64,000 nucleotides of DNA from assembly GCF_027474825.1 (NCBI RefSeq), contig NZ_CP107030.1:2672529-2736528 (forward strand). Reading direction: 5' to 3'. The notes under the pieces were generated by a model. The model did not search any database. It was not told where the DNA came from and saw only the letters and a program-made list of their open reading frames with translations. Each line of letters begins with the position of its first letter. The stretch's first letter is position 1. Below are positions 1 through 64,000 of the stretch, in pieces. The translations under genes were made by a program, and so were the position numbers. Source of the DNA: Maribacter halichondriae. GTDB taxonomy: Bacteria; Bacteroidota; Bacteroidia; Flavobacteriales; Flavobacteriaceae.

Positions 1-346
1 CCATGACCACGAGATCGATATCTTTTTCGGCGATGGTCTGCTTGATGGCTTCCGATAAAAAGTTAAAGCTAGAAATCGTACGGTAAGTATGGTTTGGGTT
101 GTCGTGGTGCAGTTCCAAAATATCCAACAGTTTTACGAATCCCTCTTTAGATTCTTCTTTTGCTGCTTCGTAGGGCGCACTGCCCGGTTCCGGTATGATT
201 AAAGTATCCGTAGTATAGCTATTCACCCGAAATACGTTTAAAAAATAGAATTCACAGGTCTGTTTTTTATAAAGGTCCAGTGCATAGCGTATGGCATTCA
301 ACGCATTTTTTGAAAAATCCGTAGGTACTAATATTCTCTTGCCCAT
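1..346 (-). CDS. Universal stress protein, partial (C-terminus beyond window)
   Basis: The first 115 codons of a universal stress protein (USP). The start MGKRILVPTDFS gives the nucleotide-binding first strand and the conserved D of the USP fold, and the fragment runs through the KDIDLVVM strand, so the window edge cuts it just before the ATP-loop motif G-2x-G-9x-G(S/T). USPs are cytosolic alpha/beta proteins that bind ATP or AMP and support survival under starvation, hypoxia or redox stress. Its homologues next door have two tandem USP domains of about 280 aa in total, so the missing part is probably about 165 aa. An operator and -7 box lie about 60 bp upstream (372-414), so it has its own regulated promoter. 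Confidence 0.9.
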   Translation of the reverse strand, partial: MGKRILVPTDFSKNALNAIRYALDLYKKQTCEFYFLNVFRVNSYTTDTLIIPEPGSAPYEAAKEESKEGFVKLLDILELHHDNPNHTYRTISSFNFLSEAIKQTIAEKDIDLVVM

Positions 347-371
347 GACATTTCTTTTTTAGGTTCTTTGG

Positions 372-414
372 TAAAATTAGAAGGCAAGGGGTCGATTACC
401 TATGACAATTATCA
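372..414 (-). promoter_or_regulatory. CRP/FNR-type operator plus -7 box (USP at 346)
   Basis: The palindrome core TGACAATTATCA is at 403-414. On the minus strand it is followed by 23 bp and then TAATTTTA (372-379). The operator overlaps the stop codon of the neighbouring USP gene. Its centre is about 62 bp from the start codon at 346. Confidence 0.75.
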
Positions 415-1260
415 GTCTTGATGTGGAAGTATTAAAAAGGGGATATCCGAATAGATACTGACATCCTTGATGACAGGTTCGCGTACCAACTTTTCGAAAA
501 AGCTTCGTTTGTGGTGTGCCATTGCAAACATATCAATGTCAAGTTTTTCTAAAAAAGTATCTATTACCTGGGCCTTATCGGTAAAATTCTGCATCCAATG
601 AAAACTATGATCGACATTCTTTAGGCAAAGTTCCAGTAGCTTTCTATGGGACTCCTGTTCTTTGTTCAGAATTTTCTCTTCATTGATATGCATGACCCGA
701 ATGGAGGCATCGCTAAACGAGGCCAAATACAATAACGGAGCTATCGTTTCCTTGGCACAGCCTTTTTTGAAATCGGTCACAAAAGCAATTTCTTTAGGCG
801 CCTTGTAATCAATTTGTTTGGGCACCGCCAAAATAGGGCATTTGGTCAATGTGTTGGCAGCTTGCACAGTATTACTTCCTAAAAAGATTTCTTTGGCACC
901 CGTATTACCTTTCGTGCCCATAACTACCAAATCTATTTGATGATCGTCAATGGTTTTAGCCAATACCTTAACAAGTATCCCTTTTTTTGAAATTGTCTGA
1001 AAACGGTGTTGGGGGTTTTCGGTGTCCATTATGATTTTATGGTAGGTACTTGTCAACTTTTCTTTTGATTCTGTCGCTATTTCCTTTAGCCGTTTCTTAC
1101 TACCAAAAAGTTTGGTTTTTTTTCCATGTAAGGGCGTGTTTTCATCAAAAACATTCAGTATGTAAATGGCACAAGGTCTTGATGCCATTAATTTGGAAAT
1201 ATAGAATAGCGCGCAATAGGCGTCGTTCGAGAAATCAGTGGCAACCAATATGTTCTTCAT
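412..1260 (-). CDS. Universal stress protein, tandem USP domains
   Basis: About 282 aa. Domain 1 starts MKNILVATDFS and carries the nucleotide loop MGTKGNTGAKEIFLGS, matching the ATP-binding G-2x-G-9x-G(S/T) pattern. Domain 2 (about residues 150-282) keeps the fold but lacks the loop, ending in the HKRSFFEKL...PFLILP pattern that recurs in all USPs of this array. The start is ambiguous between the ATGs at 1269 and 1260; I prefer 1260 because it aligns with the family N-terminus. The gene lies about 10 bp downstream of the next USP (1271-2107), so it is the second gene of that transcript, driven from 2132-2174. Its stop codon overlaps the operator of the following gene. Confidence 0.92.
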   Translation of the reverse strand: MKNILVATDFSNDAYCALFYISKLMASRPCAIYILNVFDENTPLHGKKTKLFGSKKRLKEIATESKEKLTSTYHKIIMDTENPQHRFQTISKKGILVKVLAKTIDDHQIDLVVMGTKGNTGAKEIFLGSNTVQAANTLTKCPILAVPKQIDYKAPKEIAFVTDFKKGCAKETIAPLLYLASFSDASIRVMHINEEKILNKEQESHRKLLELCLKNVDHSFHWMQNFTDKAQVIDTFLEKLDIDMFAMAHHKRSFFEKLVREPVIKDVSIYSDIPFLILPHQD

Positions 1261-1270
1261 CGTTTTCATC

Positions 1271-2107
1271 TTATAATTGTGGAATGACCATAAAAGGTAC
1301 CGTAATATGGAACCCAATTTTTTTGATGACCGGTTCTATAAACAGACGCTCTAAAAACGTATGTTTGTTCTGTACCATGACCAATAGATTGATTTTTTCC
1401 TTGAGCTGAAAATCATTGATGGCATCGATAATTTCGTTGTCTGGCATATCATGGAAAAGAGCCTTATCTCCTAAAAGCTTTTCAAGTTGCAGCTTGTGTT
1501 TTTCCTGTGTACTCGTGAGGTCAAATTCTGTACGGACATGCATCACGTTGATTCGGGATTGGTGTTCTTCTGCGATGGTCAAAAGGGCATCGAAGTTTTC
1601 CTTTTTATACTCGATTTCATAATCTGTGGGAAACAAGATTTCTTTAGGGGCTTCATACTCAAATTTTGGAGGTACCGCTAATACGGCACACTTGGCCCTT
1701 TTAATAACGTGTACGGTATTGGTGCCGAACAGAATTTCCTTTGCCCCGGTGGCTCCTTTGGTACCCATGACCACTAAACCTATATTTTCATTTTCTATGG
1801 TTTCAGCGATTTCGCCCAATAGGGTATTGAAGGCCGTATGCACCTTAAAGGTGTGCTTCGGATTTTCATACAGATTTTCCAAACTACTTTGTAATTGCTC
1901 CAACTGCGTTTGGGAAGTTTCATGCATTATATCGCCCAGGCCAATCTGTCCCGGACTCCCCAAAAGATATTCTGTATGATAGATGGGAGGTGTATAGGTA
2001 TGCAAAAGATAGAAAGTACATTCTATATCTTTAAAAGCAAGCAGGGCATATCGGATTGCTTCAAAAGCGTTATCGGAAAAGTCGGTGGGCAGTAAAATTC
2101 GCTTCAT
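1271..2107 (-). CDS. Universal stress protein, tandem USP domains
   Basis: 278 aa. Domain 1 begins MKRILLPTDFSDNAFEA and has a complete nucleotide loop (MGTKGATGAKEILFGTNTV, near residues 133-151). Domain 2 has no loop and ends in NKHTFLERLF...VPFMVIP. It leads a two-gene operon with the USP at 412-1260. Its promoter (-7 box TAGATTTA) shares one operator with the divergent thioredoxin gene, so the two should be co-induced. The role is inferred from family membership: a nucleotide-binding stress regulator or chaperone-like protein in the cytosol. Confidence 0.93.
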   Translation of the reverse strand: MKRILLPTDFSDNAFEAIRYALLAFKDIECTFYLLHTYTPPIYHTEYLLGSPGQIGLGDIMHETSQTQLEQLQSSLENLYENPKHTFKVHTAFNTLLGEIAETIENENIGLVVMGTKGATGAKEILFGTNTVHVIKRAKCAVLAVPPKFEYEAPKEILFPTDYEIEYKKENFDALLTIAEEHQSRINVMHVRTEFDLTSTQEKHKLQLEKLLGDKALFHDMPDNEIIDAINDFQLKEKINLLVMVQNKHTFLERLFIEPVIKKIGFHITVPFMVIPQL

Positions 2108-2131
2108 TGCGCTGGAATTTAGATTTCGATA

Positions 2132-2205
2132 TAAATCTAGCGGAGAAGAATTCCAAAAACCATGATATCGGTCAGTTGGGCGTATTTATGGTTTTGGTAA
2201 TTTTA
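2132..2205. promoter_or_regulatory. Shared divergent operator: USP 2107 (-) and thioredoxin (+)
   Basis: The core TGATATCGGTCA (2163-2174) is flanked symmetrically by two -7 boxes, each exactly 23 bp away: TAGATTTA on the minus strand (2132-2139) and TAATTTTA on the plus strand (2198-2205). One bound dimer would sit at about -41 for both promoters. This is among the clearest cases for the proposed regulon. Confidence 0.82.
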
Positions 2206-2223
2206 TATTTAAAGTTTAAACCT

Positions 2224-2523
2224 ATGAAGAGCAGTTTCAATAAGATTATCGATTCGGAGATACCGGTTCTGGTAGATTTTTACGCGGATTGGTGCGGACC
2301 GTGCAAAATGCTGGCGCCGATATTAAAACAAGTGAAGGACGAAATGGGCGATGCCCTGAAAATCGTAAAGATAGATGTGGATAAAAATCAGCCCTTAGCA
2401 AACAAATATCAGGTTCGTGGCGTGCCGACCATGCTTTTGTTCAAAAACGGGCAACCGGTCTGGCGGCAATCAGGGGTTTTACAAAAGGCGGATATTGTAC
2501 AAATTGTAAAATCCCATAGTTAG
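2224..2523 (+). CDS. trxA: Thioredoxin
   Basis: 99 aa with the active site WCGPC (Cys24/Cys27) after the strand VLVDFYAD and the cis-proline motif GVPTM. It is a cytosolic dithiol-disulfide reductant, slightly short for a thioredoxin (usually about 105 aa) but complete. The ATG at 2224 is chosen because it gives the normal thioredoxin N-terminus and lies about 55 bp after the operator centre; an upstream in-frame extension would run through the promoter. It is the only gene on the plus strand in the USP array, and its operator is shared with the divergent USP, suggesting that redox repair is part of the same response. Confidence 0.93.
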   Translation: MKSSFNKIIDSEIPVLVDFYADWCGPCKMLAPILKQVKDEMGDALKIVKIDVDKNQPLANKYQVRGVPTMLLFKNGQPVWRQSGVLQKADIVQIVKSHS

Positions 2524-2546
2524 GCGAATTGCTTGCTATTTAAGGG

Positions 2547-3385
2547 TTATTCATGCAACACCAAAAAAGGGATGGTGGTATGGTAACTGATTTTCTCTAC
2601 GGTAGGCCTGAACAAAATTCGTTGTAGGAAATTCAGGTTTTTTGCGACCATAACGACCATGTCGATATCCCTGCTTTCCGTAAAACATTGCACGGCCGTC
2701 TCCAGTTTTTCTCCCGTTACTTTATGGAAACTATGCTCGGTTCCTGAAAAATAATCGCCTAGATATTCTTGGTTCTTGGTTTGTTCCATGGTAAGTTCCT
2801 CGCCGGCTTTAGAAATGTAGAGAAAGCGCACCGAAGAACTGTTCACTAACGCAAACTCTTTTATAGCTTCCAATACTTTGATATCGTAACTCAAATGATA
2901 GTCCGTAGGGAAAGCGATTTCTTTGGGTCTGTGATATTCTGTATCCTCAGGAACTGCCAAAACGGGACACTTTACCTTGGTAATTACATTACCAGTGTTA
3001 CTCCCCATCGCAACCGCTTTTAGGCCGCTGGCACCTTTTGTGCCCATGATGATCGATCAATGTTTTTGTCCTCGACCTCTTGCTTAATATGGTCTGTAAA
3101 AAATCCATAGAACGCCAGGATATGAAACGTATGCTTAGTGTTAAAGGGCTGCCGTTCTATCTCTTTAAGCAGTTTTTCAAGTTTTTCAATGCTTTTCTTT
3201 AGAATACTTTGCTCAAGAAGTTCTTGGGTCGCATACATGGCCGCTTCGCCACCCGCATGGGCCGCAATGGGGCTTACATGTACTATGTAAAAGGTACATT
3301 TTGATTTTTTGAACAAGGCCATTCCATACTGCATGGCGTTCCAGGCATTATCTGAAAAATCTGTGGGTATCAGTATGTTTTTCAT
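2547..3385 (-). pseudogene. Universal stress protein, interrupted by one frameshift
   Basis: The N-terminal part (MKNILIPTDFSDNAWNA, 3385 down to about 3056) and the C-terminal part (from MGTKGASGL, about 3047 to 2547) are in different frames. The break is at about 3054-3055, where DKNID should continue as (L)IIMGTKG: one base is missing before ATCATCATG. Repaired, it is a normal USP of about 279 aa with an intact nucleotide loop. Its C-terminal domain (VMVAKNLNFLQR...LHE) closely matches the USP at 7251-8087, so these two form a sub-family. It may be a real null allele or a sequencing error; the many other 1-bp indels in this window favour error. Confidence 0.85.
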
Positions 3386-3411
3386 CGTTGCAGTTCTATG
3401 TATTGCTATTT

Positions 3412-3454
3412 TAAAAGTAATCGACCCTTAATCTCTTCCCAATGACGAATATCA
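3412..3454 (-). promoter_or_regulatory. Operator plus -7 box (USP at 3385)
   Basis: The core TGACGAATATCA is at 3443-3454, followed after 23 bp on the minus strand by TACTTTTA (3412-3419). On the plus side a weaker TAATTTCA (3476-3483) sits 21 bp away and might serve the small gene at 3530. Confidence 0.75.
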
Positions 3455-3529
3455 TGATTTCGTTTTCAACTGACCTAATTTCATTTTAAGTTCGCCGGTT
3501 CTGTCTTATTTTTCAGAAAACCTAGAAAA

Positions 3530-3733
3530 ATGAAAGCACTCACTACCCTAAAAAATGTGGACTCCGATTCCTGTAAGAAAATTATCGTTCGCAACTTGAA
3601 CCGCATATTGGACATCCGAATTATCGACAGCGATGTTGAGAATGGTATACTCTGTTTCCTTTATAATGGACAGAAGGCCTTATTACGCTATCAATCTATT
3701 AGGGGAAAGATCAAAAATGGTACTTCGGTATGA
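3530..3733 (+). CDS. Small hypothetical protein, HMA-like fold
   Basis: 67 aa. The pattern is beta-alpha-beta-beta-like (SCKKIIVRNLNRILDIRIIDSDVENGILCFLYNG), which recalls the small heavy-metal-associated ferredoxin-like fold. The usual CxxC metal motif is absent, so metal binding is not supported. The last 43 bp overlap the 3' end of the convergent USP gene (3691-4548). It lies 80 bp from the operator centre at 3443-3454. I regard it as a probable small gene of unknown function; coding is inferred from its non-repetitive, protein-like sequence and its start just after the promoter region. Confidence 0.5.
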   Translation: MKALTTLKNVDSDSCKKIIVRNLNRILDIRIIDSDVENGILCFLYNGQKALLRYQSIRGKIKNGTSV

Positions 3734-4548
3734 AAGGCCACTCGTTTTATTACGTTCTCCTTTGTCAACTTCTCAAAAAAACTATGCCAATAATTGATCA
3801 TCGCTATCATCCCGATATTCTTATTTTCGGATGCATACGACATAATAGCCTCAGAGATTTTGGCATGCCCTTCGACCTCCATAAATTTATAGTTCAATCC
3901 TTTTAGCAGCTGGGTCAATAAATCTTTATTGGTCTCCTGTTGGCGGCTCAATCCTTTTCCTTTATCTACATGAACAACTAGAATCTCGGAGTTCCAAAGT
4001 TTGGCTATTTCGATAAGCGGAACCAGTTCCACTTTTAAATAGGTATGTTCAAAATTTGTGGCGAAAGCAATTTTGTCCGGCAGGTCAAAGTCATAATTGC
4101 CGGGCACTGCCATAATCGGACAGAAGTCTAAGTTCTGTAAGACCTTAATGGTACTGCTGCCCATAAACACTTCCTTGGCCGCTGAAGAACCTTTAGTGCC
4201 CATAAAAATATAGTAGATATTCTCGTCTATGGCGGTGCGGCCAATGGCGTTTATCAAGGTATCGGCGATACTCAGGCCTTCAAAAGAGTGGAGCGGGTTT
4301 TCATTTTCGGATTCCAATTCTTGTACAAGCCGTTTTATGTTTCTTTCCGACTCTTCTTTTATGGCTCGGAACAAACGAGTATCCTTCGCCTTGCCCATGG
4401 TGCTGCTCAATCCAGAAGCCCCTACTTCAAAGGAGTTCAAAACATAAAACTTGCACTCGACCTTTTCGAATAGATAAATGGCATAATCGATTGCATTATG
4501 GGCATTTGCTGAAAAATCAGTGGGTAAAAGAATATGTTTGGTTTTCAT
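3691..4548 (-). CDS. Universal stress protein, tandem USP domains
   Basis: 285 aa from the ATG at 4548 (MKTKHILLPTDFSANAHNA); a longer start at 4563 exists, but the shorter one aligns with the paralogues. The nucleotide loop is MGTKGSSAAKEVFMGSSTI. Domain 2 ends with INYWHSFFEKL...VPFLIFP. It is the last gene of a four-USP operon (7155 to 3691) with gaps of only 6-34 bp, read from the promoter at 7178-7220. Its 3' end overlaps the small gene on the other strand. Confidence 0.92.
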   Translation of the reverse strand: MKTKHILLPTDFSANAHNAIDYAIYLFEKVECKFYVLNSFEVGASGLSSTMGKAKDTRLFRAIKEESERNIKRLVQELESENENPLHSFEGLSIADTLINAIGRTAIDENIYYIFMGTKGSSAAKEVFMGSSTIKVLQNLDFCPIMAVPGNYDFDLPDKIAFATNFEHTYLKVELVPLIEIAKLWNSEILVVHVDKGKGLSRQQETNKDLLTQLLKGLNYKFMEVEGHAKISEAIMSYASENKNIGMIAMINYWHSFFEKLTKENVIKRVAFHTEVPFLIFPLID

Positions 4549-4582
4549 GGCACTTTCTTTCAATTCAAATAATTAAGACTTA

Positions 4583-5428
4583 TCATTTCTCAGGAAGCAT
4601 CAACACCGGAACTTTGGAGTGAAAAGCGATTTTTTTCACGACCGGCTCCCCGATGACTTTTTCCCAAAACGTGTGGTGATAGCGTATCATCGCCATCAAA
4701 TCCGCATCATTTTCAGACAAGTATTTTTCAACGCTATCGGAGATGTTCCCATCAAATTCTACGTTTTGGAAGGAATAGTCCAAAGTTGAAAGACGATTCT
4801 CCAAAATTTTTAGATTTGCCTTTTGAGTATCGTTCAACAAAAATTCAACCGCTACATGCAGAATCTGTATGTTGGCTTTCCAAAGTGCGGCCAATTCGGT
4901 CAACGGCAAGAGTTCGAACTTTTCAAAGGTTCTTGTAAAATCAGTGGGGAAGATCAAGGTTTTCAAATTTTGAAAATTATAGCCGGATGGCACCACCAGA
5001 ACAGGGCAATTTCTTACCCTTTTCAGCACCTTTACCGTATTACTACCTATAAAGATTTCTTTGGCACCCGTTGCGCCTTGTGTTCCCATTACTACAAGGT
5101 CGATATCTTTTTCCGATACCAGTTCCCTAACAGCCTCCTCTAAGGTTTCCGATTTTGAAACAGTTTCGAAACTGTGTTTTGGATTACTATGGTTTTTATT
5201 CAAATACCCCAAAACCTTATCCAACTCCTGGGTTGAATATTGTGCCAACGAATCGTAAATGGTACCTAAGCGCGTTTGGCCTTTTCGACCAAGCATATTC
5301 AATGCACTGGGTTCATAGGCATGTAAAATGTAAAACTTACATGTTACTTCGGTATAAAGTTTGACAGCCGTAAATATGGCGTTCCAAGCATTATCTGAAA
5401 AATCGGTGGGCAAGAGGATTTTCTTCAT
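4583..5428 (-). CDS. Universal stress protein, tandem USP domains
   Basis: 281 aa. Domain 1 is MKKILLPTDFSDNAWNAIFTA with the loop MGTQGATGAKEIFIGSNTV; domain 2 ends YHHTFWEKVIGEPVVKKIAFH...VLMLPEK. The Lys-to-Gln change in MGTQG is shared with the next two upstream USPs, so genes 4583, 5435 and 6310 probably arose by local duplication. It is the third gene of the four-USP operon, 6 bp downstream of the preceding USP. Confidence 0.92.
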   Translation of the reverse strand: MKKILLPTDFSDNAWNAIFTAVKLYTEVTCKFYILHAYEPSALNMLGRKGQTRLGTIYDSLAQYSTQELDKVLGYLNKNHSNPKHSFETVSKSETLEEAVRELVSEKDIDLVVMGTQGATGAKEIFIGSNTVKVLKRVRNCPVLVVPSGYNFQNLKTLIFPTDFTRTFEKFELLPLTELAALWKANIQILHVAVEFLLNDTQKANLKILENRLSTLDYSFQNVEFDGNISDSVEKYLSENDADLMAMIRYHHTFWEKVIGEPVVKKIAFHSKVPVLMLPEK

Positions 5429-5434
5429 ATGATA

Positions 5435-6292
5435 TTATTTTTTACTTTCTTCAGAGGCATAGGGCATGACCAAAAATGGAATTTTGGTATGATAGCCGAT
5501 GGAGTCTACATTTGGCTGTACGATCAATCGATCTAAAAAGGAATGTTTACGGTTCATCATGGCCAAAAGTCCGACACCGTGCTGTTCGATATACTCATGG
5601 ATAGCGTTGGGCATCAATTTGCCCTTGACCTGTTCAAATTTGGGATGTAGCGTATAATAATAGGATGCCAAAGACGCTTTGTTCTCTCTTTGGCCATCCG
5701 TTAGGTCATAATCGTCCTTTACGTTCAGAATGGTCAGTTTAGCATTATGCATTTTGGTCATATCGATAAGCATTTGTACTTCCTCTTTCTCAACGGAATT
5801 TACATAATCGGAAGGAAATAAAACGGATTTCAGTTCCCTGAAGACATATCCGTTGGGAACGACCAATACGGGTATTCTCGATTTTCTGATGACGTGAACG
5901 GTGCGTGTGCCAAGAAATATTTCCTTGGCACCAGTGGCCCCTTGGGTGCCCATGATGATTATATCAATGTTTTTACTTTCGGTTACTTCCCTGATTTCAT
6001 CTGTTAGCATGTTAAAGGCCGAAAGGGTCTTGAACTGGTGTTTTGTATTTTTATAGTTCTTTCCGATATCCGCAAGGGTTTGGTCCAGACCGGCCTGGGC
6101 AATATCTACGCCCGCGTCGGGTATGGCACTAAAAGTAGGCCCTCCCATCATATAATCCGCTCGGTAGAAAGAAGGGGTGTAGGTGTGCAGGATATAGAAA
6201 GTACAGCTCTCGTTCTTAAAAAAATGCAGTGCATATACAATCGCGTTCCATGCGTTGTCAGAGAAATCAGTAGGCAGCAGAATTTTTTTCAT
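5435..6292 (-). CDS. Universal stress protein, tandem USP domains
   Basis: 285 aa. It begins MKKILLPTDFSDNAWNAIVYA, nearly identical to the start of the USP at 4583. The nucleotide loop is MGTQGATGAKEIFLGTRTVHV. Domain 2 carries MMNRKHSFLDRLIVQPNVDSIGYH and a short charged tail (SEESKK). It is the second gene of the four-USP operon, about 17 bp downstream of the USP at 6310-7155. Confidence 0.92.
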   Translation of the reverse strand: MKKILLPTDFSDNAWNAIVYALHFFKNESCTFYILHTYTPSFYRADYMMGGPTFSAIPDAGVDIAQAGLDQTLADIGKNYKNTKHQFKTLSAFNMLTDEIREVTESKNIDIIIMGTQGATGAKEIFLGTRTVHVIRKSRIPVLVVPNGYVFRELKSVLFPSDYVNSVEKEEVQMLIDMTKMHNAKLTILNVKDDYDLTDGQRENKASLASYYYTLHPKFEQVKGKLMPNAIHEYIEQHGVGLLAMMNRKHSFLDRLIVQPNVDSIGYHTKIPFLVMPYASEESKK

Positions 6293-6309
6293 CGCTCGTT
6301 AATTATGTG

Positions 6310-7155
6310 TTATCGCGGCAGATTTTGCATTACCAAAAACGGAAGTTTTAGATGCAGACCGATTTCATCCACAGTCGATCGGTACAACATATCTTCCAAA
6401 AACGAATGTCTTGCGTTTACCATAACCAATAGATTTACTTCATTTTTTGAGATGTATTCCATAATGGCTTCTGCCTTGTTCTTGACGGGAGTCCTCTCAA
6501 AATAGACATAGGCTTTGGGTAAGGATTCCTGCAAAAAGCGCTTATTGTCCAACTGTCTGTGGCTTAGATCCTCGAAATCGGAGATATACAGACAATGGAC
6601 TTCCGATTTGAATTCATCCGCTAGATTATTCAAAAGTTTCAATTCCCTACGCTTATAGGGTAGCATATAATCGGTTGGAAATAATACTTTTTTAGGTTGT
6701 CGGTATTCATAATTTTCAGGAATGGCCAAAACAGGACATTGTACATATTTGAACACTTGTACGGTGTGGCTACCAAACGTAATTTTTTTATCCGCCGTTT
6801 GTCCTTGGGTACCCATGACGACCAGATCAACATTGATTTGGTTGGCGAAATCGTTTATGGCATCTACCAACGATTCAAAGGCGGATACAGATTCATATGA
6901 ATGTTTCGGGTTACGGGTTTTTTCTTCGATTTCTGTGACCAGCTTTTTTAGCGCCTCTTCAGCATTGGCCTTTACCATCTTTTTTTGTTCATCCATAGAT
7001 TCCCCGCCATTCTTTTTAAAGGGCCCATACACCTCATCGGCATAGGCATGCAAAAAATAAAAATTAGTACGTTCGCATTTGTAGAGATTCAACGCGTATT
7101 CGATGGCGTGCATCGCATTGGCTGAAAAGTCGGTAGGGATCAATACGGTTCTCAT
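6310..7155 (-). CDS. Universal stress protein, tandem USP domains
   Basis: 281 aa from the ATG at 7155 (MRTVLIPTDFSANAMHA); the in-frame ATG at 7176 would fall at or before the predicted transcription start. The loop is divergent (MGTQGQTADKKITFGSHTV) but keeps the glycines and the G-S pair needed for nucleotide binding. Domain 2 ends NARHSFLEDML...LPFLVMQ. It is the first gene of the four-USP operon and is preceded by an ideal -7 box (TAACTTTG) and an operator. Confidence 0.92.
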   Translation of the reverse strand: MRTVLIPTDFSANAMHAIEYALNLYKCERTNFYFLHAYADEVYGPFKKNGGESMDEQKKMVKANAEEALKKLVTEIEEKTRNPKHSYESVSAFESLVDAINDFANQINVDLVVMGTQGQTADKKITFGSHTVQVFKYVQCPVLAIPENYEYRQPKKVLFPTDYMLPYKRRELKLLNNLADEFKSEVHCLYISDFEDLSHRQLDNKRFLQESLPKAYVYFERTPVKNKAEAIMEYISKNEVNLLVMVNARHSFLEDMLYRSTVDEIGLHLKLPFLVMQNLPR

Positions 7156-7177
7156 GGGTCTGTCTTTTGATAACATT

Positions 7178-7220
7178 CAAAGTTATTTGCAGTGATGTGC
7201 AAAACCTATGATATATATCA
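7178..7220 (-). promoter_or_regulatory. Operator plus -7 box (four-USP operon)
   Basis: The core TGATATATATCA is at 7209-7220. After 23 bp on the minus strand comes TAACTTTG (7178-7185), a perfect TAnnTTTG box. It should drive the USPs from 7155 down to 3691. Confidence 0.8.
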
Positions 7221-7250
7221 GTAGCAAGTATTCAAAAAGACAATGGAAAA

Positions 7251-8087
7251 CTATTCGTGCAGTACCAACAATGGCACGCAAGTATGGAAACTCAATTTTT
7301 CTATGGTGGTATCAAACAAGAGTCGTTGCAGAAAATTAAGGTTCTTGGCCACCATGACCACCATATCGATATTTTCGGTATTTGCGAAGGCTTCGATAGA
7401 AGCTTTGACGTTTTTGTCTTCCAAGGTGTGAAAGCTATGCGATGTCGCAAAAAGTTCTTCAAGGTAATCTTGCAGATAAGCTCTGTTTTTTTTTTGGGTT
7501 GGGTCAAGGCCTCTTTTGATGCTTGATACATGTATGACCTGCATGTTGGCCTTGCAGATACGGAGTATTTCCGAGATGGTTTCTAATATAGGGTGGGAAT
7601 AGAAAATATTATAATCGGTCGGGAAAGCAATTTCTTTGGGACTGCCCGACCTTGCGTTTTCGGGAATGACCAAAAGATTACATGGTACTTTGGTAATAAC
7701 ATCGCCTGTATTGCTCCCTACCACTGATTCCTTGATTCCCGATGCGCCTTTGGTTCCCATAATGATAAGGTCTATTTTTTTCTCTTGCACGATTTTGCGC
7801 AAAATGTTGACCAAATTGCCATAATCTTGTAAGGCGACAAAGTGGTGATCTTGGTTGATTGGTAATTGTTCTATCCGTCGAAAAAGATTATCAAGCTTTT
7901 CCTTTATAGAGGTAGCTATCTGGCCCACGGGCATTGTAAATGAATTGCTCTCCACGGAAGAATGCTTTAAATCGTCCACATGAAGTATATAGAAATTGCA
8001 CGGGATGTCCTTGAACAAACTAACAGCATATGCTAGCGCGCTCCAAGAGTTTTCTGAAAAGTCGGTGGGGATTAGTATGGTTTTCAT
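7251..8087 (-). CDS. Universal stress protein, tandem USP domains
   Basis: 278 aa. It starts MKTILIPTDFSENSWSALAYA; the loop is MGTKGASGIKESVVGSNTGDV; the C-terminal domain ends MVAKNLNFLQRLLF...CVPLLVLHE. It is the closest paralogue in the window of the frameshifted USP at 2547-3385 (same SNTG and NLNFLQR signatures). It is separated from the four-USP operon by a promoter, so it is probably monocistronic under its own operator at 8136-8147. Confidence 0.92.
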   Translation of the reverse strand: MKTILIPTDFSENSWSALAYAVSLFKDIPCNFYILHVDDLKHSSVESNSFTMPVGQIATSIKEKLDNLFRRIEQLPINQDHHFVALQDYGNLVNILRKIVQEKKIDLIIMGTKGASGIKESVVGSNTGDVITKVPCNLLVIPENARSGSPKEIAFPTDYNIFYSHPILETISEILRICKANMQVIHVSSIKRGLDPTQKKNRAYLQDYLEELFATSHSFHTLEDKNVKASIEAFANTENIDMVVMVAKNLNFLQRLLFDTTIEKLSFHTCVPLLVLHE

Positions 8088-8104
8088 TAATACGAACTAC
8101 GCCA

Positions 8105-8147
8105 CTAATTTAGGTACACAATAGTCAGTAAAATATGATTTTTGTCA
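8105..8147 (-). promoter_or_regulatory. Operator plus -7 box (USP at 8087)
   Basis: The core TGATTTTTGTCA is at 8136-8147. After 23 bp on the minus strand comes TAAATTAG (8105-8112), a one-mismatch -7 box; the same variant recurs at 38821. Confidence 0.7.
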
Positions 8148-8183
8148 TGCAACGAATCTTTTGGAAAAAGAATCGAAAAATAC

Positions 8184-9237
8184 CTAGTTCACATATTGAA
8201 GGGCTTTCAATTCCTTGATTTTGATATTACGCCCCTCAATGTCGATGAGCCCTTCCTTTTTAAATCCTGATAGTGTTCTAATTAAGCTTTCCGTGGCTAT
8301 TCCCGCGACACTCGCCAAATCGTTCCTTGAAATCTTGATGGGGTTTTCTGTCTTATTGTTCATGATTTCGGCAAACTGCAAAAGCGTCTGTGCCGTTTTT
8401 CTTACGAACCGAACTATAGGCCATTTGCAACAGTTGCGCCTTGATTTCGGTAATATTTTGCGTAAGTAGTTCCATCAGTTCCAGGGAAATGTTATGATTT
8501 TTCTCAAGGATATCCTTTAGCTTCTGCTTCGATATTCCAGCAAGTTCAACGTCTTCAATGACCGTTGCGGATTCTTGATAGGGAATGTTGTTCAAAAATG
8601 AAGTGAATCCCAGAAAATCATCGGCTCGGTATAAAGTAGTAATAAGTTCTTTACCGTCCTCGTCCATTGTATGGCACTTTACCAGGCCTTTTAAAATAAG
8701 GTAAATGATATTTGAGCGCGAACCTTCTTGATAAATGGCCTGACCTGTAGTAAAACTGGCCGGTTCGCCATTATCGTCAAAAAAGTTTTTTAGCTCGTTT
8801 AGGGTACGCATCTCCTCATCCGAGACTTGTGGTTTTAAAGAGCCATCGCGAATCATACGCCCCAAAAGTTCGGCCTTTGCCAATCGGCTTTCCACAGCGC
8901 TGATGAGGTCTTCTTCTTCAAAAGGTTTGGTCAGGTAATCGTCGGCTCCAAGATCCATCCCTTTTCGAATTTCCTTATGCTCCGTTTTTGCGGAAAGGAA
9001 TATAAAAGGAATGTGCTTCGTTCTTTCATCCGCAGATAAATCTTGTAACACTCCGTAGCCATCCACCTCGGGCATCATGATATCACAGATTATGATATCG
9101 GGCAGTTTTTCCTTGCCGACCTGAATCCCGATTTTGCCGTTCGGGGCGGTAAGTACGTTATAACCGGAAAGTTCTAAAAGCTCTTCGGTGTTCTCGCGTA
9201 AAGCCTTGTCGTCTTCGATCAATAAAATAGTTTTCAT
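8184..9237 (-). pseudogene. Response regulator: receiver + CRP/FNR-type cNMP-fold + HTH (frameshifted)
   Basis: The receiver domain (residues 1-120) has acidic pocket IEDD, phospho-acceptor Asp52 in CDIMMPE, the switch region FLSAKT and KPFEEED. A CRP-like sensor beta-barrel follows (about 150-270, with ADDFLGFTSFL), then a C-terminal winged HTH (about 290-350) whose recognition helix ATESLIRTL has the E-x3-R pair used by CRP and FNR to read a TGA half-site. The HTH is in another frame: a run of five A (8396-8400, plus-strand T) should be four for SVRKKTAQTLLQFAEI to read through. Repaired length is about 350 aa. It lies 6 bp downstream of its kinase gene. It is one of two candidate regulators of the palindrome regulon. 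Confidence 0.85.
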
Positions 9238-9243
9238 TTTCTT

Positions 9244-10755
9244 CTAGGTTGTCTGTTCTTGGGGTATGCGTACGATAAAAGTAGAACCTTTGTTTTCTTC
9301 ACTAGAGAACTCAAGGGTCGCCCCCAGATTCTCCAAATGTTGTTTGGCAATGTTCAGGCCAATGCCAGTGCCTTGGGTCAACAACGCATTCTCGGCCCTA
9401 AAATAACGGTCGAAAATATGCATTTGATCCTTTTTGGGAATACCTATACCCTTATCTATTACCTGCAATTGTATATTGTCCGCATAATTTTTGACCGAAA
9501 TATCAATTGTTGAATCTTCAGGCGAATATTTAATTGCGTTGTGTATTAAGTTCGATAGCACCAGCTCAAGTGTCTTTTCATCGAAATTGATGACCATGTC
9601 GTCAACGTTTTCCGGATAACGGATTTTCTGTCCCGCCTTGAGCAGCATGTTGGCATCATACACCACCTCATTGACTAGTTTACTCAAAGGGAATTCCTCA
9701 ATTTTATAATTGACCTTTCCGGAATCCAACCGTTCTACCGACAGAAAGTCATTGAGAATCGCGTCTAGATATTTGACTTTATTACGAATGGTCGTCACGT
9801 GTTTGTCGCGCTTATCCTGTTGGTCACCTTGGGTATATTTTGCCAACAACGTTATGGAGGTCAAAATGCTGCTTAAAGGGGTCTTGAATTCATGGGATAC
9901 CAAAGACAGAAACCTTGTTTTCAATTCATTCAATTCCCTTTCCTTGGCCAAGGCTTCCGTAAGTCGTTTGGTGCGCTCTTGTACGGTTTTTTCAAGTTTT
10001 TCGGTGTAGTTTTTTCGTTCGGTGATATCTAGTATCATGGCGACAAAGACATAGTTGTCTAAGAGACTGGATACTTGAAGATGTACTTCTACAGGATATA
10101 AGGTGCCATCTTTTCTGCTGTGTGTAGTTTCAAATTTTATTTTAGTTTTTTTCCCCTTAAGCAATGGGGCAATAAGTTTACCGAACTTGGGACGGTTAAA
10201 CTCCGGTTTGATATCCAATGGGGTCATCGTCTTAAGTTCGGCCATTGAATAGCCTAGATTACGTTGGGCTTCTTGGTTGACGTTTTCGAAACGAAGTGAT
10301 TTGACATCAAATACATAGATTTCGTTCAGGGATTCATCGAATATTCTGGCCCAATGGCTCAATTCCCTTTCCTTTATTTTTCGTTCGGTGATATCGATAA
10401 CCAAGGCCATAACATAGGTAGAACCATATATTTCAAAAGGATTTAGACCTGCTTCCACGGGAAATTCCTCGCCGTTTTTACGTATTCCATTTATATCCCG
10501 CCCATGGCCCATTTGACGTTTTTGACTTTTTTTAATAAACTCGTCTACGTGCCGGTCGTGGTTCTTGTGGTATCTTTTGGGTATAAGGGTATCCAAAGGT
10601 TTGCCAAGGAGCTCATCCTTTTTGTAACCGAACATTTCCTCAGCGGACGAATTGGTCGCCACAATTTCCTGTTTGGTATTGACAACGATAATACCCTCGG
10701 AGACGCCTTCCGAAAGGAGGTTGAAAATGTTACTGTTCTTTTGGAAAACACGCAT
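9244..10755 (-). CDS. PAS-PAS sensor histidine kinase
   Basis: 503 aa, no membrane segment, so a cytosolic sensor. PAS1 is about residues 10-125 and PAS2 about 130-248, both ending in DITERK. A short coiled coil (about 250-275) leads to HisKA with His288 in SLVSHEFKTP, then HATPase with N box NLIHNAIKYS, G1 DKGIGIP and G2 GTGIGL. PAS1 has the IP-RYHKNHDRH...GIRKNGEEFPVE style of FixL-type PAS domains, but the position I align with the FixL heme His looks like Arg, so heme binding is not claimed. It is followed by the REC-CRP gene, its likely phosphotransfer partner. The promoter region holds TAACTTTG right before the start, with an operator only 11 bp further upstream. Confidence 0.92.
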   Translation of the reverse strand: MRVFQKNSNIFNLLSEGVSEGIIVVNTKQEIVATNSSAEEMFGYKKDELLGKPLDTLIPKRYHKNHDRHVDEFIKKSQKRQMGHGRDINGIRKNGEEFPVEAGLNPFEIYGSTYVMALVIDITERKIKERELSHWARIFDESLNEIYVFDVKSLRFENVNQEAQRNLGYSMAELKTMTPLDIKPEFNRPKFGKLIAPLLKGKKTKIKFETTHSRKDGTLYPVEVHLQVSSLLDNYVFVAMILDITERKNYTEKLEKTVQERTKRLTEALAKERELNELKTRFLSLVSHEFKTPLSSILTSITLLAKYTQGDQQDKRDKHVTTIRNKVKYLDAILNDFLSVERLDSGKVNYKIEEFPLSKLVNEVVYDANMLLKAGQKIRYPENVDDMVINFDEKTLELVLSNLIHNAIKYSPEDSTIDISVKNYADNIQLQVIDKGIGIPKKDQMHIFDRYFRAENALLTQGTGIGLNIAKQHLENLGATLEFSSEENKGSTFIVRIPQEQTT

Positions 10756-10778
10756 GAACCAAAGTTAAACCTTTAAAC

Positions 10779-10821
10779 TGATTTTCGTCATAGAAAAGAA
10801 CTGTCGTTACGCTTACCTTCA
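10779..10821 (+). promoter_or_regulatory. Operator plus -7 box (TerB-like gene); also overlaps kinase promoter
   Basis: The core TGATTTTCGTCA is at 10779-10790, followed after 23 bp by TACCTTCA (10814-10821) for the plus-strand gene at 10848. On the minus strand the same operator lies just 11 bp from TAACTTTG in front of the kinase gene, a spacing expected to block rather than activate. Confidence 0.72.
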
Positions 10822-10847
10822 TTTCGTCAAATACTAAATGTACAAAA

Positions 10848-11252
10848 ATGCAGAATTCGCAAAAAGTAGGTATCAAGCTGTACGAAAATCTTGGAAAATT
10901 GTTCTACGCTGTTGCTATGGCCGATGGAAATGTACATATTAAGGAGTTGGACAAATTAAAGGAAATCGTGAGAGATAGTTGGCTGGATATAGACGACATT
11001 GAAGACCGATACCATTCGGATGCCGCCTATCAAATAGAAACCGTTTTTGATTGGCTTTTGGAATATGAAAAGGAAAGTGGGGAATCTTTTGATGACTTCG
11101 TTGATTTTTACAAAGATCACCCCAATTTATTCCCAATACATATCAAAGAATTGATTGTTGATACAGCCAACGGCGTTGCCAATTCCTTTGCGGCTAAGAA
11201 TAAGTCGGAGCTTGTCATTCAGGCCAAACTAGCACTGCTTTTCATGGATTGA
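10848..11252 (+). CDS. TerB-like (tellurite-resistance B family) protein
   Basis: 134 aa, all-helical and acidic. The helix pair GKLFYAVAMADGNVHIKELDKLKEIV matches the TerB/TerB-like signature (an acidic motif after a DG turn that may bind metal). TerB-like proteins are cytosolic and linked to stress or envelope defence, but their molecular role is unclear. Its start lies about 63 bp after the operator centre at 10779-10790, the same spacing as in other members of the proposed regulon. Confidence 0.75.
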   Translation: MQNSQKVGIKLYENLGKLFYAVAMADGNVHIKELDKLKEIVRDSWLDIDDIEDRYHSDAAYQIETVFDWLLEYEKESGESFDDFVDFYKDHPNLFPIHIKELIVDTANGVANSFAAKNKSELVIQAKLALLFMD

Positions 11253-11253
11253 T

Positions 11254-11358
11254 TTATGGTGTAAACAACACCTTAGGGTCGACACGCTGCTCCTTGGCCA
11301 ATTTCGCTTTGATTTTAAGCCTGTAGGCAGTTGTTGCAGAGAAGCATAACGGTACCAT
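11254..11358 (-). other. Possible gene remnant (34-codon C-terminal-like fragment)
   Basis: On the minus strand a short frame ends AKLAKEQRVDPKVLFTP before a stop that lies directly against the TerB-like gene. The composition looks like a real protein C-terminus, but no upstream coding part is present beyond the ATG at 11358. It is either a decayed gene end or chance. The rest of the 11253-11615 gap holds only the operator at 11548. Confidence 0.25.
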
Positions 11359-11547
11359 TATGTCTTAACCTAGATAATCTCGCACTTATTAAAAATTCAA
11401 ATTTATGGGCTCAGTATTTTGAGCCTATGTGTAATGATTTTGATGTGCGATTCGCTTGTAGGTATCTGTTGGTACTGAATGTTTATGGTCACTATTTTAC
11501 GTTTTTAAATCTTGGAGAAAACTAAAGTCAACTTTCTTAACCCAAAA

Positions 11548-11590
11548 TGATTTAGGTCATTTCAAGTGGAATTGTAAATCTTCATCTTTA
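11548..11590 (+). promoter_or_regulatory. Operator plus weak -7 box (DUF2267 gene)
   Basis: The core TGATTTAGGTCA is at 11548-11559, followed after 23 bp by CATCTTTA (11583-11590), a -7 box with C in place of the first T. The centre is about 62 bp from the start codon at 11616. Confidence 0.68.
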
Positions 11591-11615
11591 TGCCTCATTA
11601 TAAAAAACAAAGATC

Positions 11616-12068
11616 ATGGCACTAAATTTTAATCAATATGCGACCGAAGGCAATACCTTTTTGAAGGATTATACCAAACAGATGGCCCTTGGCAAGGATA
11701 CCGACAAGGCCGGCAGAATATTTACCGCAATCATGCATGCCTTGCGGGATATTATTCCCCCCGAAGAATCTTTACAATTCATCGCGCAGCTACCAATGTT
11801 CCTAAAAGGGGTCTACGTGAATGGGTGGAACATTAAAAAGAAAAAGCCCAAAGTAAAGAATATGCCAGAATTTTTAGAGCTGGTCAGGTCGCATGATTGG
11901 CCTGCCGCCGTAAACGATTTTGAATACAGCGATGATGTTGCCGAACGGTATGTAGATACCACTTTTATCTATCTCAGAAAATATGTATCGCTAGGCGAGA
12001 TGGAGGACATTCGTGATAGTCTTCCCAAAGATTTGAAAAGTATGATCTATTCGAATTTGATGTTCTGA
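11616..12068 (+). CDS. DUF2267 domain protein
   Basis: 150 aa, helical. The family pattern is seen in KAGRIFTAIMHALRDIIPPEESLQFIAQLPMFLKGVYVNGW, where the A-L-R-D..P.EE...AQLP block is diagnostic for DUF2267. Function is unknown; related proteins are commonly found near USPs, Hsp20 and ion pumps in stress islands of many bacteria. It has its own operator and is followed at a distance by another regulated promoter, so it is probably monocistronic. Confidence 0.8.
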   Translation: MALNFNQYATEGNTFLKDYTKQMALGKDTDKAGRIFTAIMHALRDIIPPEESLQFIAQLPMFLKGVYVNGWNIKKKKPKVKNMPEFLELVRSHDWPAAVNDFEYSDDVAERYVDTTFIYLRKYVSLGEMEDIRDSLPKDLKSMIYSNLMF

Positions 12069-12081
12069 GAAAGGGATTGAC

Positions 12082-12124
12082 TGACCAAAATCATTTTAAA
12101 TAACATAGGTCGATACTACCTTCG
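12082..12124 (+). promoter_or_regulatory. Operator plus -7 box (WG-repeat gene)
   Basis: The core TGACCAAAATCA is at 12082-12093, followed after 23 bp by TACCTTCG (12117-12124), the same -7 variant as the M50 protease promoter at 43865. The centre is about 61 bp from the ATG at 12149. Confidence 0.78.
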
Positions 12125-12148
12125 CGTAAACTAAAAACACACTATATA

Positions 12149-12805
12149 ATGAAACGTATTTCAATACTATTGGTTGTATTAATGACGACACCATTCTTTT
12201 GTTTTTCACAAACATTAAAAGATATCAATAAAGCGATTATCGAAGGTCTAGATGAGGTTGCGCCTTTCAATGAAGGCTTGGCAGCGGTCAGAAAGGGAAA
12301 TCAATGGGGCTTTATCGATAAATCAGGAAAACTGGTAATAGACTTCAGAAAAGATTTGGTCTGGAACAAAGATGCCGACAAAACAAGGCAAGATGTAATG
12401 GGTGTTCGCTATCCCAGTTTTAAAGATGGTAGGTGCCTGGTAAAAGAATTAAAAGAAGAGGGTATAGCCCACTATGGTTTCATTGACAAGGCCGGCAAAA
12501 TTGTAATCGAACCCGAATATTTGAACGTCACGGAATTTGATCAAGGTAATGCCATTGGTATTTTCTCAAGGAAAAGCTTCAGGGGGAAAAGTGAAATCAA
12601 GGTAGATGTCTTCGACTATGTTTTTACCGAGGCCGTGGTAAATACATCTGGTGAAATGATATGGCCTATTGGTGAAAGAGATAATATACTTATGTCAAAA
12701 AGAAGATACGAATTGCCCGAATTGAGGGCAAAATTGCTATCTGAGAATTTGCTAACAGTGAAGAACAAAGACAACCATTGGGAAATTCGCAAACTAGACC
12801 TCTAA
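12149..12805 (+). CDS. Secreted WG-repeat protein
   Basis: 218 aa with a signal peptide (MKRISILLVVLMTTPFFCFSQ) and at least two WG-type repeats: EGLAAVRKGNQWGFIDKSGKLVID (about 45-68) and a degenerate copy around HYGFIDKAGKIVIEPEY (about 110-126). WG repeats form beta-rich modules of unknown ligand, common in Bacteroidota exported proteins. It is transcribed from the operator-linked promoter 61 bp upstream and is followed 17 bp later by the SDR gene, so the two probably form an operon. Confidence 0.75.
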   Translation: MKRISILLVVLMTTPFFCFSQTLKDINKAIIEGLDEVAPFNEGLAAVRKGNQWGFIDKSGKLVIDFRKDLVWNKDADKTRQDVMGVRYPSFKDGRCLVKELKEEGIAHYGFIDKAGKIVIEPEYLNVTEFDQGNAIGIFSRKSFRGKSEIKVDVFDYVFTEAVVNTSGEMIWPIGERDNILMSKRRYELPELRAKLLSENLLTVKNKDNHWEIRKLDL

Positions 12806-12822
12806 CAAAAAACAAGGGAATT

Positions 12823-13584
12823 ATGGATCGCTTAAAAGATAAAGTCGCTATCATTACCGGAGGGGCGGGTGGCATTGGAAAAACCACCGCAAAATTATTT
12901 TTAAAAGAGGGAGCCAAAGTAGTTCTCGTGGATCTCAATAAGGATATTTTAGAAAAGGCCAGTTATGAACTCGACCATGAGAACCTATCGTACTGTGTTG
13001 CCGATGTCTCCAAAGCTGCCGATAACCAAAAGTTTGTGGAACATACTTTGGAATTCTACGACAAGATTGACATCTTTTTCGCAAATGCCGGCATTGAAGG
13101 CACGTCAAAACCTATTGCAGAATATCCCGATGACGTTTTTGATAAGGTCATCGCCGTCAACTTAAAAGGCGTATGGTTGGGTTGCAAATATGTCATCCCC
13201 AAAATGAAAAAAGAGGGTAGCGTTATGATTACGTCTTCGGTTGCGGGCTTAAAAGGTTTTGCAGGATTAGGCGCTTATGTTGCCACCAAACACGCTGTGG
13301 TCGGCATCATGCGTACAGCGGCCCTGGAAAATGCGGAACGAAAGATTAGAGTTAATACGATTCATCCCGGGCCTGTCAACAATGATATGATGCGCCGTAT
13401 CGAAAAAGATATGGATCCCGAAAACCCTGACGAAGTGATGAAAGGTTTTGAGGCTACCGTGCCGTTTGGCCGATATGTGGAATCTAATGAAATAGCCGAC
13501 ATGGCCTTGTTTTTGGCTTCGGATGAAAGCAAGTTCATTACAGGTTGCACCCATATAGTGGATGGGGGAATGTTGACTAGTTAA
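12823..13584 (+). CDS. Short-chain dehydrogenase/reductase (SDR)
   Basis: 253 aa from the ATG at 12823; an earlier in-frame start overlaps the WG gene. The Rossmann motif is TGGAGGIGKTTA (TGxxxGIG), followed by VDLN with an acidic residue after beta-2 favouring NAD(H), then NAG (FFANAGIEG), catalytic Ser in SSVAG and YVATK (YxxxK). HPGPVNNDM and the C-terminal FITGCTHIVDGG are typical of the FabG-like classical family. The substrate cannot be told. It lies in the same transcript as the WG-repeat gene and probably the GyrI-like gene after it. Confidence 0.88.
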   Translation: MDRLKDKVAIITGGAGGIGKTTAKLFLKEGAKVVLVDLNKDILEKASYELDHENLSYCVADVSKAADNQKFVEHTLEFYDKIDIFFANAGIEGTSKPIAEYPDDVFDKVIAVNLKGVWLGCKYVIPKMKKEGSVMITSSVAGLKGFAGLGAYVATKHAVVGIMRTAALENAERKIRVNTIHPGPVNNDMMRRIEKDMDPENPDEVMKGFEATVPFGRYVESNEIADMALFLASDESKFITGCTHIVDGGMLTS

Positions 13585-13604
13585 TCCTATAAAAAGGATG
13601 AAAA

Positions 13605-14162
13605 ATGAAAGCAAGAACCAAAATTCTTGGCGTCATTGGGTTGCTTCTACTGATTTCTGTTGGTGCATATATCTATTACGGGGGTTTTAAGACAATAGCT
13701 CCTAAAATTCAGGAATGTGGTGGCGAGACCTTGATCTATGAAAAAATGACTGGGGATTATGCCCAAAGCGGAATCGTTTCGGATCGGGTGTATCAGAAAT
13801 TAATCGATGCACATGGTATAACGACCACCAAAGGTTTCGGCATTTACTACGATAATCCCAAGACAGTGGAAAAAGAAAACTTGCGTGCGGATGTGGGGTG
13901 TATTCTAGAGTCCGATTTTGAAAAGTTAGAGACTTTGAAGGCCGATTTTGAAGTGACTGAATACCCCGTCTCAGAATATCTTGTTGCTGAATTTCCATAT
14001 AGGGGAAAGTCTTCTGTGATTCTTGGGATTCTAAAAGTGTATCCAACATTTGAAGTATATGCGAAAGAAAATGGATATGAATCGGATACACCAGTTATGG
14101 AGATTTGGGATGTGCCCAACAAAAAGATCACCTACAGAAAACACCTAAGGAAAAAAGGCTGA
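13605..14162 (+). CDS. Membrane-anchored GyrI-like small-molecule-binding protein
   Basis: 185 aa. One N-terminal membrane helix (residues about 7-28) is followed by a GyrI-like/SOUL-type domain: YEKMTGDYAQSG...GIYYDNPKTVEKENLRADVGCIL matches the two-repeat SHS2 fold also found in effector domains of AraC/MerR regulators. There is no DNA-binding domain, so it probably binds a ligand at the membrane rather than acting as a transcription factor. It starts 20 bp after the SDR stop. Confidence 0.65.
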   Translation: MKARTKILGVIGLLLLISVGAYIYYGGFKTIAPKIQECGGETLIYEKMTGDYAQSGIVSDRVYQKLIDAHGITTTKGFGIYYDNPKTVEKENLRADVGCILESDFEKLETLKADFEVTEYPVSEYLVAEFPYRGKSSVILGILKVYPTFEVYAKENGYESDTPVMEIWDVPNKKITYRKHLRKKG

Positions 14163-14213
14163 AGATTACTCATGGCAAATACATTTTAACTTAAATTATT
14201 AAAGTTTACTAGA

Positions 14214-14888
14214 ATGAAAACAAAATTAATGATGTTGATTTTGGTTCCCTTAATGTGGAACTGCAAAGAAAATCCGGAAGCAGCAAAACCAAAAATTGAA
14301 GAAGCAAAACAGGAAATCCAAACCGTTACCGCGTTGCCTGCAATCATCAAGGAACTGGCAAAGTTTGCCGAGCCCACTTTCTCGGACTCTACGAACATCG
14401 ATGAATTAATGATGTTCAAAGAGCTTGATGCAAACGGAACGGTTACCCCAATAGATATGGAAAGAGCGGTAGACCTTTACAAGGCCATGACGAAACCAGC
14501 TCAGGCTGCCGAGATGCCAATATTTGAAATACAAAACACGGATAATTCAATTCTTCCCATTCAAGGTAAAGGATTTGGTGGAGTTATTTGGGCTAATGTA
14601 CTGGTCGACAGAAAGACTTTAGAAATCAAAAAAGTAGCTTTTGAACACAAAGCGGAATCCGACGATTATGGGGCCGCCATGACACAAACATCATTTGAAA
14701 ATCAGTTTGTTGGTACAAAAATAAACCTTGAACAGAACACATTTAGTCTGCAGAAAGCAGTTGAAAAAGCGGTTGATGACGGGCAAATCATAGACGGAAT
14801 TTCCGGCGCGACCATGACCAGTAAGGGTGCCGTTGAGATGATGAACGAAGGTTTGCGAACGTATCGCAGCTATTTAGAAGGAGAATGA
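14214..14888 (+). CDS. FMN-binding lipoprotein (NqrC/RnfG-type domain)
   Basis: 224 aa. A Bacteroidota-style lipoprotein signal ends at Cys17 (LMWNC). The C-terminal half is an FMN-binding domain with DGISGATMTSKGA, the S-GAT motif whose Thr carries covalently bound FMN in NqrC and RnfG (attached by ApbE). It probably moves electrons at the outer face of the membrane. There is no Nqr/Rnf subunit nearby, so the partner is unknown. It is followed 18 bp later by an acetyltransferase gene. Confidence 0.75.
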   Translation: MKTKLMMLILVPLMWNCKENPEAAKPKIEEAKQEIQTVTALPAIIKELAKFAEPTFSDSTNIDELMMFKELDANGTVTPIDMERAVDLYKAMTKPAQAAEMPIFEIQNTDNSILPIQGKGFGGVIWANVLVDRKTLEIKKVAFEHKAESDDYGAAMTQTSFENQFVGTKINLEQNTFSLQKAVEKAVDDGQIIDGISGATMTSKGAVEMMNEGLRTYRSYLEGE

Positions 14889-14906
14889 GTTTTACGCTTT
14901 AAAAAA

Positions 14907-15677
14907 ATGAATCCAACAAAAATTATAGCGGTAACACCTGAAAACGCAAAGGAAGAAACCCTCTTTTGTGTTAAGGACATTACCAATCCGGGTTTTGAGA
15001 ACAAACTCAAGTGGTTTGAAAAAAGGTATAAGGAAGGACTAAGAATGAAAATTTTGAAGAACAGCGACGATAAGATGATCGGGTTCATTGAGTATGTTCC
15101 CGCCGAGTTTGCTTGGCGCCCGATTGACGGGGATAATTTCATGTTCATCCATTGTATGTACGTCTACTCCAAAAAAGACCGGAACAAAGGCTATGGAACC
15201 CTACTTATAAACGAAGCTGAAAAGGAGGCCAAGACCAACAAAATGGATGGGGTATGTGTGATGACCAGTAAAGGTGTTTGGATTGCCAACAAAAGTATTT
15301 TTGAAAACAACGGCTTTAAAGAAGTTGATAGCAGAGGCAGGTTTGAATTGCTGTTAAAAAAATGGAATGCAGGGGCACCAAACCCCAGCCTAATGGACTG
15401 GCCCGCAGAACAAAAAAAGTATCAAGGCTGGCGTTTGCTATATGCCGACCAATGCCCATGGCACGAAAAATCGGTTGAAGCTATTTTGAATGTGGCTATG
15501 GACCATGAAGTTGATCTCAAAGTAGAGAAAATAAAAACGGCGAAAGAGGCAAAACATGCTCCATCCGGGTTTGGGGTTTTCAACCTACTATATAATGGAA
15601 AATTATTGGAAGACCATTACATCAGTGCCACGCGGTTCAGAAATATTTTAGAAAAGGAACTTTCCACAAAAGAGTAA
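14907..15677 (+). CDS. GNAT acetyltransferase with YoaP-like C-terminal domain
   Basis: 256 aa. The N-terminal GNAT fold (about 1-150) shows the acetyl-CoA loop KDRNKGYGTLLINEAE. The C-terminal region (about 165-256: YADQCPWHEKSVEAI...FGVFNLLYNGKLLEDHYISATRF) matches the YoaP-like domain, which has a thioredoxin-like character and a conserved QCPW motif. Substrate unknown. Translation is probably coupled to the FMN-binding lipoprotein gene upstream. Confidence 0.75.
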   Translation: MNPTKIIAVTPENAKEETLFCVKDITNPGFENKLKWFEKRYKEGLRMKILKNSDDKMIGFIEYVPAEFAWRPIDGDNFMFIHCMYVYSKKDRNKGYGTLLINEAEKEAKTNKMDGVCVMTSKGVWIANKSIFENNGFKEVDSRGRFELLLKKWNAGAPNPSLMDWPAEQKKYQGWRLLYADQCPWHEKSVEAILNVAMDHEVDLKVEKIKTAKEAKHAPSGFGVFNLLYNGKLLEDHYISATRFRNILEKELSTKE

Positions 15678-15749
15678 ATAGGAAGGTAACCGAGGAAATT
15701 TTATGAATTCGATAAGAATTGAAGGAGCTGCTAATTTAATTGAAGAGTC

Positions 15750-16274
15750 ATGAAAGAACGAAACGAAGATAGTACAGTTATCAAGCAAAGAAATGAAGAA
15801 TGCTGCCCGACCTTTAATCTTGAAAAATGGGATGAAAAAACACATCATTGGGACCATAAGAAATTTATCAAGGCATCGGTGCCGACACTTTTTCATATTC
15901 CCTTGCCTCCCATGATTGGGAATCAGGTAACTAAAATGATGAGGCTGGCAGAAGATTCAAATAATCTTGCCGCCGATAGAGAAGATATTTTGTTGTTATT
16001 CTCAGATCCCAGTGCCTTTAAATCCGATTTGCACTTGTCTGTTGAAAATACTGTGCCCGAAGCTGAAAACACGACCCTTTCGGGTACTTACGTGAGCAAG
16101 GTTTATGATGGGCCTTTTAATTCCGTACCAAAGTTTATCAAAAAGATGGATTCATATTTGAAAAAGCATCAACAAAAAGCCAATCGTTATTATGTGCATT
16201 ACGCCTATTGCCCAAAATGCGCTAAAAGAGAAGGGCATAACTATATGGTATTGTTTGCCGAGTTGGAGGGGTGA
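15750..16274 (+). CDS. Conserved protein of unknown function (CCP...CPKC family)
   Basis: 174 aa. An N-terminal CCPTFNLEKWD motif and a C-terminal YYVHYAYCPKCAKREGHNYMVLFA block, with the basic segment SVPKFIKKMDSYL between. This family is widespread in bacteria and is often loosely called a hydrolase without evidence; the CPKC pair suggests metal or thiol chemistry. It starts 72 bp after the acetyltransferase gene. Function not assigned. Confidence 0.6.
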   Translation: MKERNEDSTVIKQRNEECCPTFNLEKWDEKTHHWDHKKFIKASVPTLFHIPLPPMIGNQVTKMMRLAEDSNNLAADREDILLLFSDPSAFKSDLHLSVENTVPEAENTTLSGTYVSKVYDGPFNSVPKFIKKMDSYLKKHQQKANRYYVHYAYCPKCAKREGHNYMVLFAELEG

Positions 16275-16309
16275 ATATAGTATTTCAATGAAATATATTA
16301 TGTAAGTAG

Positions 16310-17242
16310 ATGAATTCTAAAAATAGAATAGAGTGGTTTTTAGAAGGCGATGTCTCCATACAATATCAAGTACATCGTGACCTGCTATCTACAGAACGTA
16401 AAGACCTTAGAGAACGGATTGCCCAAGAAGGCTGGGGTGCACAATTTCTATCAAAACGGAATCCAAATGGTCACTGGGGCCAAAAGTTCTACCAGCCCAA
16501 ATGGACATCCACACATTACACCCTTTTTGATTTACGAAACCTTTGTATAGCACCTGATAACGAGCTCATACAAGAATCCATTGAGATTATCCTGCAAAAT
16601 GAGAAGGCGAATGACGGAGGTATTTTACCTATTGGCACCAATCAAGTAAGCGATCTATGTATTAATGGAATGTTCTTAAACTATGCCTCCTATTTCAAAA
16701 CAAATGAAGAGGACTTAAAATCTGTGGTTGACTGCACATTGACCCAAATAATGCCCGATGGCGGCTTCAATTGTCGATTAAACCGTTCCGGTGCAAAGCA
16801 TAGCTCACTTCATACTACACTTTCGGTATTAGAAGGCCTTACGGAATATGAACAAAACGGATATACGTATCGGTTAGCGGAGGTTCAGAAAGCAATTGCA
16901 TCATCCCAAGAATTTATTTTACTACACCAATTATATCTCTCAGACAGAACCGGAAAAATCATCAACAAAGATTTTTTAAAACTCTCCTACCCAAGACGTT
17001 GGCGGTATGATATTCTAAGTGCCTTAGATTATTTTCAATATGCCGGATTACCATGGGATGAAAGAATGAGGCCCGCTCTAGAAGTTTTACTGAAAAAACA
17101 GAACAAAGATGGCACATGGAATGTTCAGGCAAAACATACCGGACAAACCCATTTTAACATGGAAAAAGCGGGAAAACCGAGCCGGTGGAATACGTTGCGG
17201 GCTATGCGGGTATTGCAACACTTCAGTCTTGAAACAATTTGA
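16310..17242 (+). CDS. Squalene-cyclase-like alpha/alpha-barrel protein, function unknown
   Basis: 310 aa, no signal peptide. It is built from helical repeats with cyclase/prenyltransferase-like turns such as NPNGHWGQKFYQPKW, MPDGGFNCRL and KKQNKDGTWNV (QxxDGTW-like). This is the (alpha/alpha)6 fold of terpene cyclases and related proteins; the catalytic DxDD of squalene-hopene cyclase is not seen, so enzymatic cyclase activity is not supported. It stands alone between the CPKC gene and the operator at 17264. Confidence 0.6.
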   Translation: MNSKNRIEWFLEGDVSIQYQVHRDLLSTERKDLRERIAQEGWGAQFLSKRNPNGHWGQKFYQPKWTSTHYTLFDLRNLCIAPDNELIQESIEIILQNEKANDGGILPIGTNQVSDLCINGMFLNYASYFKTNEEDLKSVVDCTLTQIMPDGGFNCRLNRSGAKHSSLHTTLSVLEGLTEYEQNGYTYRLAEVQKAIASSQEFILLHQLYLSDRTGKIINKDFLKLSYPRRWRYDILSALDYFQYAGLPWDERMRPALEVLLKKQNKDGTWNVQAKHTGQTHFNMEKAGKPSRWNTLRAMRVLQHFSLETI

Positions 17243-17263
17243 CACCAAGAAGTGTCAGTAGCA

Positions 17264-17306
17264 TGATTTTAATCATACCACGCTGTTTTTGAAGACCTTA
17301 CCTTGA
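17264..17306 (+). promoter_or_regulatory. Operator plus -7 box (57-aa membrane protein gene)
   Basis: The core TGATTTTAATCA is at 17264-17275, followed after 23 bp by TACCTTGA (17299-17306). The centre is about 64 bp from the ATG at 17334. A small hairpin (GACAC...GTGTC, 17240-17257 region) just upstream may terminate the preceding gene. Confidence 0.7.
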
Positions 17307-17333
17307 AAAACACAATCTTTAAAGAAAAAAGTG

Positions 17334-17507
17334 ATGACAACCAAAAAAGAAGATAAGAGTAGTTGGGCAATTGGGGGCATGACTATGGTTGGAGTGGGTG
17401 TCGGACTCATTTTCGTTCAAACGTCGCCCTTACTAATGGCCGCCTCCGTAATCATTGGGGTAGGTTTAGGTCTTGTGTTGGCACCTTTTATATCTAGAAA
17501 CAATTAG
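17334..17507 (+). CDS. Small two-helix membrane protein
   Basis: 57 aa: a charged start (MTTKKEDKSSW), then two hydrophobic helices with glycine zippers (GGMTMVGVGVGLIFV and MAASVIIGVGLGLVLAPF) and a short polar tail. I do not recognise a family. It is supported as a gene because its ATG sits at the standard distance from a complete operator and -7 box, like the other regulon members, and because the sequence is clearly membrane-protein-like. Confidence 0.65.
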   Translation: MTTKKEDKSSWAIGGMTMVGVGVGLIFVQTSPLLMAASVIIGVGLGLVLAPFISRNN

Positions 17508-17546
17508 CACATCAAAAGCATTAAAAAATTATACTTAGGTAAAAAC

Positions 17547-18278
17547 ATGGCCAAGGTTTTTAGACGGATTCGGCAAAAGCTTTTAACTGAAAATAAATTC
17601 AGCAAGTACCTGCTCTATGCCATCGGGGAGATAGCCCTTGTTGTGATTGGAATAATAATCGCCCTACAGATAAATACCTGGAATAACGGAAAAATAGAAA
17701 GACAGGAAGAGAAAAAATCATACTTAAATATTAAAAGGCAATTGATTGATGATAAGAACGAATTAATCAAAGTGAAAGGCGACAATAAGAATTACGCTGC
17801 CATTTACGAGTACGGCAATAAGATTATAATGGCTCAGGATCGCACTAAGACAGATTCGCTCACTCATGTCGCGATTGGGTTATCACAATATTCAGATTTT
17901 CATAGTAGCGGCAATATATATGAAACCCTAGTCAATAGTGGAGAACTTAAATTATTGAAAAATTCAGAGATAACCAGTGCAATTCAGCATCTGGAAAAGA
18001 CGTACATATTTACAAATAATCTTGAAAACATACATTGGGAGCTAATTATTAACGAATTATCCCCTGAACTAAAAGGGGTTATCAATTACGCTACTATGAA
18101 AGCAGTAAAGCCCGAAAAACTCTATGCTGTTGAATTGCAAAACATATTCATAGAAATCATAGGTCTATGTAAATATAAGGATGCAACCTACGGTCAAGCC
18201 CTTGGTGAAATTGATACAATAAATAAATTGATTGATGAAGAATTGAATTCTCACGAATACGAACAACTAAGCGAATGA
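17547..18278 (+). CDS. DUF6090 family membrane-anchored protein
   Basis: 243 aa. The N-terminal block [44 protein letters not shown] contains the family signature: a basic amphipathic start, one membrane helix with GEIxLVVIGIxIALQIN, then WNN. The remainder is a helical cytosolic or periplasmic domain. The family is typical of Flavobacteriia and has no known role. The stop overlaps the start of the next gene (ATGA at 18275), showing translational coupling to the MDR oxidoreductase. Confidence 0.78.
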
Positions 18279-19270
18279 AAGCAATTGTATACACCAAATA
18301 CGGGGGCCCTGAAGTACTTCAACTGAAGGAGGTAGAAAAACCTGTTCCCAAAGACAACGAAGTTCTCATAAAGATGAAGGCCACCACGGTAACCTCAGGC
18401 GATGTGCGTATGCGTAAGCCAGACCCACAAATAATGGCAAGACTGGTTGCAGGAATATTCAGACCTAAAAAAAAGATTCTGGGCGTTGATATCGCCGGAG
18501 TTATCGAAGAGGTAGGAAAGGATGTGAGCTTGTTCAAGAAAGGCGATCCGATTTTTGGGTCGGTTTACGGTAGTAATACAGGTACGTATGCTGAGTACGC
18601 CTGTGTGCCTGAAGACCGTGTGTTGGCCATAAAGCCGGCCAATGTGAATTTCCAAGAGGCAGCTGCCATTTATTTCGGAGGAAATACCGCATTGTATTTT
18701 CTTAGAAAGGGAAATATTCGGAGTGGACAAAAGGTCTTGATTTACGGAGCTTCTGGAAGCCTTGGCACTTATGCAGTGCAGCTTGCGAAGTACTTTGGTA
18801 CAGAAGTCACGGGAGTATGCAGCACCGCAAATCTTGAAATGGTAAAATTCTTGGGTGCCGATAAAGTTGTTGATTACACTAGAGAAGATTTTACCAAAAA
18901 CGGGGAGACGTATGATGTCATATTCGATACCGTGGGCAAGAGTCCGTTTTTAGGATGTGTAAGGTCACTCAAGAAAAAAGGGGTCTATCTAAGATCGGTA
19001 CATATGTCACTAAAACCCCTGCTTTTAGGATTGTGGACGACTCTAACGAGCGGTAAGAAAGTAATAGGTGGGGTCGCACACGAACACAAAGAAGACCTGA
19101 TCTTTCTTGGTGAGCTTGTTGCGCAAAATAAACTGAAACCGGTCATAGACCGTGTTTATCCTTTGGATCAGATGGCAGAAGCACATCGCTATGTTGAAAA
19201 AGGGCATAAAAAGGGAAATGTAGTAATTGCCATAGGTCATCATACTGCTCCACAAAACTATGCTGAATAA
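18275..19270 (+). CDS. Zinc-independent MDR (quinone oxidoreductase-like) dehydrogenase
   Basis: 331 aa. The GroES-like N-terminal domain ([39 protein letters not shown]) is followed by the Rossmann domain with [18 protein letters not shown], an A-x-G-x2-G motif for NAD(P)H. The structural zinc cysteines are absent, as in QOR-type medium-chain reductases. It probably reduces quinones or enones in the cytosol. It overlaps the DUF6090 gene by 4 bp. Substrate cannot be told. Confidence 0.82.
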
Positions 19271-19338
19271 AAGGATGAATATAAAACCGATTTAGATACT
19301 GAAATCAAAACAATATCAATTTCTAAAACTATATAATC

Positions 19339-19815
19339 ATGAAAAAAACACTACTGACAGGCATATTTGCCATTGCAACCATTTTTAGTCTTTCAGGGCA
19401 AACAGAAATGGAGTCCGCGCAGCCGGAGTTCGAGATCAAAGTAATAACCAGTGTAGAGTCTATCGTCCCATTGGGTTTAGGTCGCTCAAGGATTATTTCG
19501 TCCACCGCGGAGCGTGATTATACAGAATTCTCTTCGGAACAAACAGAAGAAGATAACACTCGAAACAAATCGAAACGAAAAGATATTCGTGTAAAAGATT
19601 TTGAAGAAACAAAACTGTTGAACTTCTATAATGTTGGGGGTATCCGATTTCAAAATATAGCGGCAAATGATGCCGTGATATCTTCAAAACTAACGACGAT
19701 GTTAGCAGAAGGTTGGGATCTACTATTTGTTACAAGTGGCGTAGAAAGTGATGCTGGCGAAACTGATGAGCAAGGCATATTTATTACGCGGTATATTTTT
19801 AAGAGAAAATTATAA
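19339..19815 (+). CDS. Exported protein of unknown function
   Basis: 158 aa with a signal peptide (MKKTLLTGIFAIATIFSLSGQ). The C-terminal half (ETKLLNFYNVGGIRFQNIAANDAVISSKLTTMLAEGWDLLFVTSGVESD...GIFITRYIFKR) is a small alpha/beta domain with the EGWDL...ITRYIF pattern seen in DUF4177-like proteins, a conserved exported family of Flavobacteriia. The middle (about 55-85) is charged and low in complexity. Function unknown; transcribed alone. Confidence 0.6.
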   Translation: MKKTLLTGIFAIATIFSLSGQTEMESAQPEFEIKVITSVESIVPLGLGRSRIISSTAERDYTEFSSEQTEEDNTRNKSKRKDIRVKDFEETKLLNFYNVGGIRFQNIAANDAVISSKLTTMLAEGWDLLFVTSGVESDAGETDEQGIFITRYIFKRKL

Positions 19816-19913
19816 GTATATGCTATCCGCTAAGGGTAAAAGAGTAGGCCACAGTTGGTTGGTCGGTTCAAAACTTTAGACAAAATAATTATTAACTACT
19901 AAATAAATATATC

Positions 19914-20183
19914 ATGGAAAATACGAAAGCGTATCAAAAGGCAAAGAAAAAAGTAGAAGCAAGACTTGGGTTTAAGGTTCATTTAACCGTATTCCTTGTT
20001 GTAAATGCAATTCTTATAACTGTCAACCTAATTAATTCCCCAAATACCTTATGGTTCATTTGGCCGCTCATGGGATGGGGCATCGGTATATTTTGGCATG
20101 CAATGGCAGTATTTGTGTTCGATAAAAAAGGTCCCGATATATTAGAAAGGATGATTCGAGAAGAAATGGACAAACAGAGCTAA
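19914..20183 (+). CDS. 2TM domain protein
   Basis: 89 aa. The conserved 2TM module is VEARLGFKVHLTVFLVVNAILITVNL...WFIWPLMGWGIGIFWHAMAVF: two membrane helices with an R..F..H motif before the first and the WP..GWGIG.F.HA block in the second. In this phylum such modules occur alone or fused to LytTR/histidine kinases. Here it stands alone; role unknown. Confidence 0.82.
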   Translation: MENTKAYQKAKKKVEARLGFKVHLTVFLVVNAILITVNLINSPNTLWFIWPLMGWGIGIFWHAMAVFVFDKKGPDILERMIREEMDKQS

Positions 20184-20242
20184 CTGTTTTTAAAGATAGA
20201 ATAATCTAGAAAGCAATATGGTAACCGATTAAATTCAATCTC

Positions 20243-20644
20243 ATGGACAAAGAACATCCAAATATTGAGGTCTTAAAAAGACTTGACCTTACCAATTTAG
20301 CAGCAAGCGCCGAAGTCATAGCTGAAGACTTTGTTTGGCATTATTATAACCCGAAGCTACCGGATGTACAAGGAGACTATGTGGGTCTGAAAGGACTTCA
20401 AACCTTTTTCGAGACAATAGGAAAGCGTATGAAAGGCACTTTTAAAGTGAACCCGGTTTCCATTACGCCTATGGGAGATGAATTTGTCGTTGTACATGTT
20501 ATAGACACCATGGTTTTGGAAGACCGGAAAATGGAACTTGATGCGGTTGTTGTTTGGCGTATTGTTGACGGTAAGATTGCCGAGGCATGGGACATTCCGG
20601 GGGTTAATACGGTAAGAGAAGTCGAACATGAGGCTAAAAAGTAA
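20243..20644 (+). CDS. SnoaL/NTF2-like protein
   Basis: 133 aa, cone-shaped alpha+beta barrel type: AEDFVWHYYNPKLPDVQGDYVGLKGLQTFFETIG, then beta strands ending VVVWRIVDGKIAEAWDIPG. The ED.VWH and DGKI.E.WD motifs are typical of SnoaL-like NTF2 proteins, which bind small hydrophobic ligands or act as isomerases. Its 3' end overlaps the next gene by 17 bp, so the two are co-translated. Confidence 0.72.
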   Translation: MDKEHPNIEVLKRLDLTNLAASAEVIAEDFVWHYYNPKLPDVQGDYVGLKGLQTFFETIGKRMKGTFKVNPVSITPMGDEFVVVHVIDTMVLEDRKMELDAVVVWRIVDGKIAEAWDIPGVNTVREVEHEAKK

Positions 20645-21080
20645 CCCTTCTGTCTCCTACCAAAGATTGCTAAATAAAGGTTTCAAGCCAACAAATCAAG
20701 ATATTCTTGGCACTATTGGAGATAAATCAGACTTGTGGTTGCAGTTACATCAGTTCATAGAAGACAATTATGATTTCAAGAAAGAGCTTGCCTTTTACTC
20801 AAAAAACTATGGATGGACGGTTCGTTACAGAAAAAGTAAAAAGACCTTGGTTTCCTGTTTTCCTGAGAAAGGGGCTTTTTCTGTACTTCTAGTCCTCGGG
20901 AAAAAGGAAGCCAATAAGGTCGAGTTAGTAAGAGATGAATTAAATGAGAACTTTTTGTCCGTCTTTGATGAAACGGAGCAATTGCATGACGGTAGATGGT
21001 TGTGGATAAGAATCCTAACTCAACAGGATTTGGATGCGCTGATAAAGGTTATCCAAATCAAAAAAAGAATCAGGAAATGA
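20628..21080 (+). CDS. DUF3788 family protein
   Basis: 150 aa, cytosolic. The centre reads ELAFYSKNYGWTVRYRKSKKTLVSCFPEKGAFSVLLVLGKKEAN, with the YSKNYGW...Y+K.K.L....P..G.F.VL...G.KE pattern of DUF3788. The family is thought to have a YdhG/TfoX-like fold; function unknown. The start inside the NTF2-like gene and the ATGA overlap with the DUF4386 gene at 21077 make it the middle of a tightly packed three-gene unit. Confidence 0.7.
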   Translation: MRLKSNPSVSYQRLLNKGFKPTNQDILGTIGDKSDLWLQLHQFIEDNYDFKKELAFYSKNYGWTVRYRKSKKTLVSCFPEKGAFSVLLVLGKKEANKVELVRDELNENFLSVFDETEQLHDGRWLWIRILTQQDLDALIKVIQIKKRIRK

Positions 21081-21769
21081 TCGCAAACAAAAGTATAGCA
21101 AGAATTATTGGAGCATTGTTTATTACTGCGACCGCCGCATCTTCATTGAGCATTATTTTTACTGAGCCTATTCTTGATGCTTCAGATTATCTTACTACCA
21201 TTTCTGAAAATGAAACTAAGTTCATAAGCGCAATGCTCTTAATGCTCGTAGACGCTATTGCCGTTGCTGGTATTGCAATAGTGTTCTACCCAATTCTAAA
21301 AAAACAGAACACTGTTTTAGCACTGGGCTATGTTGGTGCCAGGATTGTTGAGAGCGTGTTTTTTATTGTATATGTCATCTTCTTATTGACCCTATTTACC
21401 TTAAGTCAAGAATTTGTAAAAGCTGGTGCACCAGATGCTTCCTATTTTCAAACCGAAGGCGTTGTGTTACTGTCAGCATCCGATTGGTCTTTTTCAATTG
21501 GGTTAGGCATCATTTTCACTCTTTCCGCCTTGATTTTAAACTATTCCCTCTATGTATCGAAACTTGTTCCGCGATGGTTATCCCTTTGGGGCAGTATTGG
21601 GGCCATATTATCCTTCTTCGTAGTGTTAATGAGGTTTTACAATATTTATATTACGGAAGCGCTAGATGTTCCCATAGCCATTCAGGAAATGGTATTTGCA
21701 CTATGGCTCATCATCAAAGGATTTAATCAGGATGCAATTGCTCCCCAGTCGGATAAAACGAATAATTAA
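21077..21769 (+). CDS. DUF4386 family membrane protein
   Basis: 230 aa from the ATG at 21077 that overlaps the preceding stop. Six predicted membrane helices. The family signature is at the N-terminus (ARIIGALFITATAASSL) and in the repeated ALGYVGARIVE and VPRWLSLWGSIGAI segments. DUF4386 proteins are inner-membrane proteins of unknown role; this window has three paralogues (also 22973 and 27783). It is followed 5 bp later by a serine hydrolase gene. Confidence 0.82.
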   Translation: MIANKSIARIIGALFITATAASSLSIIFTEPILDASDYLTTISENETKFISAMLLMLVDAIAVAGIAIVFYPILKKQNTVLALGYVGARIVESVFFIVYVIFLLTLFTLSQEFVKAGAPDASYFQTEGVVLLSASDWSFSIGLGIIFTLSALILNYSLYVSKLVPRWLSLWGSIGAILSFFVVLMRFYNIYITEALDVPIAIQEMVFALWLIIKGFNQDAIAPQSDKTNN

Positions 21770-21774
21770 ACTAA

Positions 21775-22953
21775 ATGACAATGCAAAAATTTAGCCTAGC
21801 CCTATCATTATTGATACTACTTTTTGTCAGTTGTCAGTCCCAGCCTGCCGTTCCCTATAAATACCAAGTGCCCGAGAATATAAATGATGGCCTCGATGTC
21901 GGCACTTTGGACGAAGTGGGCATAGATACCACATTAATTGTAAAAGGAATCAACAAAATTCGTCAAGGCAGCTTTGATGAAGTCCATTCCATGCTAGTTT
22001 ACAAAGATGGCAAACTAGTATTAGAAGAGTATTTTGATGGTCACAAGTACAAATGGGATGGTCCTGACCATCATGGTGAATGGGTAGCTTGGGACAGATC
22101 CATGCCACATCATATTATGTCGGCAACAAAAAGTATTACTTCGGCCTGCTTGGCAATTGCTTTAGAGAAAGGCTTTATCGAAAGTGTTCATCAATCCATA
22201 TTTGATTATTTACCTGAATATCAGCATCTCAATTCAGAGCGTAAGAACAAAATTACCATCGAACATCTGCTTACCATGACCTCGGGATTGGAGTGGGATG
22301 AGTGGGGAGCGCCACTTAGCAGTTCGAGTAATGATCTTGTTGGCTTATGGGTTCATTGCGAAGATCCGATCAATTGTATTTTAGAACGTCCACTATTAGA
22401 TGACCCAGGGACAAGCTATACTTATTCAGGAGGTAATATGGTTGTTTTAGGAGAGATTATTAGAACGGCAACAAAAATGAAAATTGATGAATTTTCAAAA
22501 AAATATTTATTTGAACCCTTAGGAGTTGATTCTTCTACTTGGGCACAAAAATTCGATAATGGAGTAATTTATGCTGGTGGTGGGCTAATTATTACACCCA
22601 GGGATATGGTAAAATTTGGTGTTACTTTTTTAAATAATGGGGATTGGAATGGAAAGCATATTATTTCAGAACAATGGGTCGAAAAATGCACTACTGAATA
22701 TCGAAACAACAAGAGTATAAATATTCCGGGGCAAGCATCCGGAAGACATGGTTATTCATATTCCTGGTGGTTAAAATCATATACAAATTCAGGTAAAAAA
22801 ATCAACATGTATAATGCCGGAGGTTGGGGAGGGCAAGAAATTATGATTCTCCCTGAGTTAAATACAGTAGTGGTGTTTACAGGAGGAAATTATCTTTCGA
22901 ATGTGAGAGTATTTGATATTCTTGAAGATTACATTATTCCCGCTATTAATTAA
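21775..22953 (+). CDS. Serine hydrolase, class C beta-lactamase family (lipoprotein)
   Basis: 392 aa. The lipoprotein signal is LLILLFVSC. The beta-lactamase/transpeptidase fold shows the catalytic SxxK (SATKS, about residue 118), HLLTMTSGLEW, Y-x-x YSGGN in place of the YxN motif, and a C-terminal YNAGGWGGQEI. Related proteins are esterases or D-amino-acid peptidases; resistance is unlikely from sequence alone. It is sandwiched between two DUF4386 genes, a pairing that repeats loosely in this region. Confidence 0.82.
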   Translation: MTMQKFSLALSLLILLFVSCQSQPAVPYKYQVPENINDGLDVGTLDEVGIDTTLIVKGINKIRQGSFDEVHSMLVYKDGKLVLEEYFDGHKYKWDGPDHHGEWVAWDRSMPHHIMSATKSITSACLAIALEKGFIESVHQSIFDYLPEYQHLNSERKNKITIEHLLTMTSGLEWDEWGAPLSSSSNDLVGLWVHCEDPINCILERPLLDDPGTSYTYSGGNMVVLGEIIRTATKMKIDEFSKKYLFEPLGVDSSTWAQKFDNGVIYAGGGLIITPRDMVKFGVTFLNNGDWNGKHIISEQWVEKCTTEYRNNKSINIPGQASGRHGYSYSWWLKSYTNSGKKINMYNAGGWGGQEIMILPELNTVVVFTGGNYLSNVRVFDILEDYIIPAIN

Positions 22954-22972
22954 TAATTAAAGTATCGCAATT

Positions 22973-23707
22973 ATGAAAAGTAAACAAATAGCAAATCGAA
23001 GTATAGATTTTGTACAGAAAAAAGCTGCGAAAATTGCTGGCTTCATGTTCCTGTTCATTTTGACCGCTGTTTTGGTCAACTCTTATGTATTCTCGCAACT
23101 AATCGTGGCGGGAAATGCCCTGGCAACTTCCGACAATATTATGGCCAATACAGGATTACTTCGTGTCGGTATAGGCAATGAACTGATTTTGTCCATCGCG
23201 GCGATACTGTTGGCACTTGCACTTTATATAATCCTAAAACCTGTAAACCGAAATTTTGCTTTACTAGGGTTTTCTTTGAAGCTGACAGAAGCAATATTAT
23301 CGGCTGTTATAGCACTTCTCAATTTTGTTGCGCTACAAATCTTAAATGGAGATGCCGCTTCGACGGTATTACCACCAGAGCAGCTGAAGACCCTGGTCGG
23401 TTCGTTTTTGAATATGCATGATGTTCTTTACGCCATTCCGATGGTATTCCTAGGTCTGAACCTTGTTGTTTTCTCCTATTTATTTTTAAAATCTAAGTAT
23501 ATACCAAGGTTATTGGCCGGCTTCGGAATCATTTCCTATGCGCTGGTTTTCCTTTTTGCCCTCGCAAGTATTCTGTTTCCCAATTTGGCCGTGCTGCTAT
23601 TAGCTGTACCAAGTATTCTTTTTGAATTGATAATCGGCCTATGGTTGTTGTTAAAGGGGGTCAATCTGTCTGCAATCAATTCAGAAGTTGTTAAAACGGA
23701 CAATTAG
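22973..23707 (+). CDS. DUF4386 family membrane protein
   Basis: 244 aa with six to seven predicted helices. The N-terminal KKAAKIAGFMFLFILTAVLVNSYVF, the ANTGLLRVGIGNELILSIAAILLALALYIILKPVN block and IPRLLAGFGIISYALVF are family features. It has a longer N-terminal extension than the paralogue at 21077. It starts 20 bp after the serine hydrolase and is probably in the same transcript. Confidence 0.82.
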   Translation: MKSKQIANRSIDFVQKKAAKIAGFMFLFILTAVLVNSYVFSQLIVAGNALATSDNIMANTGLLRVGIGNELILSIAAILLALALYIILKPVNRNFALLGFSLKLTEAILSAVIALLNFVALQILNGDAASTVLPPEQLKTLVGSFLNMHDVLYAIPMVFLGLNLVVFSYLFLKSKYIPRLLAGFGIISYALVFLFALASILFPNLAVLLLAVPSILFELIIGLWLLLKGVNLSAINSEVVKTDN

Positions 23708-23728
23708 TAATATTAAAAATTAATCATC

Positions 23729-24286
23729 ATGAAAACGCTAAAATTTAAAAAATTAAAAATCGCAACGACACTATTATGTGTTGTATGTTCGCTAACAATG
23801 AGTGCCCAAATAGGCGGTTGGAACCCTGAACTGGAAAACGACGCAGAAGAGGCATTGCAAACCATGCTAGAAAAAACGTCTAAACTCGAATCTTTTCGTG
23901 ACGCGGCTTACGGGTATGCAGTTTTTCCAAGAGTTACTAAAGCTGGAGCTGCCATTGGTGGGGCCATTGGTAACGGAATCGTTTATAAAGACAATGCGAT
24001 TGTTGGATCCTCAAAATTGAGACAAGCCTCTTTTGGCTTACAAATCGGTGGACAGCAATATATAGAGGTTATCTTCTTCGAGAATGAAACGTCCTTCAAT
24101 CATTTTACCAACGGAAAGTTGAAGTTCGATGCACAGGCATCGGCGGTACTTTTAAAAGAGGGTGCATCGGTTGATGTCGCCTATCACGAAGGCGTGGCCG
24201 TATTTTCCTCGACTATTGGGGGAGTAATGGCAGAAGCTTCTATCGGTGGTCAACATTTTAAATACGAGCCGAAAGAGAATGAATGA
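23729..24286 (+). CDS. Exported SYLF-domain (Ysc84-type) lipid-binding protein
   Basis: 185 aa with a signal peptide ending near TMSAQ. The SYLF signature is clear: SKLESFRDAAYGYAVFPRVTKAGAAIGGAIGNGIVYKDNAIVG...LRQASFGLQIGGQQYIEVIFFENETSFNHFTNGKLKFDAQASAV. SYLF domains bind phosphoinositides in eukaryotes and form BON/SYLF lipid-binding proteins in bacteria, usually periplasmic. The role here is unknown. It is followed 20 bp later by the C-GCAxxG gene. Confidence 0.83.
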   Translation: MKTLKFKKLKIATTLLCVVCSLTMSAQIGGWNPELENDAEEALQTMLEKTSKLESFRDAAYGYAVFPRVTKAGAAIGGAIGNGIVYKDNAIVGSSKLRQASFGLQIGGQQYIEVIFFENETSFNHFTNGKLKFDAQASAVLLKEGASVDVAYHEGVAVFSSTIGGVMAEASIGGQHFKYEPKENE

Positions 24287-24305
24287 AACTTAAATTTTGA
24301 ATCAA

Positions 24306-25153
24306 ATGAAAACAACTATAAAAAGGCAAAATGATGCCAAGGAAGTTTTTAAGAAGTGTGGAACCTGCTCTCGGACCTTTGCACATATCTTGAATCGAGA
24401 ATTTGGGCATCCAAAGGAACATGAAGAACGCGCCATGAATCCGATGGCAGGAGGTATTATAAACCATGGACATCAATGCGGTATGATTTGGGGTGCTGCA
24501 TTGGCGGTGGGAGCGGAATCATATCGAAAACATGAAAACCTTGACAGGGCTGTTGCAACCGCCATTACCGCTACACAAGGTGTAGTGGAATCTTTTATAA
24601 AAGAATCTGGTGCGACAAATTGTAGGGACATTATCGGTTATGATCTTACTAGCAAAATCGGGATGGCGAAATTCATGTTGAAAGTAACATCACAAGGCAT
24701 GAAAAACAGTCATTGCTTTAATCTGGCTGAACAATGGGCTCCAGAAGCTGTGGAAACAGCTACAAAAGGGCTGTCTGAAAATGTAAACATCCAACAAAAG
24801 CCATTAAGTTGTGCTTCGCAGGTCGTAAAACAAATGGGTGGGAGTGATGAGGAAATGGTAACGGTAGCAGGTTTTGCCGGAGGTCTTGGCCTAAGTGGAG
24901 AGGCTTGTGGCGCGCTAAGTGCTGCGATATGGAAGAAAATGCTTGACTGGTGCAGGAAAACCCAGATAAGAATCCGCCTTTTTTCAATAACAAGACTGCT
25001 AAAAGAATGCTTAAAGCCTTTAATGAAGCAACAGATAATAAAATACTATGTAGTGAAATTTGCGGACAAAATTTCAAGAGTTTGGAAGACCACACGGAAT
25101 ATATAAAAAATGGAGGCTGCCAAACAATTATGGATGTTTTGGCCAGTTCTTAA
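24306..25153 (+). pseudogene. C-GCAxxG-C-C family redox protein (frameshifted)
   Basis: Cys-rich protein with the C-GCAxxG type signature in two places (HQCGMIWGAALAVGAE and GEACGALSAAIWKKMLDWC) plus SCASQVVKQMGG. After residue about 217 the frame breaks at 24955-24956: one G is missing in a short G run, and the correct continuation (ENPDKNPPFFNN...SEICGQNF...GGCQTIMDVLASS) is in the other frame up to 25153. Repaired length is about 282 aa. Family members are putative redox-active proteins. Start at 24306 (ATG) rather than the TTG 9 bp before. Probably sequence error rather than decay. Confidence 0.78.
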
Positions 25154-25236
25154 ATGGAAAATTAAAGTTTGATGTATAGGCAAACAACTCAAGTACTTTG
25201 TTTTAAAAACGGAAAAGAAATCGTATCATCATACCG

Positions 25237-26283
25237 ATGAGCGGCATTGAAAATAGATTGCAAAAGGTGTTGGAGAGAACCGTGGACGCTAAAAATGTCT
25301 TTGGGACTTCATTCTGTGTAAAACACAAAGATTTTACATGGTGTGGAACAAGTGGAAACTTCCAAAAAGACGAACAATATTTTATTGCCAGCACAACAAA
25401 ACTCTTTGTTACCGCAATTATTCTCAATCTTAGGTCAAAAAACATCATTTCATTTGATGACAGAATCTCAGCATACTTGACTGATGATATTTTGAATGGA
25501 TTGCACACCCTCAATGGTACAGACTATTCCAGTGGATTGACGATCAAGAATTTGCTGGCCCATACATCCGGAATACCTGATTACTTTCAGCAAAAAGATG
25601 GCAATGGGAAAAGTTTGGAAAAAGAATTGGTTAATGGTAATGACCGATCTTGGTCATTCGAGGAAGCCATTGCATTGAGCAAAACGCTAAAGCCTTTATT
25701 TATTCCGGACCAAAAAAGAAAAGCACATTATTCCGACACTAACTTTCAACTTCTGGGACGGATAATCGAGAACAGCACCCAAATAAGTCTTTCGGACAAT
25801 TTTGAGGAATTGATTTTTAAACCCTTGCATTTAACGAAAACGTATCTATACCAAGACAACAATGATAAAACACCTAAAGTGTTGTTCTATAAAAATCGGG
25901 AATTGATTATTCCGAAGGCAATGAGTTCATTTGGTGCCGACGGTGGCGTCGTATCAACATCAAAGGAACTATTGCAATTTATCGAAGCATTTTTTAGCGG
26001 CGGGTTTTTTCCAGCTGCCTATATCAGTGAGTTACAGGTTTGGAATAACATCTTCTTTCCATTGCAATCCGGAATAGGAATACAGCGATTTAAACTTCCC
26101 TGGATTTTCAATCCCTTTGGTAATTCTCCAGAGCTCATAGGCCATTCGGGACTTTCCGGTGCATTGGCGTTTTATAACCCAAAAAACGAAATTTTCATCT
26201 CAGGAACTGTAAATCAAGTTGCAAACCCAGGAATCTCATTTAGATTGGTTTTAAAAATAATTCAACACTTGTTGAAAAAATGA
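25237..26283 (+). CDS. Serine hydrolase, beta-lactamase family
   Basis: 348 aa without an evident signal peptide, unlike the other two serine hydrolases here. The catalytic SxxK is STTK (near residue 52), YSDTNF gives the YxN motif, and GHSGLSGALAFYNP replaces the KTG triad. NLLAHTSGIPDYF is typical for the family (Pfam Beta-lactamase). Likely a cytosolic or periplasmic esterase/peptidase. It ends the plus-strand run; the next genes are on the minus strand. Confidence 0.8.
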   Translation: MSGIENRLQKVLERTVDAKNVFGTSFCVKHKDFTWCGTSGNFQKDEQYFIASTTKLFVTAIILNLRSKNIISFDDRISAYLTDDILNGLHTLNGTDYSSGLTIKNLLAHTSGIPDYFQQKDGNGKSLEKELVNGNDRSWSFEEAIALSKTLKPLFIPDQKRKAHYSDTNFQLLGRIIENSTQISLSDNFEELIFKPLHLTKTYLYQDNNDKTPKVLFYKNRELIIPKAMSSFGADGGVVSTSKELLQFIEAFFSGGFFPAAYISELQVWNNIFFPLQSGIGIQRFKLPWIFNPFGNSPELIGHSGLSGALAFYNPKNEIFISGTVNQVANPGISFRLVLKIIQHLLKK

Positions 26284-26338
26284 CTTCACTGAAAAATAGG
26301 CATATACATTGTCTCTAGACCAAAAAGGGTGTTAGAAT

Positions 26339-26854
26339 TTATGCTGACACCTCACTTGCTTGCAGTTCATGAATCATTTTAACTATAGGTTCAATACTAT
26401 TTTTGTCAACATGGTCGAAGCCATAACGCTCTTCTTTACTGGCCGCTGGATCAGGATTGATAAGGGATCCAATCCACAGAATCAGCCGAATCAACCAATT
26501 GACTTTGGAATGGTCTAACTTGCCGCCCAGGGCCACATGCTCCATTTGTGACAATAGCACCGGAGGAAAGGATTTGGCTACCCACCTCTCGAGTTTATCA
26601 CTTGGCCCGGCACCTGAGACCGAGAAAAGGATCTTTGATCGGCCATTGAGCTTGGACAGATTTTCCTTTGCCCATTTTCGCATGCTCAGCTTCATATAGA
26701 TAATCGAACTGCCCAATACCAAATAATCATAACCTGCGGGATCAGCACGGTCATCCTTGATATCGAATACAGGTAATCCTGTGGCTTTACTGATCCAGTT
26801 GGCATATTGTTCTGTACTTCCGTATTTACCTGAGAAAAAAATTGCTCCTTTCAT
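26339..26854 (-). CDS. Flavodoxin-domain protein (HemG-like)
   Basis: 171 aa. The FMN phosphate loop is FFSGKYGSTEQYA near the N-terminus, followed by YDYLVLGSSIIYMKL and ILFSVSGAGPSDK, as in the flavodoxin_5/protoporphyrinogen oxidase HemG-type family. A hydrophobic helix lies near WLIRLILWIGSL. HemG oxidises protoporphyrinogen IX using menaquinone, but this protein could equally be a general flavodoxin-like reductase. It lies 36 bp downstream of the MBL hydrolase on the same strand. Confidence 0.72.
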   Translation of the reverse strand: MKGAIFFSGKYGSTEQYANWISKATGLPVFDIKDDRADPAGYDYLVLGSSIIYMKLSMRKWAKENLSKLNGRSKILFSVSGAGPSDKLERWVAKSFPPVLLSQMEHVALGGKLDHSKVNWLIRLILWIGSLINPDPAASKEERYGFDHVDKNSIEPIVKMIHELQASEVSA

Positions 26855-26890
26855 AATATATTGTTTTAGTTAATTATTTGTAATATAATA

Positions 26891-27772
26891 CTAGCCCATA
26901 GGGCCAAAGTCCAAGACGAGTTCATCATGAGAATAATGCACTTCAATATTTGGATATAATTTTGTGAATTTTTGAATCATTCCAGATGATTTATAGACGT
27001 CTTTCTTACCTTGTTTTCCGTAATCAGTATTGACTTTTATTCCATTTTCCATTGCCCAACGATTCAATTCGGCGTCTCCAACAATAAATTGCGGAGTGGG
27101 CTTATTATTAATCAGATACCCAATATGGTCTTTTGTATGTCCGGGTGTTGAGATTGCAAAAAAACTTCCATCATTAAAAACATCCAAGACTTTTTCAAAT
27201 GGCTCAAGTGCGAATCCGTTCGTGTCAAAATCCAAAAGATGAATCTTCTTTCCTTTCAAATGGCTACCTCCAATCAAACGATAATAAAAGCTGTTTTCTT
27301 TTTTTCCGAAAAAAACGGGACAACTGGATTCCAAAGAAGGTATTCCTGATGTATGGTCCGGATGAAAATGTGTAAGGAATACATGAGTTGGTTTAAGGTG
27401 CAATCTTTTCATGTGATTTTCAAAATCTTCACCGGGCTGTTGGGAATATCTTATGTTGTTCAGCTTTTGAAAAATCTTCATAATCACCGATAAATTTCCG
27501 TACGGTGGATTATCTGTAAAAGAGCTGCTAAAACCACAATCTATTAGGATATCTCCTTTCTCAGGATGTTTAAAACTGAAGGCCATCATATCGCAGTCCA
27601 AAGCCATGTTACCATCAATAGCTGCGGGAAAGGATGTGGTATCAGAATATGTTTTTACTTTTCCGGTAATTCGCCCGGTGTTGAATGCGTGGAATGTCAT
27701 CGGCTTTGCAGACTCGAAAACTTCTTCCCAAACACTGTATTTTTTTACGCTATTTTTCGATGATTTTTGCAT
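26891..27772 (-). CDS. MBL-fold metallo-hydrolase (lactonase-like)
   Basis: 293 aa. The zinc-binding motif HFHPDHTSG (HxHxDH) is followed by ISTPGHTKDHIGYL and by GDAELNRWA, giving the remaining metal ligands of the metallo-beta-lactamase fold. The N-terminal DCGFSS and overall length resemble N-acyl-homoserine-lactonase-type proteins (AttM/AiiA group), but quorum quenching is only a possibility. It starts 10 bp after the DUF4386 gene, so the two are co-transcribed. Confidence 0.8.
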   Translation of the reverse strand: MQKSSKNSVKKYSVWEEVFESAKPMTFHAFNTGRITGKVKTYSDTTSFPAAIDGNMALDCDMMAFSFKHPEKGDILIDCGFSSSFTDNPPYGNLSVIMKIFQKLNNIRYSQQPGEDFENHMKRLHLKPTHVFLTHFHPDHTSGIPSLESSCPVFFGKKENSFYYRLIGGSHLKGKKIHLLDFDTNGFALEPFEKVLDVFNDGSFFAISTPGHTKDHIGYLINNKPTPQFIVGDAELNRWAMENGIKVNTDYGKQGKKDVYKSSGMIQKFTKLYPNIEVHYSHDELVLDFGPMG

Positions 27773-27782
27773 TTCACTAAAA

Positions 27783-28409
27783 TTAATTTTCAGGCAGCCT
27801 ATTTCTTTTCACTATAAGCCAGATACTTAGCAAAAGTTCCGCAGCAGCCATGGTTAACATTATTAGTATCCCAAGTGTTTCGGGTAGATGAAGATCTACA
27901 AAGAATACGATGTATGTAAAAGATGCAACCACTAACAAAACACCGAGGCTTTTCGGAATATATCCAGACTTAAAAACCGCATAACCAAGTACGAAGATGT
28001 GCAAGGCAAAAAATACATATCCCAAGAGTTTTATGGATGCATAGCCATACACATCGATAATTTGAAATGCCAGAGCGAACAATGCAATGATCAAAGTAAA
28101 GGCGTATAGCAACCTGAGAACTGCCGTTAGCGACGCACGATTCTTATTTGCGGGTTTAAGAACTACATAAAGTGCGAGACCAATAATAGCATCAAGGGCA
28201 AGTACGAGTAGATAACCAACAACAGCAAAACCAAAGCGTCTCCCGTTAGCCTCAATATCGCTGGCTAAAGTTTCTGTATCACCCGGTACTACAAAATTGG
28301 CTAAAAGAAAATCATCAACAATAGTTACAATGATAACTGAGGTTATAAACGCAATTCCCACAACCATTGCCGCTTTGCTGGTCGATAAATTAGTGATGAA
28401 ATTTTTCAT
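27783..28409 (-). CDS. DUF4386 family membrane protein
   Basis: 208 aa with six predicted helices. FGFAVVGYLLVLALDAIIGLALYVVLKPANKNRASL and FKSGYIPKSLGVLLVVASFTYI match the two DUF4386 paralogues on the plus strand. It starts 30 bp after the MDR oxidoreductase, in a minus-strand run 29456 to 26339 that is probably one operon. Confidence 0.8.
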   Translation of the reverse strand: MKNFITNLSTSKAAMVVGIAFITSVIIVTIVDDFLLANFVVPGDTETLASDIEANGRRFGFAVVGYLLVLALDAIIGLALYVVLKPANKNRASLTAVLRLLYAFTLIIALFALAFQIIDVYGYASIKLLGYVFFALHIFVLGYAVFKSGYIPKSLGVLLVVASFTYIVFFVDLHLPETLGILIMLTMAAAELLLSIWLIVKRNRLPEN

Positions 28410-28439
28410 GTCTTTTTCTTTTGGTTTATCGGATTTCTA

Positions 28440-29456
28440 TCAAGACATTCTTAGCAAGATTTTTCCTCCAGTCATTTGACTTCTATAATCACGGATGGCT
28501 TCTTTCACTTCGTGCAGCGGATAGATCTTTCTGATGTTACTTTTCAGATGATTTGGTATTTGTTTCTGTGCCCGTTTCCACAACCGCATTGTCTTCAGAA
28601 CACTCTGATTACTGATATAAGGACCTAGCCAGAAACTGTCAATCGCCTTATTTTCAAATATCATTAGACCGGGACTCGCTTGAATAGCTTCCCGGGACAG
28701 TGCGCTGAACACAGTAACCTTGCTGTTTTCGGGCATCGCTTTTAACAGTTTACCGGTCAATGGACCCGCCACCGCATCAAATGCAAGATGGGTATTGTTT
28801 TGATGGCAGGCATCATGTAGTTCTTGTTCAAATCCTGCTTCACTACTGTTCAGGACAATTTCAGCTCCTTGGGCCTTAAGAAAATCTACTTGTGCCTCTC
28901 TGCGAACCACGTTTATTATTTGAACTCCTTCGCTGCGTCCCAGTTTGTTCACCATTTGGCCTAATGAGCTTGCCGCAGCAGTTAATGCAATGGCTTTATG
29001 TCCTCCTTCTTTCGCAATGGCTATAAAAGAGCTGGCCGTTTGTGGGTTTATTATGGACATTGCTCCTTGCTCTAAAGGCAATGATTTATTCAAAGGCAAA
29101 ACACCTCCCTTTACACTTTTAACTACATATTCCGACCATACACCTCCGCCTGTTCCCCAACCAGCACAGGCAACACGCTTACCATTGAAATAGCTTGCCA
29201 TCATTCCTGGTCCTGCAGCTACCACTTCTCCAGAACCTTCTCCACCCGGAACAATAGGGGTGGGATTTTTAAAACCATAATGACCTTCCAACGTGGCTAG
29301 GTCTGAAGGATTTAATGGGGAGAAGGCTACTTTGACCAAGACTTCATTCTTTCCAGGTTTTGGTACCGGTCGTTGTTCGATACTCAAAGCATCAGCACCA
29401 GAATATGAATTCAAAACTGCCACTGTCATCGTTTCCGGGATTTTTATTTTTTTCAT
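28440..29456 (-). CDS. MDR-family dehydrogenase/quinone reductase
   Basis: 338 aa. GroES-like part: PKPGKNEVLVKVAFSPLNPSDLATLEGHYG and VPGGEGSGEVVAAG; the Rossmann part has LTAAASSLGQMVNKLG in place of the usual GAxGxVG, a degenerate cofactor loop, then VVRREAQVDFLKAQGAEIVLNS. No zinc ligands. It is only distantly related to the MDR protein at 18275. It is probably the first gene of the run down to the flavodoxin gene. Confidence 0.78.
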   Translation of the reverse strand: MKKIKIPETMTVAVLNSYSGADALSIEQRPVPKPGKNEVLVKVAFSPLNPSDLATLEGHYGFKNPTPIVPGGEGSGEVVAAGPGMMASYFNGKRVACAGWGTGGGVWSEYVVKSVKGGVLPLNKSLPLEQGAMSIINPQTASSFIAIAKEGGHKAIALTAAASSLGQMVNKLGRSEGVQIINVVRREAQVDFLKAQGAEIVLNSSEAGFEQELHDACHQNNTHLAFDAVAGPLTGKLLKAMPENSKVTVFSALSREAIQASPGLMIFENKAIDSFWLGPYISNQSVLKTMRLWKRAQKQIPNHLKSNIRKIYPLHEVKEAIRDYRSQMTGGKILLRMS

Positions 29457-29642
29457 ATTTATTCTGTTTTGTAAGGTTTACGATTTAGCTATTTAGAAAA
29501 TTGATTAACCCCAACGCTCCCGATATCCGGATGCTCTAACCCTGTGGAGGGTTTGACTTTCATATCGATTGTTAGGCGCTGTATCATTTCCATCAATAGA
29601 ATATGTCAACCCCCGCCAAATTGCATCATGGAATTATGTTCC

Positions 29643-30362
29643 TCAGAAGACACCTGGAATCAACCGATAACGCACACGACGCACATAATCCCGATACCCT
29701 AGCAATTCTTCTTGTAAAGTTTTATCTTCCAGCACGGTTCTTATCACCGCAATGATCAGCGCTGCTATTACTGGAATTATTGTCCAAATAGAGCCTAAAG
29801 CCAGCACAATGCCCGGTAGTGCTAGAATATTTCCAGCATAACCAGGATGTCTTACAATCCTATAAGGGCCGCTGTCACATACTACATGCCCACGCTCCTT
29901 CTGAATCCGCGTCACGGATGAAAAGAAACGGTTCTCTATTATTGCCCATGAAGCAAAAGCATATCCGAATTTTATCAGTATAAAGCCAAGTATGTTGAGC
30001 CATATAGGAAATTCGGGCGACCATCCAAAGTGGTGGTCGAGTCCGGCTACGATAAATAATGGAAATGATAAGCTAATTGCCATTAATGGAGCAAGTACCT
30101 TATCCCAGGGTTTTACGTTTTGATTTTTTCCGAAATTGCCCCGTTCCGCCATTAATCCTGGATGCCTTTTTTCGGCTAAAACCCGTGAACCTATTCCTAT
30201 TACCAAGAACAATACTGAATACAACCATCCCTGCCACCAGGCTAAGTCCCATCCGATTATTAGAAGAACCAATGGCATCAATAAGTACGTAAGAATTAGT
30301 TTTATCCAATTCAGTGCCCCTGCTTTTTCATACCCATGTTGATCAAATTTCTTCGATGCCAT
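29643..30362 (-). CDS. ICMT/PEMT-like integral membrane methyltransferase
   Basis: 239 aa with about five membrane helices. The C-terminal signature GPYRIVRHPGYAGNILALPGIVLALGS, then EDKTLQEELLGYRDYVRRVRYRLIPGVF is that of the isoprenylcysteine carboxyl methyltransferase family: the R-HP-Y block and the ExxL...GY.xY motif form the SAM and substrate site. Bacterial members methylate unknown lipids or small molecules. It lies next to a methionine adenosyltransferase gene on the same strand, so locally made SAM could feed it (inference). Confidence 0.8.
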   Translation of the reverse strand: MASKKFDQHGYEKAGALNWIKLILTYLLMPLVLLIIGWDLAWWQGWLYSVLFLVIGIGSRVLAEKRHPGLMAERGNFGKNQNVKPWDKVLAPLMAISLSFPLFIVAGLDHHFGWSPEFPIWLNILGFILIKFGYAFASWAIIENRFFSSVTRIQKERGHVVCDSGPYRIVRHPGYAGNILALPGIVLALGSIWTIIPVIAALIIAVIRTVLEDKTLQEELLGYRDYVRRVRYRLIPGVF

Positions 30363-30450
30363 ACTTATTTACTTCTTTTAAACTGCCATTCTCCCTAAGA
30401 AATTTTAGAAATAACATTACTCCGAACAAGACAGCTTAGCGAAACTAATT

Positions 30451-31604
30451 TCATCGTATTCCGGTAATTCTTTTCCAGTAATCTGGTAGTTTCTTAAGCC
30501 ATAGCTCTGCAAGTTCTTCTACATTTTTGTGATTTTTTTGCTACTTTTTAGTTTAATGTTCAGCAATTGCGGATTATCAATTGGCTTACCAATTTGAGAT
30601 ACGATAAAAACGCTTGCATAATCTGCTAAGTTATTTTCAACCACTTCCCTACTTAAATCCATAGCAAAATAATTATATATTTTCCCGATATGACTGACTG
30701 GATTTTTTCCGGAAGTTGCTTCCAAACTCATTGGATGATAGGGCGTAATCAAGCCATTTATTCGGTTGCCTCTACCAACTTGTCCATCATCACCGTTTTC
30801 GGCACTAGTACCAGTAACCGTCAGATAAATACTACCAGTTTTATAATCATCAGCTGTATTTATTTGAATGAGTGCATCTTCTAATTCTAGTTCAGTACTA
30901 ACAAATTCTTTTACCTGGTTTAATTTTGAAATGTAATCCTGTAAATCGGATATATAACTATCAACTATTGCAATGGCAATAGTGAAAAATTCTTTCCCTT
31001 CCATTTCAACGCCCATCACTTTGATGTCTTCACCAATAAAGGGATATTTATTTTTTGCTAGCGACGAATTGAGTAACTTTTCAATGTTAATAACATTTTT
31101 TTCCATTTGGCTAATCGGATAAAATCCAACTCCAAAAGAAGTATCATTGGACAGAGGAACCTCCCCTTTTCCGAAACGGCTAAATAGATTCACCAAATCG
31201 GAACTACCAGGGCGAATTTTAGATATGATTTCAATATCTTTTTCAGCATTCAAGTGTGGTATATGTTTTTGAATCCATTTTCGAGCGGTCTCAATGGCAA
31301 TTTCATCAACAGGTATTGATTTATCCTCAACTTTTGCCGTTGCCCTTCCTGCAAGGATTAAGGAAATGGGTTGTACGACTTTTCCGCCTTTAAATGCTGG
31401 AGCAGATTGGCCTCCAATTAAAAGTGCTTTGTCTACATTATGATGTAAGATATGGCCAAACTCCTTCAAATAATAGCGGCACAATTCCACAGAAATCTGT
31501 TCGGTAATTTGATCACAAATGGTATCAGGATGTCCGATTCCTTTGCGTTCTGCCATTCCAATTTCACCTTCTGAAATTTTTTGAATAAGAATATTTTTCA
31601 TCAT
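30451..31604 (-). pseudogene. Archaeal-type S-adenosylmethionine synthetase (3' frameshift)
   Basis: Matches the archaeal MAT family, not bacterial MetK: MAERKGIGHPDTICDQITE, HNVDKALLIGGQS, GSSDLVNLF, PLSNDTSFGVGF, TVTGTSAENGDDGQVGRGNRINGLITPYHPMSLEATSGKNPVSHIGKIYN and VSQIGKPIDNPQ. The enzyme makes SAM from methionine and ATP. The open frame stops early at 30519 after KSSKKITKM; adding one A to the A7 run (30533-30539) lets it continue as NHKNVEELAELWLKKLPDYWKRITGIR to a stop at 30451, giving about 384 aa, close to the family length. It is followed by the ICMT-like gene 88 bp downstream. Confidence 0.82.
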
Positions 31605-31641
31605 ACCTGTAAGTTCTACAATTTTTTATTTCATTTAACTT

Positions 31642-31811
31642 CTAATCATCTTTCAACTTAGCAATTACATGTCCCGCAAAACCATACATACTTCCGATAA
31701 TATCACCATCATCTGTTTTTAAATATTTTTCTTCAAATTCATTTGGTGTATAATGCTTAATAAGCAAAAATCCATTTTCATTAAGAAACTCGATAATAAT
31801 TGAGTATCGAA
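31642..31811 (-). pseudogene. C-terminal gene fragment without start
   Basis: A minus-strand frame without a start codon reads FLNENGFLLIKHYTPNEFEEKY and ends IGSMYGFAGHVIAKLKDD before a stop at 31642. It abuts the stop of the flavoprotein gene at 31812 in another frame. The TP.EFEE.Y ... G..YG pattern is weakly like the C-terminus of CrtI-type desaturases, so it may be the end of a lost third homologue or of another gene; the call is uncertain. Confidence 0.35.
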
Positions 31812-33410
31812 TTATTGGACGGCGGCATCTCCATAATGTTTTTTATCCAGTTCAAGTAAAACTGACGTCATATTTTTGTTCAGTATTGCCGAGGCGCAAA
31901 ACACACCACTCCCGAAAGCGCCTGGAACGCCTGAAGTGGCAATATCAGCTCCGGTTAGAAGCAGTCCGTCGATTGCCGTTTTAGGACGCAAACGATCATC
32001 TTTGTATCTTCCTGGAGGGCTGGTCAGGCCATAGGCAGAGCCCTGCGCATGTCCCATATAATGTTCGGCCGTTAAAGGGGTGCCAACTGAAATATATTCA
32101 ATCAAATCCTCCAATTGCGGAAATTTGTCTAAAACTGGTTTAAGCAAAGCCTCTTTGAGCTTGCTTTTCATTGCTTCATAGTCATCCGGGCGTAACTGGC
32201 TTTTGGTTTCGGCCCACTTTTTGAAAAAACCGTAATTGAGCCATGCACATACCGTCAAGGTGTGGGATTTAGCAGCTCGATCTTTCAAAGAGGGAAAAGT
32301 GAGCATGACCGATTTTACCTCCAAACTGTCATCCCTGGCACTTTGCAGTTCTTTAATGCTTTGTGGAAACTTTGTGTCCGAAGAAAACCAATAATTCGAG
32401 CCATCAATTCCTGGGATAGTAGAAGGATCATCTTTCAATCCGGCATAAAGTTGTGTATAGGAGACAGAATTTTTGTACTCTCGTAGGAGATCCTTCATGT
32501 CATGTGGAATACATTGCTCGGGCAGCAATTTCGTGAAGGTAGCCCGAATGCCGATTCCTGAAACAATCGTCTTTCCTTTGATAACTTCGCCTGACTCCAG
32601 TCTTACCCCGATTGTTTTGTTGTTTGAATCATCCAAGAGGATTTCTTTCACACCTGAATTTGTTCGAAGTAATCCTCCCTTGTTTTCGATGAAATTATTT
32701 AACGATTCAGAAATTGATGTTGCACCACCGTCCGGATACCAAGCCCCATAAAGATAACTCCCTAGGGTTATCCAATGCGCATAAATCGAACTTTCACTCG
32801 GTAGTCCGCCGAAAGTTCCCCAAGGTGCGCAAATGGCAGCTTTCAGTTTTTCAGAGCATCCTATCCGTTCAAAATAATGATCTATCGATTGTTCGGGAGT
32901 TTTCCGAAGAAGTAGTCTAAAGAATGGTCTAAGAAGTTTCGCAAGGGGAATCGGCATTAGCTTGGGGGCCCAGACCAAATCCATTTTCTTTCTGAAACTT
33001 AGCAGATCATCAAAATAACAATCAATTTCTCGATGTTCATCGGGGAACAGCGATTTTAAGTGACTTCTGTATTCTTCAGGTGATGACGGTACATCCACCT
33101 GAAAATCGGGGAAACAATAATGATCGAACACCTCCGGCATCTTCTTCCACCGTAATTGGTTTCCGGTCAGGTATCTGCACCCATGAAAAAAAAGGTTTCC
33201 TGGTTCCATTGAACTTAAATAGTGGACCGCAACATCCCAATACCACGATTTTCGTTGAAAACTCTGGGTGTAACCGCCCAATTGGTCGTGTTTTTCCAAA
33301 ACAACTAACTTCATTCCATTATCTGCCACTATAGCGGCGGTAGTGAGGCTACCCACACCTGAACCGATAATAATGGCGTCATACATTTCTGAATTATTTT
33401 GATTTTTCAT
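31812..33410 (-). CDS. NAD(P)/FAD-dependent oxidoreductase, phytoene desaturase/RetSat-like
   Basis: 532 aa. The FAD-binding Rossmann motif is AIIIGSGVGSLTTAAIVADNGMKLVVLE (GxGxxG...E), then GGYTQSFQRKSWYWDVAVHYL as in all-trans-retinol 13,14-reductase and CrtI-like enzymes; the C-terminal GLLLTGADIATSGVPGAFGSGVFCA closes the FAD site. Likely a polyene or lipid double-bond reductase or isomerase; the substrate is unknown, and no carotenoid synthase (CrtB) lies nearby. The start could also be the internal ATG 24 bp later (MYDAIII). Confidence 0.8.
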   Translation of the reverse strand: MKNQNNSEMYDAIIIGSGVGSLTTAAIVADNGMKLVVLEKHDQLGGYTQSFQRKSWYWDVAVHYLSSMEPGNLFFHGCRYLTGNQLRWKKMPEVFDHYCFPDFQVDVPSSPEEYRSHLKSLFPDEHREIDCYFDDLLSFRKKMDLVWAPKLMPIPLAKLLRPFFRLLLRKTPEQSIDHYFERIGCSEKLKAAICAPWGTFGGLPSESSIYAHWITLGSYLYGAWYPDGGATSISESLNNFIENKGGLLRTNSGVKEILLDDSNNKTIGVRLESGEVIKGKTIVSGIGIRATFTKLLPEQCIPHDMKDLLREYKNSVSYTQLYAGLKDDPSTIPGIDGSNYWFSSDTKFPQSIKELQSARDDSLEVKSVMLTFPSLKDRAAKSHTLTVCAWLNYGFFKKWAETKSQLRPDDYEAMKSKLKEALLKPVLDKFPQLEDLIEYISVGTPLTAEHYMGHAQGSAYGLTSPPGRYKDDRLRPKTAIDGLLLTGADIATSGVPGAFGSGVFCASAILNKNMTSVLLELDKKHYGDAAVQ

Positions 33411-33639
33411 AATTTCTTACTTTTATTATCTTGAGCAGTTCTCATATTACTTTTCTAAGCGGTTTCTATTAGAATTGTTTCGGTGTTAAATCCTAGGGTT
33501 TTACTAAGGAATAACAAACGCAACAAAATTGAGAAGAGCAATAACTGCCGATAGTGTAATATAGTCTCCTTGTAAATCTGGTAGTTGAGGGTTAATAGAA
33601 TGCCATGTTGCGATTTCGTGCTTTTTTATTTGTTCTGAA

Positions 33640-35475
33640 TTAATTCATGGGTCCAAATATTATGGCCTCATCACCGATATCGATACCCTCACAACTTTTA
33701 GAAAAGCTGCTGCCATCCAATTCGATCTGAAATTTTAGGTGATCGTCATCAGCAGTCGATGAAACGGGAAGCCAGCGATAAGGTAAATCCAACTCGGCCA
33801 CTTTCGAATTCAAGAGGTTGAGACATGCATACTTCCCTTTCTGGGGTTGAGAATCGGCTGGTTTTTCAAAACTCAATTCCAGCGTATGATCATCGATCGG
33901 CTTATGCTCCAGCAGAGTGACGATTCGCTTGTCAACGAAATGCTCATCATCGACTGCTGACCATATCTTGTCTTTATTCATCTGCAAAGCAGCTAAGAAG
34001 CCTCCCGTGATGCTTCCTTCGAATCCTCCACCAGGAAAGGCCCATGCCGATGCGAAGTACAAATTGGGAATCAAGAAATTATTTCTGAATCGCTTGTTCC
34101 CTGTTTGACCTTTAATTTGGGCATAACCATAGACCGATCCGCTGGGATTCGAGGTGTATCGTTGAATCGTTTTTGATGTAGAAACCTCGTAGTACTCAAT
34201 GCTCTCCCTGATCCCCGGAAACTGCTTCTCCAATCGTTGTAGCAGTATCTGGGCCACTTCTTCCTTCTTCGCCTTGTAGTCTGTTTCGTTCAAGTCTTCC
34301 CAATCCTCGATATAGTCGACCGTACAGATCACCCCTTCTGATTTGTCAGGTGGTGCCAATTGGGCATCGACTTTCGCATAGTCGACAAAAATGAACCTGC
34401 GTTTCGACCAATCGCCCTGATGGTTGGGCTTGACATCCTTCAAGGATCTCACGTCCTCACCCTCGATGACATTCGAGTAATGCTTCACTCCAAATTTTTC
34501 TACATCCGTCTTGAAACCAAAGTACATGCACAATATCGAGCAAGAATTGGTCTTATCACCAATCTTTTCTTTGAGCATTCCAGCATAGGGCTCATCAAGT
34601 AAAGCCGGTACCACAGGAATGGCGCAATTAGCGACCACATTATCACAAGAGATAGTGACCGGATCCGTGTCTTCATTAAAATTATCTCGGAAGGTTACTC
34701 CCGTCACTTGCCCATTCTCCGTGACGATCTTCTCGGCCTTTTTTCCCAATAGCACAGTGCCGCCATGCTTTTCGATGTAGGCTGCGAGGTGGTCAGAAAG
34801 TTTTTGAGACCCCCCTTTGATGAAATGACCTCCATTCTCAATGAATCCAGAGAACGGTAGGCCGTAGTAAAACATCGATAGGGTATACGGATCATCACCC
34901 CAATACGCAAGGTGTGCTACCAGATCCACTTTGATATTCTCGTTGCTAATGTACTTGTCCAACCAGGACCCGACCGTATGTCGATCTGCTTCTACAAGAT
35001 TGGGATATAGCAGCGGCATCAAGGGATAAATGAGCTTCTTCACCCATGCCGAACGCGGTTGCTTCAACCCTTCCTTTCGAATTCCTGCAAGCAACTTCAT
35101 GAAGCGCTTGATGCCTTTTTCATCCTCTGGGTATTTGTCGATCAGCGCCTTGGTGGCTGCATCAAAGCCATGTGGGAACACAAATTTTCCTCGATCTGAA
35201 TAGGCTGCATAGAATTCAGGTACTTTCAGTAGATCGACCTCTTGATCGACATCGAGCATTTCGAATATCTGTGGAATCGCACCATTCTCCGCTATGCCGC
35301 TCATCTCATGTAGGCCGACTTCAATGATGAAATCACCTCGTTTAAAGGTGGTTGCACAACCACCCGGCTTATGGTGTTGCTCCAATAAGAGTACTTTCTT
35401 TCCGAATTTTGATAGTGTCGCTCCTGCCGTCAATCCGGCTAAACCTCCTCCGATGATAATCGTGTTATATTTCAT
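33640..35475 (-). CDS. RetSat/CrtI-like flavoprotein fused to an FR-type FAD-binding barrel
   Basis: 611 aa. The first about 510 residues form a CrtI/RetSat-like flavoenzyme (IIIGGGLAGLTAGATLSKFGKKVLLLE, GGCATTFKRGDFIIEVGLHEM, C-terminal FASAWAFPGGGFEGSITGG). The last about 100 residues resemble the FAD-binding barrel of ferredoxin reductases: VTLLEHKPIDDHTLELSFEKP, YRWLPVSST, LDGSSFSKS and a final GDEAIIFGP, where the protein stops exactly at the point where an NAD-binding domain would begin. It may accept electrons from a separate partner. An operator with a 23-bp spaced -7 box lies far upstream (35595-35637), implying a leader of about 115 nt. Confidence 0.75.
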   Translation of the reverse strand: MKYNTIIIGGGLAGLTAGATLSKFGKKVLLLEQHHKPGGCATTFKRGDFIIEVGLHEMSGIAENGAIPQIFEMLDVDQEVDLLKVPEFYAAYSDRGKFVFPHGFDAATKALIDKYPEDEKGIKRFMKLLAGIRKEGLKQPRSAWVKKLIYPLMPLLYPNLVEADRHTVGSWLDKYISNENIKVDLVAHLAYWGDDPYTLSMFYYGLPFSGFIENGGHFIKGGSQKLSDHLAAYIEKHGGTVLLGKKAEKIVTENGQVTGVTFRDNFNEDTDPVTISCDNVVANCAIPVVPALLDEPYAGMLKEKIGDKTNSCSILCMYFGFKTDVEKFGVKHYSNVIEGEDVRSLKDVKPNHQGDWSKRRFIFVDYAKVDAQLAPPDKSEGVICTVDYIEDWEDLNETDYKAKKEEVAQILLQRLEKQFPGIRESIEYYEVSTSKTIQRYTSNPSGSVYGYAQIKGQTGNKRFRNNFLIPNLYFASAWAFPGGGFEGSITGGFLAALQMNKDKIWSAVDDEHFVDKRIVTLLEHKPIDDHTLELSFEKPADSQPQKGKYACLNLLNSKVAELDLPYRWLPVSSTADDDHLKFQIELDGSSFSKSCEGIDIGDEAIIFGPMN

Positions 35476-35594
35476 AGTTGTTTATTTAGTACAAATTCAA
35501 TGGCTCGGTAGGTTACCGGTTTGAATCTAGATGATGTATGTTGGGAGAACTGGAAAGAATGGGACAAACTTTCCTATGATATTTAATGACAGGT

Positions 35595-35637
35595 CGAAAA
35601 TACTATCGAAAAATCAATTATAATATGATGAAAATCA
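35595..35637 (-). promoter_or_regulatory. Operator plus -7 box (flavoprotein fusion gene)
   Basis: The core TGATGAAAATCA is at 35626-35637. After 23 bp on the minus strand comes TATTTTCG (35595-35602). The gene start is 120 bp further downstream. No plus-strand -7 box is at the right distance. The rest of the gap to 35840 shows nothing else I can name. Confidence 0.6.
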
Positions 35638-35840
35638 GTTCGGTAAACTCTTTTTTGACCTTTTTACCGCTATGAAATGTTTCAGCACAATTGGATACCA
35701 AATAGTAAGTGTACCAGAACTAATTATAATGAATGACTATAATCATTTGCCATCCTAGCACTAATAAATATCTTCAATACAACAGATAAAGAATTTTTAG
35801 GCTAGCTGAAATTAGAAATTGAAAAAATGAGAATAACATT

Positions 35841-36305
35841 ATGTTCAAACAAAGGATTTACGCGGCCCTCTTATTCGTAGGAGCAGGTGTTTTATTGACT
35901 CGAACGATCATAATGTTATCTCAAGGGGCTTTGGAGACACTTACATGGTGGGCATCGGCCTTATTGCTGCTAGAATTATTGATCGCTTTGGCATGCATGG
36001 TAAGCTCGGTAAAATGGTTCATTAGAAATGACCAAAGCGAAGACCACATTCCTTTGCGCCTTGGGGCCGCGATAACCATATTGCATGCCTTCCGCGTACT
36101 CATTTTTGTAATCGGTCGTGCAGGGCCATGGGTGGATTTTGATATTAGACCTGGGAAAGAAGCGCTACATTGGAACTGGGAGTTAGTCTACTTTGCAGCG
36201 GTAATGTCGGTAATAGGTATTTTGGGGGTAATAATCATCTGGAGAATAAGGCGTCGTTCAAAAAAAGATATTCTTGATCACGCAAACGAAACACAGCTTG
36301 ATTGA
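35841..36305 (+). CDS. Four-helix membrane protein, unknown function
   Basis: 154 aa with four hydrophobic helices (AALLFVGAGVLL, WWASALLLLELLIALACMV, LRLGAAITILHAFRVLIFVIG, FAAVMSVIGILGVIIIW) and a basic C-terminal tail RIRRRSKK. No family recognised. The conserved-looking polar stretch GRAGPWVDFDIRPGKEALHWNWE between helices 3 and 4 may face outward. It is separated by 56 bp from the next membrane protein gene. Confidence 0.55.
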   Translation: MFKQRIYAALLFVGAGVLLTRTIIMLSQGALETLTWWASALLLLELLIALACMVSSVKWFIRNDQSEDHIPLRLGAAITILHAFRVLIFVIGRAGPWVDFDIRPGKEALHWNWELVYFAAVMSVIGILGVIIIWRIRRRSKKDILDHANETQLD

Positions 36306-36361
36306 TCCAATCCAATACTAGGGGGGGTACATAAAAGAAAATCAATCTTAAAATAAAAACA

Positions 36362-36820
36362 ATGGGACGAAGAGGAGACCTCAAATTATCGATACTTGTT
36401 ATCCTAAGCATAGTGCTGACACTTTTCTTGTTGGTCGGCCAGGCATTTTCACTGATAAATTATGACTTCATCGTATCCCTTGGTTTACAAGAATCGATTG
36501 ATGAAGTAACTGCCGTTGGAATAGCTTGGTTAAAAGCATTTGCTTTGGGAGATACCCTGGTTTACATCCCACTATTAATAATGGGAATCATTGGATTGCT
36601 AAGAAGAAAAAAATGGGGTTTTTATGCCATGATGTCGAGTTTGGCAATCTCGACCTATTGGCCCGTGGTAAACCTTTCTGCGATTTATTTTGGTAGAAAT
36701 GATATGGCATTAGATGCTGACAAATATGTCTCTTTTTCCATCATCTTACCATTGATATCGCTATACGGTTTTTGGGGCATCTGGTACTTATATAAAAATC
36801 AAAATATCTTTATAAAATGA
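36362..36820 (+). CDS. Four-helix membrane protein, unknown function
   Basis: 152 aa, four predicted helices (LSILVILSIVLTLFLLVGQ, AFALGDTLVYIPLLIMGIIGLL, WGFYAMMSSLAISTYWPVV, IILPLISLYGFWGIWYLY). Length and layout resemble small integral membrane proteins of unknown role. It overlaps the start of the serine hydrolase gene by 4 bp (ATGA), so it leads a three-gene operon with that hydrolase and another membrane protein. Confidence 0.6.
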   Translation: MGRRGDLKLSILVILSIVLTLFLLVGQAFSLINYDFIVSLGLQESIDEVTAVGIAWLKAFALGDTLVYIPLLIMGIIGLLRRKKWGFYAMMSSLAISTYWPVVNLSAIYFGRNDMALDADKYVSFSIILPLISLYGFWGIWYLYKNQNIFIK

Positions 36821-37887
36821 ACGCGGATAACATTCTTATTTCTCTTATCAAAGGGAATAAAACGCCCTCTGTGCACTATATCTTTTTTGATGCCGAACGG
36901 GTAATCCATAGATTTAAAGGGGGTCTTGCTGATATAAAAAATAAAGAACAGGTTTCCGACCAAACTAGCTATGCTGCTTTTTCAGTGACAAAAACATTTA
37001 CGGCCTTGGCGGTACTGCAGCTGGCCGAAAACAAAAAAATCAACCTTGATGAATCGATAAAAAAATACCTTCCTAAGTTTACTTATGGCGCAGAGATATC
37101 GGTTCGCAACCTCTTAAACCATACCGCAGGGATCCCCAATCCCAATCCATTGTCATGGATACATCTCGAAGAGGAACACACTTCTTTTGATAACAAACTC
37201 TTTTTTGATAGCATCTTCATCAAACACAATAAGACTAAATCCAAACCCAACGAAAAATTCAACTACTCAAATCTAGGGTATGTTTTACTGGGGCAGCTTA
37301 TTGAAAAAATTTCAGGACAAACCTATGAAAACTATATCCGAAATCATATCTTAAAACCCATTGACATACCTCCTGCCAAATTGGACTTTGAAATCCATGA
37401 AGGGACTAAACTGGCCAAAGGGTATCAAAAGAGGCTAAGTTTTATGAATTTGCTGTTGGGGTTTTTCATAGACAAATCGAAGTTCATGGCAAAAGCGGAG
37501 GGCAAATGGAAGCCATTTCGGAAAAATTATGTGAATGGCAGTTCCTATGGGGGCTTAATGGGCACCCCAGATGCCTTTGTCAAATACCTTCAAGAGCTGT
37601 TAAAGCCCAATTGCGCACTACTTTCAGCCGAATTCAAAAAAATGTTGTTTACCGAAAAGCGTACAAACGACGACAAAGCCACAGGTATGTGCTGTTCATG
37701 GTTTACAGGAATGTTAAACCAAGAACCTTATTTTACACATGCAGGCGGGGGCGGTGGTTATTACTGTGAGGTTAGAATTTACACCGAGATTGGAATGGGC
37801 AGTGTAATCATGTTCAATAGATCGGGAATGCGGGACGAACGCTTTTTGGATAAATTGGATTCCTTCTTCATTGAAAATAAAAAATGA
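36817..37887 (+). CDS. Serine hydrolase, beta-lactamase family
   Basis: 356 aa, no signal peptide. Catalytic SxxK is SVTK (FSVTKTFTALAVLQL), YSNLGYVLLGQLIEKISG gives the YxN motif, and HAGGGGGYYCEVRI replaces the third motif. LLNHTAGIPNPNPLSW is typical of the family. Both of its borders overlap neighbours by 4 bp, so it is translated together with the two flanking membrane proteins; that link suggests a substrate at or in the membrane (inference). Confidence 0.8.
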   Translation: MNADNILISLIKGNKTPSVHYIFFDAERVIHRFKGGLADIKNKEQVSDQTSYAAFSVTKTFTALAVLQLAENKKINLDESIKKYLPKFTYGAEISVRNLLNHTAGIPNPNPLSWIHLEEEHTSFDNKLFFDSIFIKHNKTKSKPNEKFNYSNLGYVLLGQLIEKISGQTYENYIRNHILKPIDIPPAKLDFEIHEGTKLAKGYQKRLSFMNLLLGFFIDKSKFMAKAEGKWKPFRKNYVNGSSYGGLMGTPDAFVKYLQELLKPNCALLSAEFKKMLFTEKRTNDDKATGMCCSWFTGMLNQEPYFTHAGGGGGYYCEVRIYTEIGMGSVIMFNRSGMRDERFLDKLDSFFIENKK

Positions 37888-38627
37888 CACTGTTTAAAAC
37901 TCTAGTTACTACCCATAAGAACCAGTTCAAGGCCCTTGCAATCGTAATTGTATTAGTGCTTGGCGGAGTTGGTTTGCTATCCTATTCAAACAGTTCGTTT
38001 TTTCAACGATTCTTAGGGGAGGTTAATCCCTTATTAGCTATCTCTCTAAGTGGTGTTTTGGGTTTTTTGAGCTTGTCGTTTTTATTATCCAAAGAATGGT
38101 TTACAATTCATAAAAAGTACCCACTTAAAAAAGTGCTTCCCTATACGGGGCTGACCCTGTTATTCGCATCGGTAGCCATTCTGATTGATATTAATATCGT
38201 TTACCCTGCTGATATGAATATCCCGTTTCCGGAATCGCTGCTGTTTTATCCGGTAATCGCTTTTTTGGTGGAAATTATTTTTCATGTGCTTCCCCTCACT
38301 TTACTATTGATTGTAGCAACTTCTGTTTTTAGGAAGTCCGATTGTGGTAAACTTGTTTTGCCCTGCATTCTAATTGTGGCACTCTTTGAACCTACATATC
38401 AGATCATTTTTATGGATAATTACCCGATTTGGGCCACGGGGGCGGTTTGGATCAACCTTTTTTTATTTAATATAACCCAGCTTTTCATTTTTAAGAAGTA
38501 TGGCTTCTTAAGTATGTACGTACTTAGGTTGGTCTATTACCTCTTTTGGCATATTATATGGGGAGCCTTGCGTCTGGAACTATTATTTTTAATCGCACTC
38601 GATTTTCAACTCGATTTTTTCTTCTAA
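37884..38627 (+). CDS. Polytopic membrane protein, possibly CPBP-protease-like
   Basis: 247 aa with about seven helices. The C-terminal half (FPESLLFYPVIAFLVEIIFHVLPLTLLL, then FEPTYQ and LRLVYYLFWHIIWG) has the length and rough layout of CPBP (Abi) intramembrane proteases, but the diagnostic EExxxR motif is not present, so catalysis is doubtful. It is the third gene of the serine hydrolase operon. Its last 39 bp overlap the 3' end of the convergent zinc-ribbon gene. Confidence 0.55.
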   Translation: MTLFKTLVTTHKNQFKALAIVIVLVLGGVGLLSYSNSSFFQRFLGEVNPLLAISLSGVLGFLSLSFLLSKEWFTIHKKYPLKKVLPYTGLTLLFASVAILIDINIVYPADMNIPFPESLLFYPVIAFLVEIIFHVLPLTLLLIVATSVFRKSDCGKLVLPCILIVALFEPTYQIIFMDNYPIWATGAVWINLFLFNITQLFIFKKYGFLSMYVLRLVYYLFWHIIWGALRLELLFLIALDFQLDFFF

Positions 38628-38801
38628 GGAAATGCCCCTATCCACAAATACGCCCCGTGAATAACAAGAGCGACAATATTCCGTATTTATCGTGCCATCT
38701 TTATTAGATCCAAAATTGGCAAGATGGTGCATGGGTATCTCGCACTGTTGACAAATATTTCTTTCCGGGGTATTCATTTCATTTTTATGATTTTTGTTCA
38801 T
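38589..38801 (-). CDS. Putative zinc-ribbon protein
   Basis: About 70 aa. Four cysteines in two knuckles: CQQCEIPM (CxxC) and YCRSCYSRGVF (CxxC), separated by NFGSNKDGTINTE, which matches the small zinc-ribbon family with the FGxNxDGxxNxxYCxxC pattern. Function unknown; some relatives precede DinB genes. The ATG at 38801 is preferred over that at 38816 because the latter coincides with the predicted transcription start of the operator-linked promoter; 38777 is also possible. Convergent overlap with the membrane protein gene at 38627. Confidence 0.72.
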   Translation of the reverse strand: MNKNHKNEMNTPERNICQQCEIPMHHLANFGSNKDGTINTEYCRSCYSRGVFVDRGISLEEKIELKIECD

Positions 38802-38820
38802 GTTCAATGGCTTCAAAACT

Positions 38821-38863
38821 CTAATTTATAATCCTGCTGGGTAATAGACCATGACCTATATCA
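38821..38863 (-). promoter_or_regulatory. Operator plus -7 box (zinc ribbon; perhaps also DinB)
   Basis: The core TGACCTATATCA is at 38852-38863. On the minus strand, after 23 bp, TAAATTAG (38821-38828) matches the variant used at 8105. On the plus strand a weak TTACTTGT follows at the same distance in front of the DinB gene at 38924, so the operator may serve both. Confidence 0.68.
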
Positions 38864-38923
38864 TTTCGTCTCAATTTTTTTATTGATTACTTGTCAGTTC
38901 AATCAAATGGTAAATTATAGAAA

Positions 38924-39385
38924 ATGAAGACCAAAACGTGTTTATTGTTAGACCTATGGCAGGAAGCCCGAACGCGGTTTTCAAATCAATTACCTATCCT
39001 TAAAGAAGAAGACCTAAAAAAGAAGTTGCCACCAGCGGCGAATAGTGTGGGATTTTTAATCCGACATATTGGCGATGTGGAATTGCTATTCGCAAAAAAT
39101 GTATTTGGAGGCAAGGAAATAAAGGTCATCGCCAAAACCGTAATCGCCCAAAAAGATACCGGCGAATGGACAGATTTGGCTGAATTAAAGGAATATGTAA
39201 ACCATTCTTTCCAAACCTTAAAATCGATTGTTGAACAACAAACGGATGCCGATTGGGAAACAACGATCACGACCAAAGAATTCGGTACCAAGACCAAAGC
39301 TGAGGCATTTGGAAGAATCATATCGCATACCAACCATCATGCAGGGCAAATGGCAATTATATTAAAATATGGAATTTTAAATTAA
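38924..39385 (+). CDS. DinB-family protein
   Basis: 153 aa, four-helix bundle. The metal-binding histidines are visible in SVGFLIRHIGDVE and in the C-terminal SHTNHHAGQMAIIL, which carries the HxxHH-x-GQ signature of DinB/YfiT-like proteins. The family includes metal-dependent thiol transferases acting on bacillithiol or mycothiol, but many members lack a known role. It is followed directly by a DUF5661 gene and lies about 66 bp from the operator centre at 38852-38863. Confidence 0.82.
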   Translation: MKTKTCLLLDLWQEARTRFSNQLPILKEEDLKKKLPPAANSVGFLIRHIGDVELLFAKNVFGGKEIKVIAKTVIAQKDTGEWTDLAELKEYVNHSFQTLKSIVEQQTDADWETTITTKEFGTKTKAEAFGRIISHTNHHAGQMAIILKYGILN

Positions 39386-39399
39386 TGTACTGTATAATT

Positions 39400-39660
39400 A
39401 TGAATGTAAATAAACAAGTGGCACAAGCCATCGGAGATCAACTCGGAATTTCATGGGAAGAAGTAAATCTAGATGAATTTACTGTGGGTATGAATGTTGA
39501 ATTTGAACATGGTACCCGCTACCCTGAAACGAATGTGACCAATGACGACAAAATAGTAACAGGTAAAATTGCTTGGGCACATTTAAAGGAGTTTCCGGAC
39601 TATTATACCCGTTTGGAAAAAATGGAAAAGGAGGCCGAAGATTATTGGAAAGTGAAATGA
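39400..39660 (+). CDS. DUF5661-like small protein
   Basis: 86 aa: VAQAIGDQLGISWEEVNLDEFTVGMNVEFEHGTRYPETNVTNDDKIVTGKIAWAHLKEFPDYYTRLEKMEKEAEDYW. The VGM.VE.EHG...P.T.VT.DD...TGKIA.AHL.E.PDYY..L..ME.EA pattern is that of a small helical family found in bacteria and phages. Function unknown. Alternative start at 39385. Its stop overlaps the start of the next gene (ATGA at 39657). Confidence 0.7.
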   Translation: MNVNKQVAQAIGDQLGISWEEVNLDEFTVGMNVEFEHGTRYPETNVTNDDKIVTGKIAWAHLKEFPDYYTRLEKMEKEAEDYWKVK

Positions 39661-40117
39661 AAAAATCTGTCTCGACCTATCTTCTTATTAGTCTGGTTTG
39701 TTTTCAAATGATTAGCGCAATACCTGCGGGTTTGATGATGATATTAGATCCCACCGGTGCAATGCTTGGCGTGCCATTGAACATGTTGGAACCTTCCCTT
39801 TTTCCGATTTTCTCATTCCCGGCTTTTTCTTGTTTTTTATACTCGGAATTTTTCCGGTACTTATCGTTTACGGCCTCCTAAAAAAACCGAATTTCGAATT
39901 TGCGAATCGATTGAATCTCTTCAAAGACCAACATTGGTCATGGACTTTCTCCTATTATCTAGGACTATTATTAATACTATGGATCAACATGCAGCTTTAT
40001 TTCATAAAAGGTTGGGATATCCTTCACTTTGTATATTCTATGCTTGGTGTTTTGATTATTGTCGTGACCCATTTACCCAGCACAAAGCGGGACTATAAAT
40101 TGAGACATACGCCATAA
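39657..40117 (+). pseudogene. Four-helix membrane protein, unknown function (frameshifted)
   Basis: The N-terminal part (MKKSVSTYLLISLVCFQMISAIPAG...LEPSLFP) and the C-terminal part (LFFILGIFPVLIVYGLLKKPNFEFANRLNLF...THLPSTKRDYK) are in different frames. One G is missing at about 39806, where PSLFP should continue as DFLIPGFFLFFILG. Repaired, it is a 153-aa protein with four helices and a loop with DQHWSWTFSYYLG. No family recognised. It is translationally coupled to the gene before it. Probably a sequencing error. Confidence 0.65.
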
Positions 40118-40123
40118 AATCGG

Positions 40124-40867
40124 TTAACTCTCCTTTTTTGGAGCCCGTGGTAAGACCTCTTCTGGAAACGGAAATAGAATCGTGGAATTCTTTTCCGCAG
40201 CGATATTCGATAAGGTCTGATACAAACGTAATTTAATGGCCGATGGCGATTTATCGATTTGTAGACCCGCTTCAAGCAATTTTCCCGCAGCCTGATTCTC
40301 AGCTTCCGCTAAAATTATTCTGGCCCTTCTTGAGCGTTCGGCCTCCGCTTGGTTGGCCATCATCCTACGCATGTTTTCAGGCAATTGAATATCCTTTATT
40401 TTGACATCTATAATTTCGATGCCCCAGTGATTCGTTTCATTTTCTACAATAGCTTTTATGTTTTTACCCATTTCCTCTCGTTTTGACAAAATGGTGTCCA
40501 GTTCTACTTTTCCACATACATCGCGTAATGCGGCTTGGGAAAGTTGTGTAATTGCAAATGTGAATTCTTCCACTTCTAAAACTGCTTTTTCAGGATCACT
40601 AATTTTAAAAAAGACCACTCCGTCTATGCTACAGGGCACATTATCCTCGGTCATGACCTCCTGTGATACTACATTGATAGTAATTACGCGTATATCTACG
40701 ACTTGAATGGTCTCTACAAACGGAATAATCCATCTAAGACCCGGTTGCAATGTTGTAATATATTTTCCAAAACGGAATTTTAAGGCTCTTTTATATTCGA
40801 AAATGACGCGTAATCCAGCCAGTAGGAGTACGCCGATAATGATACTGAACAATAGTATAGGGTTCAT
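40124..40867 (-). CDS. Slipin (SPFH/stomatin-like) protein
   Basis: 247 aa from the ATG at 40867, which starts with the membrane helix NPILLFSIIIGVLLLAGL; a longer start would add an unlikely leader. The SPFH domain follows: EYKRALKFRFGKYITTLQPGLRWIIPFVETIQVVDIR, the stomatin hairpin, ...DNVPCSIDGVVFFKI, then a coiled region rich in EAERSRRARIILAEAEN. Slipins oligomerise on the cytoplasmic membrane and influence nearby proteins; they often pair with NfeD, but no NfeD gene is adjacent. No operator with the right spacing precedes it. Confidence 0.88.
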   Translation of the reverse strand: MNPILLFSIIIGVLLLAGLRVIFEYKRALKFRFGKYITTLQPGLRWIIPFVETIQVVDIRVITINVVSQEVMTEDNVPCSIDGVVFFKISDPEKAVLEVEEFTFAITQLSQAALRDVCGKVELDTILSKREEMGKNIKAIVENETNHWGIEIIDVKIKDIQLPENMRRMMANQAEAERSRRARIILAEAENQAAGKLLEAGLQIDKSPSAIKLRLYQTLSNIAAEKNSTILFPFPEEVLPRAPKKES

Positions 40868-41156
40868 TTGATAATTCTTTATGGGTTGTTGTGATCTATT
40901 CTCTAAGATCAAGGAGAAATGTTGAAATAAATTGGTCATTTGAAGCCGATCGAACTGTCGGGGTTCAATATTTTAAACGTAAATAGGAAGTCATTTACTT
41001 TCTATTGAGTTTAAGCGCGGTTCTTTTAAAGTTACGATAATTAAGCAGGGGAACAAAGCAGAAAAGGTTAAAACAATGGCCTAAAACTAGTAAGTTTTTT
41101 GCTTAAGTCCATTACCATTCAACTAAACTGGAATCTCTAACCAAAATTCATCAATA
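40868..41156. other. Intergenic region, no gene seen
   Basis: AT-rich spacer between the slipin gene (minus) and the operator at 41157. No coding frame and no clear hairpin or repeat. It must hold the slipin promoter, but I cannot point to a confident -7 and -33 pair. Confidence 0.4.
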
Positions 41157-41199
41157 TGACCTGGATCATTGTCTCAAACTGCTATTTCAAGTTCCTTTG
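41157..41199 (+). promoter_or_regulatory. Operator plus -7 box (YtfI/YtfJ-like pair)
   Basis: The core TGACCTGGATCA is at 41157-41168, followed after 23 bp by TTCCTTTG (41192-41199), a -7 box with T for A in position 2. The predicted start of transcription (about 41205) falls inside the first apparent codons of the gene, so the real start codon is probably a little downstream. Confidence 0.65.
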
Positions 41200-41711
41200 T
41201 TGAAAATCAAAATTGTGTTTTGGATCGTTTTTTTTATCCTCTTTTTTCTTGCGGTCATCTATTTGCTTCTGGTGCCGATCATTCTCTATATCGACACGAC
41301 TACAAACCAGTACTACATACAATTACTGGGTTTGGCAAAGGCAAGTATACAAGGCGATAAAGAAGAACTGATATGTATTCGACTAAAAGTGTTCTTTTTG
41401 AATTTTAGCCTTTATCCGCTTAGAAAATCCAATTCCGAAAATAAAAAGCAAAAAAAGCACAGTTGAAAAGCAGAAAAAGAAGAATGGGTTTTAGAACAGG
41501 ACTGAGGCTTTTGAAATCATTTAGAATAAAGCAATTTCTATTGAATGTTGATACGGGTAATTGTATTTCGAATGCAAAATTATATCCCGTTTTTGCCTTT
41601 TTAAACTATCGCGTAGGTGGTTTCAATATCAATTTTCAAGGAAGGAATCAATTGGTGCTGCATATTCAGAACAGACCAATTCATATTATAAGATCATTTA
41701 TTAACTTTTAA
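41197..41711 (+). pseudogene. DUF2953 (YtfI-like) membrane protein, frameshifted
   Basis: Two frames belong together: an N-terminal membrane helix (FWIVFFILFFLAVIYLLLVPIILYIDTT) with a DUF2953-like strand pattern to about 41460, and a C-terminal part (LKSFRIKQFLLNVDTGNCISNAKLYPVFAFLNY...NFQGRNQLVLHIQNRPIHIIRSFINF). The junction at 41463-41464 lacks one T in a short T run. The combined protein of about 170 aa is of DUF2953 type, known in Bacillus as YtfI. That the next gene is YtfJ-like strengthens the assignment, since ytfI and ytfJ are neighbours in Bacillus. Start uncertain (TTG 41197, or GTG 41215). Confidence 0.6.
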
Positions 41712-41722
41712 AACAATTTATC

Positions 41723-42103
41723 ATGGAAGTACATTTTGAAGAATTATTAGGAAAAGTAACCGACTTTATAAAGTCGGAAGCAAAGACAGAAACCGTTGTA
41801 GGTGAACAGTTCGATTTGGGGGAATTCAAATGCGTGCCCGTTATCAAAGTCGGCATGGGCTTTGGCTCTGGTGGCGGTGGTGGTGAAGGCGGTCAATCGA
41901 ATAAAAAAGGCAAGGGCGAAGGCGGTGGTGCCGCCGCTGGCGTTGGCATAGAACCCATTGGCTTTTTGGTGACCCGGGCTGAAGAAATTTCGTTTCTGGC
42001 TGCCGGTAAAACCCATGGACTCGCTGCCGCTTTTGAAAAAGTTCCTGATTTGATTGAAAAACTTGCCAAAAATCGAGGCGAGAAAGAAAAAGAAATGGCT
42101 TAG
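41723..42103 (+). CDS. GerW/YtfJ-family protein
   Basis: 126 aa. The N-terminal helix (LLGKVTDFIKSEAKTETVVGEQF) is followed by VPVIKVGMGFGSGGGGGEGG, a Gly-rich loop, and AAAGVGIEPIGFLVTRAEEISFL, the signature of the GerW/YtfJ family. In Bacillus YtfJ acts in spore germination; in non-spore-formers the role is unknown. It is 11 bp downstream of the YtfI-like gene and in the same transcript. Its stop codon lies inside the first bases of the MITE-like repeat. Confidence 0.82.
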   Translation: MEVHFEELLGKVTDFIKSEAKTETVVGEQFDLGEFKCVPVIKVGMGFGSGGGGGEGGQSNKKGKGEGGGAAAGVGIEPIGFLVTRAEEISFLAAGKTHGLAAAFEKVPDLIEKLAKNRGEKEKEMA

Positions 42104-42264
42104 AGACTGTTTTGAAATATGTCGATTATTTTGTTATGCCCCTTTTTGCGCCATTCTTCGTCAAAATTTTAGACCGTAGCCATGGCTATGCTATAAAATT
42201 TTGCCTAAAATGACATCAAAAATGATCTATCACAATTCTAATCACATATTTCAAAACAGTCTCT
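42102..42264. mobile_element. MITE-like palindromic element (163 bp)
   Basis: Perfect 21-bp terminal inverted repeats AGAGACTGTTTTGAAATATGT at 42102-42122 and 42244-42264 enclose 121 bp without coding capacity. Inside is a second nested inverted repeat (CAAAATTTTAG ... TAAAATTTTG) around the perfect palindrome TAGCCATGGCTA (42177-42188). The layout is that of a non-autonomous miniature element mobilised by a transposase not present here. It sits exactly at the 3' end of the YtfJ-like gene and supplies part of its stop codon. Confidence 0.7.
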
Positions 42265-42356
42265 TAAATATTTAAAATTTTAATCCTGAAAATTGGGTAG
42301 GTTTTGGTTAAATCTGCCCTTTTTTTAGATAGTGCTTTCCAAGCAGCTGTATGGTG

Positions 42357-42767
42357 TTAAGAATTAATGTAAGGATCCGCCAGCTGTTGAATCACTTTTT
42401 TAAGTTTATCTCGAACCGTTTCGGCAATGGTAATCAAGCTATCGTTTTTCACGGCCTGCATGGATGCCGCCGGATCTACGGCAGCAATTTCGATAGTGCC
42501 CGATTCCCTTTCCCGAACAATAACATTACAAGGAAGCATAGTGCCGATTTTATCTTCGCTCTGAAGTGCCTTATAGGCCAAGGTTGGATTGCAGGCTCCC
42601 AAGATTTTGTAGTTATGAAAGTCTACGTCCAATTTTTTCTTTAGGGTAGCTTTCATGTCGATTTCGGTCAATACCCCAAAACCTTCTTGCTTTAAGGTTT
42701 CGGTCGTTCGTCTTACGGCTTCATCAAAAGTCAGGTCTTTTAGATATGTTGAAAAGTAGTAGTCCAT
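42357..42767 (-). CDS. DUF302 family protein
   Basis: 136 aa. The DUF302 pattern is clear: FDEAVRRTTETLKQEGFGVLTEIDMKATLKKKLDVDFHNYKILGACNPTLAYKALQSEDKIGTMLPCNVIVRE. The GACNP...A...E...G..LPC...V motif recurs in this family, which is found across bacteria in stress and heavy-metal clusters; the fold is TBP-like and the function unknown. It lies 40 bp downstream of PfkB on the same strand, so it probably shares the operator-linked promoter at 43799. Confidence 0.85.
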   Translation of the reverse strand: MDYYFSTYLKDLTFDEAVRRTTETLKQEGFGVLTEIDMKATLKKKLDVDFHNYKILGACNPTLAYKALQSEDKIGTMLPCNVIVRERESGTIEIAAVDPAASMQAVKNDSLITIAETVRDKLKKVIQQLADPYINS

Positions 42768-42806
42768 TTTTTTAGTTTTTGAGGTTCTTGAAAATATTTC
42801 AAGTTT

Positions 42807-43770
42807 TTAGGCATCTATTTTTATCTTTTTGGAGGAAACAGAATTTAAAATGATCCATTTGTAGAGTTCATCTACATCCTTCTTTTTGCAGAGTTGTGTG
42901 CCTTCTGTCATCGTCGCCGCAGTGCCACAGGCAACTCCATATTTGGCCATTTCGAAAATCGATTTTCCCTCCGCCAAGGAGAAGGCCATTCCTGCGACCA
43001 TACTGTCACCGGCACCGATTGTACTTTTTTGATAGACGATGGGGGCCGCAATATATTCCACATTGTCCTTAGTGATCATTATGGCACCCTGAGCACCAAG
43101 GAGACCACCATAATTTCACAAGGATTGTTTTTCAAAAAGGTTTTGGCCGCGGATTCCAACTCTGAAAAGGAAATGGTTTTCACGTTGCAAAGTGTTGCAA
43201 GTTCGCCTAGATTCGGCTTCAAAAGAAAGACTCCCGCCTGTGCGCCTTTGAGCAAAGCTTCCCCTGAGGTATCTAAAATGAACTTGACATTTTTTTCTTT
43301 GTAATAGCGGAAACTTTGGCGTAAAAATCGATGGGCATCCCTGGGCAAAGACTGCCACTGGCCACCAATAGATCGCCATCCAACAAAATAGCCTCCAACT
43401 TTCCGAGGGCATTTTGCCATTCGCTTTCGGCGACCAAGGGGCCTGGCATCCCGAATCGGTACTGCTGGTTGTTCATGGTGTCCGTTACAGCAAGGTTTTC
43501 GCGTACCCAACCTTGAATGGGAATAATCTGTTGTAGAATATCCAGATCGACCAGCAAATTTTTTAAATGGGTTCCGGTAGGCCCTCCCGCCAAATACATG
43601 CATAGTGATTTTCCGCCCAGTTCATTAAAAACCCGTGACACATTGATGCCTCCGCCCCCGGCTTCATAAATGGGTACGTCGCATCTTAATTTGCTATGTG
43701 GTTTTATGCCTGCCACCGCAGTGCTCTTGTCAATGGCCGGATTGATGGTAAGCGTGATTATTTTGTTCAT
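42807..43770 (-). pseudogene. pfkB: 6-phosphofructokinase II / PfkB-family kinase (two frameshifts)
   Basis: Highly similar in layout to Escherichia coli PfkB: KLRCDVPIYEAGGGGINVSRVFNELGG, YRFGMPGP, FILDTSGEAL, LLKPNLGEL and the catalytic GAGDSMVAGM (Asp as base). It is broken twice: near 43298 one A is lost (AKVSAITKEKNVKF), and at 43096-43097 one G is lost (VVSLGAQGAMMITKDN). Repaired length is about 321 aa. It phosphorylates fructose 6-phosphate or a related sugar phosphate. Start at 43770, 65 bp from the shared operator. Two single-base deletions in one otherwise well conserved gene argue for sequencing error. Confidence 0.85.
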
Positions 43771-43798
43771 CGTTTGAATTCCTTTATACAACTTGATT

Positions 43799-43872
43799 CA
43801 AATATAATAGGAACCCACAGCTCCACCTATGACGAATGTCATTGCCAAAAAAGCACTACACGAATACCTTCG
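43799..43872. promoter_or_regulatory. Shared divergent operator: PfkB (-) and M50-CBS protease (+)
   Basis: The core TGACGAATGTCA (43830-43841) has TATATTTG exactly 23 bp away on the minus strand (43799-43806) and TACCTTCG exactly 23 bp away on the plus strand (43865-43872). Start codons lie about 65 and 55 bp from the centre. Symmetric control of both directions is implied. Confidence 0.82.
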
Positions 43873-43890
43873 TTCAAAATTAATTTGAAA

Positions 43891-44991
43891 ATGAAAGGTG
43901 TCTTAAAATTGGGAAGTGTTGCTGGAATCAAGATCGAAGTCCATTGGACGTTTACCCTTTTGCTGATATGGGTCGCTTTTCTGGAAATACAACAGGGTGC
44001 AAACCTTAATCGGATACTGCTCAATGAGGCCTTAATCGTGGTCTTGTTTCTCTGTGTTGTACTCCACGAATTGGGCCATGCTCTAACCGCAAAAAGGTTT
44101 AATATCAAGACCCAAAAAATCATGCTATTGCCCATCGGCGGGGTCGCCACGTTGGATAAAATGCCCGATAAGCCCGCACAGGAATTATTGGTGGCCTTGG
44201 CTGGACCTGCGGTCAACGTGGTCATTGCCTTTATTTTGGCACTGGTGGTTCCCGTTCGTAGCTATTTCAATTTTGATGCTATTGTCTTGGAAGAAATGCT
44301 CTATGAAGTTACCTTTCAGAATTTTCTGTTCTATCTTTTTATTGCCAATGTGATGCTGGTGGCCTTCAATCTTATTCCCGCTTTTCCGATGGATGGCGGC
44401 CGCGTGCTCAGGGCATTATTGGCCTTTAGGTTGGGTAGGGTAGAGGCCACTAAAATTGCGGCCGGCATAGGTCAGGCCCTGGCTGTTCTATTTTTTGTGA
44501 TCGGACTTCTTTTCAATCCGTTTTTGATATTGATCGCTCTGTTCATCTTTTTTGGGGCCTATGGCGAGAATCAAATGGTCAAACAAAGCTCATTGCTGGA
44601 AGGCCATACGGCAAAGGAGGCCATGTTACAATATATCACACGGCTCCATCCGGGAGATACCGTACAAAAGGCCATTGACACCTTGTTGGCGGGTTCGGAG
44701 AAGGATTTTGTGGTCACGGAAGACAACAAAATTGTTGGGATACTCTACCAAAAGGATATCATTAAAAATGCCGCCAAGCCTTCTATATTGATCCGCGGGA
44801 TTATGCATAGCAATTTTAAAACGGTGGATATGGCAACGGAAATCACAAAAGTGTTGGAACTTCTTGCAAAAGAGAAAACAAACTTTTTTCCCGTAACACT
44901 GAACGAAGAATTGGTCGGAGCGATAGACAGTACGAATATCAGCGAGTTCATTTTATTGAAAACAGTATCTTCGGACAAAACGGAAAACTAA
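43891..44991 (+). CDS. Site-2-protease-type M50 metalloprotease with CBS pair
   Basis: 366 aa. Helices enclose HELGHALTAKRF (HExxH zinc site) and the second ligand region FPMDGGRVLRALLAF (DG). The C-terminal half has two CBS domains (about 240-300 and 305-362) that bind adenine nucleotides. Such SpoIVFB/Rip3-like proteases cut membrane-bound substrates. The start at 43891 is chosen because it gives the family N-terminus (LKLGSVAGIKIEVHWTF) and fits the promoter; an upstream in-frame extension would run over the operator. It overlaps the upp start by 1 bp (TAATG). M50-CBS genes are part of the mycobacterial DosR regulon. Confidence 0.9.
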   Translation: MKGVLKLGSVAGIKIEVHWTFTLLLIWVAFLEIQQGANLNRILLNEALIVVLFLCVVLHELGHALTAKRFNIKTQKIMLLPIGGVATLDKMPDKPAQELLVALAGPAVNVVIAFILALVVPVRSYFNFDAIVLEEMLYEVTFQNFLFYLFIANVMLVAFNLIPAFPMDGGRVLRALLAFRLGRVEATKIAAGIGQALAVLFFVIGLLFNPFLILIALFIFFGAYGENQMVKQSSLLEGHTAKEAMLQYITRLHPGDTVQKAIDTLLAGSEKDFVVTEDNKIVGILYQKDIIKNAAKPSILIRGIMHSNFKTVDMATEITKVLELLAKEKTNFFPVTLNEELVGAIDSTNISEFILLKTVSSDKTEN

Positions 44992-45644
44992 TGACTGTCC
45001 ATCACTTTGGCGAAGGAAATTCGCTCTTAAATCAATTTGTAGCTGAAATCAGGGATACCGACATTCAAAAGGATGCCATGCGGTTTCGACGGAATATCGA
45101 ACGTATCGGCGAAATCTTGAGCTACGAAATGAGTAAATCCTTGAATTATCAGGACAAAGTAATACAAACACCTTTTGGTGCCAAAGAAATGGCGTTGCCT
45201 AAAGACAAGTTGGTACTCTGTTCCGTTTTACGTGCCGGACTTCCGCTGCATCAGGGCATGTTGAATTATTTTGACGGTGCCGAAAACGCCTTTATTTCCG
45301 CCTATCGCCATCATCGTGGCGATGAAGGTGCCTTTGAGGTAATCGTAAAATATTTTGCAGCTCCCGCTTTGGAGGGTAAAACTTTGGTGCTGACCGATCC
45401 TATGTTAGCGACCGGTAAAACTTTGGAAAATGTATTGAATGCATTAAAAGAACATGGTTCGCCTAAACAGATTCATATTATTTCGGTCATCGGATCGCAG
45501 ACCGGTATTTCACATATCAAAAAAGTGTTTCCCGAAAACACCCATTTATGGATTGCTGCTATCGACCCTGAACTTACCAATAAAGGTTATATTATTCCGG
45601 GTATTGGCGATGCGGGCGATTTGGCATTTGGCGAGAAGTTGTAG
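44991..45644 (+). CDS. upp: Uracil phosphoribosyltransferase
   Basis: 217 aa. The PRPP-binding loop is VLTDPMLATGKTL, and the uracil-binding C-terminus is YIIPGIGDAGDLAFGE; SVLRAGLPLHQGML is another family mark. It makes UMP from uracil and PRPP in the cytosol (pyrimidine salvage). It is transcribed with the M50 protease and translationally coupled to it by a TAATG overlap, an unusual partnership for a salvage enzyme. Confidence 0.95.
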   Translation: MTVHHFGEGNSLLNQFVAEIRDTDIQKDAMRFRRNIERIGEILSYEMSKSLNYQDKVIQTPFGAKEMALPKDKLVLCSVLRAGLPLHQGMLNYFDGAENAFISAYRHHRGDEGAFEVIVKYFAAPALEGKTLVLTDPMLATGKTLENVLNALKEHGSPKQIHIISVIGSQTGISHIKKVFPENTHLWIAAIDPELTNKGYIIPGIGDAGDLAFGEKL

Positions 45645-45782
45645 TAGGTAAAATCGTTTTCTTTATTGGATATGATACGGCTTTAATCAAGTTTCTTAAA
45701 AGCTTATTTTATGAGACTATTAAAAAGGACTGGAAATGGGACTGGACTAGAATTGGATAAATAGTTCTTTATTTTAGTGCTT

Positions 45783-45798
45783 TAAAACGGCCGTTTTA
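45783..45798. repeat. Perfect 16-bp palindrome
   Basis: TAAAACGGCCGTTTTA. A related inverted repeat (TCATAAAACG ... CGTTTTATGA, 50383-50410) occurs at the other end of the accessory stretch and could be a terminator or a recombination-related site. Confidence 0.4.
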
Positions 45799-45885
45799 TT
45801 GACTTTAAAAATCGTAATCAATAGGTCGTAAATTGAATATAATCATTGACTATATATCCCTATATTAGTTGATTACCATATTCCC

Positions 45886-46359
45886 TTGTTGTAAAACATT
45901 TTGAAGAACCCTCTAACTAATTGAAAAAGTGGATATTTATTATAATCGGAGTAATTCTAATTGGGATAATCGGAATCGGAATAAAAATCAACTCGGATTT
46001 TGATAAAGTTGCGGAGGCATTTCATTCGGAGCATTCTCTGAAAGGATCTGATTTAGTTCTTATTTCTGACTCAATTTCGCCGAATGAGAAATATAAATAT
46101 TATGAATATCAATTTGACAATGGCGGTTTTGGATATTCAAGAGTATTTTGGTCTGTTATAGAAAATGCCGAAAATGAAAATGACCTTGAAAAAGGTTTGA
46201 TTCCTGATGGATTTAAAATAACTGGTTGGACAAATAAGAGTGAACTGATTTTGGAAAAGTGGGATCCATATTATGAAATAAAGAAAACGGAATTGGAAAA
46301 CGGAATGGAATTAAACGGAGTGAAAATAAACATAACTGAATAAAAACGTTTTACAACAA
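45886..46359. repeat. Inverted repeats flanking a single gene (cassette-like)
   Basis: TTGTTGTAAAACATTTT (45886-45902) and its inverted near-copy AAAACGTTTTACAACAA (46343-46359; one mismatch) sit immediately outside the gene at 45921-46343. The arrangement looks like a small gene cassette, but no integrase or recombinase is nearby. Confidence 0.45.
45921..46343 (+). CDS. Hypothetical membrane-anchored protein
   Basis: 140 aa from a TTG start (no in-frame ATG before the helix). An N-terminal helix KKWIFIIIGVILIGIIGIGIKI is followed by a soluble domain with YKYYEYQFDNGGFGYSRVFWSVI and GFKITGWTNKSELILEKWDPYYEIK. No family recognised. It is AT-rich relative to upp, and near-identical inverted repeats lie just outside both ends of the gene, so it may be an acquired cassette. 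Confidence 0.6.
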   Translation: MKKWIFIIIGVILIGIIGIGIKINSDFDKVAEAFHSEHSLKGSDLVLISDSISPNEKYKYYEYQFDNGGFGYSRVFWSVIENAENENDLEKGLIPDGFKITGWTNKSELILEKWDPYYEIKKTELENGMELNGVKINITE

Positions 46360-46823
46360 AGACGTGTATAAAACATTGCTAATAAAGGCTTTTCGAGAGG
46401 TTTGTTCTTATTTGCGAAGTCCGCCAAATTTTCAAATTTGGCTTTTTGAGTAATTTAAGATAAAAAGAAAATTTAAAAATTCCGCTCTGTGTCAATCCGA
46501 AAGGTCAGCGTCTTTTTGCACGCTAGGTTTCATGCACAAACCGTTGTATGTAATTCCCCACATAAAGAAACTCTATTATTTTCTTTAGTTAACGACCACG
46601 ATCCCCGAACTTTAAACCGACCCTTGCCAAGTCCGATTTTTAAACTGGTGCATCATAGCCCGGGCGTAATTCTGGTCGAAATGTAAAAGCCCCTGAACTA
46701 CGAATTCAAGGGCTTGTTGATAATTTCAGTGGTGGCCGTTTCATGACCCCGTTCAGAATAATTCTCAAGTTCAAAGTTACATTTCCTTGGGTCATTTTTT
46801 ATCAATCCTTAAAAATTTTTACA
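46360..46823. other. Intergenic region with hairpins; left flank of IS110
   Basis: A perfect hairpin GCCAAATTTTCAAATTTGGC (46423-46442) followed by TTTTT may be a terminator. A second imperfect hairpin (AAGCCCCTGAA ... TTCAAGGGCTT) lies near 46687-46716, close to where the IS110 element may begin. CAAACCGTTGTATG near 46538 resembles the cassette-flank repeats. No coding frame I trust. Confidence 0.45.
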
Positions 46824-48235
46824 ATGGAAAGAAAAATGAAACTGGGAATGGACGTGGTCAATTTCAATGCTGCCGGCATCGATGTGGGCAGTCGCTCCCA
46901 TTACGTGGCCGTAGGCCAGGAACTCGACGACGTAAAGGAGTTCGGCGTCTACGCCGAGGACCTTACCGCACTCTGCCAATGGCTGATGGAATGCGATGTG
47001 ACCACAGTGGCGATGGAATCCACCGGGGACTACTGGCAGAACCTCTACACCGAACTCATCGGCTTCGGTTTCCAGGTGGTACTGGCCAATGGCAAGTTCA
47101 CCAAGAACGCGAAGGGAAAAAAGACCGACGTCAAGGACTGCCGATGGATCCAGAAACTGCACACCCTGGGCCTGCTTACGGGAAGTTTCCTGCCTGACCT
47201 CGTGACCGAACAACTGCGCACCTATTGCAGGCAAAGGGGCAACTGGATAGAGCTGGCATCCTCGGCCACCCACAAGATGCAGAAGTTCCTAAAATTGCTC
47301 AACTTTAGATTGGACGTGGTCGTAAAGGACGTATGCGGGCTTACCGGGATGAAGATCATAGAGGACATCTGCAAGGGCAACCTTGACCCGGACAGCCTAG
47401 CGGAACACCGCCACTACAACTGCCGGAAACCCAAGGAGGGGATCGCAAGGGCTTTGCAGGGCAACAACCGCCAAGATTATCTCTTCGGGCTCCAACAGGA
47501 ATTGGATAACCATAGGTTCTGCCAAAGAAAGATAAAGGCCTGCGACCAAGAAATCGGCAGGACCATCAAACGGTGCATCAAAGAACGGCCCGAAAGGAAA
47601 AAACTCAAGACCATCGAAAAACCACATAAGCGAACCAACAAGAACGCACCGGACATAAAGGACATGAACCAGCTCGCGTTCCGATATTTCGACGGGGTGG
47701 ACCTATTTGCCATAGAAGGACTATCACATGCGTCCATCCTGAGCATAATGAGCGAGATCGGGCCCGAAGGGTTCAAAAAGTTCAGGACGGCAAAACACTT
47801 CACCTCTTGGCCAAGGCTTGCCCCTAACAACAAGATATCGGGAGGAAAAATACTCAGCAACAGGGTGCCAAAGGGCAGCAACAGACTGAAAATAGCCCTC
47901 AGACAGGCGGCCAATGCAATAGGCAACCTGAAGGACACCCACCTCTCGGACTTCTTCAAAAGAGTGGCCTTCAGAAGGGGAAGGCATTCCGCCGTGAGCG
48001 CCACGGCAAGAAAACTCGCCGTGATCATATGGAACATGGTCACCAAAAAGTTGGTCTACCACCCGCCAAGACCATATCTCTTCCTTGATCAAAAAAGAAA
48101 AATGGGACTGGCCAAAAGAATCAAAAAACAAATCGATAAATTTGACCTGAAACCTGAAGATCTGGGTTTTGATAAAACATTGAATATCAGCACCTAAAAT
48201 TGACGTTAGTCAGAATGTAAGATACAATCTACAAA
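46690..48235 (+). mobile_element. IS110-family insertion sequence (ends not resolved)
   Basis: The transposase gene plus short flanks. IS110 elements usually lack clear terminal inverted repeats and target duplications, so I cannot fix the ends; the limits given are estimates. The GC-rich coding region contrasts sharply with the AT-rich DNA on both sides. Confidence 0.6.
46824..48197 (+). CDS. IS110-family transposase
   Basis: 457 aa. The N-terminal RuvC-like DEDD part starts AAGIDVGSRSHYVAVG (first D), then MESTGDYWQNLY (E) and KTDVKDCRWIQKLHTLGLL (D..D). The C-terminal Transposase_20 part has FAIEGLSHASILSIMSEIGPEGFKKFRTAKHFTSWPRLAPNNKISGGKI...GSNRLKIALRQAA with the conserved Ser of IS110 enzymes. 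IS110 recombinases use a bridge RNA from the element's non-coding flank. The gene is full length and much richer in GC than its surroundings, a sign of recent arrival. Confidence 0.92.
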   Translation: MERKMKLGMDVVNFNAAGIDVGSRSHYVAVGQELDDVKEFGVYAEDLTALCQWLMECDVTTVAMESTGDYWQNLYTELIGFGFQVVLANGKFTKNAKGKKTDVKDCRWIQKLHTLGLLTGSFLPDLVTEQLRTYCRQRGNWIELASSATHKMQKFLKLLNFRLDVVVKDVCGLTGMKIIEDICKGNLDPDSLAEHRHYNCRKPKEGIARALQGNNRQDYLFGLQQELDNHRFCQRKIKACDQEIGRTIKRCIKERPERKKLKTIEKPHKRTNKNAPDIKDMNQLAFRYFDGVDLFAIEGLSHASILSIMSEIGPEGFKKFRTAKHFTSWPRLAPNNKISGGKILSNRVPKGSNRLKIALRQAANAIGNLKDTHLSDFFKRVAFRRGRHSAVSATARKLAVIIWNMVTKKLVYHPPRPYLFLDQKRKMGLAKRIKKQIDKFDLKPEDLGFDKTLNIST

Positions 48236-48395
48236 TAGTTATAGATGATCAGGAAAGGAATTGAATTATTGCAGTCTGATGGATTCTTGATTCCACTAAT
48301 GGTAATGATATCTTGAAAATTTCTGATTTTACCGGCTTGTTTCGCCTATTTTTATGAGTAACTTGTAAGAAGTAACCAGAAATAAAAAAACTATT

Positions 48396-48701
48396 ATGAG
48401 TAAAAATATTATTTTAAGAAAAAAACCAAAAATTGAATTCCAGCTTCTTGATAATGGATTTACATTAATTGATGCACAAATAGAACAAAATTCCGGTCTT
48501 TACTCATATAATGATGTACAATCCATTGAATTAAATAAGATTTGGTTTCCAACACTTGCCAAATGGTTAAGAATTATTACATGGATATTTAATGGAGCTC
48601 CATATTTTCCAGATGCAGAGACTTGTAAAAAAGCTAATCTCATTATTCATTTAAAAAAAGAATCTTGGTATATGGTTGACCGATTCTTACATGGCTGGTA
48701 A
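48396..48701 (+). CDS. Hypothetical protein, possibly longer by frameshift
   Basis: 101 aa as read: PKIEFQLLDNGFTLIDAQIEQNSGLYSYNDVQSIELNKIWFPTLAKWLRIITWIFNG, then LIIHLKKESWYMVDRFLHGW. It resembles a PH-like domain with one hydrophobic segment. In the next frame a coherent tail (MAGKAKKLNELLEEKTKHNKT) runs to a stop at 48754-48756, so one extra base near 48676 may have cut the reading frame. Family unknown. Lies in the AT-rich accessory stretch after IS110. Confidence 0.5.
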   Translation: MSKNIILRKKPKIEFQLLDNGFTLIDAQIEQNSGLYSYNDVQSIELNKIWFPTLAKWLRIITWIFNGAPYFPDAETCKKANLIIHLKKESWYMVDRFLHGW

Positions 48702-48873
48702 GGCAAAAAAGCTAAATGAGTTATTAGAAGAAAAAACTAAACACAACAAAACCTAAACTGCATGTTGCATACGCTTAAACGCAGTTTAGCCAAACCGTTG
48801 GGAACAAACTAAACAACCAAATTTCAACTTTAACATTTTGCCTTATTAATTGTCTTCCTAGAAACTGTAACGT

Positions 48874-50243
48874 ATGAAAAAAGATGTTCTAGGATTATTT
48901 GTTTTGGCCTTGATTTTAAATGCTTGCCATTCCGGGAAGAAAATAAAGGATCCAATAATAACTGTAAAAACAAATACCCAAGAAATAACGGTTATATATA
49001 ATGAACAACCTTTTCCCTGGAAAATATCAAACGATAACTTATCCTTTCCCTATGCAAAAGATGGTAGTAAAATTGGTTTTATAACTGATAAAGATACCAT
49101 TACCCTAAATTTATTACCAAATGACAGTATAAAACTTAACTTCATAATTAGGGAGATAGACACTATTCAGTCCATTGCTATCGGACAACCTAAGTCAGTA
49201 GATTATACTTCAGCGTATATTAATAAATATAAAGGCAAATATCAGGTTCTCGCTCCTAAAGTACATGAATTGGTAAATATTTGTATTGCCTTAACTGATA
49301 TTGGGCAAAAAGATTCTAATATGGTTTTTATGAATTCTGACTATTATCAGGAAGTGATGAATCACTTTAGTAAATTTAAAAATCTGAAGATAATTGACAA
49401 GCTGAATGAAAATATTACTGAAATTTTTGGTTCAGAAACTTACGATTACTATTACAATATACGTATGAATGCCTGTATGTATTCATTCGAAAACGGTAAA
49501 ATTGTAAACTATAGCCCCTATAATAGATTAAGCTTTGGTAGTGGCAACAGTCTAAATGAATTACTTCCTCTGTTAGAAAGCTTTGCTAAGAAGTCAAATT
49601 TTAAACAATTTTATGAATCGAATATAGATTATTACAATTCTTTAATCACCACATATCATGAACTCGTTCCAATAAATAAAATGTGGAAATGGCTAGAAAA
49701 AAATTCCCTCAAAAGTATGATTCTTATAAAATATATTTCTCCCCATTAATAGGTGGTGCACATAGCACGAAGAGTTTTTTAGAGGGGTCTTTTAAAGAAA
49801 CAATAATGTTTGTTGATGCGCCTATATTTATTGACCAATATACTTCACAAGAAAAAGAAGCTATTTTGGCAAGAGTCATTTTTACAGAAATCGATCATAA
49901 TTATGTAAATCCAATTACCGATAGTTTTCCTGAAGTAGGAAACCTGTTAACGCCACTTGATTGCTGGAACGATGGAAGTCAGGGCTATAATAACAGTTAT
50001 TCAACGTTTAACGAATATATGACTTGGGCTATTTTCACACTATATCTCTACGATAATTTCGAAAAGGACATTTTTGAAAAAAGAAATGAAGTGGAAACAA
50101 ACTTTATGGTTGATAATCGAGGTTTTATTAAGTATAAAGAATTCAATGAATTTGTTTTAGACTGGTATTTAAGTAATCCTAATAAAATCTTGAGTGAATT
50201 GTATCCAGAAATAATTAAATGGATAAAAAAAGAAAAGTGTTAA
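48874..50243 (+). pseudogene. DUF4932-like lipoprotein (frameshifted)
   Basis: Two adjoining frames form one protein of about 456 aa. It starts with a lipoprotein signal (LFVLALILNACHSG). The middle has VHELVNICIALTDIGQ, and the second part GGAHSTKSFLEGSFKETIMFVDAPIF...ARVIFTEIDHNYVNP, which fits the DUF4932 family of Bacteroidota (unknown function, possibly metal-dependent). The frames meet at the A7 run 49697-49703: eight A would give WLEKKFPQKYDSYKIYFSP. Probably sequence error. Low GC and isolated position suggest acquired DNA. Confidence 0.6.
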
Positions 50244-50462
50244 GCTACCATAGTTTGACAATATTAAAACTCTCATAACTAGATTTCGAAACGGAGAAAA
50301 TCCAGTTGCCGACAACTTATCCTATGAAAAGCCTTAGTCCCGTTCTCTAAAGTTGCAATTTCTCTAATCTCTTGGTTTAGTTTCATAAAACGGCCACGAA
50401 CGTTTTATGAGACTTTATAGCTGAATAACACTGAAAAAGAAAGAATAACCAAAAATCAAGAA

Positions 50463-52963
50463 CTATAGCTTAACCCGTTTCCCCAACTTCACAAATTCAA
50501 ACCAAAGCACAGAAACCACCCCAGCAAAAAACGAAACACCCAATTGCCCAGGCGTTAAAGTTTCAAACTCAAAAAATGCCGTAAACGGAGGTACAAAAAG
50601 TAACAACGCGGCCAAGACAAAAGTGATACCGATAATCAATGGTACGAGCCTATTTTTATATTTTAAGGTCGTCCAGATCGAGTAGTAAAAAGAGCGGTTC
50701 ACCAAGGTCAAGAAAATATTCGCAAAGATGAGCACCATAAAGACCATAGTGCGCGTAACAGATTCATTAAAACCTTGCGCCACGGCGTATTGATAGACCG
50801 AAAGGGCCCCAAGGGTGATGACCAGGCCTTGAATGATACTCGTCGTCAATTCCTTGAAATTAAAAAGTTGGTCGTAAAAGGTCTGGGCTTTTGCATCATG
50901 GTATTCTTTTCCATAGGCTCGTTTTCATAGATGATGGAGCAGGTCGGCCCCATTATGAGTTCCAACAGGATTACATGCGAGGGCGAAAAAATAGTCGGAT
51001 ACATCCAGCCCAATGCCAAGGGGATGAAAACGGTCAAAATAATGGGAATATGAATGGAGATGATATACTGGATAGCCTTCTTAAGGTTGGTATGGATCTT
51101 TCTCCCCATGGCAATGGCATCTATCATCTTTGATAGGTCATCGTCGACCAAGATCAACGAAGCCGCCTCTTTGGCGATTTCCGTTCCCTTTTTGCCCATG
51201 GCTATCCCGAAATGCGAGGCTTTCAGAGCTGGGCCATCGTTTACGCCATCGCCAATCATGGCTACTACTTCGTCGTTTGCCTTAAGGGCATTTATAATGC
51301 GTAGCTTGGCGTCGGGGAACATGCGGGTAAAGACTTGGGTGGTCTTGACTTTTTCGCGTAGTTCACTTTCATCCAATTGCATCAGTTCGTTACCGGACAT
51401 ACATTTTTCATATCCGATGAATTCAACCTGTTTGGCGATGGCAGCAGCCGTAACGGAATTATCACCCGTGACCAATTTTACATTGATTCCTGCTTTGTCG
51501 AACTCTTGAAGTACCTCGCGAATATTTTCTTTCGGGGGGTCGTAAAAAGCAACAATCCCCAAAAATTGGAATTGGAAATCCTGCTGTTTTTTTGGGTAAT
51601 GGGTACCTTCAAATACGGCCTGTCCCACACCGAGCAACCGATATCCGTCCTTTCCCAAGGTTTCTATCGTTTCTCTTATTTGTGTTTTTTCAACGTTCGT
51701 CAAGTCGGAGATTTCCAAAAAAGCCTCTGGTGCGCCCTTGGCCGCGATGATGCGATGACCAGAACCATTTTGAAAAAGATGGGTCATCATCGGAGGTTTT
51801 CCGCCTAGGGGGTACTCATGTACCATATTGAAGTTGGGTCTTTCATCAAGCAAGGTCAAATTTTTATAGGCCTCGTGCAAAGCGGTTTCCATCGGGTCAA
51901 AGGGTATGGGTTCGCTTGCCCACATGGCCAGGGTGATCAATTCTTTTTCGGAATCGGTCAACTCCTTTTCGGCAGCACTTATTTTTCCTGTTTTCAGCAA
52001 AAAAAGTTTGACCAATGCCATTTTATTTTCGGTAATGGTTCCGGTTTTGTCCACACAGATTACCGTGGCACTTCCAAGGCTTTCTACGGTCTTCATCTGC
52101 TTTACCACGATTCCCAGTTTCATCAAACGCCATGCGCCCAAGGCCATAAAAGTGGTAAAGGCCACAGGAATTTCCTCGGGTAAAATGCTCATCGCAAGCG
52201 TTAGTGCCTTGAGCAGACTATCCAGTACATCATACGATTTTAAATAGTTGATGCCCCAGACCAACAAAAAGGTGATTCCACCCCAGATGGACATATTTTT
52301 TACAAAGTTGGCTATCTGTCGCTCCAAGGGTGTTTTTTCTTCCTGAATGGATTCGAGGCTTTTCCCGATTTTCCCCAACTCTGTCGCGTTGCCGATTTCG
52401 GTAACGGTAGCGATGGCCAATCCGCTGGCTATGGTGGTACCGGTAAAAATGCGATTGTCCGATTTGGAGGTATCCTTGAAAACGGAGAGCGATTCCCCCG
52501 TCAACAATGATTCATTGACCGAGAAATCATTGGAATGTACAATAGTGCCATCGGCAGGGATGATGTTACCCTCCTCGACCATCATGCTATCGCCGATGAC
52601 CAGTTCATCGCTATGGATTTCCACGACTTCTCCGTTTCGGATGACCCTGCTATTGGGCTGGGTAAGGTTCTTTAATTTTTCCAAAGCCTTGCGACTCCTG
52701 GCATCTTGATAGAACGAAATGGAAGCTACCAAAACAATGGCTACGGCCAAAAAGATACCATCCCCGAGATTACCGCTGATAAAATAAATGCTCGACGCTA
52801 CGGTCAACAATAGAACCATAGGCTCTTTGACAATACTTTTTAGGGCATCTAAAAAATTGTTTTCCTTCTTATAATCAAGGGTATTCTTCCCATGGGTTTT
52901 TCGGGAACGCAATACCTCCTCATCGGATAGTCCTTTAATTCCAAAATCGGCAGGATTTATCAT
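50463..52963 (-). pseudogene. P-type cation ATPase (3' frameshift)
   Basis: P2-type ATPase layout: actuator LLTGES, membrane motif SILPEEIPVAFT (PEEI instead of the Ca-type PEGL, so the ion is uncertain), phosphorylation site CVDKTGTITENKM, nucleotide part KGAPEAFL, hinge MIGDGVNDGPALKASHFGIAMG. The frame breaks at 50876-50879 where T4 should be T5 (plus-strand A): MQKPRPF then continues YDQLFNFKELTTSIIQGLVITLGALSVYQYA to the last membrane helices and a stop at 50463. Repaired length is about 833 aa. A long leader of about 250 nt with two strong hairpins lies between its operator-linked promoter (53221) and its start codon. Confidence 0.85.
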
Positions 52964-53042
52964 GTAGTGGATAGATTTCTATGGTTATAACGACTGCTCA
53001 TACGGTTCTTTAGCCTTAATGGGAAATTCGAAAATGGATGCC

Positions 53043-53107
53043 GTCTCCAGAACGGTCGGGATTGTTTCCCCAGCCCTAAAGGGCGCAATCCCGAACGGTC
53101 TGGAGAC
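53043..53107. repeat. Long imperfect hairpin in the ATPase leader
   Basis: 22-nt arms GTCTCCAGAACGG... at 53043-53064 and the inverted copy at 53086-53107 pair at 20 of 22 positions around a 21-nt loop containing CCCTAAAGGG. It lies inside the predicted 5' leader of the P-type ATPase and may be a REP-like element or an RNA regulator. Confidence 0.55.
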
Positions 53108-53117
53108 TTGAATCTTA

Positions 53118-53157
53118 GAAAAAGTCCTCCCTTTAGGGTCGGGGCAAAGACTTTTTC
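53118..53157. repeat. Second hairpin in the ATPase leader
   Basis: GAAAAAGTC (53118-53126) pairs perfectly with GACTTTTTC (53149-53157); the loop contains CCCTTTAGGG, the same kind of motif as the first hairpin's loop. Together the two hairpins fill most of 53043-53157. Confidence 0.5.
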
Positions 53158-53220
53158 GACTTTAATTGACATTAATTTCTGAACTGGTAACAAAGCGGAC
53201 AAACAATTTATAAAGGTATC

Positions 53221-53294
53221 CAAAAATAATAGGAAAGAAATTGTACGGGACTGACGCAAATCATTTTCTCGCAAGGTAGTTGGCTGTACTTTCG
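53221..53294. promoter_or_regulatory. Shared divergent operator: P-type ATPase (-) and Hsp20 (+)
   Basis: The core TGACGCAAATCA (53252-53263) has TATTTTTG exactly 23 bp away on the minus strand (53221-53228) and TACTTTCG exactly 23 bp away on the plus strand (53287-53294). The ATPase start lies about 250 nt beyond its predicted transcription start; Hsp20 has a short leader. Confidence 0.82.
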
Positions 53295-53331
53295 GACTAT
53301 AAAAAATGTTTAACCTTTAAATATAAATGTT

Positions 53332-53796
53332 ATGTCACTCGTAAAATTTAGAAGAAGACCTTTTGGAAATCTGGTTGCTCAAGATTTCTTCGACATGGAC
53401 GATTTCTTTGATAATCGTGCTTGGGTAAGAGATATGTTGCCTAGCCGTTTTTGGAACGGTAAAACGGCAGAACCGGCTCTTAACGTTAAAGAAAACGATA
53501 ATAATTTCGAAATCGAGCTGGCCGCTCCCGGGTTTGCCAAGAAAGATTTTGAAGTAACTATCGAAGATGGCTGTCTTAATATTACCGCCGAAAAAGAACA
53601 TTCGGAAGAAGAAAAAGATGACAACTATACTCGCAGGGAATTTAGTTACAACTCGTTCGAACGTTCATTACAACTGCCTGAAAGTGTAAAGCAAGAAGAA
53701 ATCAAGGCCAAGTATAACGATGGTATTCTCAGCTTTAAATTGGACAAAAAAGAAGAGGCAAAAAAAATGCCTCCAAAAAAGATAGCGATTTCGTAA
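53332..53796 (+). CDS. Hsp20/alpha-crystallin small heat-shock protein
   Basis: 154 aa. The alpha-crystallin domain (about 45-145) includes NVKENDNNFEIELAAPGFAKKDFEVTIEDGCLNITAEKE and the C-terminal beta strands with YNDGILSFKL. The A-x-x-x-n-G-v-L motif is YNDGILSF, and the tail ends with KKIAIS (I-x-I type oligomerisation motif). It is an ATP-independent holdase in the cytosol. It precedes a second P-type ATPase by 133 bp and is divergent from the first ATPase. HspX is a hallmark of the DosR dormancy regulon. Confidence 0.94.
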   Translation: MSLVKFRRRPFGNLVAQDFFDMDDFFDNRAWVRDMLPSRFWNGKTAEPALNVKENDNNFEIELAAPGFAKKDFEVTIEDGCLNITAEKEHSEEEKDDNYTRREFSYNSFERSLQLPESVKQEEIKAKYNDGILSFKLDKKEEAKKMPPKKIAIS

Positions 53797-53929
53797 GCCG
53801 CTTTCAACTCGATTGGTTTCTTAAAATGCCTTCTTGCCAAACCTAAAATGCGTCCATGCTAAAAAGGTTGGTTAGAGGGCATTTCTGTATATAAATTCAT
53901 TGCCCTGATTATAAAAAACCCTCTCCCAT

Positions 53930-56584
53930 ATGGTTCAAAATCCGTATTCTGTTCAAGTATCCGATATTCTGGAGCAACTCAACACTTCACTCTTCACTGG
54001 GCTGACCGAAACCCTTGCAAAGGAACATCGCCAAACTTTTGGGGAGAACCAAGTGCCCGAACATGAACCGAAAAATAGAATCCATGTACTTCAAGATCAG
54101 TTGGCAGATCCGATCATTTACATTTTAATCGCAGCGGCCCTATTGGCCTTTCTCTTTCGCGATTGGCTTGAGGGGACTGCCATAGTTATTGTTATCCTAA
54201 TTTCCGTTGCCATTGGTTTTTTTATGGAATTGCAGGCCATACGTTCCTTGGAAGCCTTACGTAAAATGGGACAGGCAATGACCTCGGTAATACGGTCAGG
54301 TAAAACTATGCGCATAAAAGCTTCTGAATTGGTGCCCGGTGATATTATGTTGTTGGAAGATGGAGATGTCATCTCCGCCGATGCACGATTGGCCGAAGTT
54401 GATAATCTTACGGTAAAGGAATCCGCTTTGACCGGGGAAAGTGTTTCAGTAACAAAACAAATCGGAACGCTACCGACCGATACCCCAATTACCCATCGGA
54501 AAAATATGGTTTTCAAAGGCACAACGGTAATGACCGGATTTGGAAAGGCGATAGTAACCGCCACCGGAAAAAATACCGAGTTAGGCCATATACAGCAAAT
54601 GGGTATTGATGCCCAAAAGGAAGCAACCCCATTGGAAAAGAAATTGAACCAATTGAGCAAATGGCTCATTTGGCTCACGCTGCTTCTCGCTGTTCTGATT
54701 GTTATCTCCGGCTACCTACGGGGTAAAGATTTGGTCATAATGATCGAGACCGGGGTTGCTCTGGCAGTTGCGGCTATACCGGAAGGCCTTCCCATTGTAG
54801 CCACCATTGCCTTGGCACGGGGCATGCTTCGACTTTCGAAAATGCAGGTTATCATTAAAAAAATGGAAGCCGTCGAAACCCTTGGCGCAACCGATATCAT
54901 TTGTACCGATAAAACGGGAACGTTGACCGAAGATAAAATGGAAGTACATACTATGGTTTTTGAGGGTGGCCTCGTTACCGATATCCCTCATAAAAACAAA
55001 GATGAATTTGAGAATTCGAAAAAAAATGGGACGTTTAATACAATGCTTTTGGCATGTATTCTTTGCAGTAACGTAAAATCAACTTCCGTAAGGATGCATG
55101 GTGATTCGATGGAAGTTGCCTTGATGCATTTTGCCAAACTTGTTGGATACAATCCTGAATCAATCCGAACAGAATATCCGGAAATATTAGAATTGCCCTT
55201 TGATGCCAGTCGAAAACTAATGGCGACCGCACATCAATCTGCAGAAGGTTTTCATGTGTTTGTCAAAGGAGCTTTTGAGACTGTGTTCGTTCACTGTGAT
55301 ACAATCATAAAAGACGATAAAACTGTGCCTTTCAATAATGCCGAAAAATGGCATCGTCAAGTACATAAATTAGCCTCCCAAGGATTGCGGACGTTAGCAT
55401 TCGCCCATAAAATAACAAAAAGAGAACCTACATTGGATACCCTTTTGAGCGACCTGACCTTTATAGGAATTATCGGATGCATCGACCCGGCAAGAAACGA
55501 TGTAAAGGCGACCATCGATATCTATAAAAAAGCCGGAATCAAGGTGGTTATGATAACGGGAGACCATCCGGGGACTTCGCAAAAAATAGCCGAGGAAATC
55601 GGTTTGTTGCTACCAGAAGCGGTCAAGGGCATGGTTTTACAAGGTAAAAACCTCAAAAACATCCAAGAGGTCGATGAAAATCTGACCGAAAAATTACTCA
55701 ATGCAACAGTGTATGCCAGAACGACACCCGAACAAAAACTGGATTTGATTCGTTTTTACCAAAAAAACAATCATGTGGTGGGTATGATCGGTGATGGCAT
55801 CAATGATGTGCCCGCCCTTAGAAAGGCGGATATAGGTATCGCCATGGGCATTCGAGGAACTGGTGCCGCAAGGGAAGCCGCCGATGTAATCTTAAAGAAT
55901 GATAAGTTTACGGCCATAGAACTGGCCATACATCAGGGCAGGGTGGTCTTTCAAAACATACGTCAATTCGTGGTGTATTTGTTATCCTGTAACCTAGCGG
56001 AAATTCTCTCGGTAGGAATTGCAGCATTACTGAATTTGCCATCCCCTTTATTGCCGTTGCAGATACTGTTCTTGAATTTGGTTACCGACACCTTCCCTGC
56101 CCTGGCCTTGGGATTGGGGAAAGGCCCTAAGGATATCATGGTACAACCACCCAGAAATGCGAAAGAACCGATTATGACCCGAACGGACTGGAAAAGCACG
56201 ATACTATATGGCATTTGCATCACCACCGCGGTACTTGGTGTCGTTGTCTACGCCGATGTTATTTTAAAACTAGATTCGGTCGCCATAAATAATATGGCAT
56301 TCTACACGTTGGTCTTCGCACAGTTACTGAATGTCTTTAATATGCCGAAACAAACGGAATCATTTCTAAAAAACGAAGTGACCACAAATATATGGGTGTG
56401 GTGCGCACTCATCCTGTCATTGGCCATTGCTGTTGGCGCTTATTTAATTACTCCCGTCGCCAAGGCACTCGCTTTAAAAACGCTTTCTTTTGAGCAATGG
56501 GGATTGACCGCTTTGTTTGCTCTAGGGGCTTTACTTTTGGCGCAATTGTTGAAACGGTTGTATACGTTGTTCATAAAGGATTGA
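53930..56584 (+). CDS. Calcium-type (PMCA/SERCA-like) P-type ATPase
   Basis: 884 aa, complete. Cation-ATPase N domain, LTGESVSVTKQIG actuator, AAIPEGLPIVATIALARG in M4 (PEGLP, typical for Ca2+ pumps), phosphorylation site CTDKTGTLTEDKM, GDGINDVPALRKADIGIAMG hinge, then LFLNLVTDTFPALALGLGKG in M6 with N..TD for ion binding. It is likely an inner-membrane Ca2+ (or similar divalent) exporter. It is 133 bp downstream of Hsp20 with no operator of its own, so it probably shares that promoter. A related P-type pump, CtpF, belongs to the mycobacterial DosR regulon. Confidence 0.9.
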   Translation: MVQNPYSVQVSDILEQLNTSLFTGLTETLAKEHRQTFGENQVPEHEPKNRIHVLQDQLADPIIYILIAAALLAFLFRDWLEGTAIVIVILISVAIGFFMELQAIRSLEALRKMGQAMTSVIRSGKTMRIKASELVPGDIMLLEDGDVISADARLAEVDNLTVKESALTGESVSVTKQIGTLPTDTPITHRKNMVFKGTTVMTGFGKAIVTATGKNTELGHIQQMGIDAQKEATPLEKKLNQLSKWLIWLTLLLAVLIVISGYLRGKDLVIMIETGVALAVAAIPEGLPIVATIALARGMLRLSKMQVIIKKMEAVETLGATDIICTDKTGTLTEDKMEVHTMVFEGGLVTDIPHKNKDEFENSKKNGTFNTMLLACILCSNVKSTSVRMHGDSMEVALMHFAKLVGYNPESIRTEYPEILELPFDASRKLMATAHQSAEGFHVFVKGAFETVFVHCDTIIKDDKTVPFNNAEKWHRQVHKLASQGLRTLAFAHKITKREPTLDTLLSDLTFIGIIGCIDPARNDVKATIDIYKKAGIKVVMITGDHPGTSQKIAEEIGLLLPEAVKGMVLQGKNLKNIQEVDENLTEKLLNATVYARTTPEQKLDLIRFYQKNNHVVGMIGDGINDVPALRKADIGIAMGIRGTGAAREAADVILKNDKFTAIELAIHQGRVVFQNIRQFVVYLLSCNLAEILSVGIAALLNLPSPLLPLQILFLNLVTDTFPALALGLGKGPKDIMVQPPRNAKEPIMTRTDWKSTILYGICITTAVLGVVVYADVILKLDSVAINNMAFYTLVFAQLLNVFNMPKQTESFLKNEVTTNIWVWCALILSLAIAVGAYLITPVAKALALKTLSFEQWGLTALFALGALLLAQLLKRLYTLFIKD

Positions 56585-56623
56585 TTTGTCAATCCAAGCC
56601 TTTCGGCTGTCACCTAAGAAAGG

Positions 56624-57426
56624 CTAAAGCGAGTAATCTGACCCTTGCTCGGTTATTGATATATCGGTTTGGAGACCGCCATAGGATGCCAATGCTTTCT
56701 TTGCTGCGGTATAGCCCAAGTCAAAAATGGAATCAATGCTATTCAATGAAAACATACCAAAATTGCCCATGTTCTGGGGGCGTATCAATATATCGCAATC
56801 CTTGAATTTGGCAAGGGTATCGTTGGCCATCATGATATGGTAGACCCTTTCCATGACGTTATGGGCGTGCTTGAGGTCTTCGATTTTATTTTTTCAAAAG
56901 GGTTCACGTATACCCCTACTATTCGATCACAATACATCTGGATAAGGTCTACGGGAAAATTGTTCAACGCGCCACCGTCAACATAATAGCCGTTCTTGAT
57001 CTTTACCGGGGCGAAGATTCCTGGAACGGCTGCCGAGGCAAGAACCGGTCGTATCAGTTCGCCCCGATGGAAAACTTTTAATGTGCCATCGAGAAGATTT
57101 GTGGCGGTTATGTAAAGTGGCTTTTGTAGTGTCTCAAAGGAATCCTTCGGTAAATAGGATTTAAATTGGTCATAGAATTTATCGGTATCCACAAGGCCCG
57201 GTTTGTTTCTTGCATATTTGTTCAAGCTGAAAATTTGAGTCGTTTTGAAGAAATCCAACATCTCTTCCCAAGAACAACCCCCGGCATACAATGCCCCGAC
57301 AACCGCACCTGCGCTGGTTCCCGCAATATGTGAGGGATAAATACCATGTTCTTCCAAGGCCTTGATGGCCCCGATATGGGCAATGCCCCTTGCACCGCCT
57401 CCTGAAAGTACAAGACCTATATTCAT
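56624..57426 (-). pseudogene. Patatin-like phospholipase (frameshifted)
   Basis: The catalytic dyad motifs are in the intact first part: oxyanion hole GGGARGIAHIGAI, nucleophile GTSAGAVVG (GxSxG), catalytic Asp in YVDGGALNNFP. The frame breaks at about 56881, where one G is missing: NPFEKIKSEDLKHAHNVMERVYHIMM would read through to the stop at 56624, giving 267 aa. Small bacterial patatins hydrolyse membrane lipids or acyl esters. The promoter shares an operator with the divergent MscS gene. The single indel is probably an error. Confidence 0.85.
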
Positions 57427-57456
57427 TTCTATTTTTTAAATCTCATTAGCATATTT

Positions 57457-57529
57457 CAAAGGTATCGATATTAGAAAACTAATGTATGACCGTTGTCATT
57501 TTCAGCAAGGGGAAGCAATAGTACTTTTG
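57457..57529. promoter_or_regulatory. Shared divergent operator: patatin (-) and MscS (+)
   Basis: The core TGACCGTTGTCA (57487-57498) has TACTTTTG exactly 23 bp away on the plus strand (57522-57529) and TACCTTTG 22 bp away on the minus strand (57457-57464), the only place where I see 22 instead of 23. Confidence 0.8.
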
Positions 57530-57546
57530 ATTTGAAAATAGCCCCA

Positions 57547-58605
57547 ATGGATACCGATATTACAGAACTGTTTGGCAAAGAATCTTGGCTGACCCATGTA
57601 ACGGTGTTGTTGGTCTGTATATTGGTGGGCCTTGCATTACAGTGGGTTATCTTTTCAACCTTAAGATTATATAATCGTAAAAAACCAACAGTTCTAAAAG
57701 AGCAATTCCTAAAATATCTAAAAAGGCCTGCCAAGTTCTTTATTCCACTGCTACTTATTTATTTGACCTTATTTTTCTATTCAGAACTGAATGCCTTGGG
57801 GCATAAGGTCGTTGAAGTCCTGCTCATTATCAATTTTGCCTGGATATTGATAGCGGTATTGCAGGTATTGGAAGTGGTGGTAAAACAAAAATTTCAGATT
57901 GATGGCGGTCATAAGGCAAGAGAAAGAAAAGTACTGACCCAACTGCGATTTATAAAAAGTGTGGCGATAGTGGTAATCATTACGTTGGCGGTTGCCTCTA
58001 TTTTATGGAATATACCGGCCGCTCGCGAACTTGGCCAAACCATTCTTACATCTGCAGGGATTATAGGAATCATCGTGGGGGTTGCTGCACAAAAGTCACT
58101 TGCCAATCTGATCACAGGCTTTCAACTGGCCTTTACCCAAACGTTAAAAATCGATGACGAAGTGATGATCGAGGGCGAATTCGGCACCGTTGAAGATATG
58201 ACCCTTACTTACGTGGTGGTCAAAACTTGGGACTGGCGCCGACTGGTCTTACCGTTAAACTATTTCAACGATAAGCCCTTTGTGAATTGGAGCTTCAATT
58301 CAAAGGATATTATCAATAGCGTTTTTTTTTATGTGGATTACAGTTTTCCAGTGGAAGAACTGCGGAAAAAATTCATGGCGGTCTTAAGCGAAAACAAATT
58401 GTGGGATAAAAGAGTGGCCGAACTTTTGGTTACAGAAATAGATGATAGAACCATGCAGCTCAGGGCCAGTTTCAGCACTAAAAATGCCACCGCTGGCTGG
58501 AAACTACGTTGCGGTATTAGAGAAGAACTAGTAGGTTTTATTCAAGAATCATACCCCGACGCCCTTCCAAAACTAAGAAGAATGGACACAGAAGAGCTTC
58601 AGTGA
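57547..58605 (+). CDS. Small-conductance mechanosensitive channel (MscS family)
   Basis: 352 aa. Three to four N-terminal helices, then the pore helix TSAGIIGIIVGVAAQKSLANLITGFQLAF with the Ala/Gly-rich TM3, followed by the beta domain KIDDEVMIEGEFGTVEDMTLTYVVVKTWDWRRLVLPLNYFNDKPFVNWS. These channels open on osmotic downshock. The ATG at 57547 is chosen over upstream TTG codons because it lies 55 bp from the operator centre; the longer frame would begin inside the operator. Confidence 0.88.
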   Translation: MDTDITELFGKESWLTHVTVLLVCILVGLALQWVIFSTLRLYNRKKPTVLKEQFLKYLKRPAKFFIPLLLIYLTLFFYSELNALGHKVVEVLLIINFAWILIAVLQVLEVVVKQKFQIDGGHKARERKVLTQLRFIKSVAIVVIITLAVASILWNIPAARELGQTILTSAGIIGIIVGVAAQKSLANLITGFQLAFTQTLKIDDEVMIEGEFGTVEDMTLTYVVVKTWDWRRLVLPLNYFNDKPFVNWSFNSKDIINSVFFYVDYSFPVEELRKKFMAVLSENKLWDKRVAELLVTEIDDRTMQLRASFSTKNATAGWKLRCGIREELVGFIQESYPDALPKLRRMDTEELQ

Positions 58606-58960
58606 AACATATATTTATGCGGGTTTGTTCCTCTCGAAAAAGATGCCCTTTTGCCCCATTCTCTGAAAGTATCAAACCTGTTTTCGTGTTGCCTATTTTT
58701 TAAATCTAAAATTTGATTTTGGGACAAAAGAATGAAATTATCTGTATCCTATTTTCCTGGATGATGGTCTTCGCATGACCGATATCATTTTTCCCCAAAG
58801 GCCGCTGCGATATATTTACAGTAGCACATAAGAAATTACTGTGGCCGACCTCACCAATATGATTTACGGATAAAGTAGTAATTCACCTTTACATTTTTCC
58901 TGACAAGGGGATGGTCCTTTTTGATAGAAGAATTGACGCGAATTAAATTCTAATTAGGTT
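58606..58960 (+). promoter_or_regulatory. Upstream region of the LOV kinase operon with operator and -7 box
   Basis: The operator core TGACCGATATCA (58776-58787) is followed after 23 bp by TATATTTA (58811-58818). The kinase ATG at 58961 is about 140 nt further downstream, a long leader with no reading frame that I trust. No second -7 box is at the right distance on the minus strand. The remainder shows nothing else I can name. Confidence 0.7.
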
Positions 58961-61342
58961 ATGTCCGCAGCATTGGAAATAGAAAACGATCTTCTTTTTA
59001 AATATCTAGATACGGTGGCATCCATTTTTCTGGTTATCAATGCCGACCATTCCATAGCATTGGTCAATAGAATAGGATGTGAGGTTCTCGGATATGAAAG
59101 GGATGAAATCATCGGGAAGGACTGGTTCAAGAATTTAATTCCTAAAGCGGATAGAAATGAACTCCGTAAACTCTTTGACCAGGTCCTTGATGGTGCTATG
59201 GAAGCCCCCGACGTTTATGAAAACTGGGTCTTGGCGAAAGGAAACAAGCGCAAACTGATCCAATGGCGAAATGCGGTCCTAAAAGATGATAATGGCAAGG
59301 TTGTCGGTTTGATCAGTTCAGGGATAGATGTTACCCAACAAATGATTCTGGAAAGGGAATTGAGGGACAGCGAAGCCAAGAACAGGGCCATTTTGGATGC
59401 TATGCCCGATGTGATTACTGTTCATAATTTAACGGGCCAAATACTTGAAATACATGTGCCCGATGCGTCGTACCTGATTGCTCCCAAGGAAGAATTGATA
59501 GGCAAAAATGTGAGGGATCTATTGCCTCCGGATATTGCCGAACAACTAATGCACATATTTTCAAAGGTGCTCGATAATCGAAAAATGGAGACCTTGGATG
59601 TAACGGTACCGGTTTCCGATAGGTTGGTAGACTATGAATGTAGATTTGTTCCCCTCATCGGAGGTAGGGTCTTGACCATCGCTAGGGACATTACCCAAAT
59701 CAAGGTTGCCCAAAATGTGCTGCATACCCGAAACCGGGCCTTAGAGGCCGCAGGTAACGGAATCATTATTGCGGATGCTTTACAACCCGACCTCCCGATA
59801 ATTTATAGCAACAATGCATTTGCTCGCATAACGGGCTACAAGCAGAGCGAAGTTCTTGGTAAGAACTGCCGCTTTCTACAGAACGACGACCGCGACCAAG
59901 AAGAAATATCCATCGTGGCAAAGGCCATTGAACAAGGTGAACCTTGCCGGGTAGTACTGCGCAATTACCGAAAGGACGGGTCCCTTTTTTGGAACGAACT
60001 TTCCCTCACCCCGCTATACGACGAAAATCAAAAATTGACCCATTTTATAGGCGTACAAAACGATGTCACTGAAATTCTAGAAAGTAGAAGGAAGCTTGAA
60101 AATTATGCCGAAACGCTAAAGGAAAAAGTGGAAGAGCGCACCATGGAGATCGAATCCACGGTACAAAAACTGGTGGCGACCAATTTAAACTTGGAGGACC
60201 AGGTACAGGAAACCAAGTTGGCCGAAACCGAGGCCCAGCGAAGCCAGGCATTGTTCGGGGCCATTGCAAAAAACTTTCCCAAGGGGTTGATCGTAGTGTT
60301 CAACGCAGATTTTGAACTGACCTATTTGGAAGGAGAGGAATTCAGACGGTTCGTTTTGAACAAGGGCGATTTTGAAGGCATGCGCATCGATGATGTCACC
60401 ATCTTTTCAAAAGCCCAAAGAGAAAGCATAAAAGCAGATGTGGAAAAAACACTGAACGGTAAAAGCCTGTCTTTTGAAGTTGACTATCAAGACAATAGCT
60501 ACTCGGTAAATTCGACGCCTTTGTATTCCGATGGAAAAAAAGCCGTTTGGGCCTTGTTCGTATATCATAATATTACGGAACAGAAACAGGTACAAAAAGA
60601 ACTGGCAAAGGCGCTAAGGATCGAACGTGAATTGAACGAATTGAAATCCCGCTTTATCTCAATGGCTTCGCACGAATTCCGTACGCCCTTAAGTGCGATT
60701 TTATCCTCGGCCATTTTGATCGGCAAACAGAACGAACCGGGCAAGGAGGAACAAAGGAAAAAACACGTGGCACGAATCAGAAATGGCGTAAAAAACCTTG
60801 TGGTCATCCTAAACGATTTCCTCTCGTTGAGCAAACTGGAAGAGGGCAAGGTTCACGCTGTTCCAAAACGTTTTGAACTGGTCCAATTTTTAAAATTGTT
60901 ATTCGATGAAATGGAATCGAGCTTGAAGGAAGGCCAAAAGATCATATTAAAAACGCACGAAAAAGAGGTTTTGCTCTACCAAGACCCCAAATTGCTAAGC
61001 CACATCTTGATCAATTTGCTATCGAACGCCACCAAATATTCCGATGAAGGTCAAAATATACTTTTTGAGATTTCCGGTAAGGGCCAAGATGTACTATTAA
61101 AAATTCGGGACAAAGGCGTAGGAATCCCCAAAGAAGAACAACAACATCTGTTCGACCGTTTTTTTCGGGCGGCCAATGTGACCAATATACAAGGTACGGG
61201 CCTTGGCCTACATATCGTAAAGCAATATACCGATCTTATCGGCGGTACGGTAAGCTTTAAAAGTAAACTGGGTAAGGGAAGCACCTTTACCGTTCGACTT
61301 CCCCAAAACCTAGAACACCATGCAAAAAATATTACTGATTGA
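58961..61342 (+). CDS. LOV-domain multi-PAS sensor histidine kinase
   Basis: 793 aa, cytosolic. PAS1 about 10-128, PAS2 about 140-248, LOV/PAS3 about 258-372, coiled coil about 375-425, PAS4 about 430-542, then HisKA (SMASHEFRTP, His571) and HATPase (NLLSNATKYS, DKGVGIP, GTGLGL). The third PAS domain is a canonical LOV photosensor: GKNCRFLQ with photoactive Cys303, NYRKDGSLFWNE and FIGVQNDVTE, the residues that bind FMN and form the light-driven cysteinyl adduct. It predicts blue-light or flavin redox control. It overlaps the REC-CRP gene by 23 bp. Paralogous to the kinase at 9244-10755, which lacks the LOV domain. Confidence 0.93.
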   Translation: MSAALEIENDLLFKYLDTVASIFLVINADHSIALVNRIGCEVLGYERDEIIGKDWFKNLIPKADRNELRKLFDQVLDGAMEAPDVYENWVLAKGNKRKLIQWRNAVLKDDNGKVVGLISSGIDVTQQMILERELRDSEAKNRAILDAMPDVITVHNLTGQILEIHVPDASYLIAPKEELIGKNVRDLLPPDIAEQLMHIFSKVLDNRKMETLDVTVPVSDRLVDYECRFVPLIGGRVLTIARDITQIKVAQNVLHTRNRALEAAGNGIIIADALQPDLPIIYSNNAFARITGYKQSEVLGKNCRFLQNDDRDQEEISIVAKAIEQGEPCRVVLRNYRKDGSLFWNELSLTPLYDENQKLTHFIGVQNDVTEILESRRKLENYAETLKEKVEERTMEIESTVQKLVATNLNLEDQVQETKLAETEAQRSQALFGAIAKNFPKGLIVVFNADFELTYLEGEEFRRFVLNKGDFEGMRIDDVTIFSKAQRESIKADVEKTLNGKSLSFEVDYQDNSYSVNSTPLYSDGKKAVWALFVYHNITEQKQVQKELAKALRIERELNELKSRFISMASHEFRTPLSAILSSAILIGKQNEPGKEEQRKKHVARIRNGVKNLVVILNDFLSLSKLEEGKVHAVPKRFELVQFLKLLFDEMESSLKEGQKIILKTHEKEVLLYQDPKLLSHILINLLSNATKYSDEGQNILFEISGKGQDVLLKIRDKGVGIPKEEQQHLFDRFFRAANVTNIQGTGLGLHIVKQYTDLIGGTVSFKSKLGKGSTFTVRLPQNLEHHAKNITD

Positions 61343-62389
61343 AGACAATAAGGATGTACGTGAAAACACGGCGGACATTCTAGAATTTGCAAACTACAAG
61401 GTAGCGACCGCCGAAAATGGCAAGATAGGTGTTCAAAAAGCGAAACAGTTCAAACCCGATCTGATCGTTTGCGATATCATGATGCCCGAATTGGACGGCT
61501 ACGATGTATTGCGCAGTTTAGCCGGGGATGGACTTACGGCAAGCATCCCCTTTATTTTTCTAACGGCAAAGACCGATAGGGCCGACATGCGCCTAGGTAT
61601 GAACCTTGGGGCAGACGATTATTTGACCAAGCCCTTTGAGGAAAAAGAATTGTTGGACGCCATCACTTGCCGATTGAGTAAGTATGATTTTCTAAAGAAG
61701 GAAGTTGTCAAGAATTTGAAGGGCCTAACCGATTTTTTGGAAGAGGCATCGGAATATATGGATCTCGAAAGTCTTTCGAAAGACCATGAGCTGAAACATT
61801 ATGAAAAGAAGGAAATTATTTTTTGGGAAGGAGACAATGCCCATTCGCTCCACTTTATAGAAAGTGGAACCGTAAAGACGTATAAAAGTACCGAGGCAGG
61901 TAAAGAATTTGTGACCGGACTCTACGGCGCAGGCGATTTTATTGGGCAACTTTCCCTTTTGAGCAAGGAGGGAAAATATGTTGAAAATGCCATGGTAACG
62001 GAAGACGCAGCTCTAAGTGCCATACCAAGGAACGATTTTATCAAATTGCTCTATGACAATCCCATAGTCTCACAGAAATTTATCGAATTGATTTCCAACA
62101 ACTTGATCCACGTTCAGACACAATTGGTCGATATGGCCTTCGCCTCTGTGCGGCAGCGGGCCGCCAAGGCGCTTTTGGAATTGTACGAAAAGGGAATTAT
62201 AAAAGACAAGGCGAATGGGGTTTGGGTATTCCCCGTGAGGACTTTGCGGGCATGATCGGAACGGCTACCGAAACCGCCATACGAACCCTATCCGATTTTA
62301 AGGACGAAGGCCTGATTACCACCGATCATGGTAGAAGAATCCTTCTTTTAAACAAAGAGGAATTGGAAAGTATCGCTGAATTTGGGTAG
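61320..62389 (+). pseudogene. Response regulator: receiver + CRP/FNR-type cNMP-fold + HTH (frameshifted)
   Basis: Paralogue of the regulator at 8184-9237. The receiver has IEDN, Asp52 in CDIMMPE, FLTAKT and KPFEEKE; the cNMP-fold has EGDNAHSLHFIESGTVKTYKS and LYGAGDFIGQ; the HTH (MIGTATETAIRTLSDFKDEG) has the E-x3-R pair. The frame breaks at 62231-62234: C4 should be C5 for VWVFPREDFAGMIG to continue to the stop at 62389, about 356 aa. It is translationally coupled to the LOV kinase and is the main candidate for binding the palindrome operators, including the one in front of its own operon. Confidence 0.87.
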
Positions 62390-62440
62390 CGTGCAATTGG
62401 AATGACAAATCAAGGCGGTAATCACAAAAAAGAAACCATA

Positions 62441-62680
62441 TCAATTTAAAAGTTCCAATTGACGAGTTCTGCGAAATAGTCTAGAGAGTTTTTGAAGGGC
62501 GAAGGTCAGGGCCATTTGTTGTAAAGATCCCTTGAACCCACTGAAGAACTGCACAGGGGATAAATCGGACTTCACCTTGTTCAGGTGTAATTTGAGGTTT
62601 TCGGTGGCGATTTCCCTTTGTAACCTTAATATCTTAAGTCGCGCATCAATTTCCTCGAAAGAATTGTATTTAGTGATCAT
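62441..62680 (-). CDS. DUF6327 family protein
   Basis: 79 aa, helical and charged: YNSFEEIDARLKILRLQREIATENLKLHLNKVKSDLSPVQFFSGFKGSLQQMALTFALQKL. The FEEID..LKIL+LQREI..E...L..N..K..L.P pattern is found in small Flavobacteriia proteins, always or nearly always beside YtxH and holin-X genes. Function unknown. Its start overlaps the stop of the upstream gene by 4 bp. Confidence 0.72.
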   Translation of the reverse strand: MITKYNSFEEIDARLKILRLQREIATENLKLHLNKVKSDLSPVQFFSGFKGSLQQMALTFALQKLSRLFRRTRQLELLN

Positions 62681-63027
62681 AATCCATCAAAATAAAGAGG
62701 TGAAAATTTTCTGAGAACCGGTCCGTTCCATCGCTTTCTGAATATATAGAGTAGTATACTGACCACGACATAAAACCCTCCGACCAACACGAAACCGAGA
62801 TAATAGCTGTCCAAAACCTCGCATAGCGCCAAAGAGGCACCCAAGGACAGGAAAAGCAACACGAAAACGACACCCAGACTTACCAAAACCGTCTGCAGGC
62901 TAGTGGTAAGAAATTGCATCAATATTTTGAACACTTGAAGTTTAAGATATTCGTCGCTATGTTCCAGATAAGACCTTACGTCGGTGTCGGCCTCCATAAG
63001 GTCTTTTTTGAGTTCGTCGAAGGCCAT
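62677..63027 (-). CDS. Phage holin family (holin-X-like) membrane protein
   Basis: 116 aa. A cytosolic helix (MAFDELKKDLMEADTDVRSYLEHSDEYLKLQVFKIL) is followed by two membrane helices (VLVSLGVVFVLLFLSLGASLAL and YYLGFVLVGGFYVVVSILLYIF) and a short tail. This is the holin-X/DUF1469-like architecture; despite the name, chromosomal copies are not phage lysis genes. Middle gene of a three-gene operon. Confidence 0.75.
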   Translation of the reverse strand: MAFDELKKDLMEADTDVRSYLEHSDEYLKLQVFKILMQFLTTSLQTVLVSLGVVFVLLFLSLGASLALCEVLDSYYLGFVLVGGFYVVVSILLYIFRKRWNGPVLRKFSPLYFDGL

Positions 63028-63033
63028 GCGGTT

Positions 63034-63363
63034 TTATTTCTGTAGTTGGGCATTCTTCTTTTTCAGGTCTTCGAGTTTGCGCTCCAACTTTTCAATAATC
63101 TCATCGGCCTTATAGCTCATCATAGAGACCGCCTCGTCAAGCTTGCGATCAAAGGTGTCTTTTTTCTCATTGGCTGATTTGGTAAGCTCTTCTTTGGCAT
63201 GCGAGATACGGTCTGAAAGGTCGTGTGTGGTATCCTCTACTTTTCTTTTTATTTTATGTCGCGTCTCGATTCCCTTGTCGGGAGCATATAGAATTCCGAT
63301 TCCCGCGCCGATTGCTGCCCCGGTCAACAGGGCCAATAGTACATTTCCACTATCGTTTGTCAT
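63034..63363 (-). CDS. YtxH domain protein
   Basis: 109 aa. The YtxH signature is LLALLTGAAIGAGIGILYAPDKGIETRHKIKRK: a glycine-zipper membrane helix then LYAPxxGxxTR. The rest is a long charged coiled coil (about 35-108). YtxH proteins are general-stress membrane proteins in Bacillus. First gene of the YtxH/holin-X/DUF6327 operon, under the operator-linked promoter at 63403-63445. Confidence 0.85.
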   Translation of the reverse strand: MTNDSGNVLLALLTGAAIGAGIGILYAPDKGIETRHKIKRKVEDTTHDLSDRISHAKEELTKSANEKKDTFDRKLDEAVSMMSYKADEIIEKLERKLEDLKKKNAQLQK

Positions 63364-63402
63364 GATTTTGTTTTTTAAGGTTATACATTCTTAATTTCTA
63401 AT

Positions 63403-63445
63403 CAAAAATAACTTGTTGGAAAGTGAACCGAAATGATTTCCGTCA
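63403..63445 (-). promoter_or_regulatory. Operator plus -7 box (YtxH operon)
   Basis: The core TGATTTCCGTCA is at 63434-63445. After 23 bp on the minus strand comes TATTTTTG (63403-63410), a perfect TAnnTTTG box. The start codon at 63363 is about 76 bp from the centre. Confidence 0.78.
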
Positions 63446-63501
63446 TGTTATAAGTATAAATTTCGAGTATTCCGGATTTTAAATAGCTTACATACCAAAG
63501 G

Positions 63502-63538
63502 TTTAAAAACAAAAACAGGAAGCCGAGGCCTCCTGTTT
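63502..63538 (-). terminator. Intrinsic terminator (minus strand)
   Basis: A hairpin with arms AAACAGGA (63513-63520) and TCCTGTTT (63531-63538), extended by an inner GCC/GGC, is followed on the minus strand by TTTTTGTTTTT. It would end transcripts coming from the right-hand regulated promoter. Confidence 0.65.
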
Positions 63539-63693
63539 CCTATGAGGGGTTAAAATTCGTTCGTACTTCCAACCAATCCTTTACACCACTTTATCGCTAA
63601 AATGACCTAGAGGTCGATTTTGGTTCGAACTGCATCGCTGCCCGCACTATGATCTATGCACCTTGCGGCAACATAAACCAATTTTTTAAAGAA

Positions 63694-63904
63694 ACCGGGA
63701 CACCGAAATGTCCCGGTCTCAAAGAAGGTATTGCATTTGCTTGTTACGCTTACAGCGGTTCACTCAAAATACCTATTGCTAGGCAGACTGGCAAACCACA
63801 GGGTCTAAAACAGCTGTGATACCTTCTCTGGGGCTCCGTTGCATTGCTGCGCCGAAGTACCCGTATCATAATATATTCAAAGAACGTTGTTGCTATTAAT
63901 TATG
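63694..63904 (-). ncRNA. Candidate structured RNA under operator control
   Basis: Transcription is predicted to start near 63904 from the -7 box at 63908. About 190 nt later comes a perfect 9-bp hairpin ACCGGGACA/TGTCCCGGT (63694-63717) followed on the minus strand by TTTCTTT. Between them AGAAGGTAT (63819-63827 on the minus strand) pairs with ATACCTTCT (63723-63731), closing a domain of about 105 nt. No convincing coding frame was found; short frames of 39 and 21 codons exist. The layout (long closing stem, bulged middle, terminator) is like 6S-type or regulatory RNAs, but no known family can be claimed by eye. Confidence 0.45.
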
Positions 63905-63907
63905 ATG

Positions 63908-63950
63908 CTAAAATACAGGGACTCTATCAGGGAGAAAATGACCTAGGTCA
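63908..63950 (-). promoter_or_regulatory. Operator plus -7 box (putative ncRNA)
   Basis: The core TGACCTAGGTCA (63939-63950) is a perfect 12-bp palindrome. After 23 bp on the minus strand comes TATTTTAG (63908-63915). No annotated gene follows, so the transcript is probably the candidate RNA. Confidence 0.68.
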
Positions 63951-64000
63951 GTTTGGGTGATTTTTTTATTTTTTAACACTCCGGTCCGATTACCACTTGA

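Follow-up and report, generated by a model that had tools for sequence, protein, structure and literature searches.

Here we characterize a 64,000-nt stretch of Maribacter halichondriae DNA (the window) that carries clustered Usp genes, two pairs of a histidine kinase and a REC-CRP response regulator, and 20 exact matches to the palindromic 14-mer MTGAYN4RTCAK. The features are given below, each operator with its TAnnTT -7 box and the gene that the predicted promoter would serve.

402-415, minus strand: operator; box 372-379; promoter of a Usp-like gene (279 aa) that begins below it and runs off the window
2162-2175, bidirectional: operator; plus-strand box 2198-2205, thioredoxin 2224-2523; minus-strand box 2132-2139, Usp 1271-2107
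3442-3455, minus strand: operator; box 3412-3419; Usp-like ORF 3020-3385, then Usp ORF 2547-3047 (the two are probably a single gene with a frame break)
7208-7221, minus strand: operator; box 7178-7185; Usp 6310-7176, then Usp genes 5435-6292, 4583-5428 and 3691-4563
8135-8148, minus strand: operator; box 8105-8112; Usp 7251-8087
8196-9237, minus strand: REC-CRP response regulator A, split over two frames; ORF 8353-9237 encodes the REC and cNMP domains and 8196-8396 the Crp-type HTH
9244-10755, minus strand: PAS-PAS histidine kinase A, immediately preceding REC-CRP A
10778-10791, plus strand: operator; box 10814-10821; gene 10848-11252, no Pfam family assigned
11547-11560, minus strand: operator; box 11517-11524; no downstream ORF of at least 70 aa found
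12081-12094, plus strand: operator; box 12117-12124; WG-repeat protein 12149-12805
17263-17276, plus strand: operator; box 17299-17306; DUF6090 gene 17547-18278
35625-35638, minus strand: operator; box 35595-35602; FAD amine oxidoreductase-like gene 33640-35475
35733-35746, plus strand: operator; box 35769-35776; gene 35841-36305, no family above cut-off
38851-38864, minus strand: operator; box 38821-38828; small ORF 38589-38816
41156-41169, neither strand: 14-mer with no -7 box at the usual spacing in either direction
43829-43842, bidirectional: operator; plus-strand box 43865-43872, M50 peptidase-CBS gene (likely start near 43885); minus-strand box 43799-43806, PfkB kinase 43273-43791
49337-49350: 14-mer without a box, within ORF 48874-49749; probably a chance match
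53251-53264, bidirectional: operator; plus-strand box 53287-53294, Hsp20 53332-53796; minus-strand box 53221-53228, pointing towards P-type ATPase 50846-52963
57486-57499, plus strand: operator; box 57522-57529; mechanosensitive channel gene within 57532-58605
58775-58788, plus strand: operator; box 58811-58818; histidine kinase B and REC-CRP B operon, a candidate for autoregulation
58961-61342, plus strand: histidine kinase B; several PAS domains, one of them LOV with the motif GKNCRFLQ
61320-62371, plus strand: REC-CRP response regulator B, likewise in two frames; ORF 61320-62255 encodes the REC and cNMP domains and 62207-62371 the Crp-type HTH
63433-63446, minus strand: operator; box 63403-63410; YtxH-like gene 63034-63363
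63938-63951, minus strand: operator; box 63908-63915; no downstream ORF of at least 70 aa found

Dinucleotide shuffles of the window (n = 100) gave a mean of 1.04 matches and at most 4. The 20 matches include all 18 palindromes listed in an earlier note on this DNA, a list that overlooked 35733 and 49337. At 18 sites (17 from that list, and 35733) a TAnnTT box follows the 14-mer at a distance of exactly 22 bp, in one direction or in both, which is the 23 bp claimed previously when counted from the 12-bp core; the spacing is thus borne out for 17 of the 18 listed sites, and the roughly 22 promoters then implied become 21 predicted promoters. Other offsets from 0 to 49 hold at most two boxes each among the 20 sites, and since TA..TT words occur at 0.0067 per base in the window, about 0.27 boxes would be expected at offset 22 among the 40 strand-sides. 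Two of the 20 sites lie inside ORFs of at least 150 aa, although such ORFs make up 77% of the window. Neither an equal density of the motif in coding DNA nor random spacing, both named in the earlier note as grounds for rejecting a regulon, was therefore seen. One of the two ORF-internal sites, 43829, precedes the likely later start of the M50 gene. In the available part of PMC9723704, the -7 box of F. psychrophilum, another flavobacterium, is placed at -12 to -5; if this placement applies here, the operator centre is predicted to lie at -41.5.

The search of the whole genome for the 14-mer with its box, which the earlier note had called for, showed that the set is not the window's own. There are 160 14-mers vs. 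22 for the reversed pattern, and 89 composite sites (a 14-mer ending exactly 22 bp before a TAnnTT -7 box) vs. 1 in the reversed control. Composite sites cluster in several stretches, with 74 of the 89 near 1.08-1.12, 1.68-1.74, 2.54-2.57, and 2.66-2.77 Mb, and their logo shows a TAnYTTTR box and a T-rich stretch after the operator. An ORF of at least 70 aa starts within 450 nt downstream in 84 of them (median distance 34 nt), and an ORF start lies within 60 nt of 65/89 composite sites vs. 443/1564 other TA..TT words. Sites with the outer bases of the CRP/FNR type (TTGATN4ATCAA-like, outer T/G) and a box number 2 in the genome vs. these 89.

Seven Crp-type HTH domains are encoded in the genome, and the likely binders, as predicted from sequence, are one FNR-like protein and three REC-CRP response regulators. 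This longer list keeps as candidates the pair proposed earlier, which is encoded in the window. In this genome every REC-CRP gene has a broken reading frame, with the domains of the window copies split over two frames, and the breaks are probably assembly errors. A full-length relative (L058) has Response_reg, cNMP_binding, and HTH_Crp_2 domains, and the FNR-like protein (P0003) has cNMP_binding and HTH_Crp_2, which places both kinds in the CRP/FNR superfamily. P0003 matches solved FNR chains over residues 4-230. FNR proper has four cysteine ligands; P0003 aligns with a Cys at three of these positions (the CxxC pair and the internal one) and none at the fourth, and both cysteine patterns searched for are present in 21 of the 25 FNR-like proteins read. 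The cAMP pocket of CRP is lined by an anchoring Glu and an Arg/Ser pair. When L058 is aligned to the CRP-family chains 4ev0 and 3r6s, the pocket Glu is replaced by Gln and the Arg-Ser stretch is lost. The window REC-CRP proteins give Response_reg matches and have kinase genes directly upstream; among 16 Flavobacteriaceae REC-CRP loci, picked by protein and independently of the motif, 14 have an upstream ORF on the same strand, 13 of these with a kinase H-box-like motif.

Taken together, we consider it probable that the 89 predicted promoters form one low-oxygen and stress regulon, likely bound by the FNR-like and REC-CRP proteins as class II activators. A dimer of either regulator would occupy -41.5, replacing the -33 element and touching RNA polymerase. 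The FNR-like protein, with three of the four FNR cysteines, probably responds to oxygen. Because the cAMP-anchoring residues are absent and a receiver domain is present, the REC-CRP proteins would probably respond to being phosphorylated by the histidine kinases, of PAS or LOV type, whose genes lie upstream of theirs. Predicted targets include USPs, Hsp20, Dps, CcoS, a HemN-like protein, a hibernation factor, Pta, PPDK, cytochrome c, cytochrome c peroxidase, DnaJ, and zinc alcohol dehydrogenase; they resemble DosR and FNR programmes, and the oxygen signal is inferred from them. A rather unlikely alternative for the signal is light or energy/redox stress, with LOV and PAS kinases feeding REC-CRP in a general stress regulon. 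Histidine kinase B indeed has a canonical LOV motif (its YtvA model match is under the model's cut-off), LOV-type motifs recur in other REC-CRP loci, and Usp, Hsp20, Dps-like proteins, and DnaJ are general stress proteins. However, LOV-type motifs occur in a minority of loci (6/80 overall, and in the directly upstream kinase in 4 of the 16 Flavobacteriaceae loci walked), and CcoS, cytochrome c, cytochrome c peroxidase, HemN-like, and Pta suggest respiration. Such a signal would leave the operator logic unchanged.

Relatives bear on how the proposed low-oxygen and stress regulon may be divided among its regulators. We used 148 genomes, one per genus, and the correlations take no account of phylogeny beyond that. 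The motif with its spaced box proved to be family-wide, with composite sites in 135/149 genomes including our own. REC-CRP is present in 65 of the 148 relatives (one genome with REC-only matches was dropped) and an FNR-like orthologue in 88, at a cut-off of about 1e-55 under which eight genomes with weaker matches were scored as absent. All 14 genomes with zero sites have neither regulator. Median sites per genome were 1 with neither (n = 30), 29 with FNR-like and one REC-CRP (n = 27), and 43 with FNR-like and at least two REC-CRP (n = 8). Three genomes with neither regulator nevertheless have many sites, namely G048 (28 sites, 82% complete), G147 (25, 73%), and G138 (11, 99%); incompleteness leaves G138 unaccounted for. 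That a single FNR-like oxygen regulator owns all sites, with REC-CRP merely co-occurring with large regulons or binding elsewhere, appears distinctly improbable. It would fit the position of the FNR-like gene, which has its own composite site and lies less than 3 kb from a CcoS gene and a Usp-like gene that each have one, as well as the typical FNR-type genes among the targets and the median of 10 sites in genomes with FNR-like only (n = 53). Yet 30 genomes have REC-CRP and no FNR-like orthologue at the cut-off, with medians of 15 for one REC-CRP (n = 22) and 28.5 for at least two (n = 8), and site number climbs with REC-CRP copies when FNR-like and genome size are controlled (r = 0.72, 148 genera). 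REC-CRP loci are also site-rich: the 16 Flavobacteriaceae loci hold 64 14-mers vs. 2 reversed, with the box at offset 22 in 54/128 strand-sides (1.27 expected) and 2 of the 64 14-mers in ORFs of at least 150 aa, which cover 73%. A site precedes the start of the kinase operon in 6 of the 16; in three more (L062, L063, and L065) it precedes the gene before the kinase, so autoregulation may not be general.

The regulon seems to be shared between the FNR-like protein and several REC-CRP proteins with slightly different operators. The idea that the base next to the operator separates them came from our own genome and G034, which is among the genomes tested. In partial correlations that control for genome size and for whichever site class and regulator are not being compared, sites in which the operator is directly followed by T (T-sites) track the copy number of REC-CRP (r = 0.54, p 1e-12) and not FNR-like (r = -0.01), whereas non-T sites follow FNR-like (r = 0.41, p 3e-7) and hardly REC-CRP (r = 0.11, p 0.20), all across 148 genera. 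At least 10 T-sites without REC-CRP occur in three genomes: G048, G147, and G062 (84% complete, 25 T-sites). A T after the operator would favour REC-CRP and any other base the FNR-like protein, and such a one-base preference would make both inputs common to many promoters, though unequally.

The FNR-like protein and the three REC-CRP all have the recognition-helix residues T-E-x-x-I-R. Residues 180, 181, 184, and 185 are T-E-I-R in 23 of the 25 FNR-like proteins read (5 more were unread), and REC-CRP relatives have E and I-R in 74/80 and the full T-E-I-R in 39. Residue 180 of REC-CRP varies, being K in 20, P in 8, and S in 6 of 78 read, which makes the recognition-helix argument loose for these proteins. 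The accessible part of PMC1274295 states that residue 180 of the CRP/FNR family covaries with the base before TGA; the mapping of this rule onto MTGAYN4RTCAK is our own and tentative. It is very unlikely that the motif is bound by another CRP/FNR-type protein (at 1.709, 2.858, or 3.129 Mb) or an unrelated factor. While three of the seven Crp-type HTH domains would be available for this, and a composite site also stands in front of the one at 1.709 Mb, all three have Arg at 180 (SRVVVSR, VREVISR, and SRVVVSR; aligned by eye) and two of the three are without Glu at 181, unlike the four T-E-x-x-I-R proteins. Chance, composition, or a repetitive element can hardly explain the repeats: we found nothing in favour of such readings, and they are refuted by the shuffled sequences, by the count for the reversed pattern, and by the -7 box standing at one offset. 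A regulon of CRP/FNR type with class II geometry, as first proposed in the earlier note, is instead supported by genome-wide enrichment at a single spacing, by the published -7 box placement, from which a centre at -41.5 would follow (PMC9723704, available part), by the recognition helices, and by the presence and copy number of candidate regulators, which track site number in 148 genera.

No description of a regulon with this operator was found in the literature searched. The FNR, ANR, and FixK oxygen regulons of Proteobacteria are alike in operator length, N4 spacer, TGA/TCA core, the class II position predicted here, and target types (cbb3 assembly, a HemN-type enzyme, and Usp). In contrast to FNR, the outer base here is A/C rather than T, so that the TTGATN4ATCAA box is not matched, the FNR-like protein has three rather than four of the cysteine ligands, and response regulators are predicted to use the operator as well. 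DosR/DevR of Mycobacterium and OsdR of Streptomyces are alike in the two-component control of clustered Usp genes. The output domain of DosR is of the NarL/LuxR type, whereas the regulators here join REC and cNMP domains to a CRP-type output, and their predicted operator bears no relation to the OsdR box AGGGCCGATCGGCCCT. Regulons of this type contain clustered Usp, PPDK, zinc alcohol dehydrogenase, and heat-shock genes (PMC5069765, as far as the accessible text goes); all are present among our targets, making the set DosR-like without being a DosR member. NmpR of Myxococcus is described, in the excerpted PMC11841059, as controlling an oxygen-linked two-component regulon with Usp, CBS, HemN, and cbb3-related genes, but through an NtrC-like response regulator rather than a CRP-type one. 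HcpR and DNR of the CRP/FNR family share the half-site and N4 architecture and the covariation of residue 180 with the base; within the same partial source, HcpR has the consensus TTGACN4GTCAA or GTAACN4GTTAC with N-oxide targets, and HcpR2 regulons in most Bacteroides species comprise hcp genes only (PMC1274295).

More tentatively, the regulon may be a Bacteroidia counterpart of DosR dormancy, in which an Fe-S FNR-like oxygen sensor and a REC-CRP family, some of it driven by blue-light LOV kinases, converge on one operator and are split by the next base, and in which an ancestral regulon switched between tandem dimers (-63.5 and -41.5) and the single -41.5 dimer of Flavobacteriaceae. Regulons of environmental Bacteroidota are sparsely mapped, and a sharp operator with fixed spacing would make a low-oxygen and stress programme readable from sequence alone in hundreds of genomes. 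One operator served both by a direct sensor and by paralogues under phosphorylation control would be a testable case of how a regulon is shared and divided, the one-base discriminator having behaved as predicted in the 148 genera, and the split between single and tandem sites is a case of promoter-architecture change inside one class. E. coli CRP acts at class II promoters, with a site at -41.5, and at class III promoters, with a tandem upstream site; the Flavobacteriaceae sites, by their predicted position, resemble the former and those elsewhere the latter, except that the tandem spacing is exactly 22 bp, the -7 box is that of Bacteroidota, and the REC-CRP proteins are aligned without cAMP-anchoring residues. 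Many promoters in other Bacteroidia families would take two dimers in tandem, at -63.5 and -41.5. Indeed, 90 of the 115 sites elsewhere in the class with a box 44 bp away have a second copy 22 bp on.

The palindromic 14-mer MTGAYN4RTCAK has 20 exact matches in the window, against 1.04 expected. All 18 sites listed in an earlier note on this DNA are real and are among the 20; the note overlooked one at 35733, and another at 49337 lies inside a coding ORF and has no -7 box. A TAnnTT box starts exactly 22 bp past the 14-mer (23 bp past its 12-bp core) on 21 strand-sides of 18 sites. All remaining offsets between 0 and 49 have two boxes at most, which bears out the fixed core-to-box distance claimed earlier; site 41156 has no -7 box at this distance. 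In agreement with the promoter location given in the note, only two of the 20 sites fall inside ORFs of at least 150 aa, though such ORFs make up 77% of the window. Across the 4.53-Mb genome, in which the window is C1:2672529-2736528, the 14-mer occurs 160 times vs. 22 for the reversed pattern, and the 14-mer followed by the box at N22 (hereafter, composite site) occurs 89 times vs. once in the reversed control. The window and genome counts thus confirm the original observation, and the enrichment in the window together with the reversed-pattern controls rules out chance or base composition as the origin of the sites. Most of the composite sites (74 of 89) lie in four stretches, at 1.08-1.12, 1.68-1.74, 2.54-2.57, and 2.66-2.77 Mb. 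An IS110-family transposase gene is located within the stress island, at window positions 46743-48197.

In the logo of the 89 composite sites, the far-side outer position is A or C and the near-side one is T in 94%, followed by a T-rich stretch and a TAnYTTTR box. The sigma-A -7 box of Flavobacterium psychrophilum is placed at -12 to -5 by PMC9723704, which predicts an operator at -48 to -35, centered on -41.5. At 84 of the 89 sites, an ORF of at least 70 aa has its start no more than 450 nt from the box (median 34 nt). This distance is at most 60 nt for 65 of the 89, vs. 443 of 1564 TA..TT words elsewhere in this DNA. The classical FNR box was rejected as the operator, since the pattern with CRP/FNR-type outer bases (KTGAYN4RTCAM) and the same -7 box is present only twice genome-wide.

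A Pfam scan covered 50 of the 84 first genes; three of them had no family and others had weak families only. Stress functions are represented by 13 Usp-like proteins, three Hsp20 proteins, a Dps-like ferritin, DnaJ, and a ribosome hibernation factor, and respiration by FixS/CcoS, a cytochrome c, a di-haem cytochrome c peroxidase, and perhaps a radical SAM protein that looks by eye like HemN. Further first genes encode Pta, two PPDK-type proteins, a zinc dehydrogenase, PNPOx, thioredoxin, PLD, MlaE, and the FNR-like protein itself. This mix resembles the DevR/OsdR gene sets (PMC5069765) and the NmpR gene set (PMC11841059), as far as the excerpts of these sources describe them.

The family sample comprised 149 genomes, one per genus (148 relatives and the genome itself), and 135 of them contain composite sites. 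REC-CRP response regulators, which combine REC, cNMP, and Crp-type HTH domains, were detected in 65 of the 148 relatives, leaving out one relative with REC-only matches; an FNR-like orthologue was detected in 88, with the cut at E ~1e-55 or better and eight genomes with weaker matches scored as absent. The median number of sites is 1 with neither regulator (n = 30), 10 with the FNR-like protein alone (n = 53), 15 with a single REC-CRP alone (n = 22), 28.5 with two or more REC-CRP alone (n = 8), 29 with the FNR-like protein and one REC-CRP (n = 27), and 43 with the FNR-like protein and two or more REC-CRP (n = 8), where REC-CRP copies are at-least values from the best 15 candidates per genome. 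All 14 genomes with zero sites are without either regulator, and the ten genomes of at least 2.8 Mb without either have 0, 0, 0, 0, 0, 2, 2, 3, 4, and 11 sites. Many sites without either regulator occur exceptionally in three genomes, G048 (28), G147 (25), and G138 (11, neither regulator detected); G138 is 99% complete. The earlier note had proposed a regulon bound by a CRP/FNR-family protein. That reading is supported, and it is widened here to the whole family and to an FNR-like sensor besides REC-CRP: the sites likely mark a family-wide regulon common to the FNR-like sensor and the REC-CRP response regulators. The data support a regulon of the CRP/FNR kind with its own operator and a two-component branch, and with a tandem form outside the family. 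Among the titles and abstract openings searched, with subscription literature mostly outside them, there was no prior description of the motif or of Bacteroidota REC-CRP regulons. A MalR motif has been applied to a Flavobacteriales MAG, and the present motif is absent from the excerpts of that source (PMC8510549).

Seven Crp-type HTH domains score above cut-off in the genome, and four carry the recognition helix ATExxIR: the FNR-like protein (2.561 Mb) and three REC-CRP, of which the window has two and the third is at 1.694 Mb. An extra REC piece is found at 1.096 Mb. The remaining three, which by eye have Arg where CRP has R180, were set aside as binders on the recognition helix alone. Residue 180 covaries with the base preceding TGA in the CRP/FNR family (PMC1274295, section 8); by our own mapping, this base would correspond to position 1 of the 14-mer. 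Among relatives, 23 of the 25 FNR-like proteins read have the helix residues T-E-I-R, as do 39 of 80 REC-CRP proteins; a further 34 REC-CRP proteins have K, P, or S in place of T. The FNR-like protein aligns to solved FNR chains (residues 4-230) and keeps three of the four cysteines that serve as ligands in FNR. At the positions that anchor cAMP in CRP, REC-CRP has other residues. The CRP/FNR-type gene L036 (1.709 Mb; by eye with Arg180 but lacking Glu181) has a composite site of its own in front, which may point to a regulatory cascade.

The base directly after the 14-mer is T at 47 of 68 composite sites in islands I1, I2, and I4 vs. 7 of the remaining 21 (Fisher p 0.005), a difference noticed post hoc. 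In partial correlations over the 148 relatives that control for genome size, the other site class, and the other regulator, T-sites correlate with REC-CRP copy number (r 0.54) and not with the FNR-like protein (r -0.01); for non-T sites the values are 0.41 for the FNR-like protein and 0.11 for REC-CRP. In the uncontrolled comparison, a higher REC-CRP number likewise goes with more non-T sites (Spearman 0.56), which would fit some use of each site class by either regulator. At least 10 T-sites without REC-CRP occur in G048, G062, and G147 (82, 84, and 73% complete). T-sites thus track REC-CRP and non-T sites the FNR-like protein, as a correlation in statistics that ignore kinship; one genome tested, G034, contributed to the idea.

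Histidine kinase genes lie upstream of both REC-CRP genes in the window:
9244-10755, kinase A, with two PAS stretches
58961-61342, kinase B, with a LOV domain bearing the canonical motif GKNCRFLQ, upstream of a CRP-type response regulator

Six of 80 related REC-CRP loci also carry LOV-type motifs. Within the genome collection, REC-CRP B has its nearest relatives in Maribacter and Arenibacter (71-76%), which makes the host a likely member of Flavobacteriaceae. A composite site precedes the kinase operon start at six of 16 loci and lies inside the walked chain in three more; general autoregulation of the kinase operon was rejected because only those six have the site before the start. In the window, a mechanosensitive-channel-like gene (57532-58605) lies ahead of the kinase and REC-CRP genes and has a composite site of its own, and loci L062, L063, and L065 have a gene of similar length with a site in front.

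The REC-CRP copies of this genome (window 61320-62371 and 8196-9237; genome 1.694 and 1.096 Mb) are interrupted in frame. Assembly indels are the likeliest cause: the interruption places differ by eye among the three copies whose HTH can be read, the 83 REC-CRP matches in 65 relatives are open frames, all of at least 347 aa, and splits over two frames also affect six of the 34 conserved gene regions examined, some of which overlap (five distinct, unrelated genes). The copies might conceivably be pseudogenes. Programmed frameshifting was rejected on the same differing breaks, intact relatives, and splits in unrelated genes. A P-type ATPase gene (window 50463-52963), divergent from an intact one at 53930-56584, is likewise split over two frames.

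Outside the family, 64 REC-CRP loci picked by protein (nearly all Bacteroidota, three labeled as other groups) contain 131 14-mers vs. 3 reversed; ORFs of at least 150 aa, which cover 81%, enclose 25 of these 14-mers. There are 22 boxes at offset 22 and 29 at offset 44, against an expectation of 1.35 at either. In 23 of the 29 offset-44 cases, a weaker second copy (at least 7/10 positions) lies exactly 22 bp downstream, vs. 0 to 6 at the remaining shifts listed, and 10 of the 22 offset-22 cases have a weaker copy 22 bp upstream; among Flavobacteriaceae loci an upstream copy was found in only 1 of 53. Independently, 159 genomes of the class were searched for the 14-mer, N44, and TAnnTTTG. Of these, 67 yielded 115 matches in total (two identical, from a single genus), and the reversed control columns yielded 9. 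A second copy sits at +22 in 90 of the 115 at 7/10 positions or better and in 81 at 8/10 or better; other shifts (14 to 44) reach at most 12 and 3. These second copies predict tandem operators at -63.5 and -41.5 as a common design elsewhere, alongside single sites, and the 64 loci alone suggest that the tandem form may be tied to REC-CRP outside the family. In a phylum sample, the 223 genomes labeled outside the class mostly had 0 to 2 composites, and single-site composites were present in 29 of 29 family relatives.
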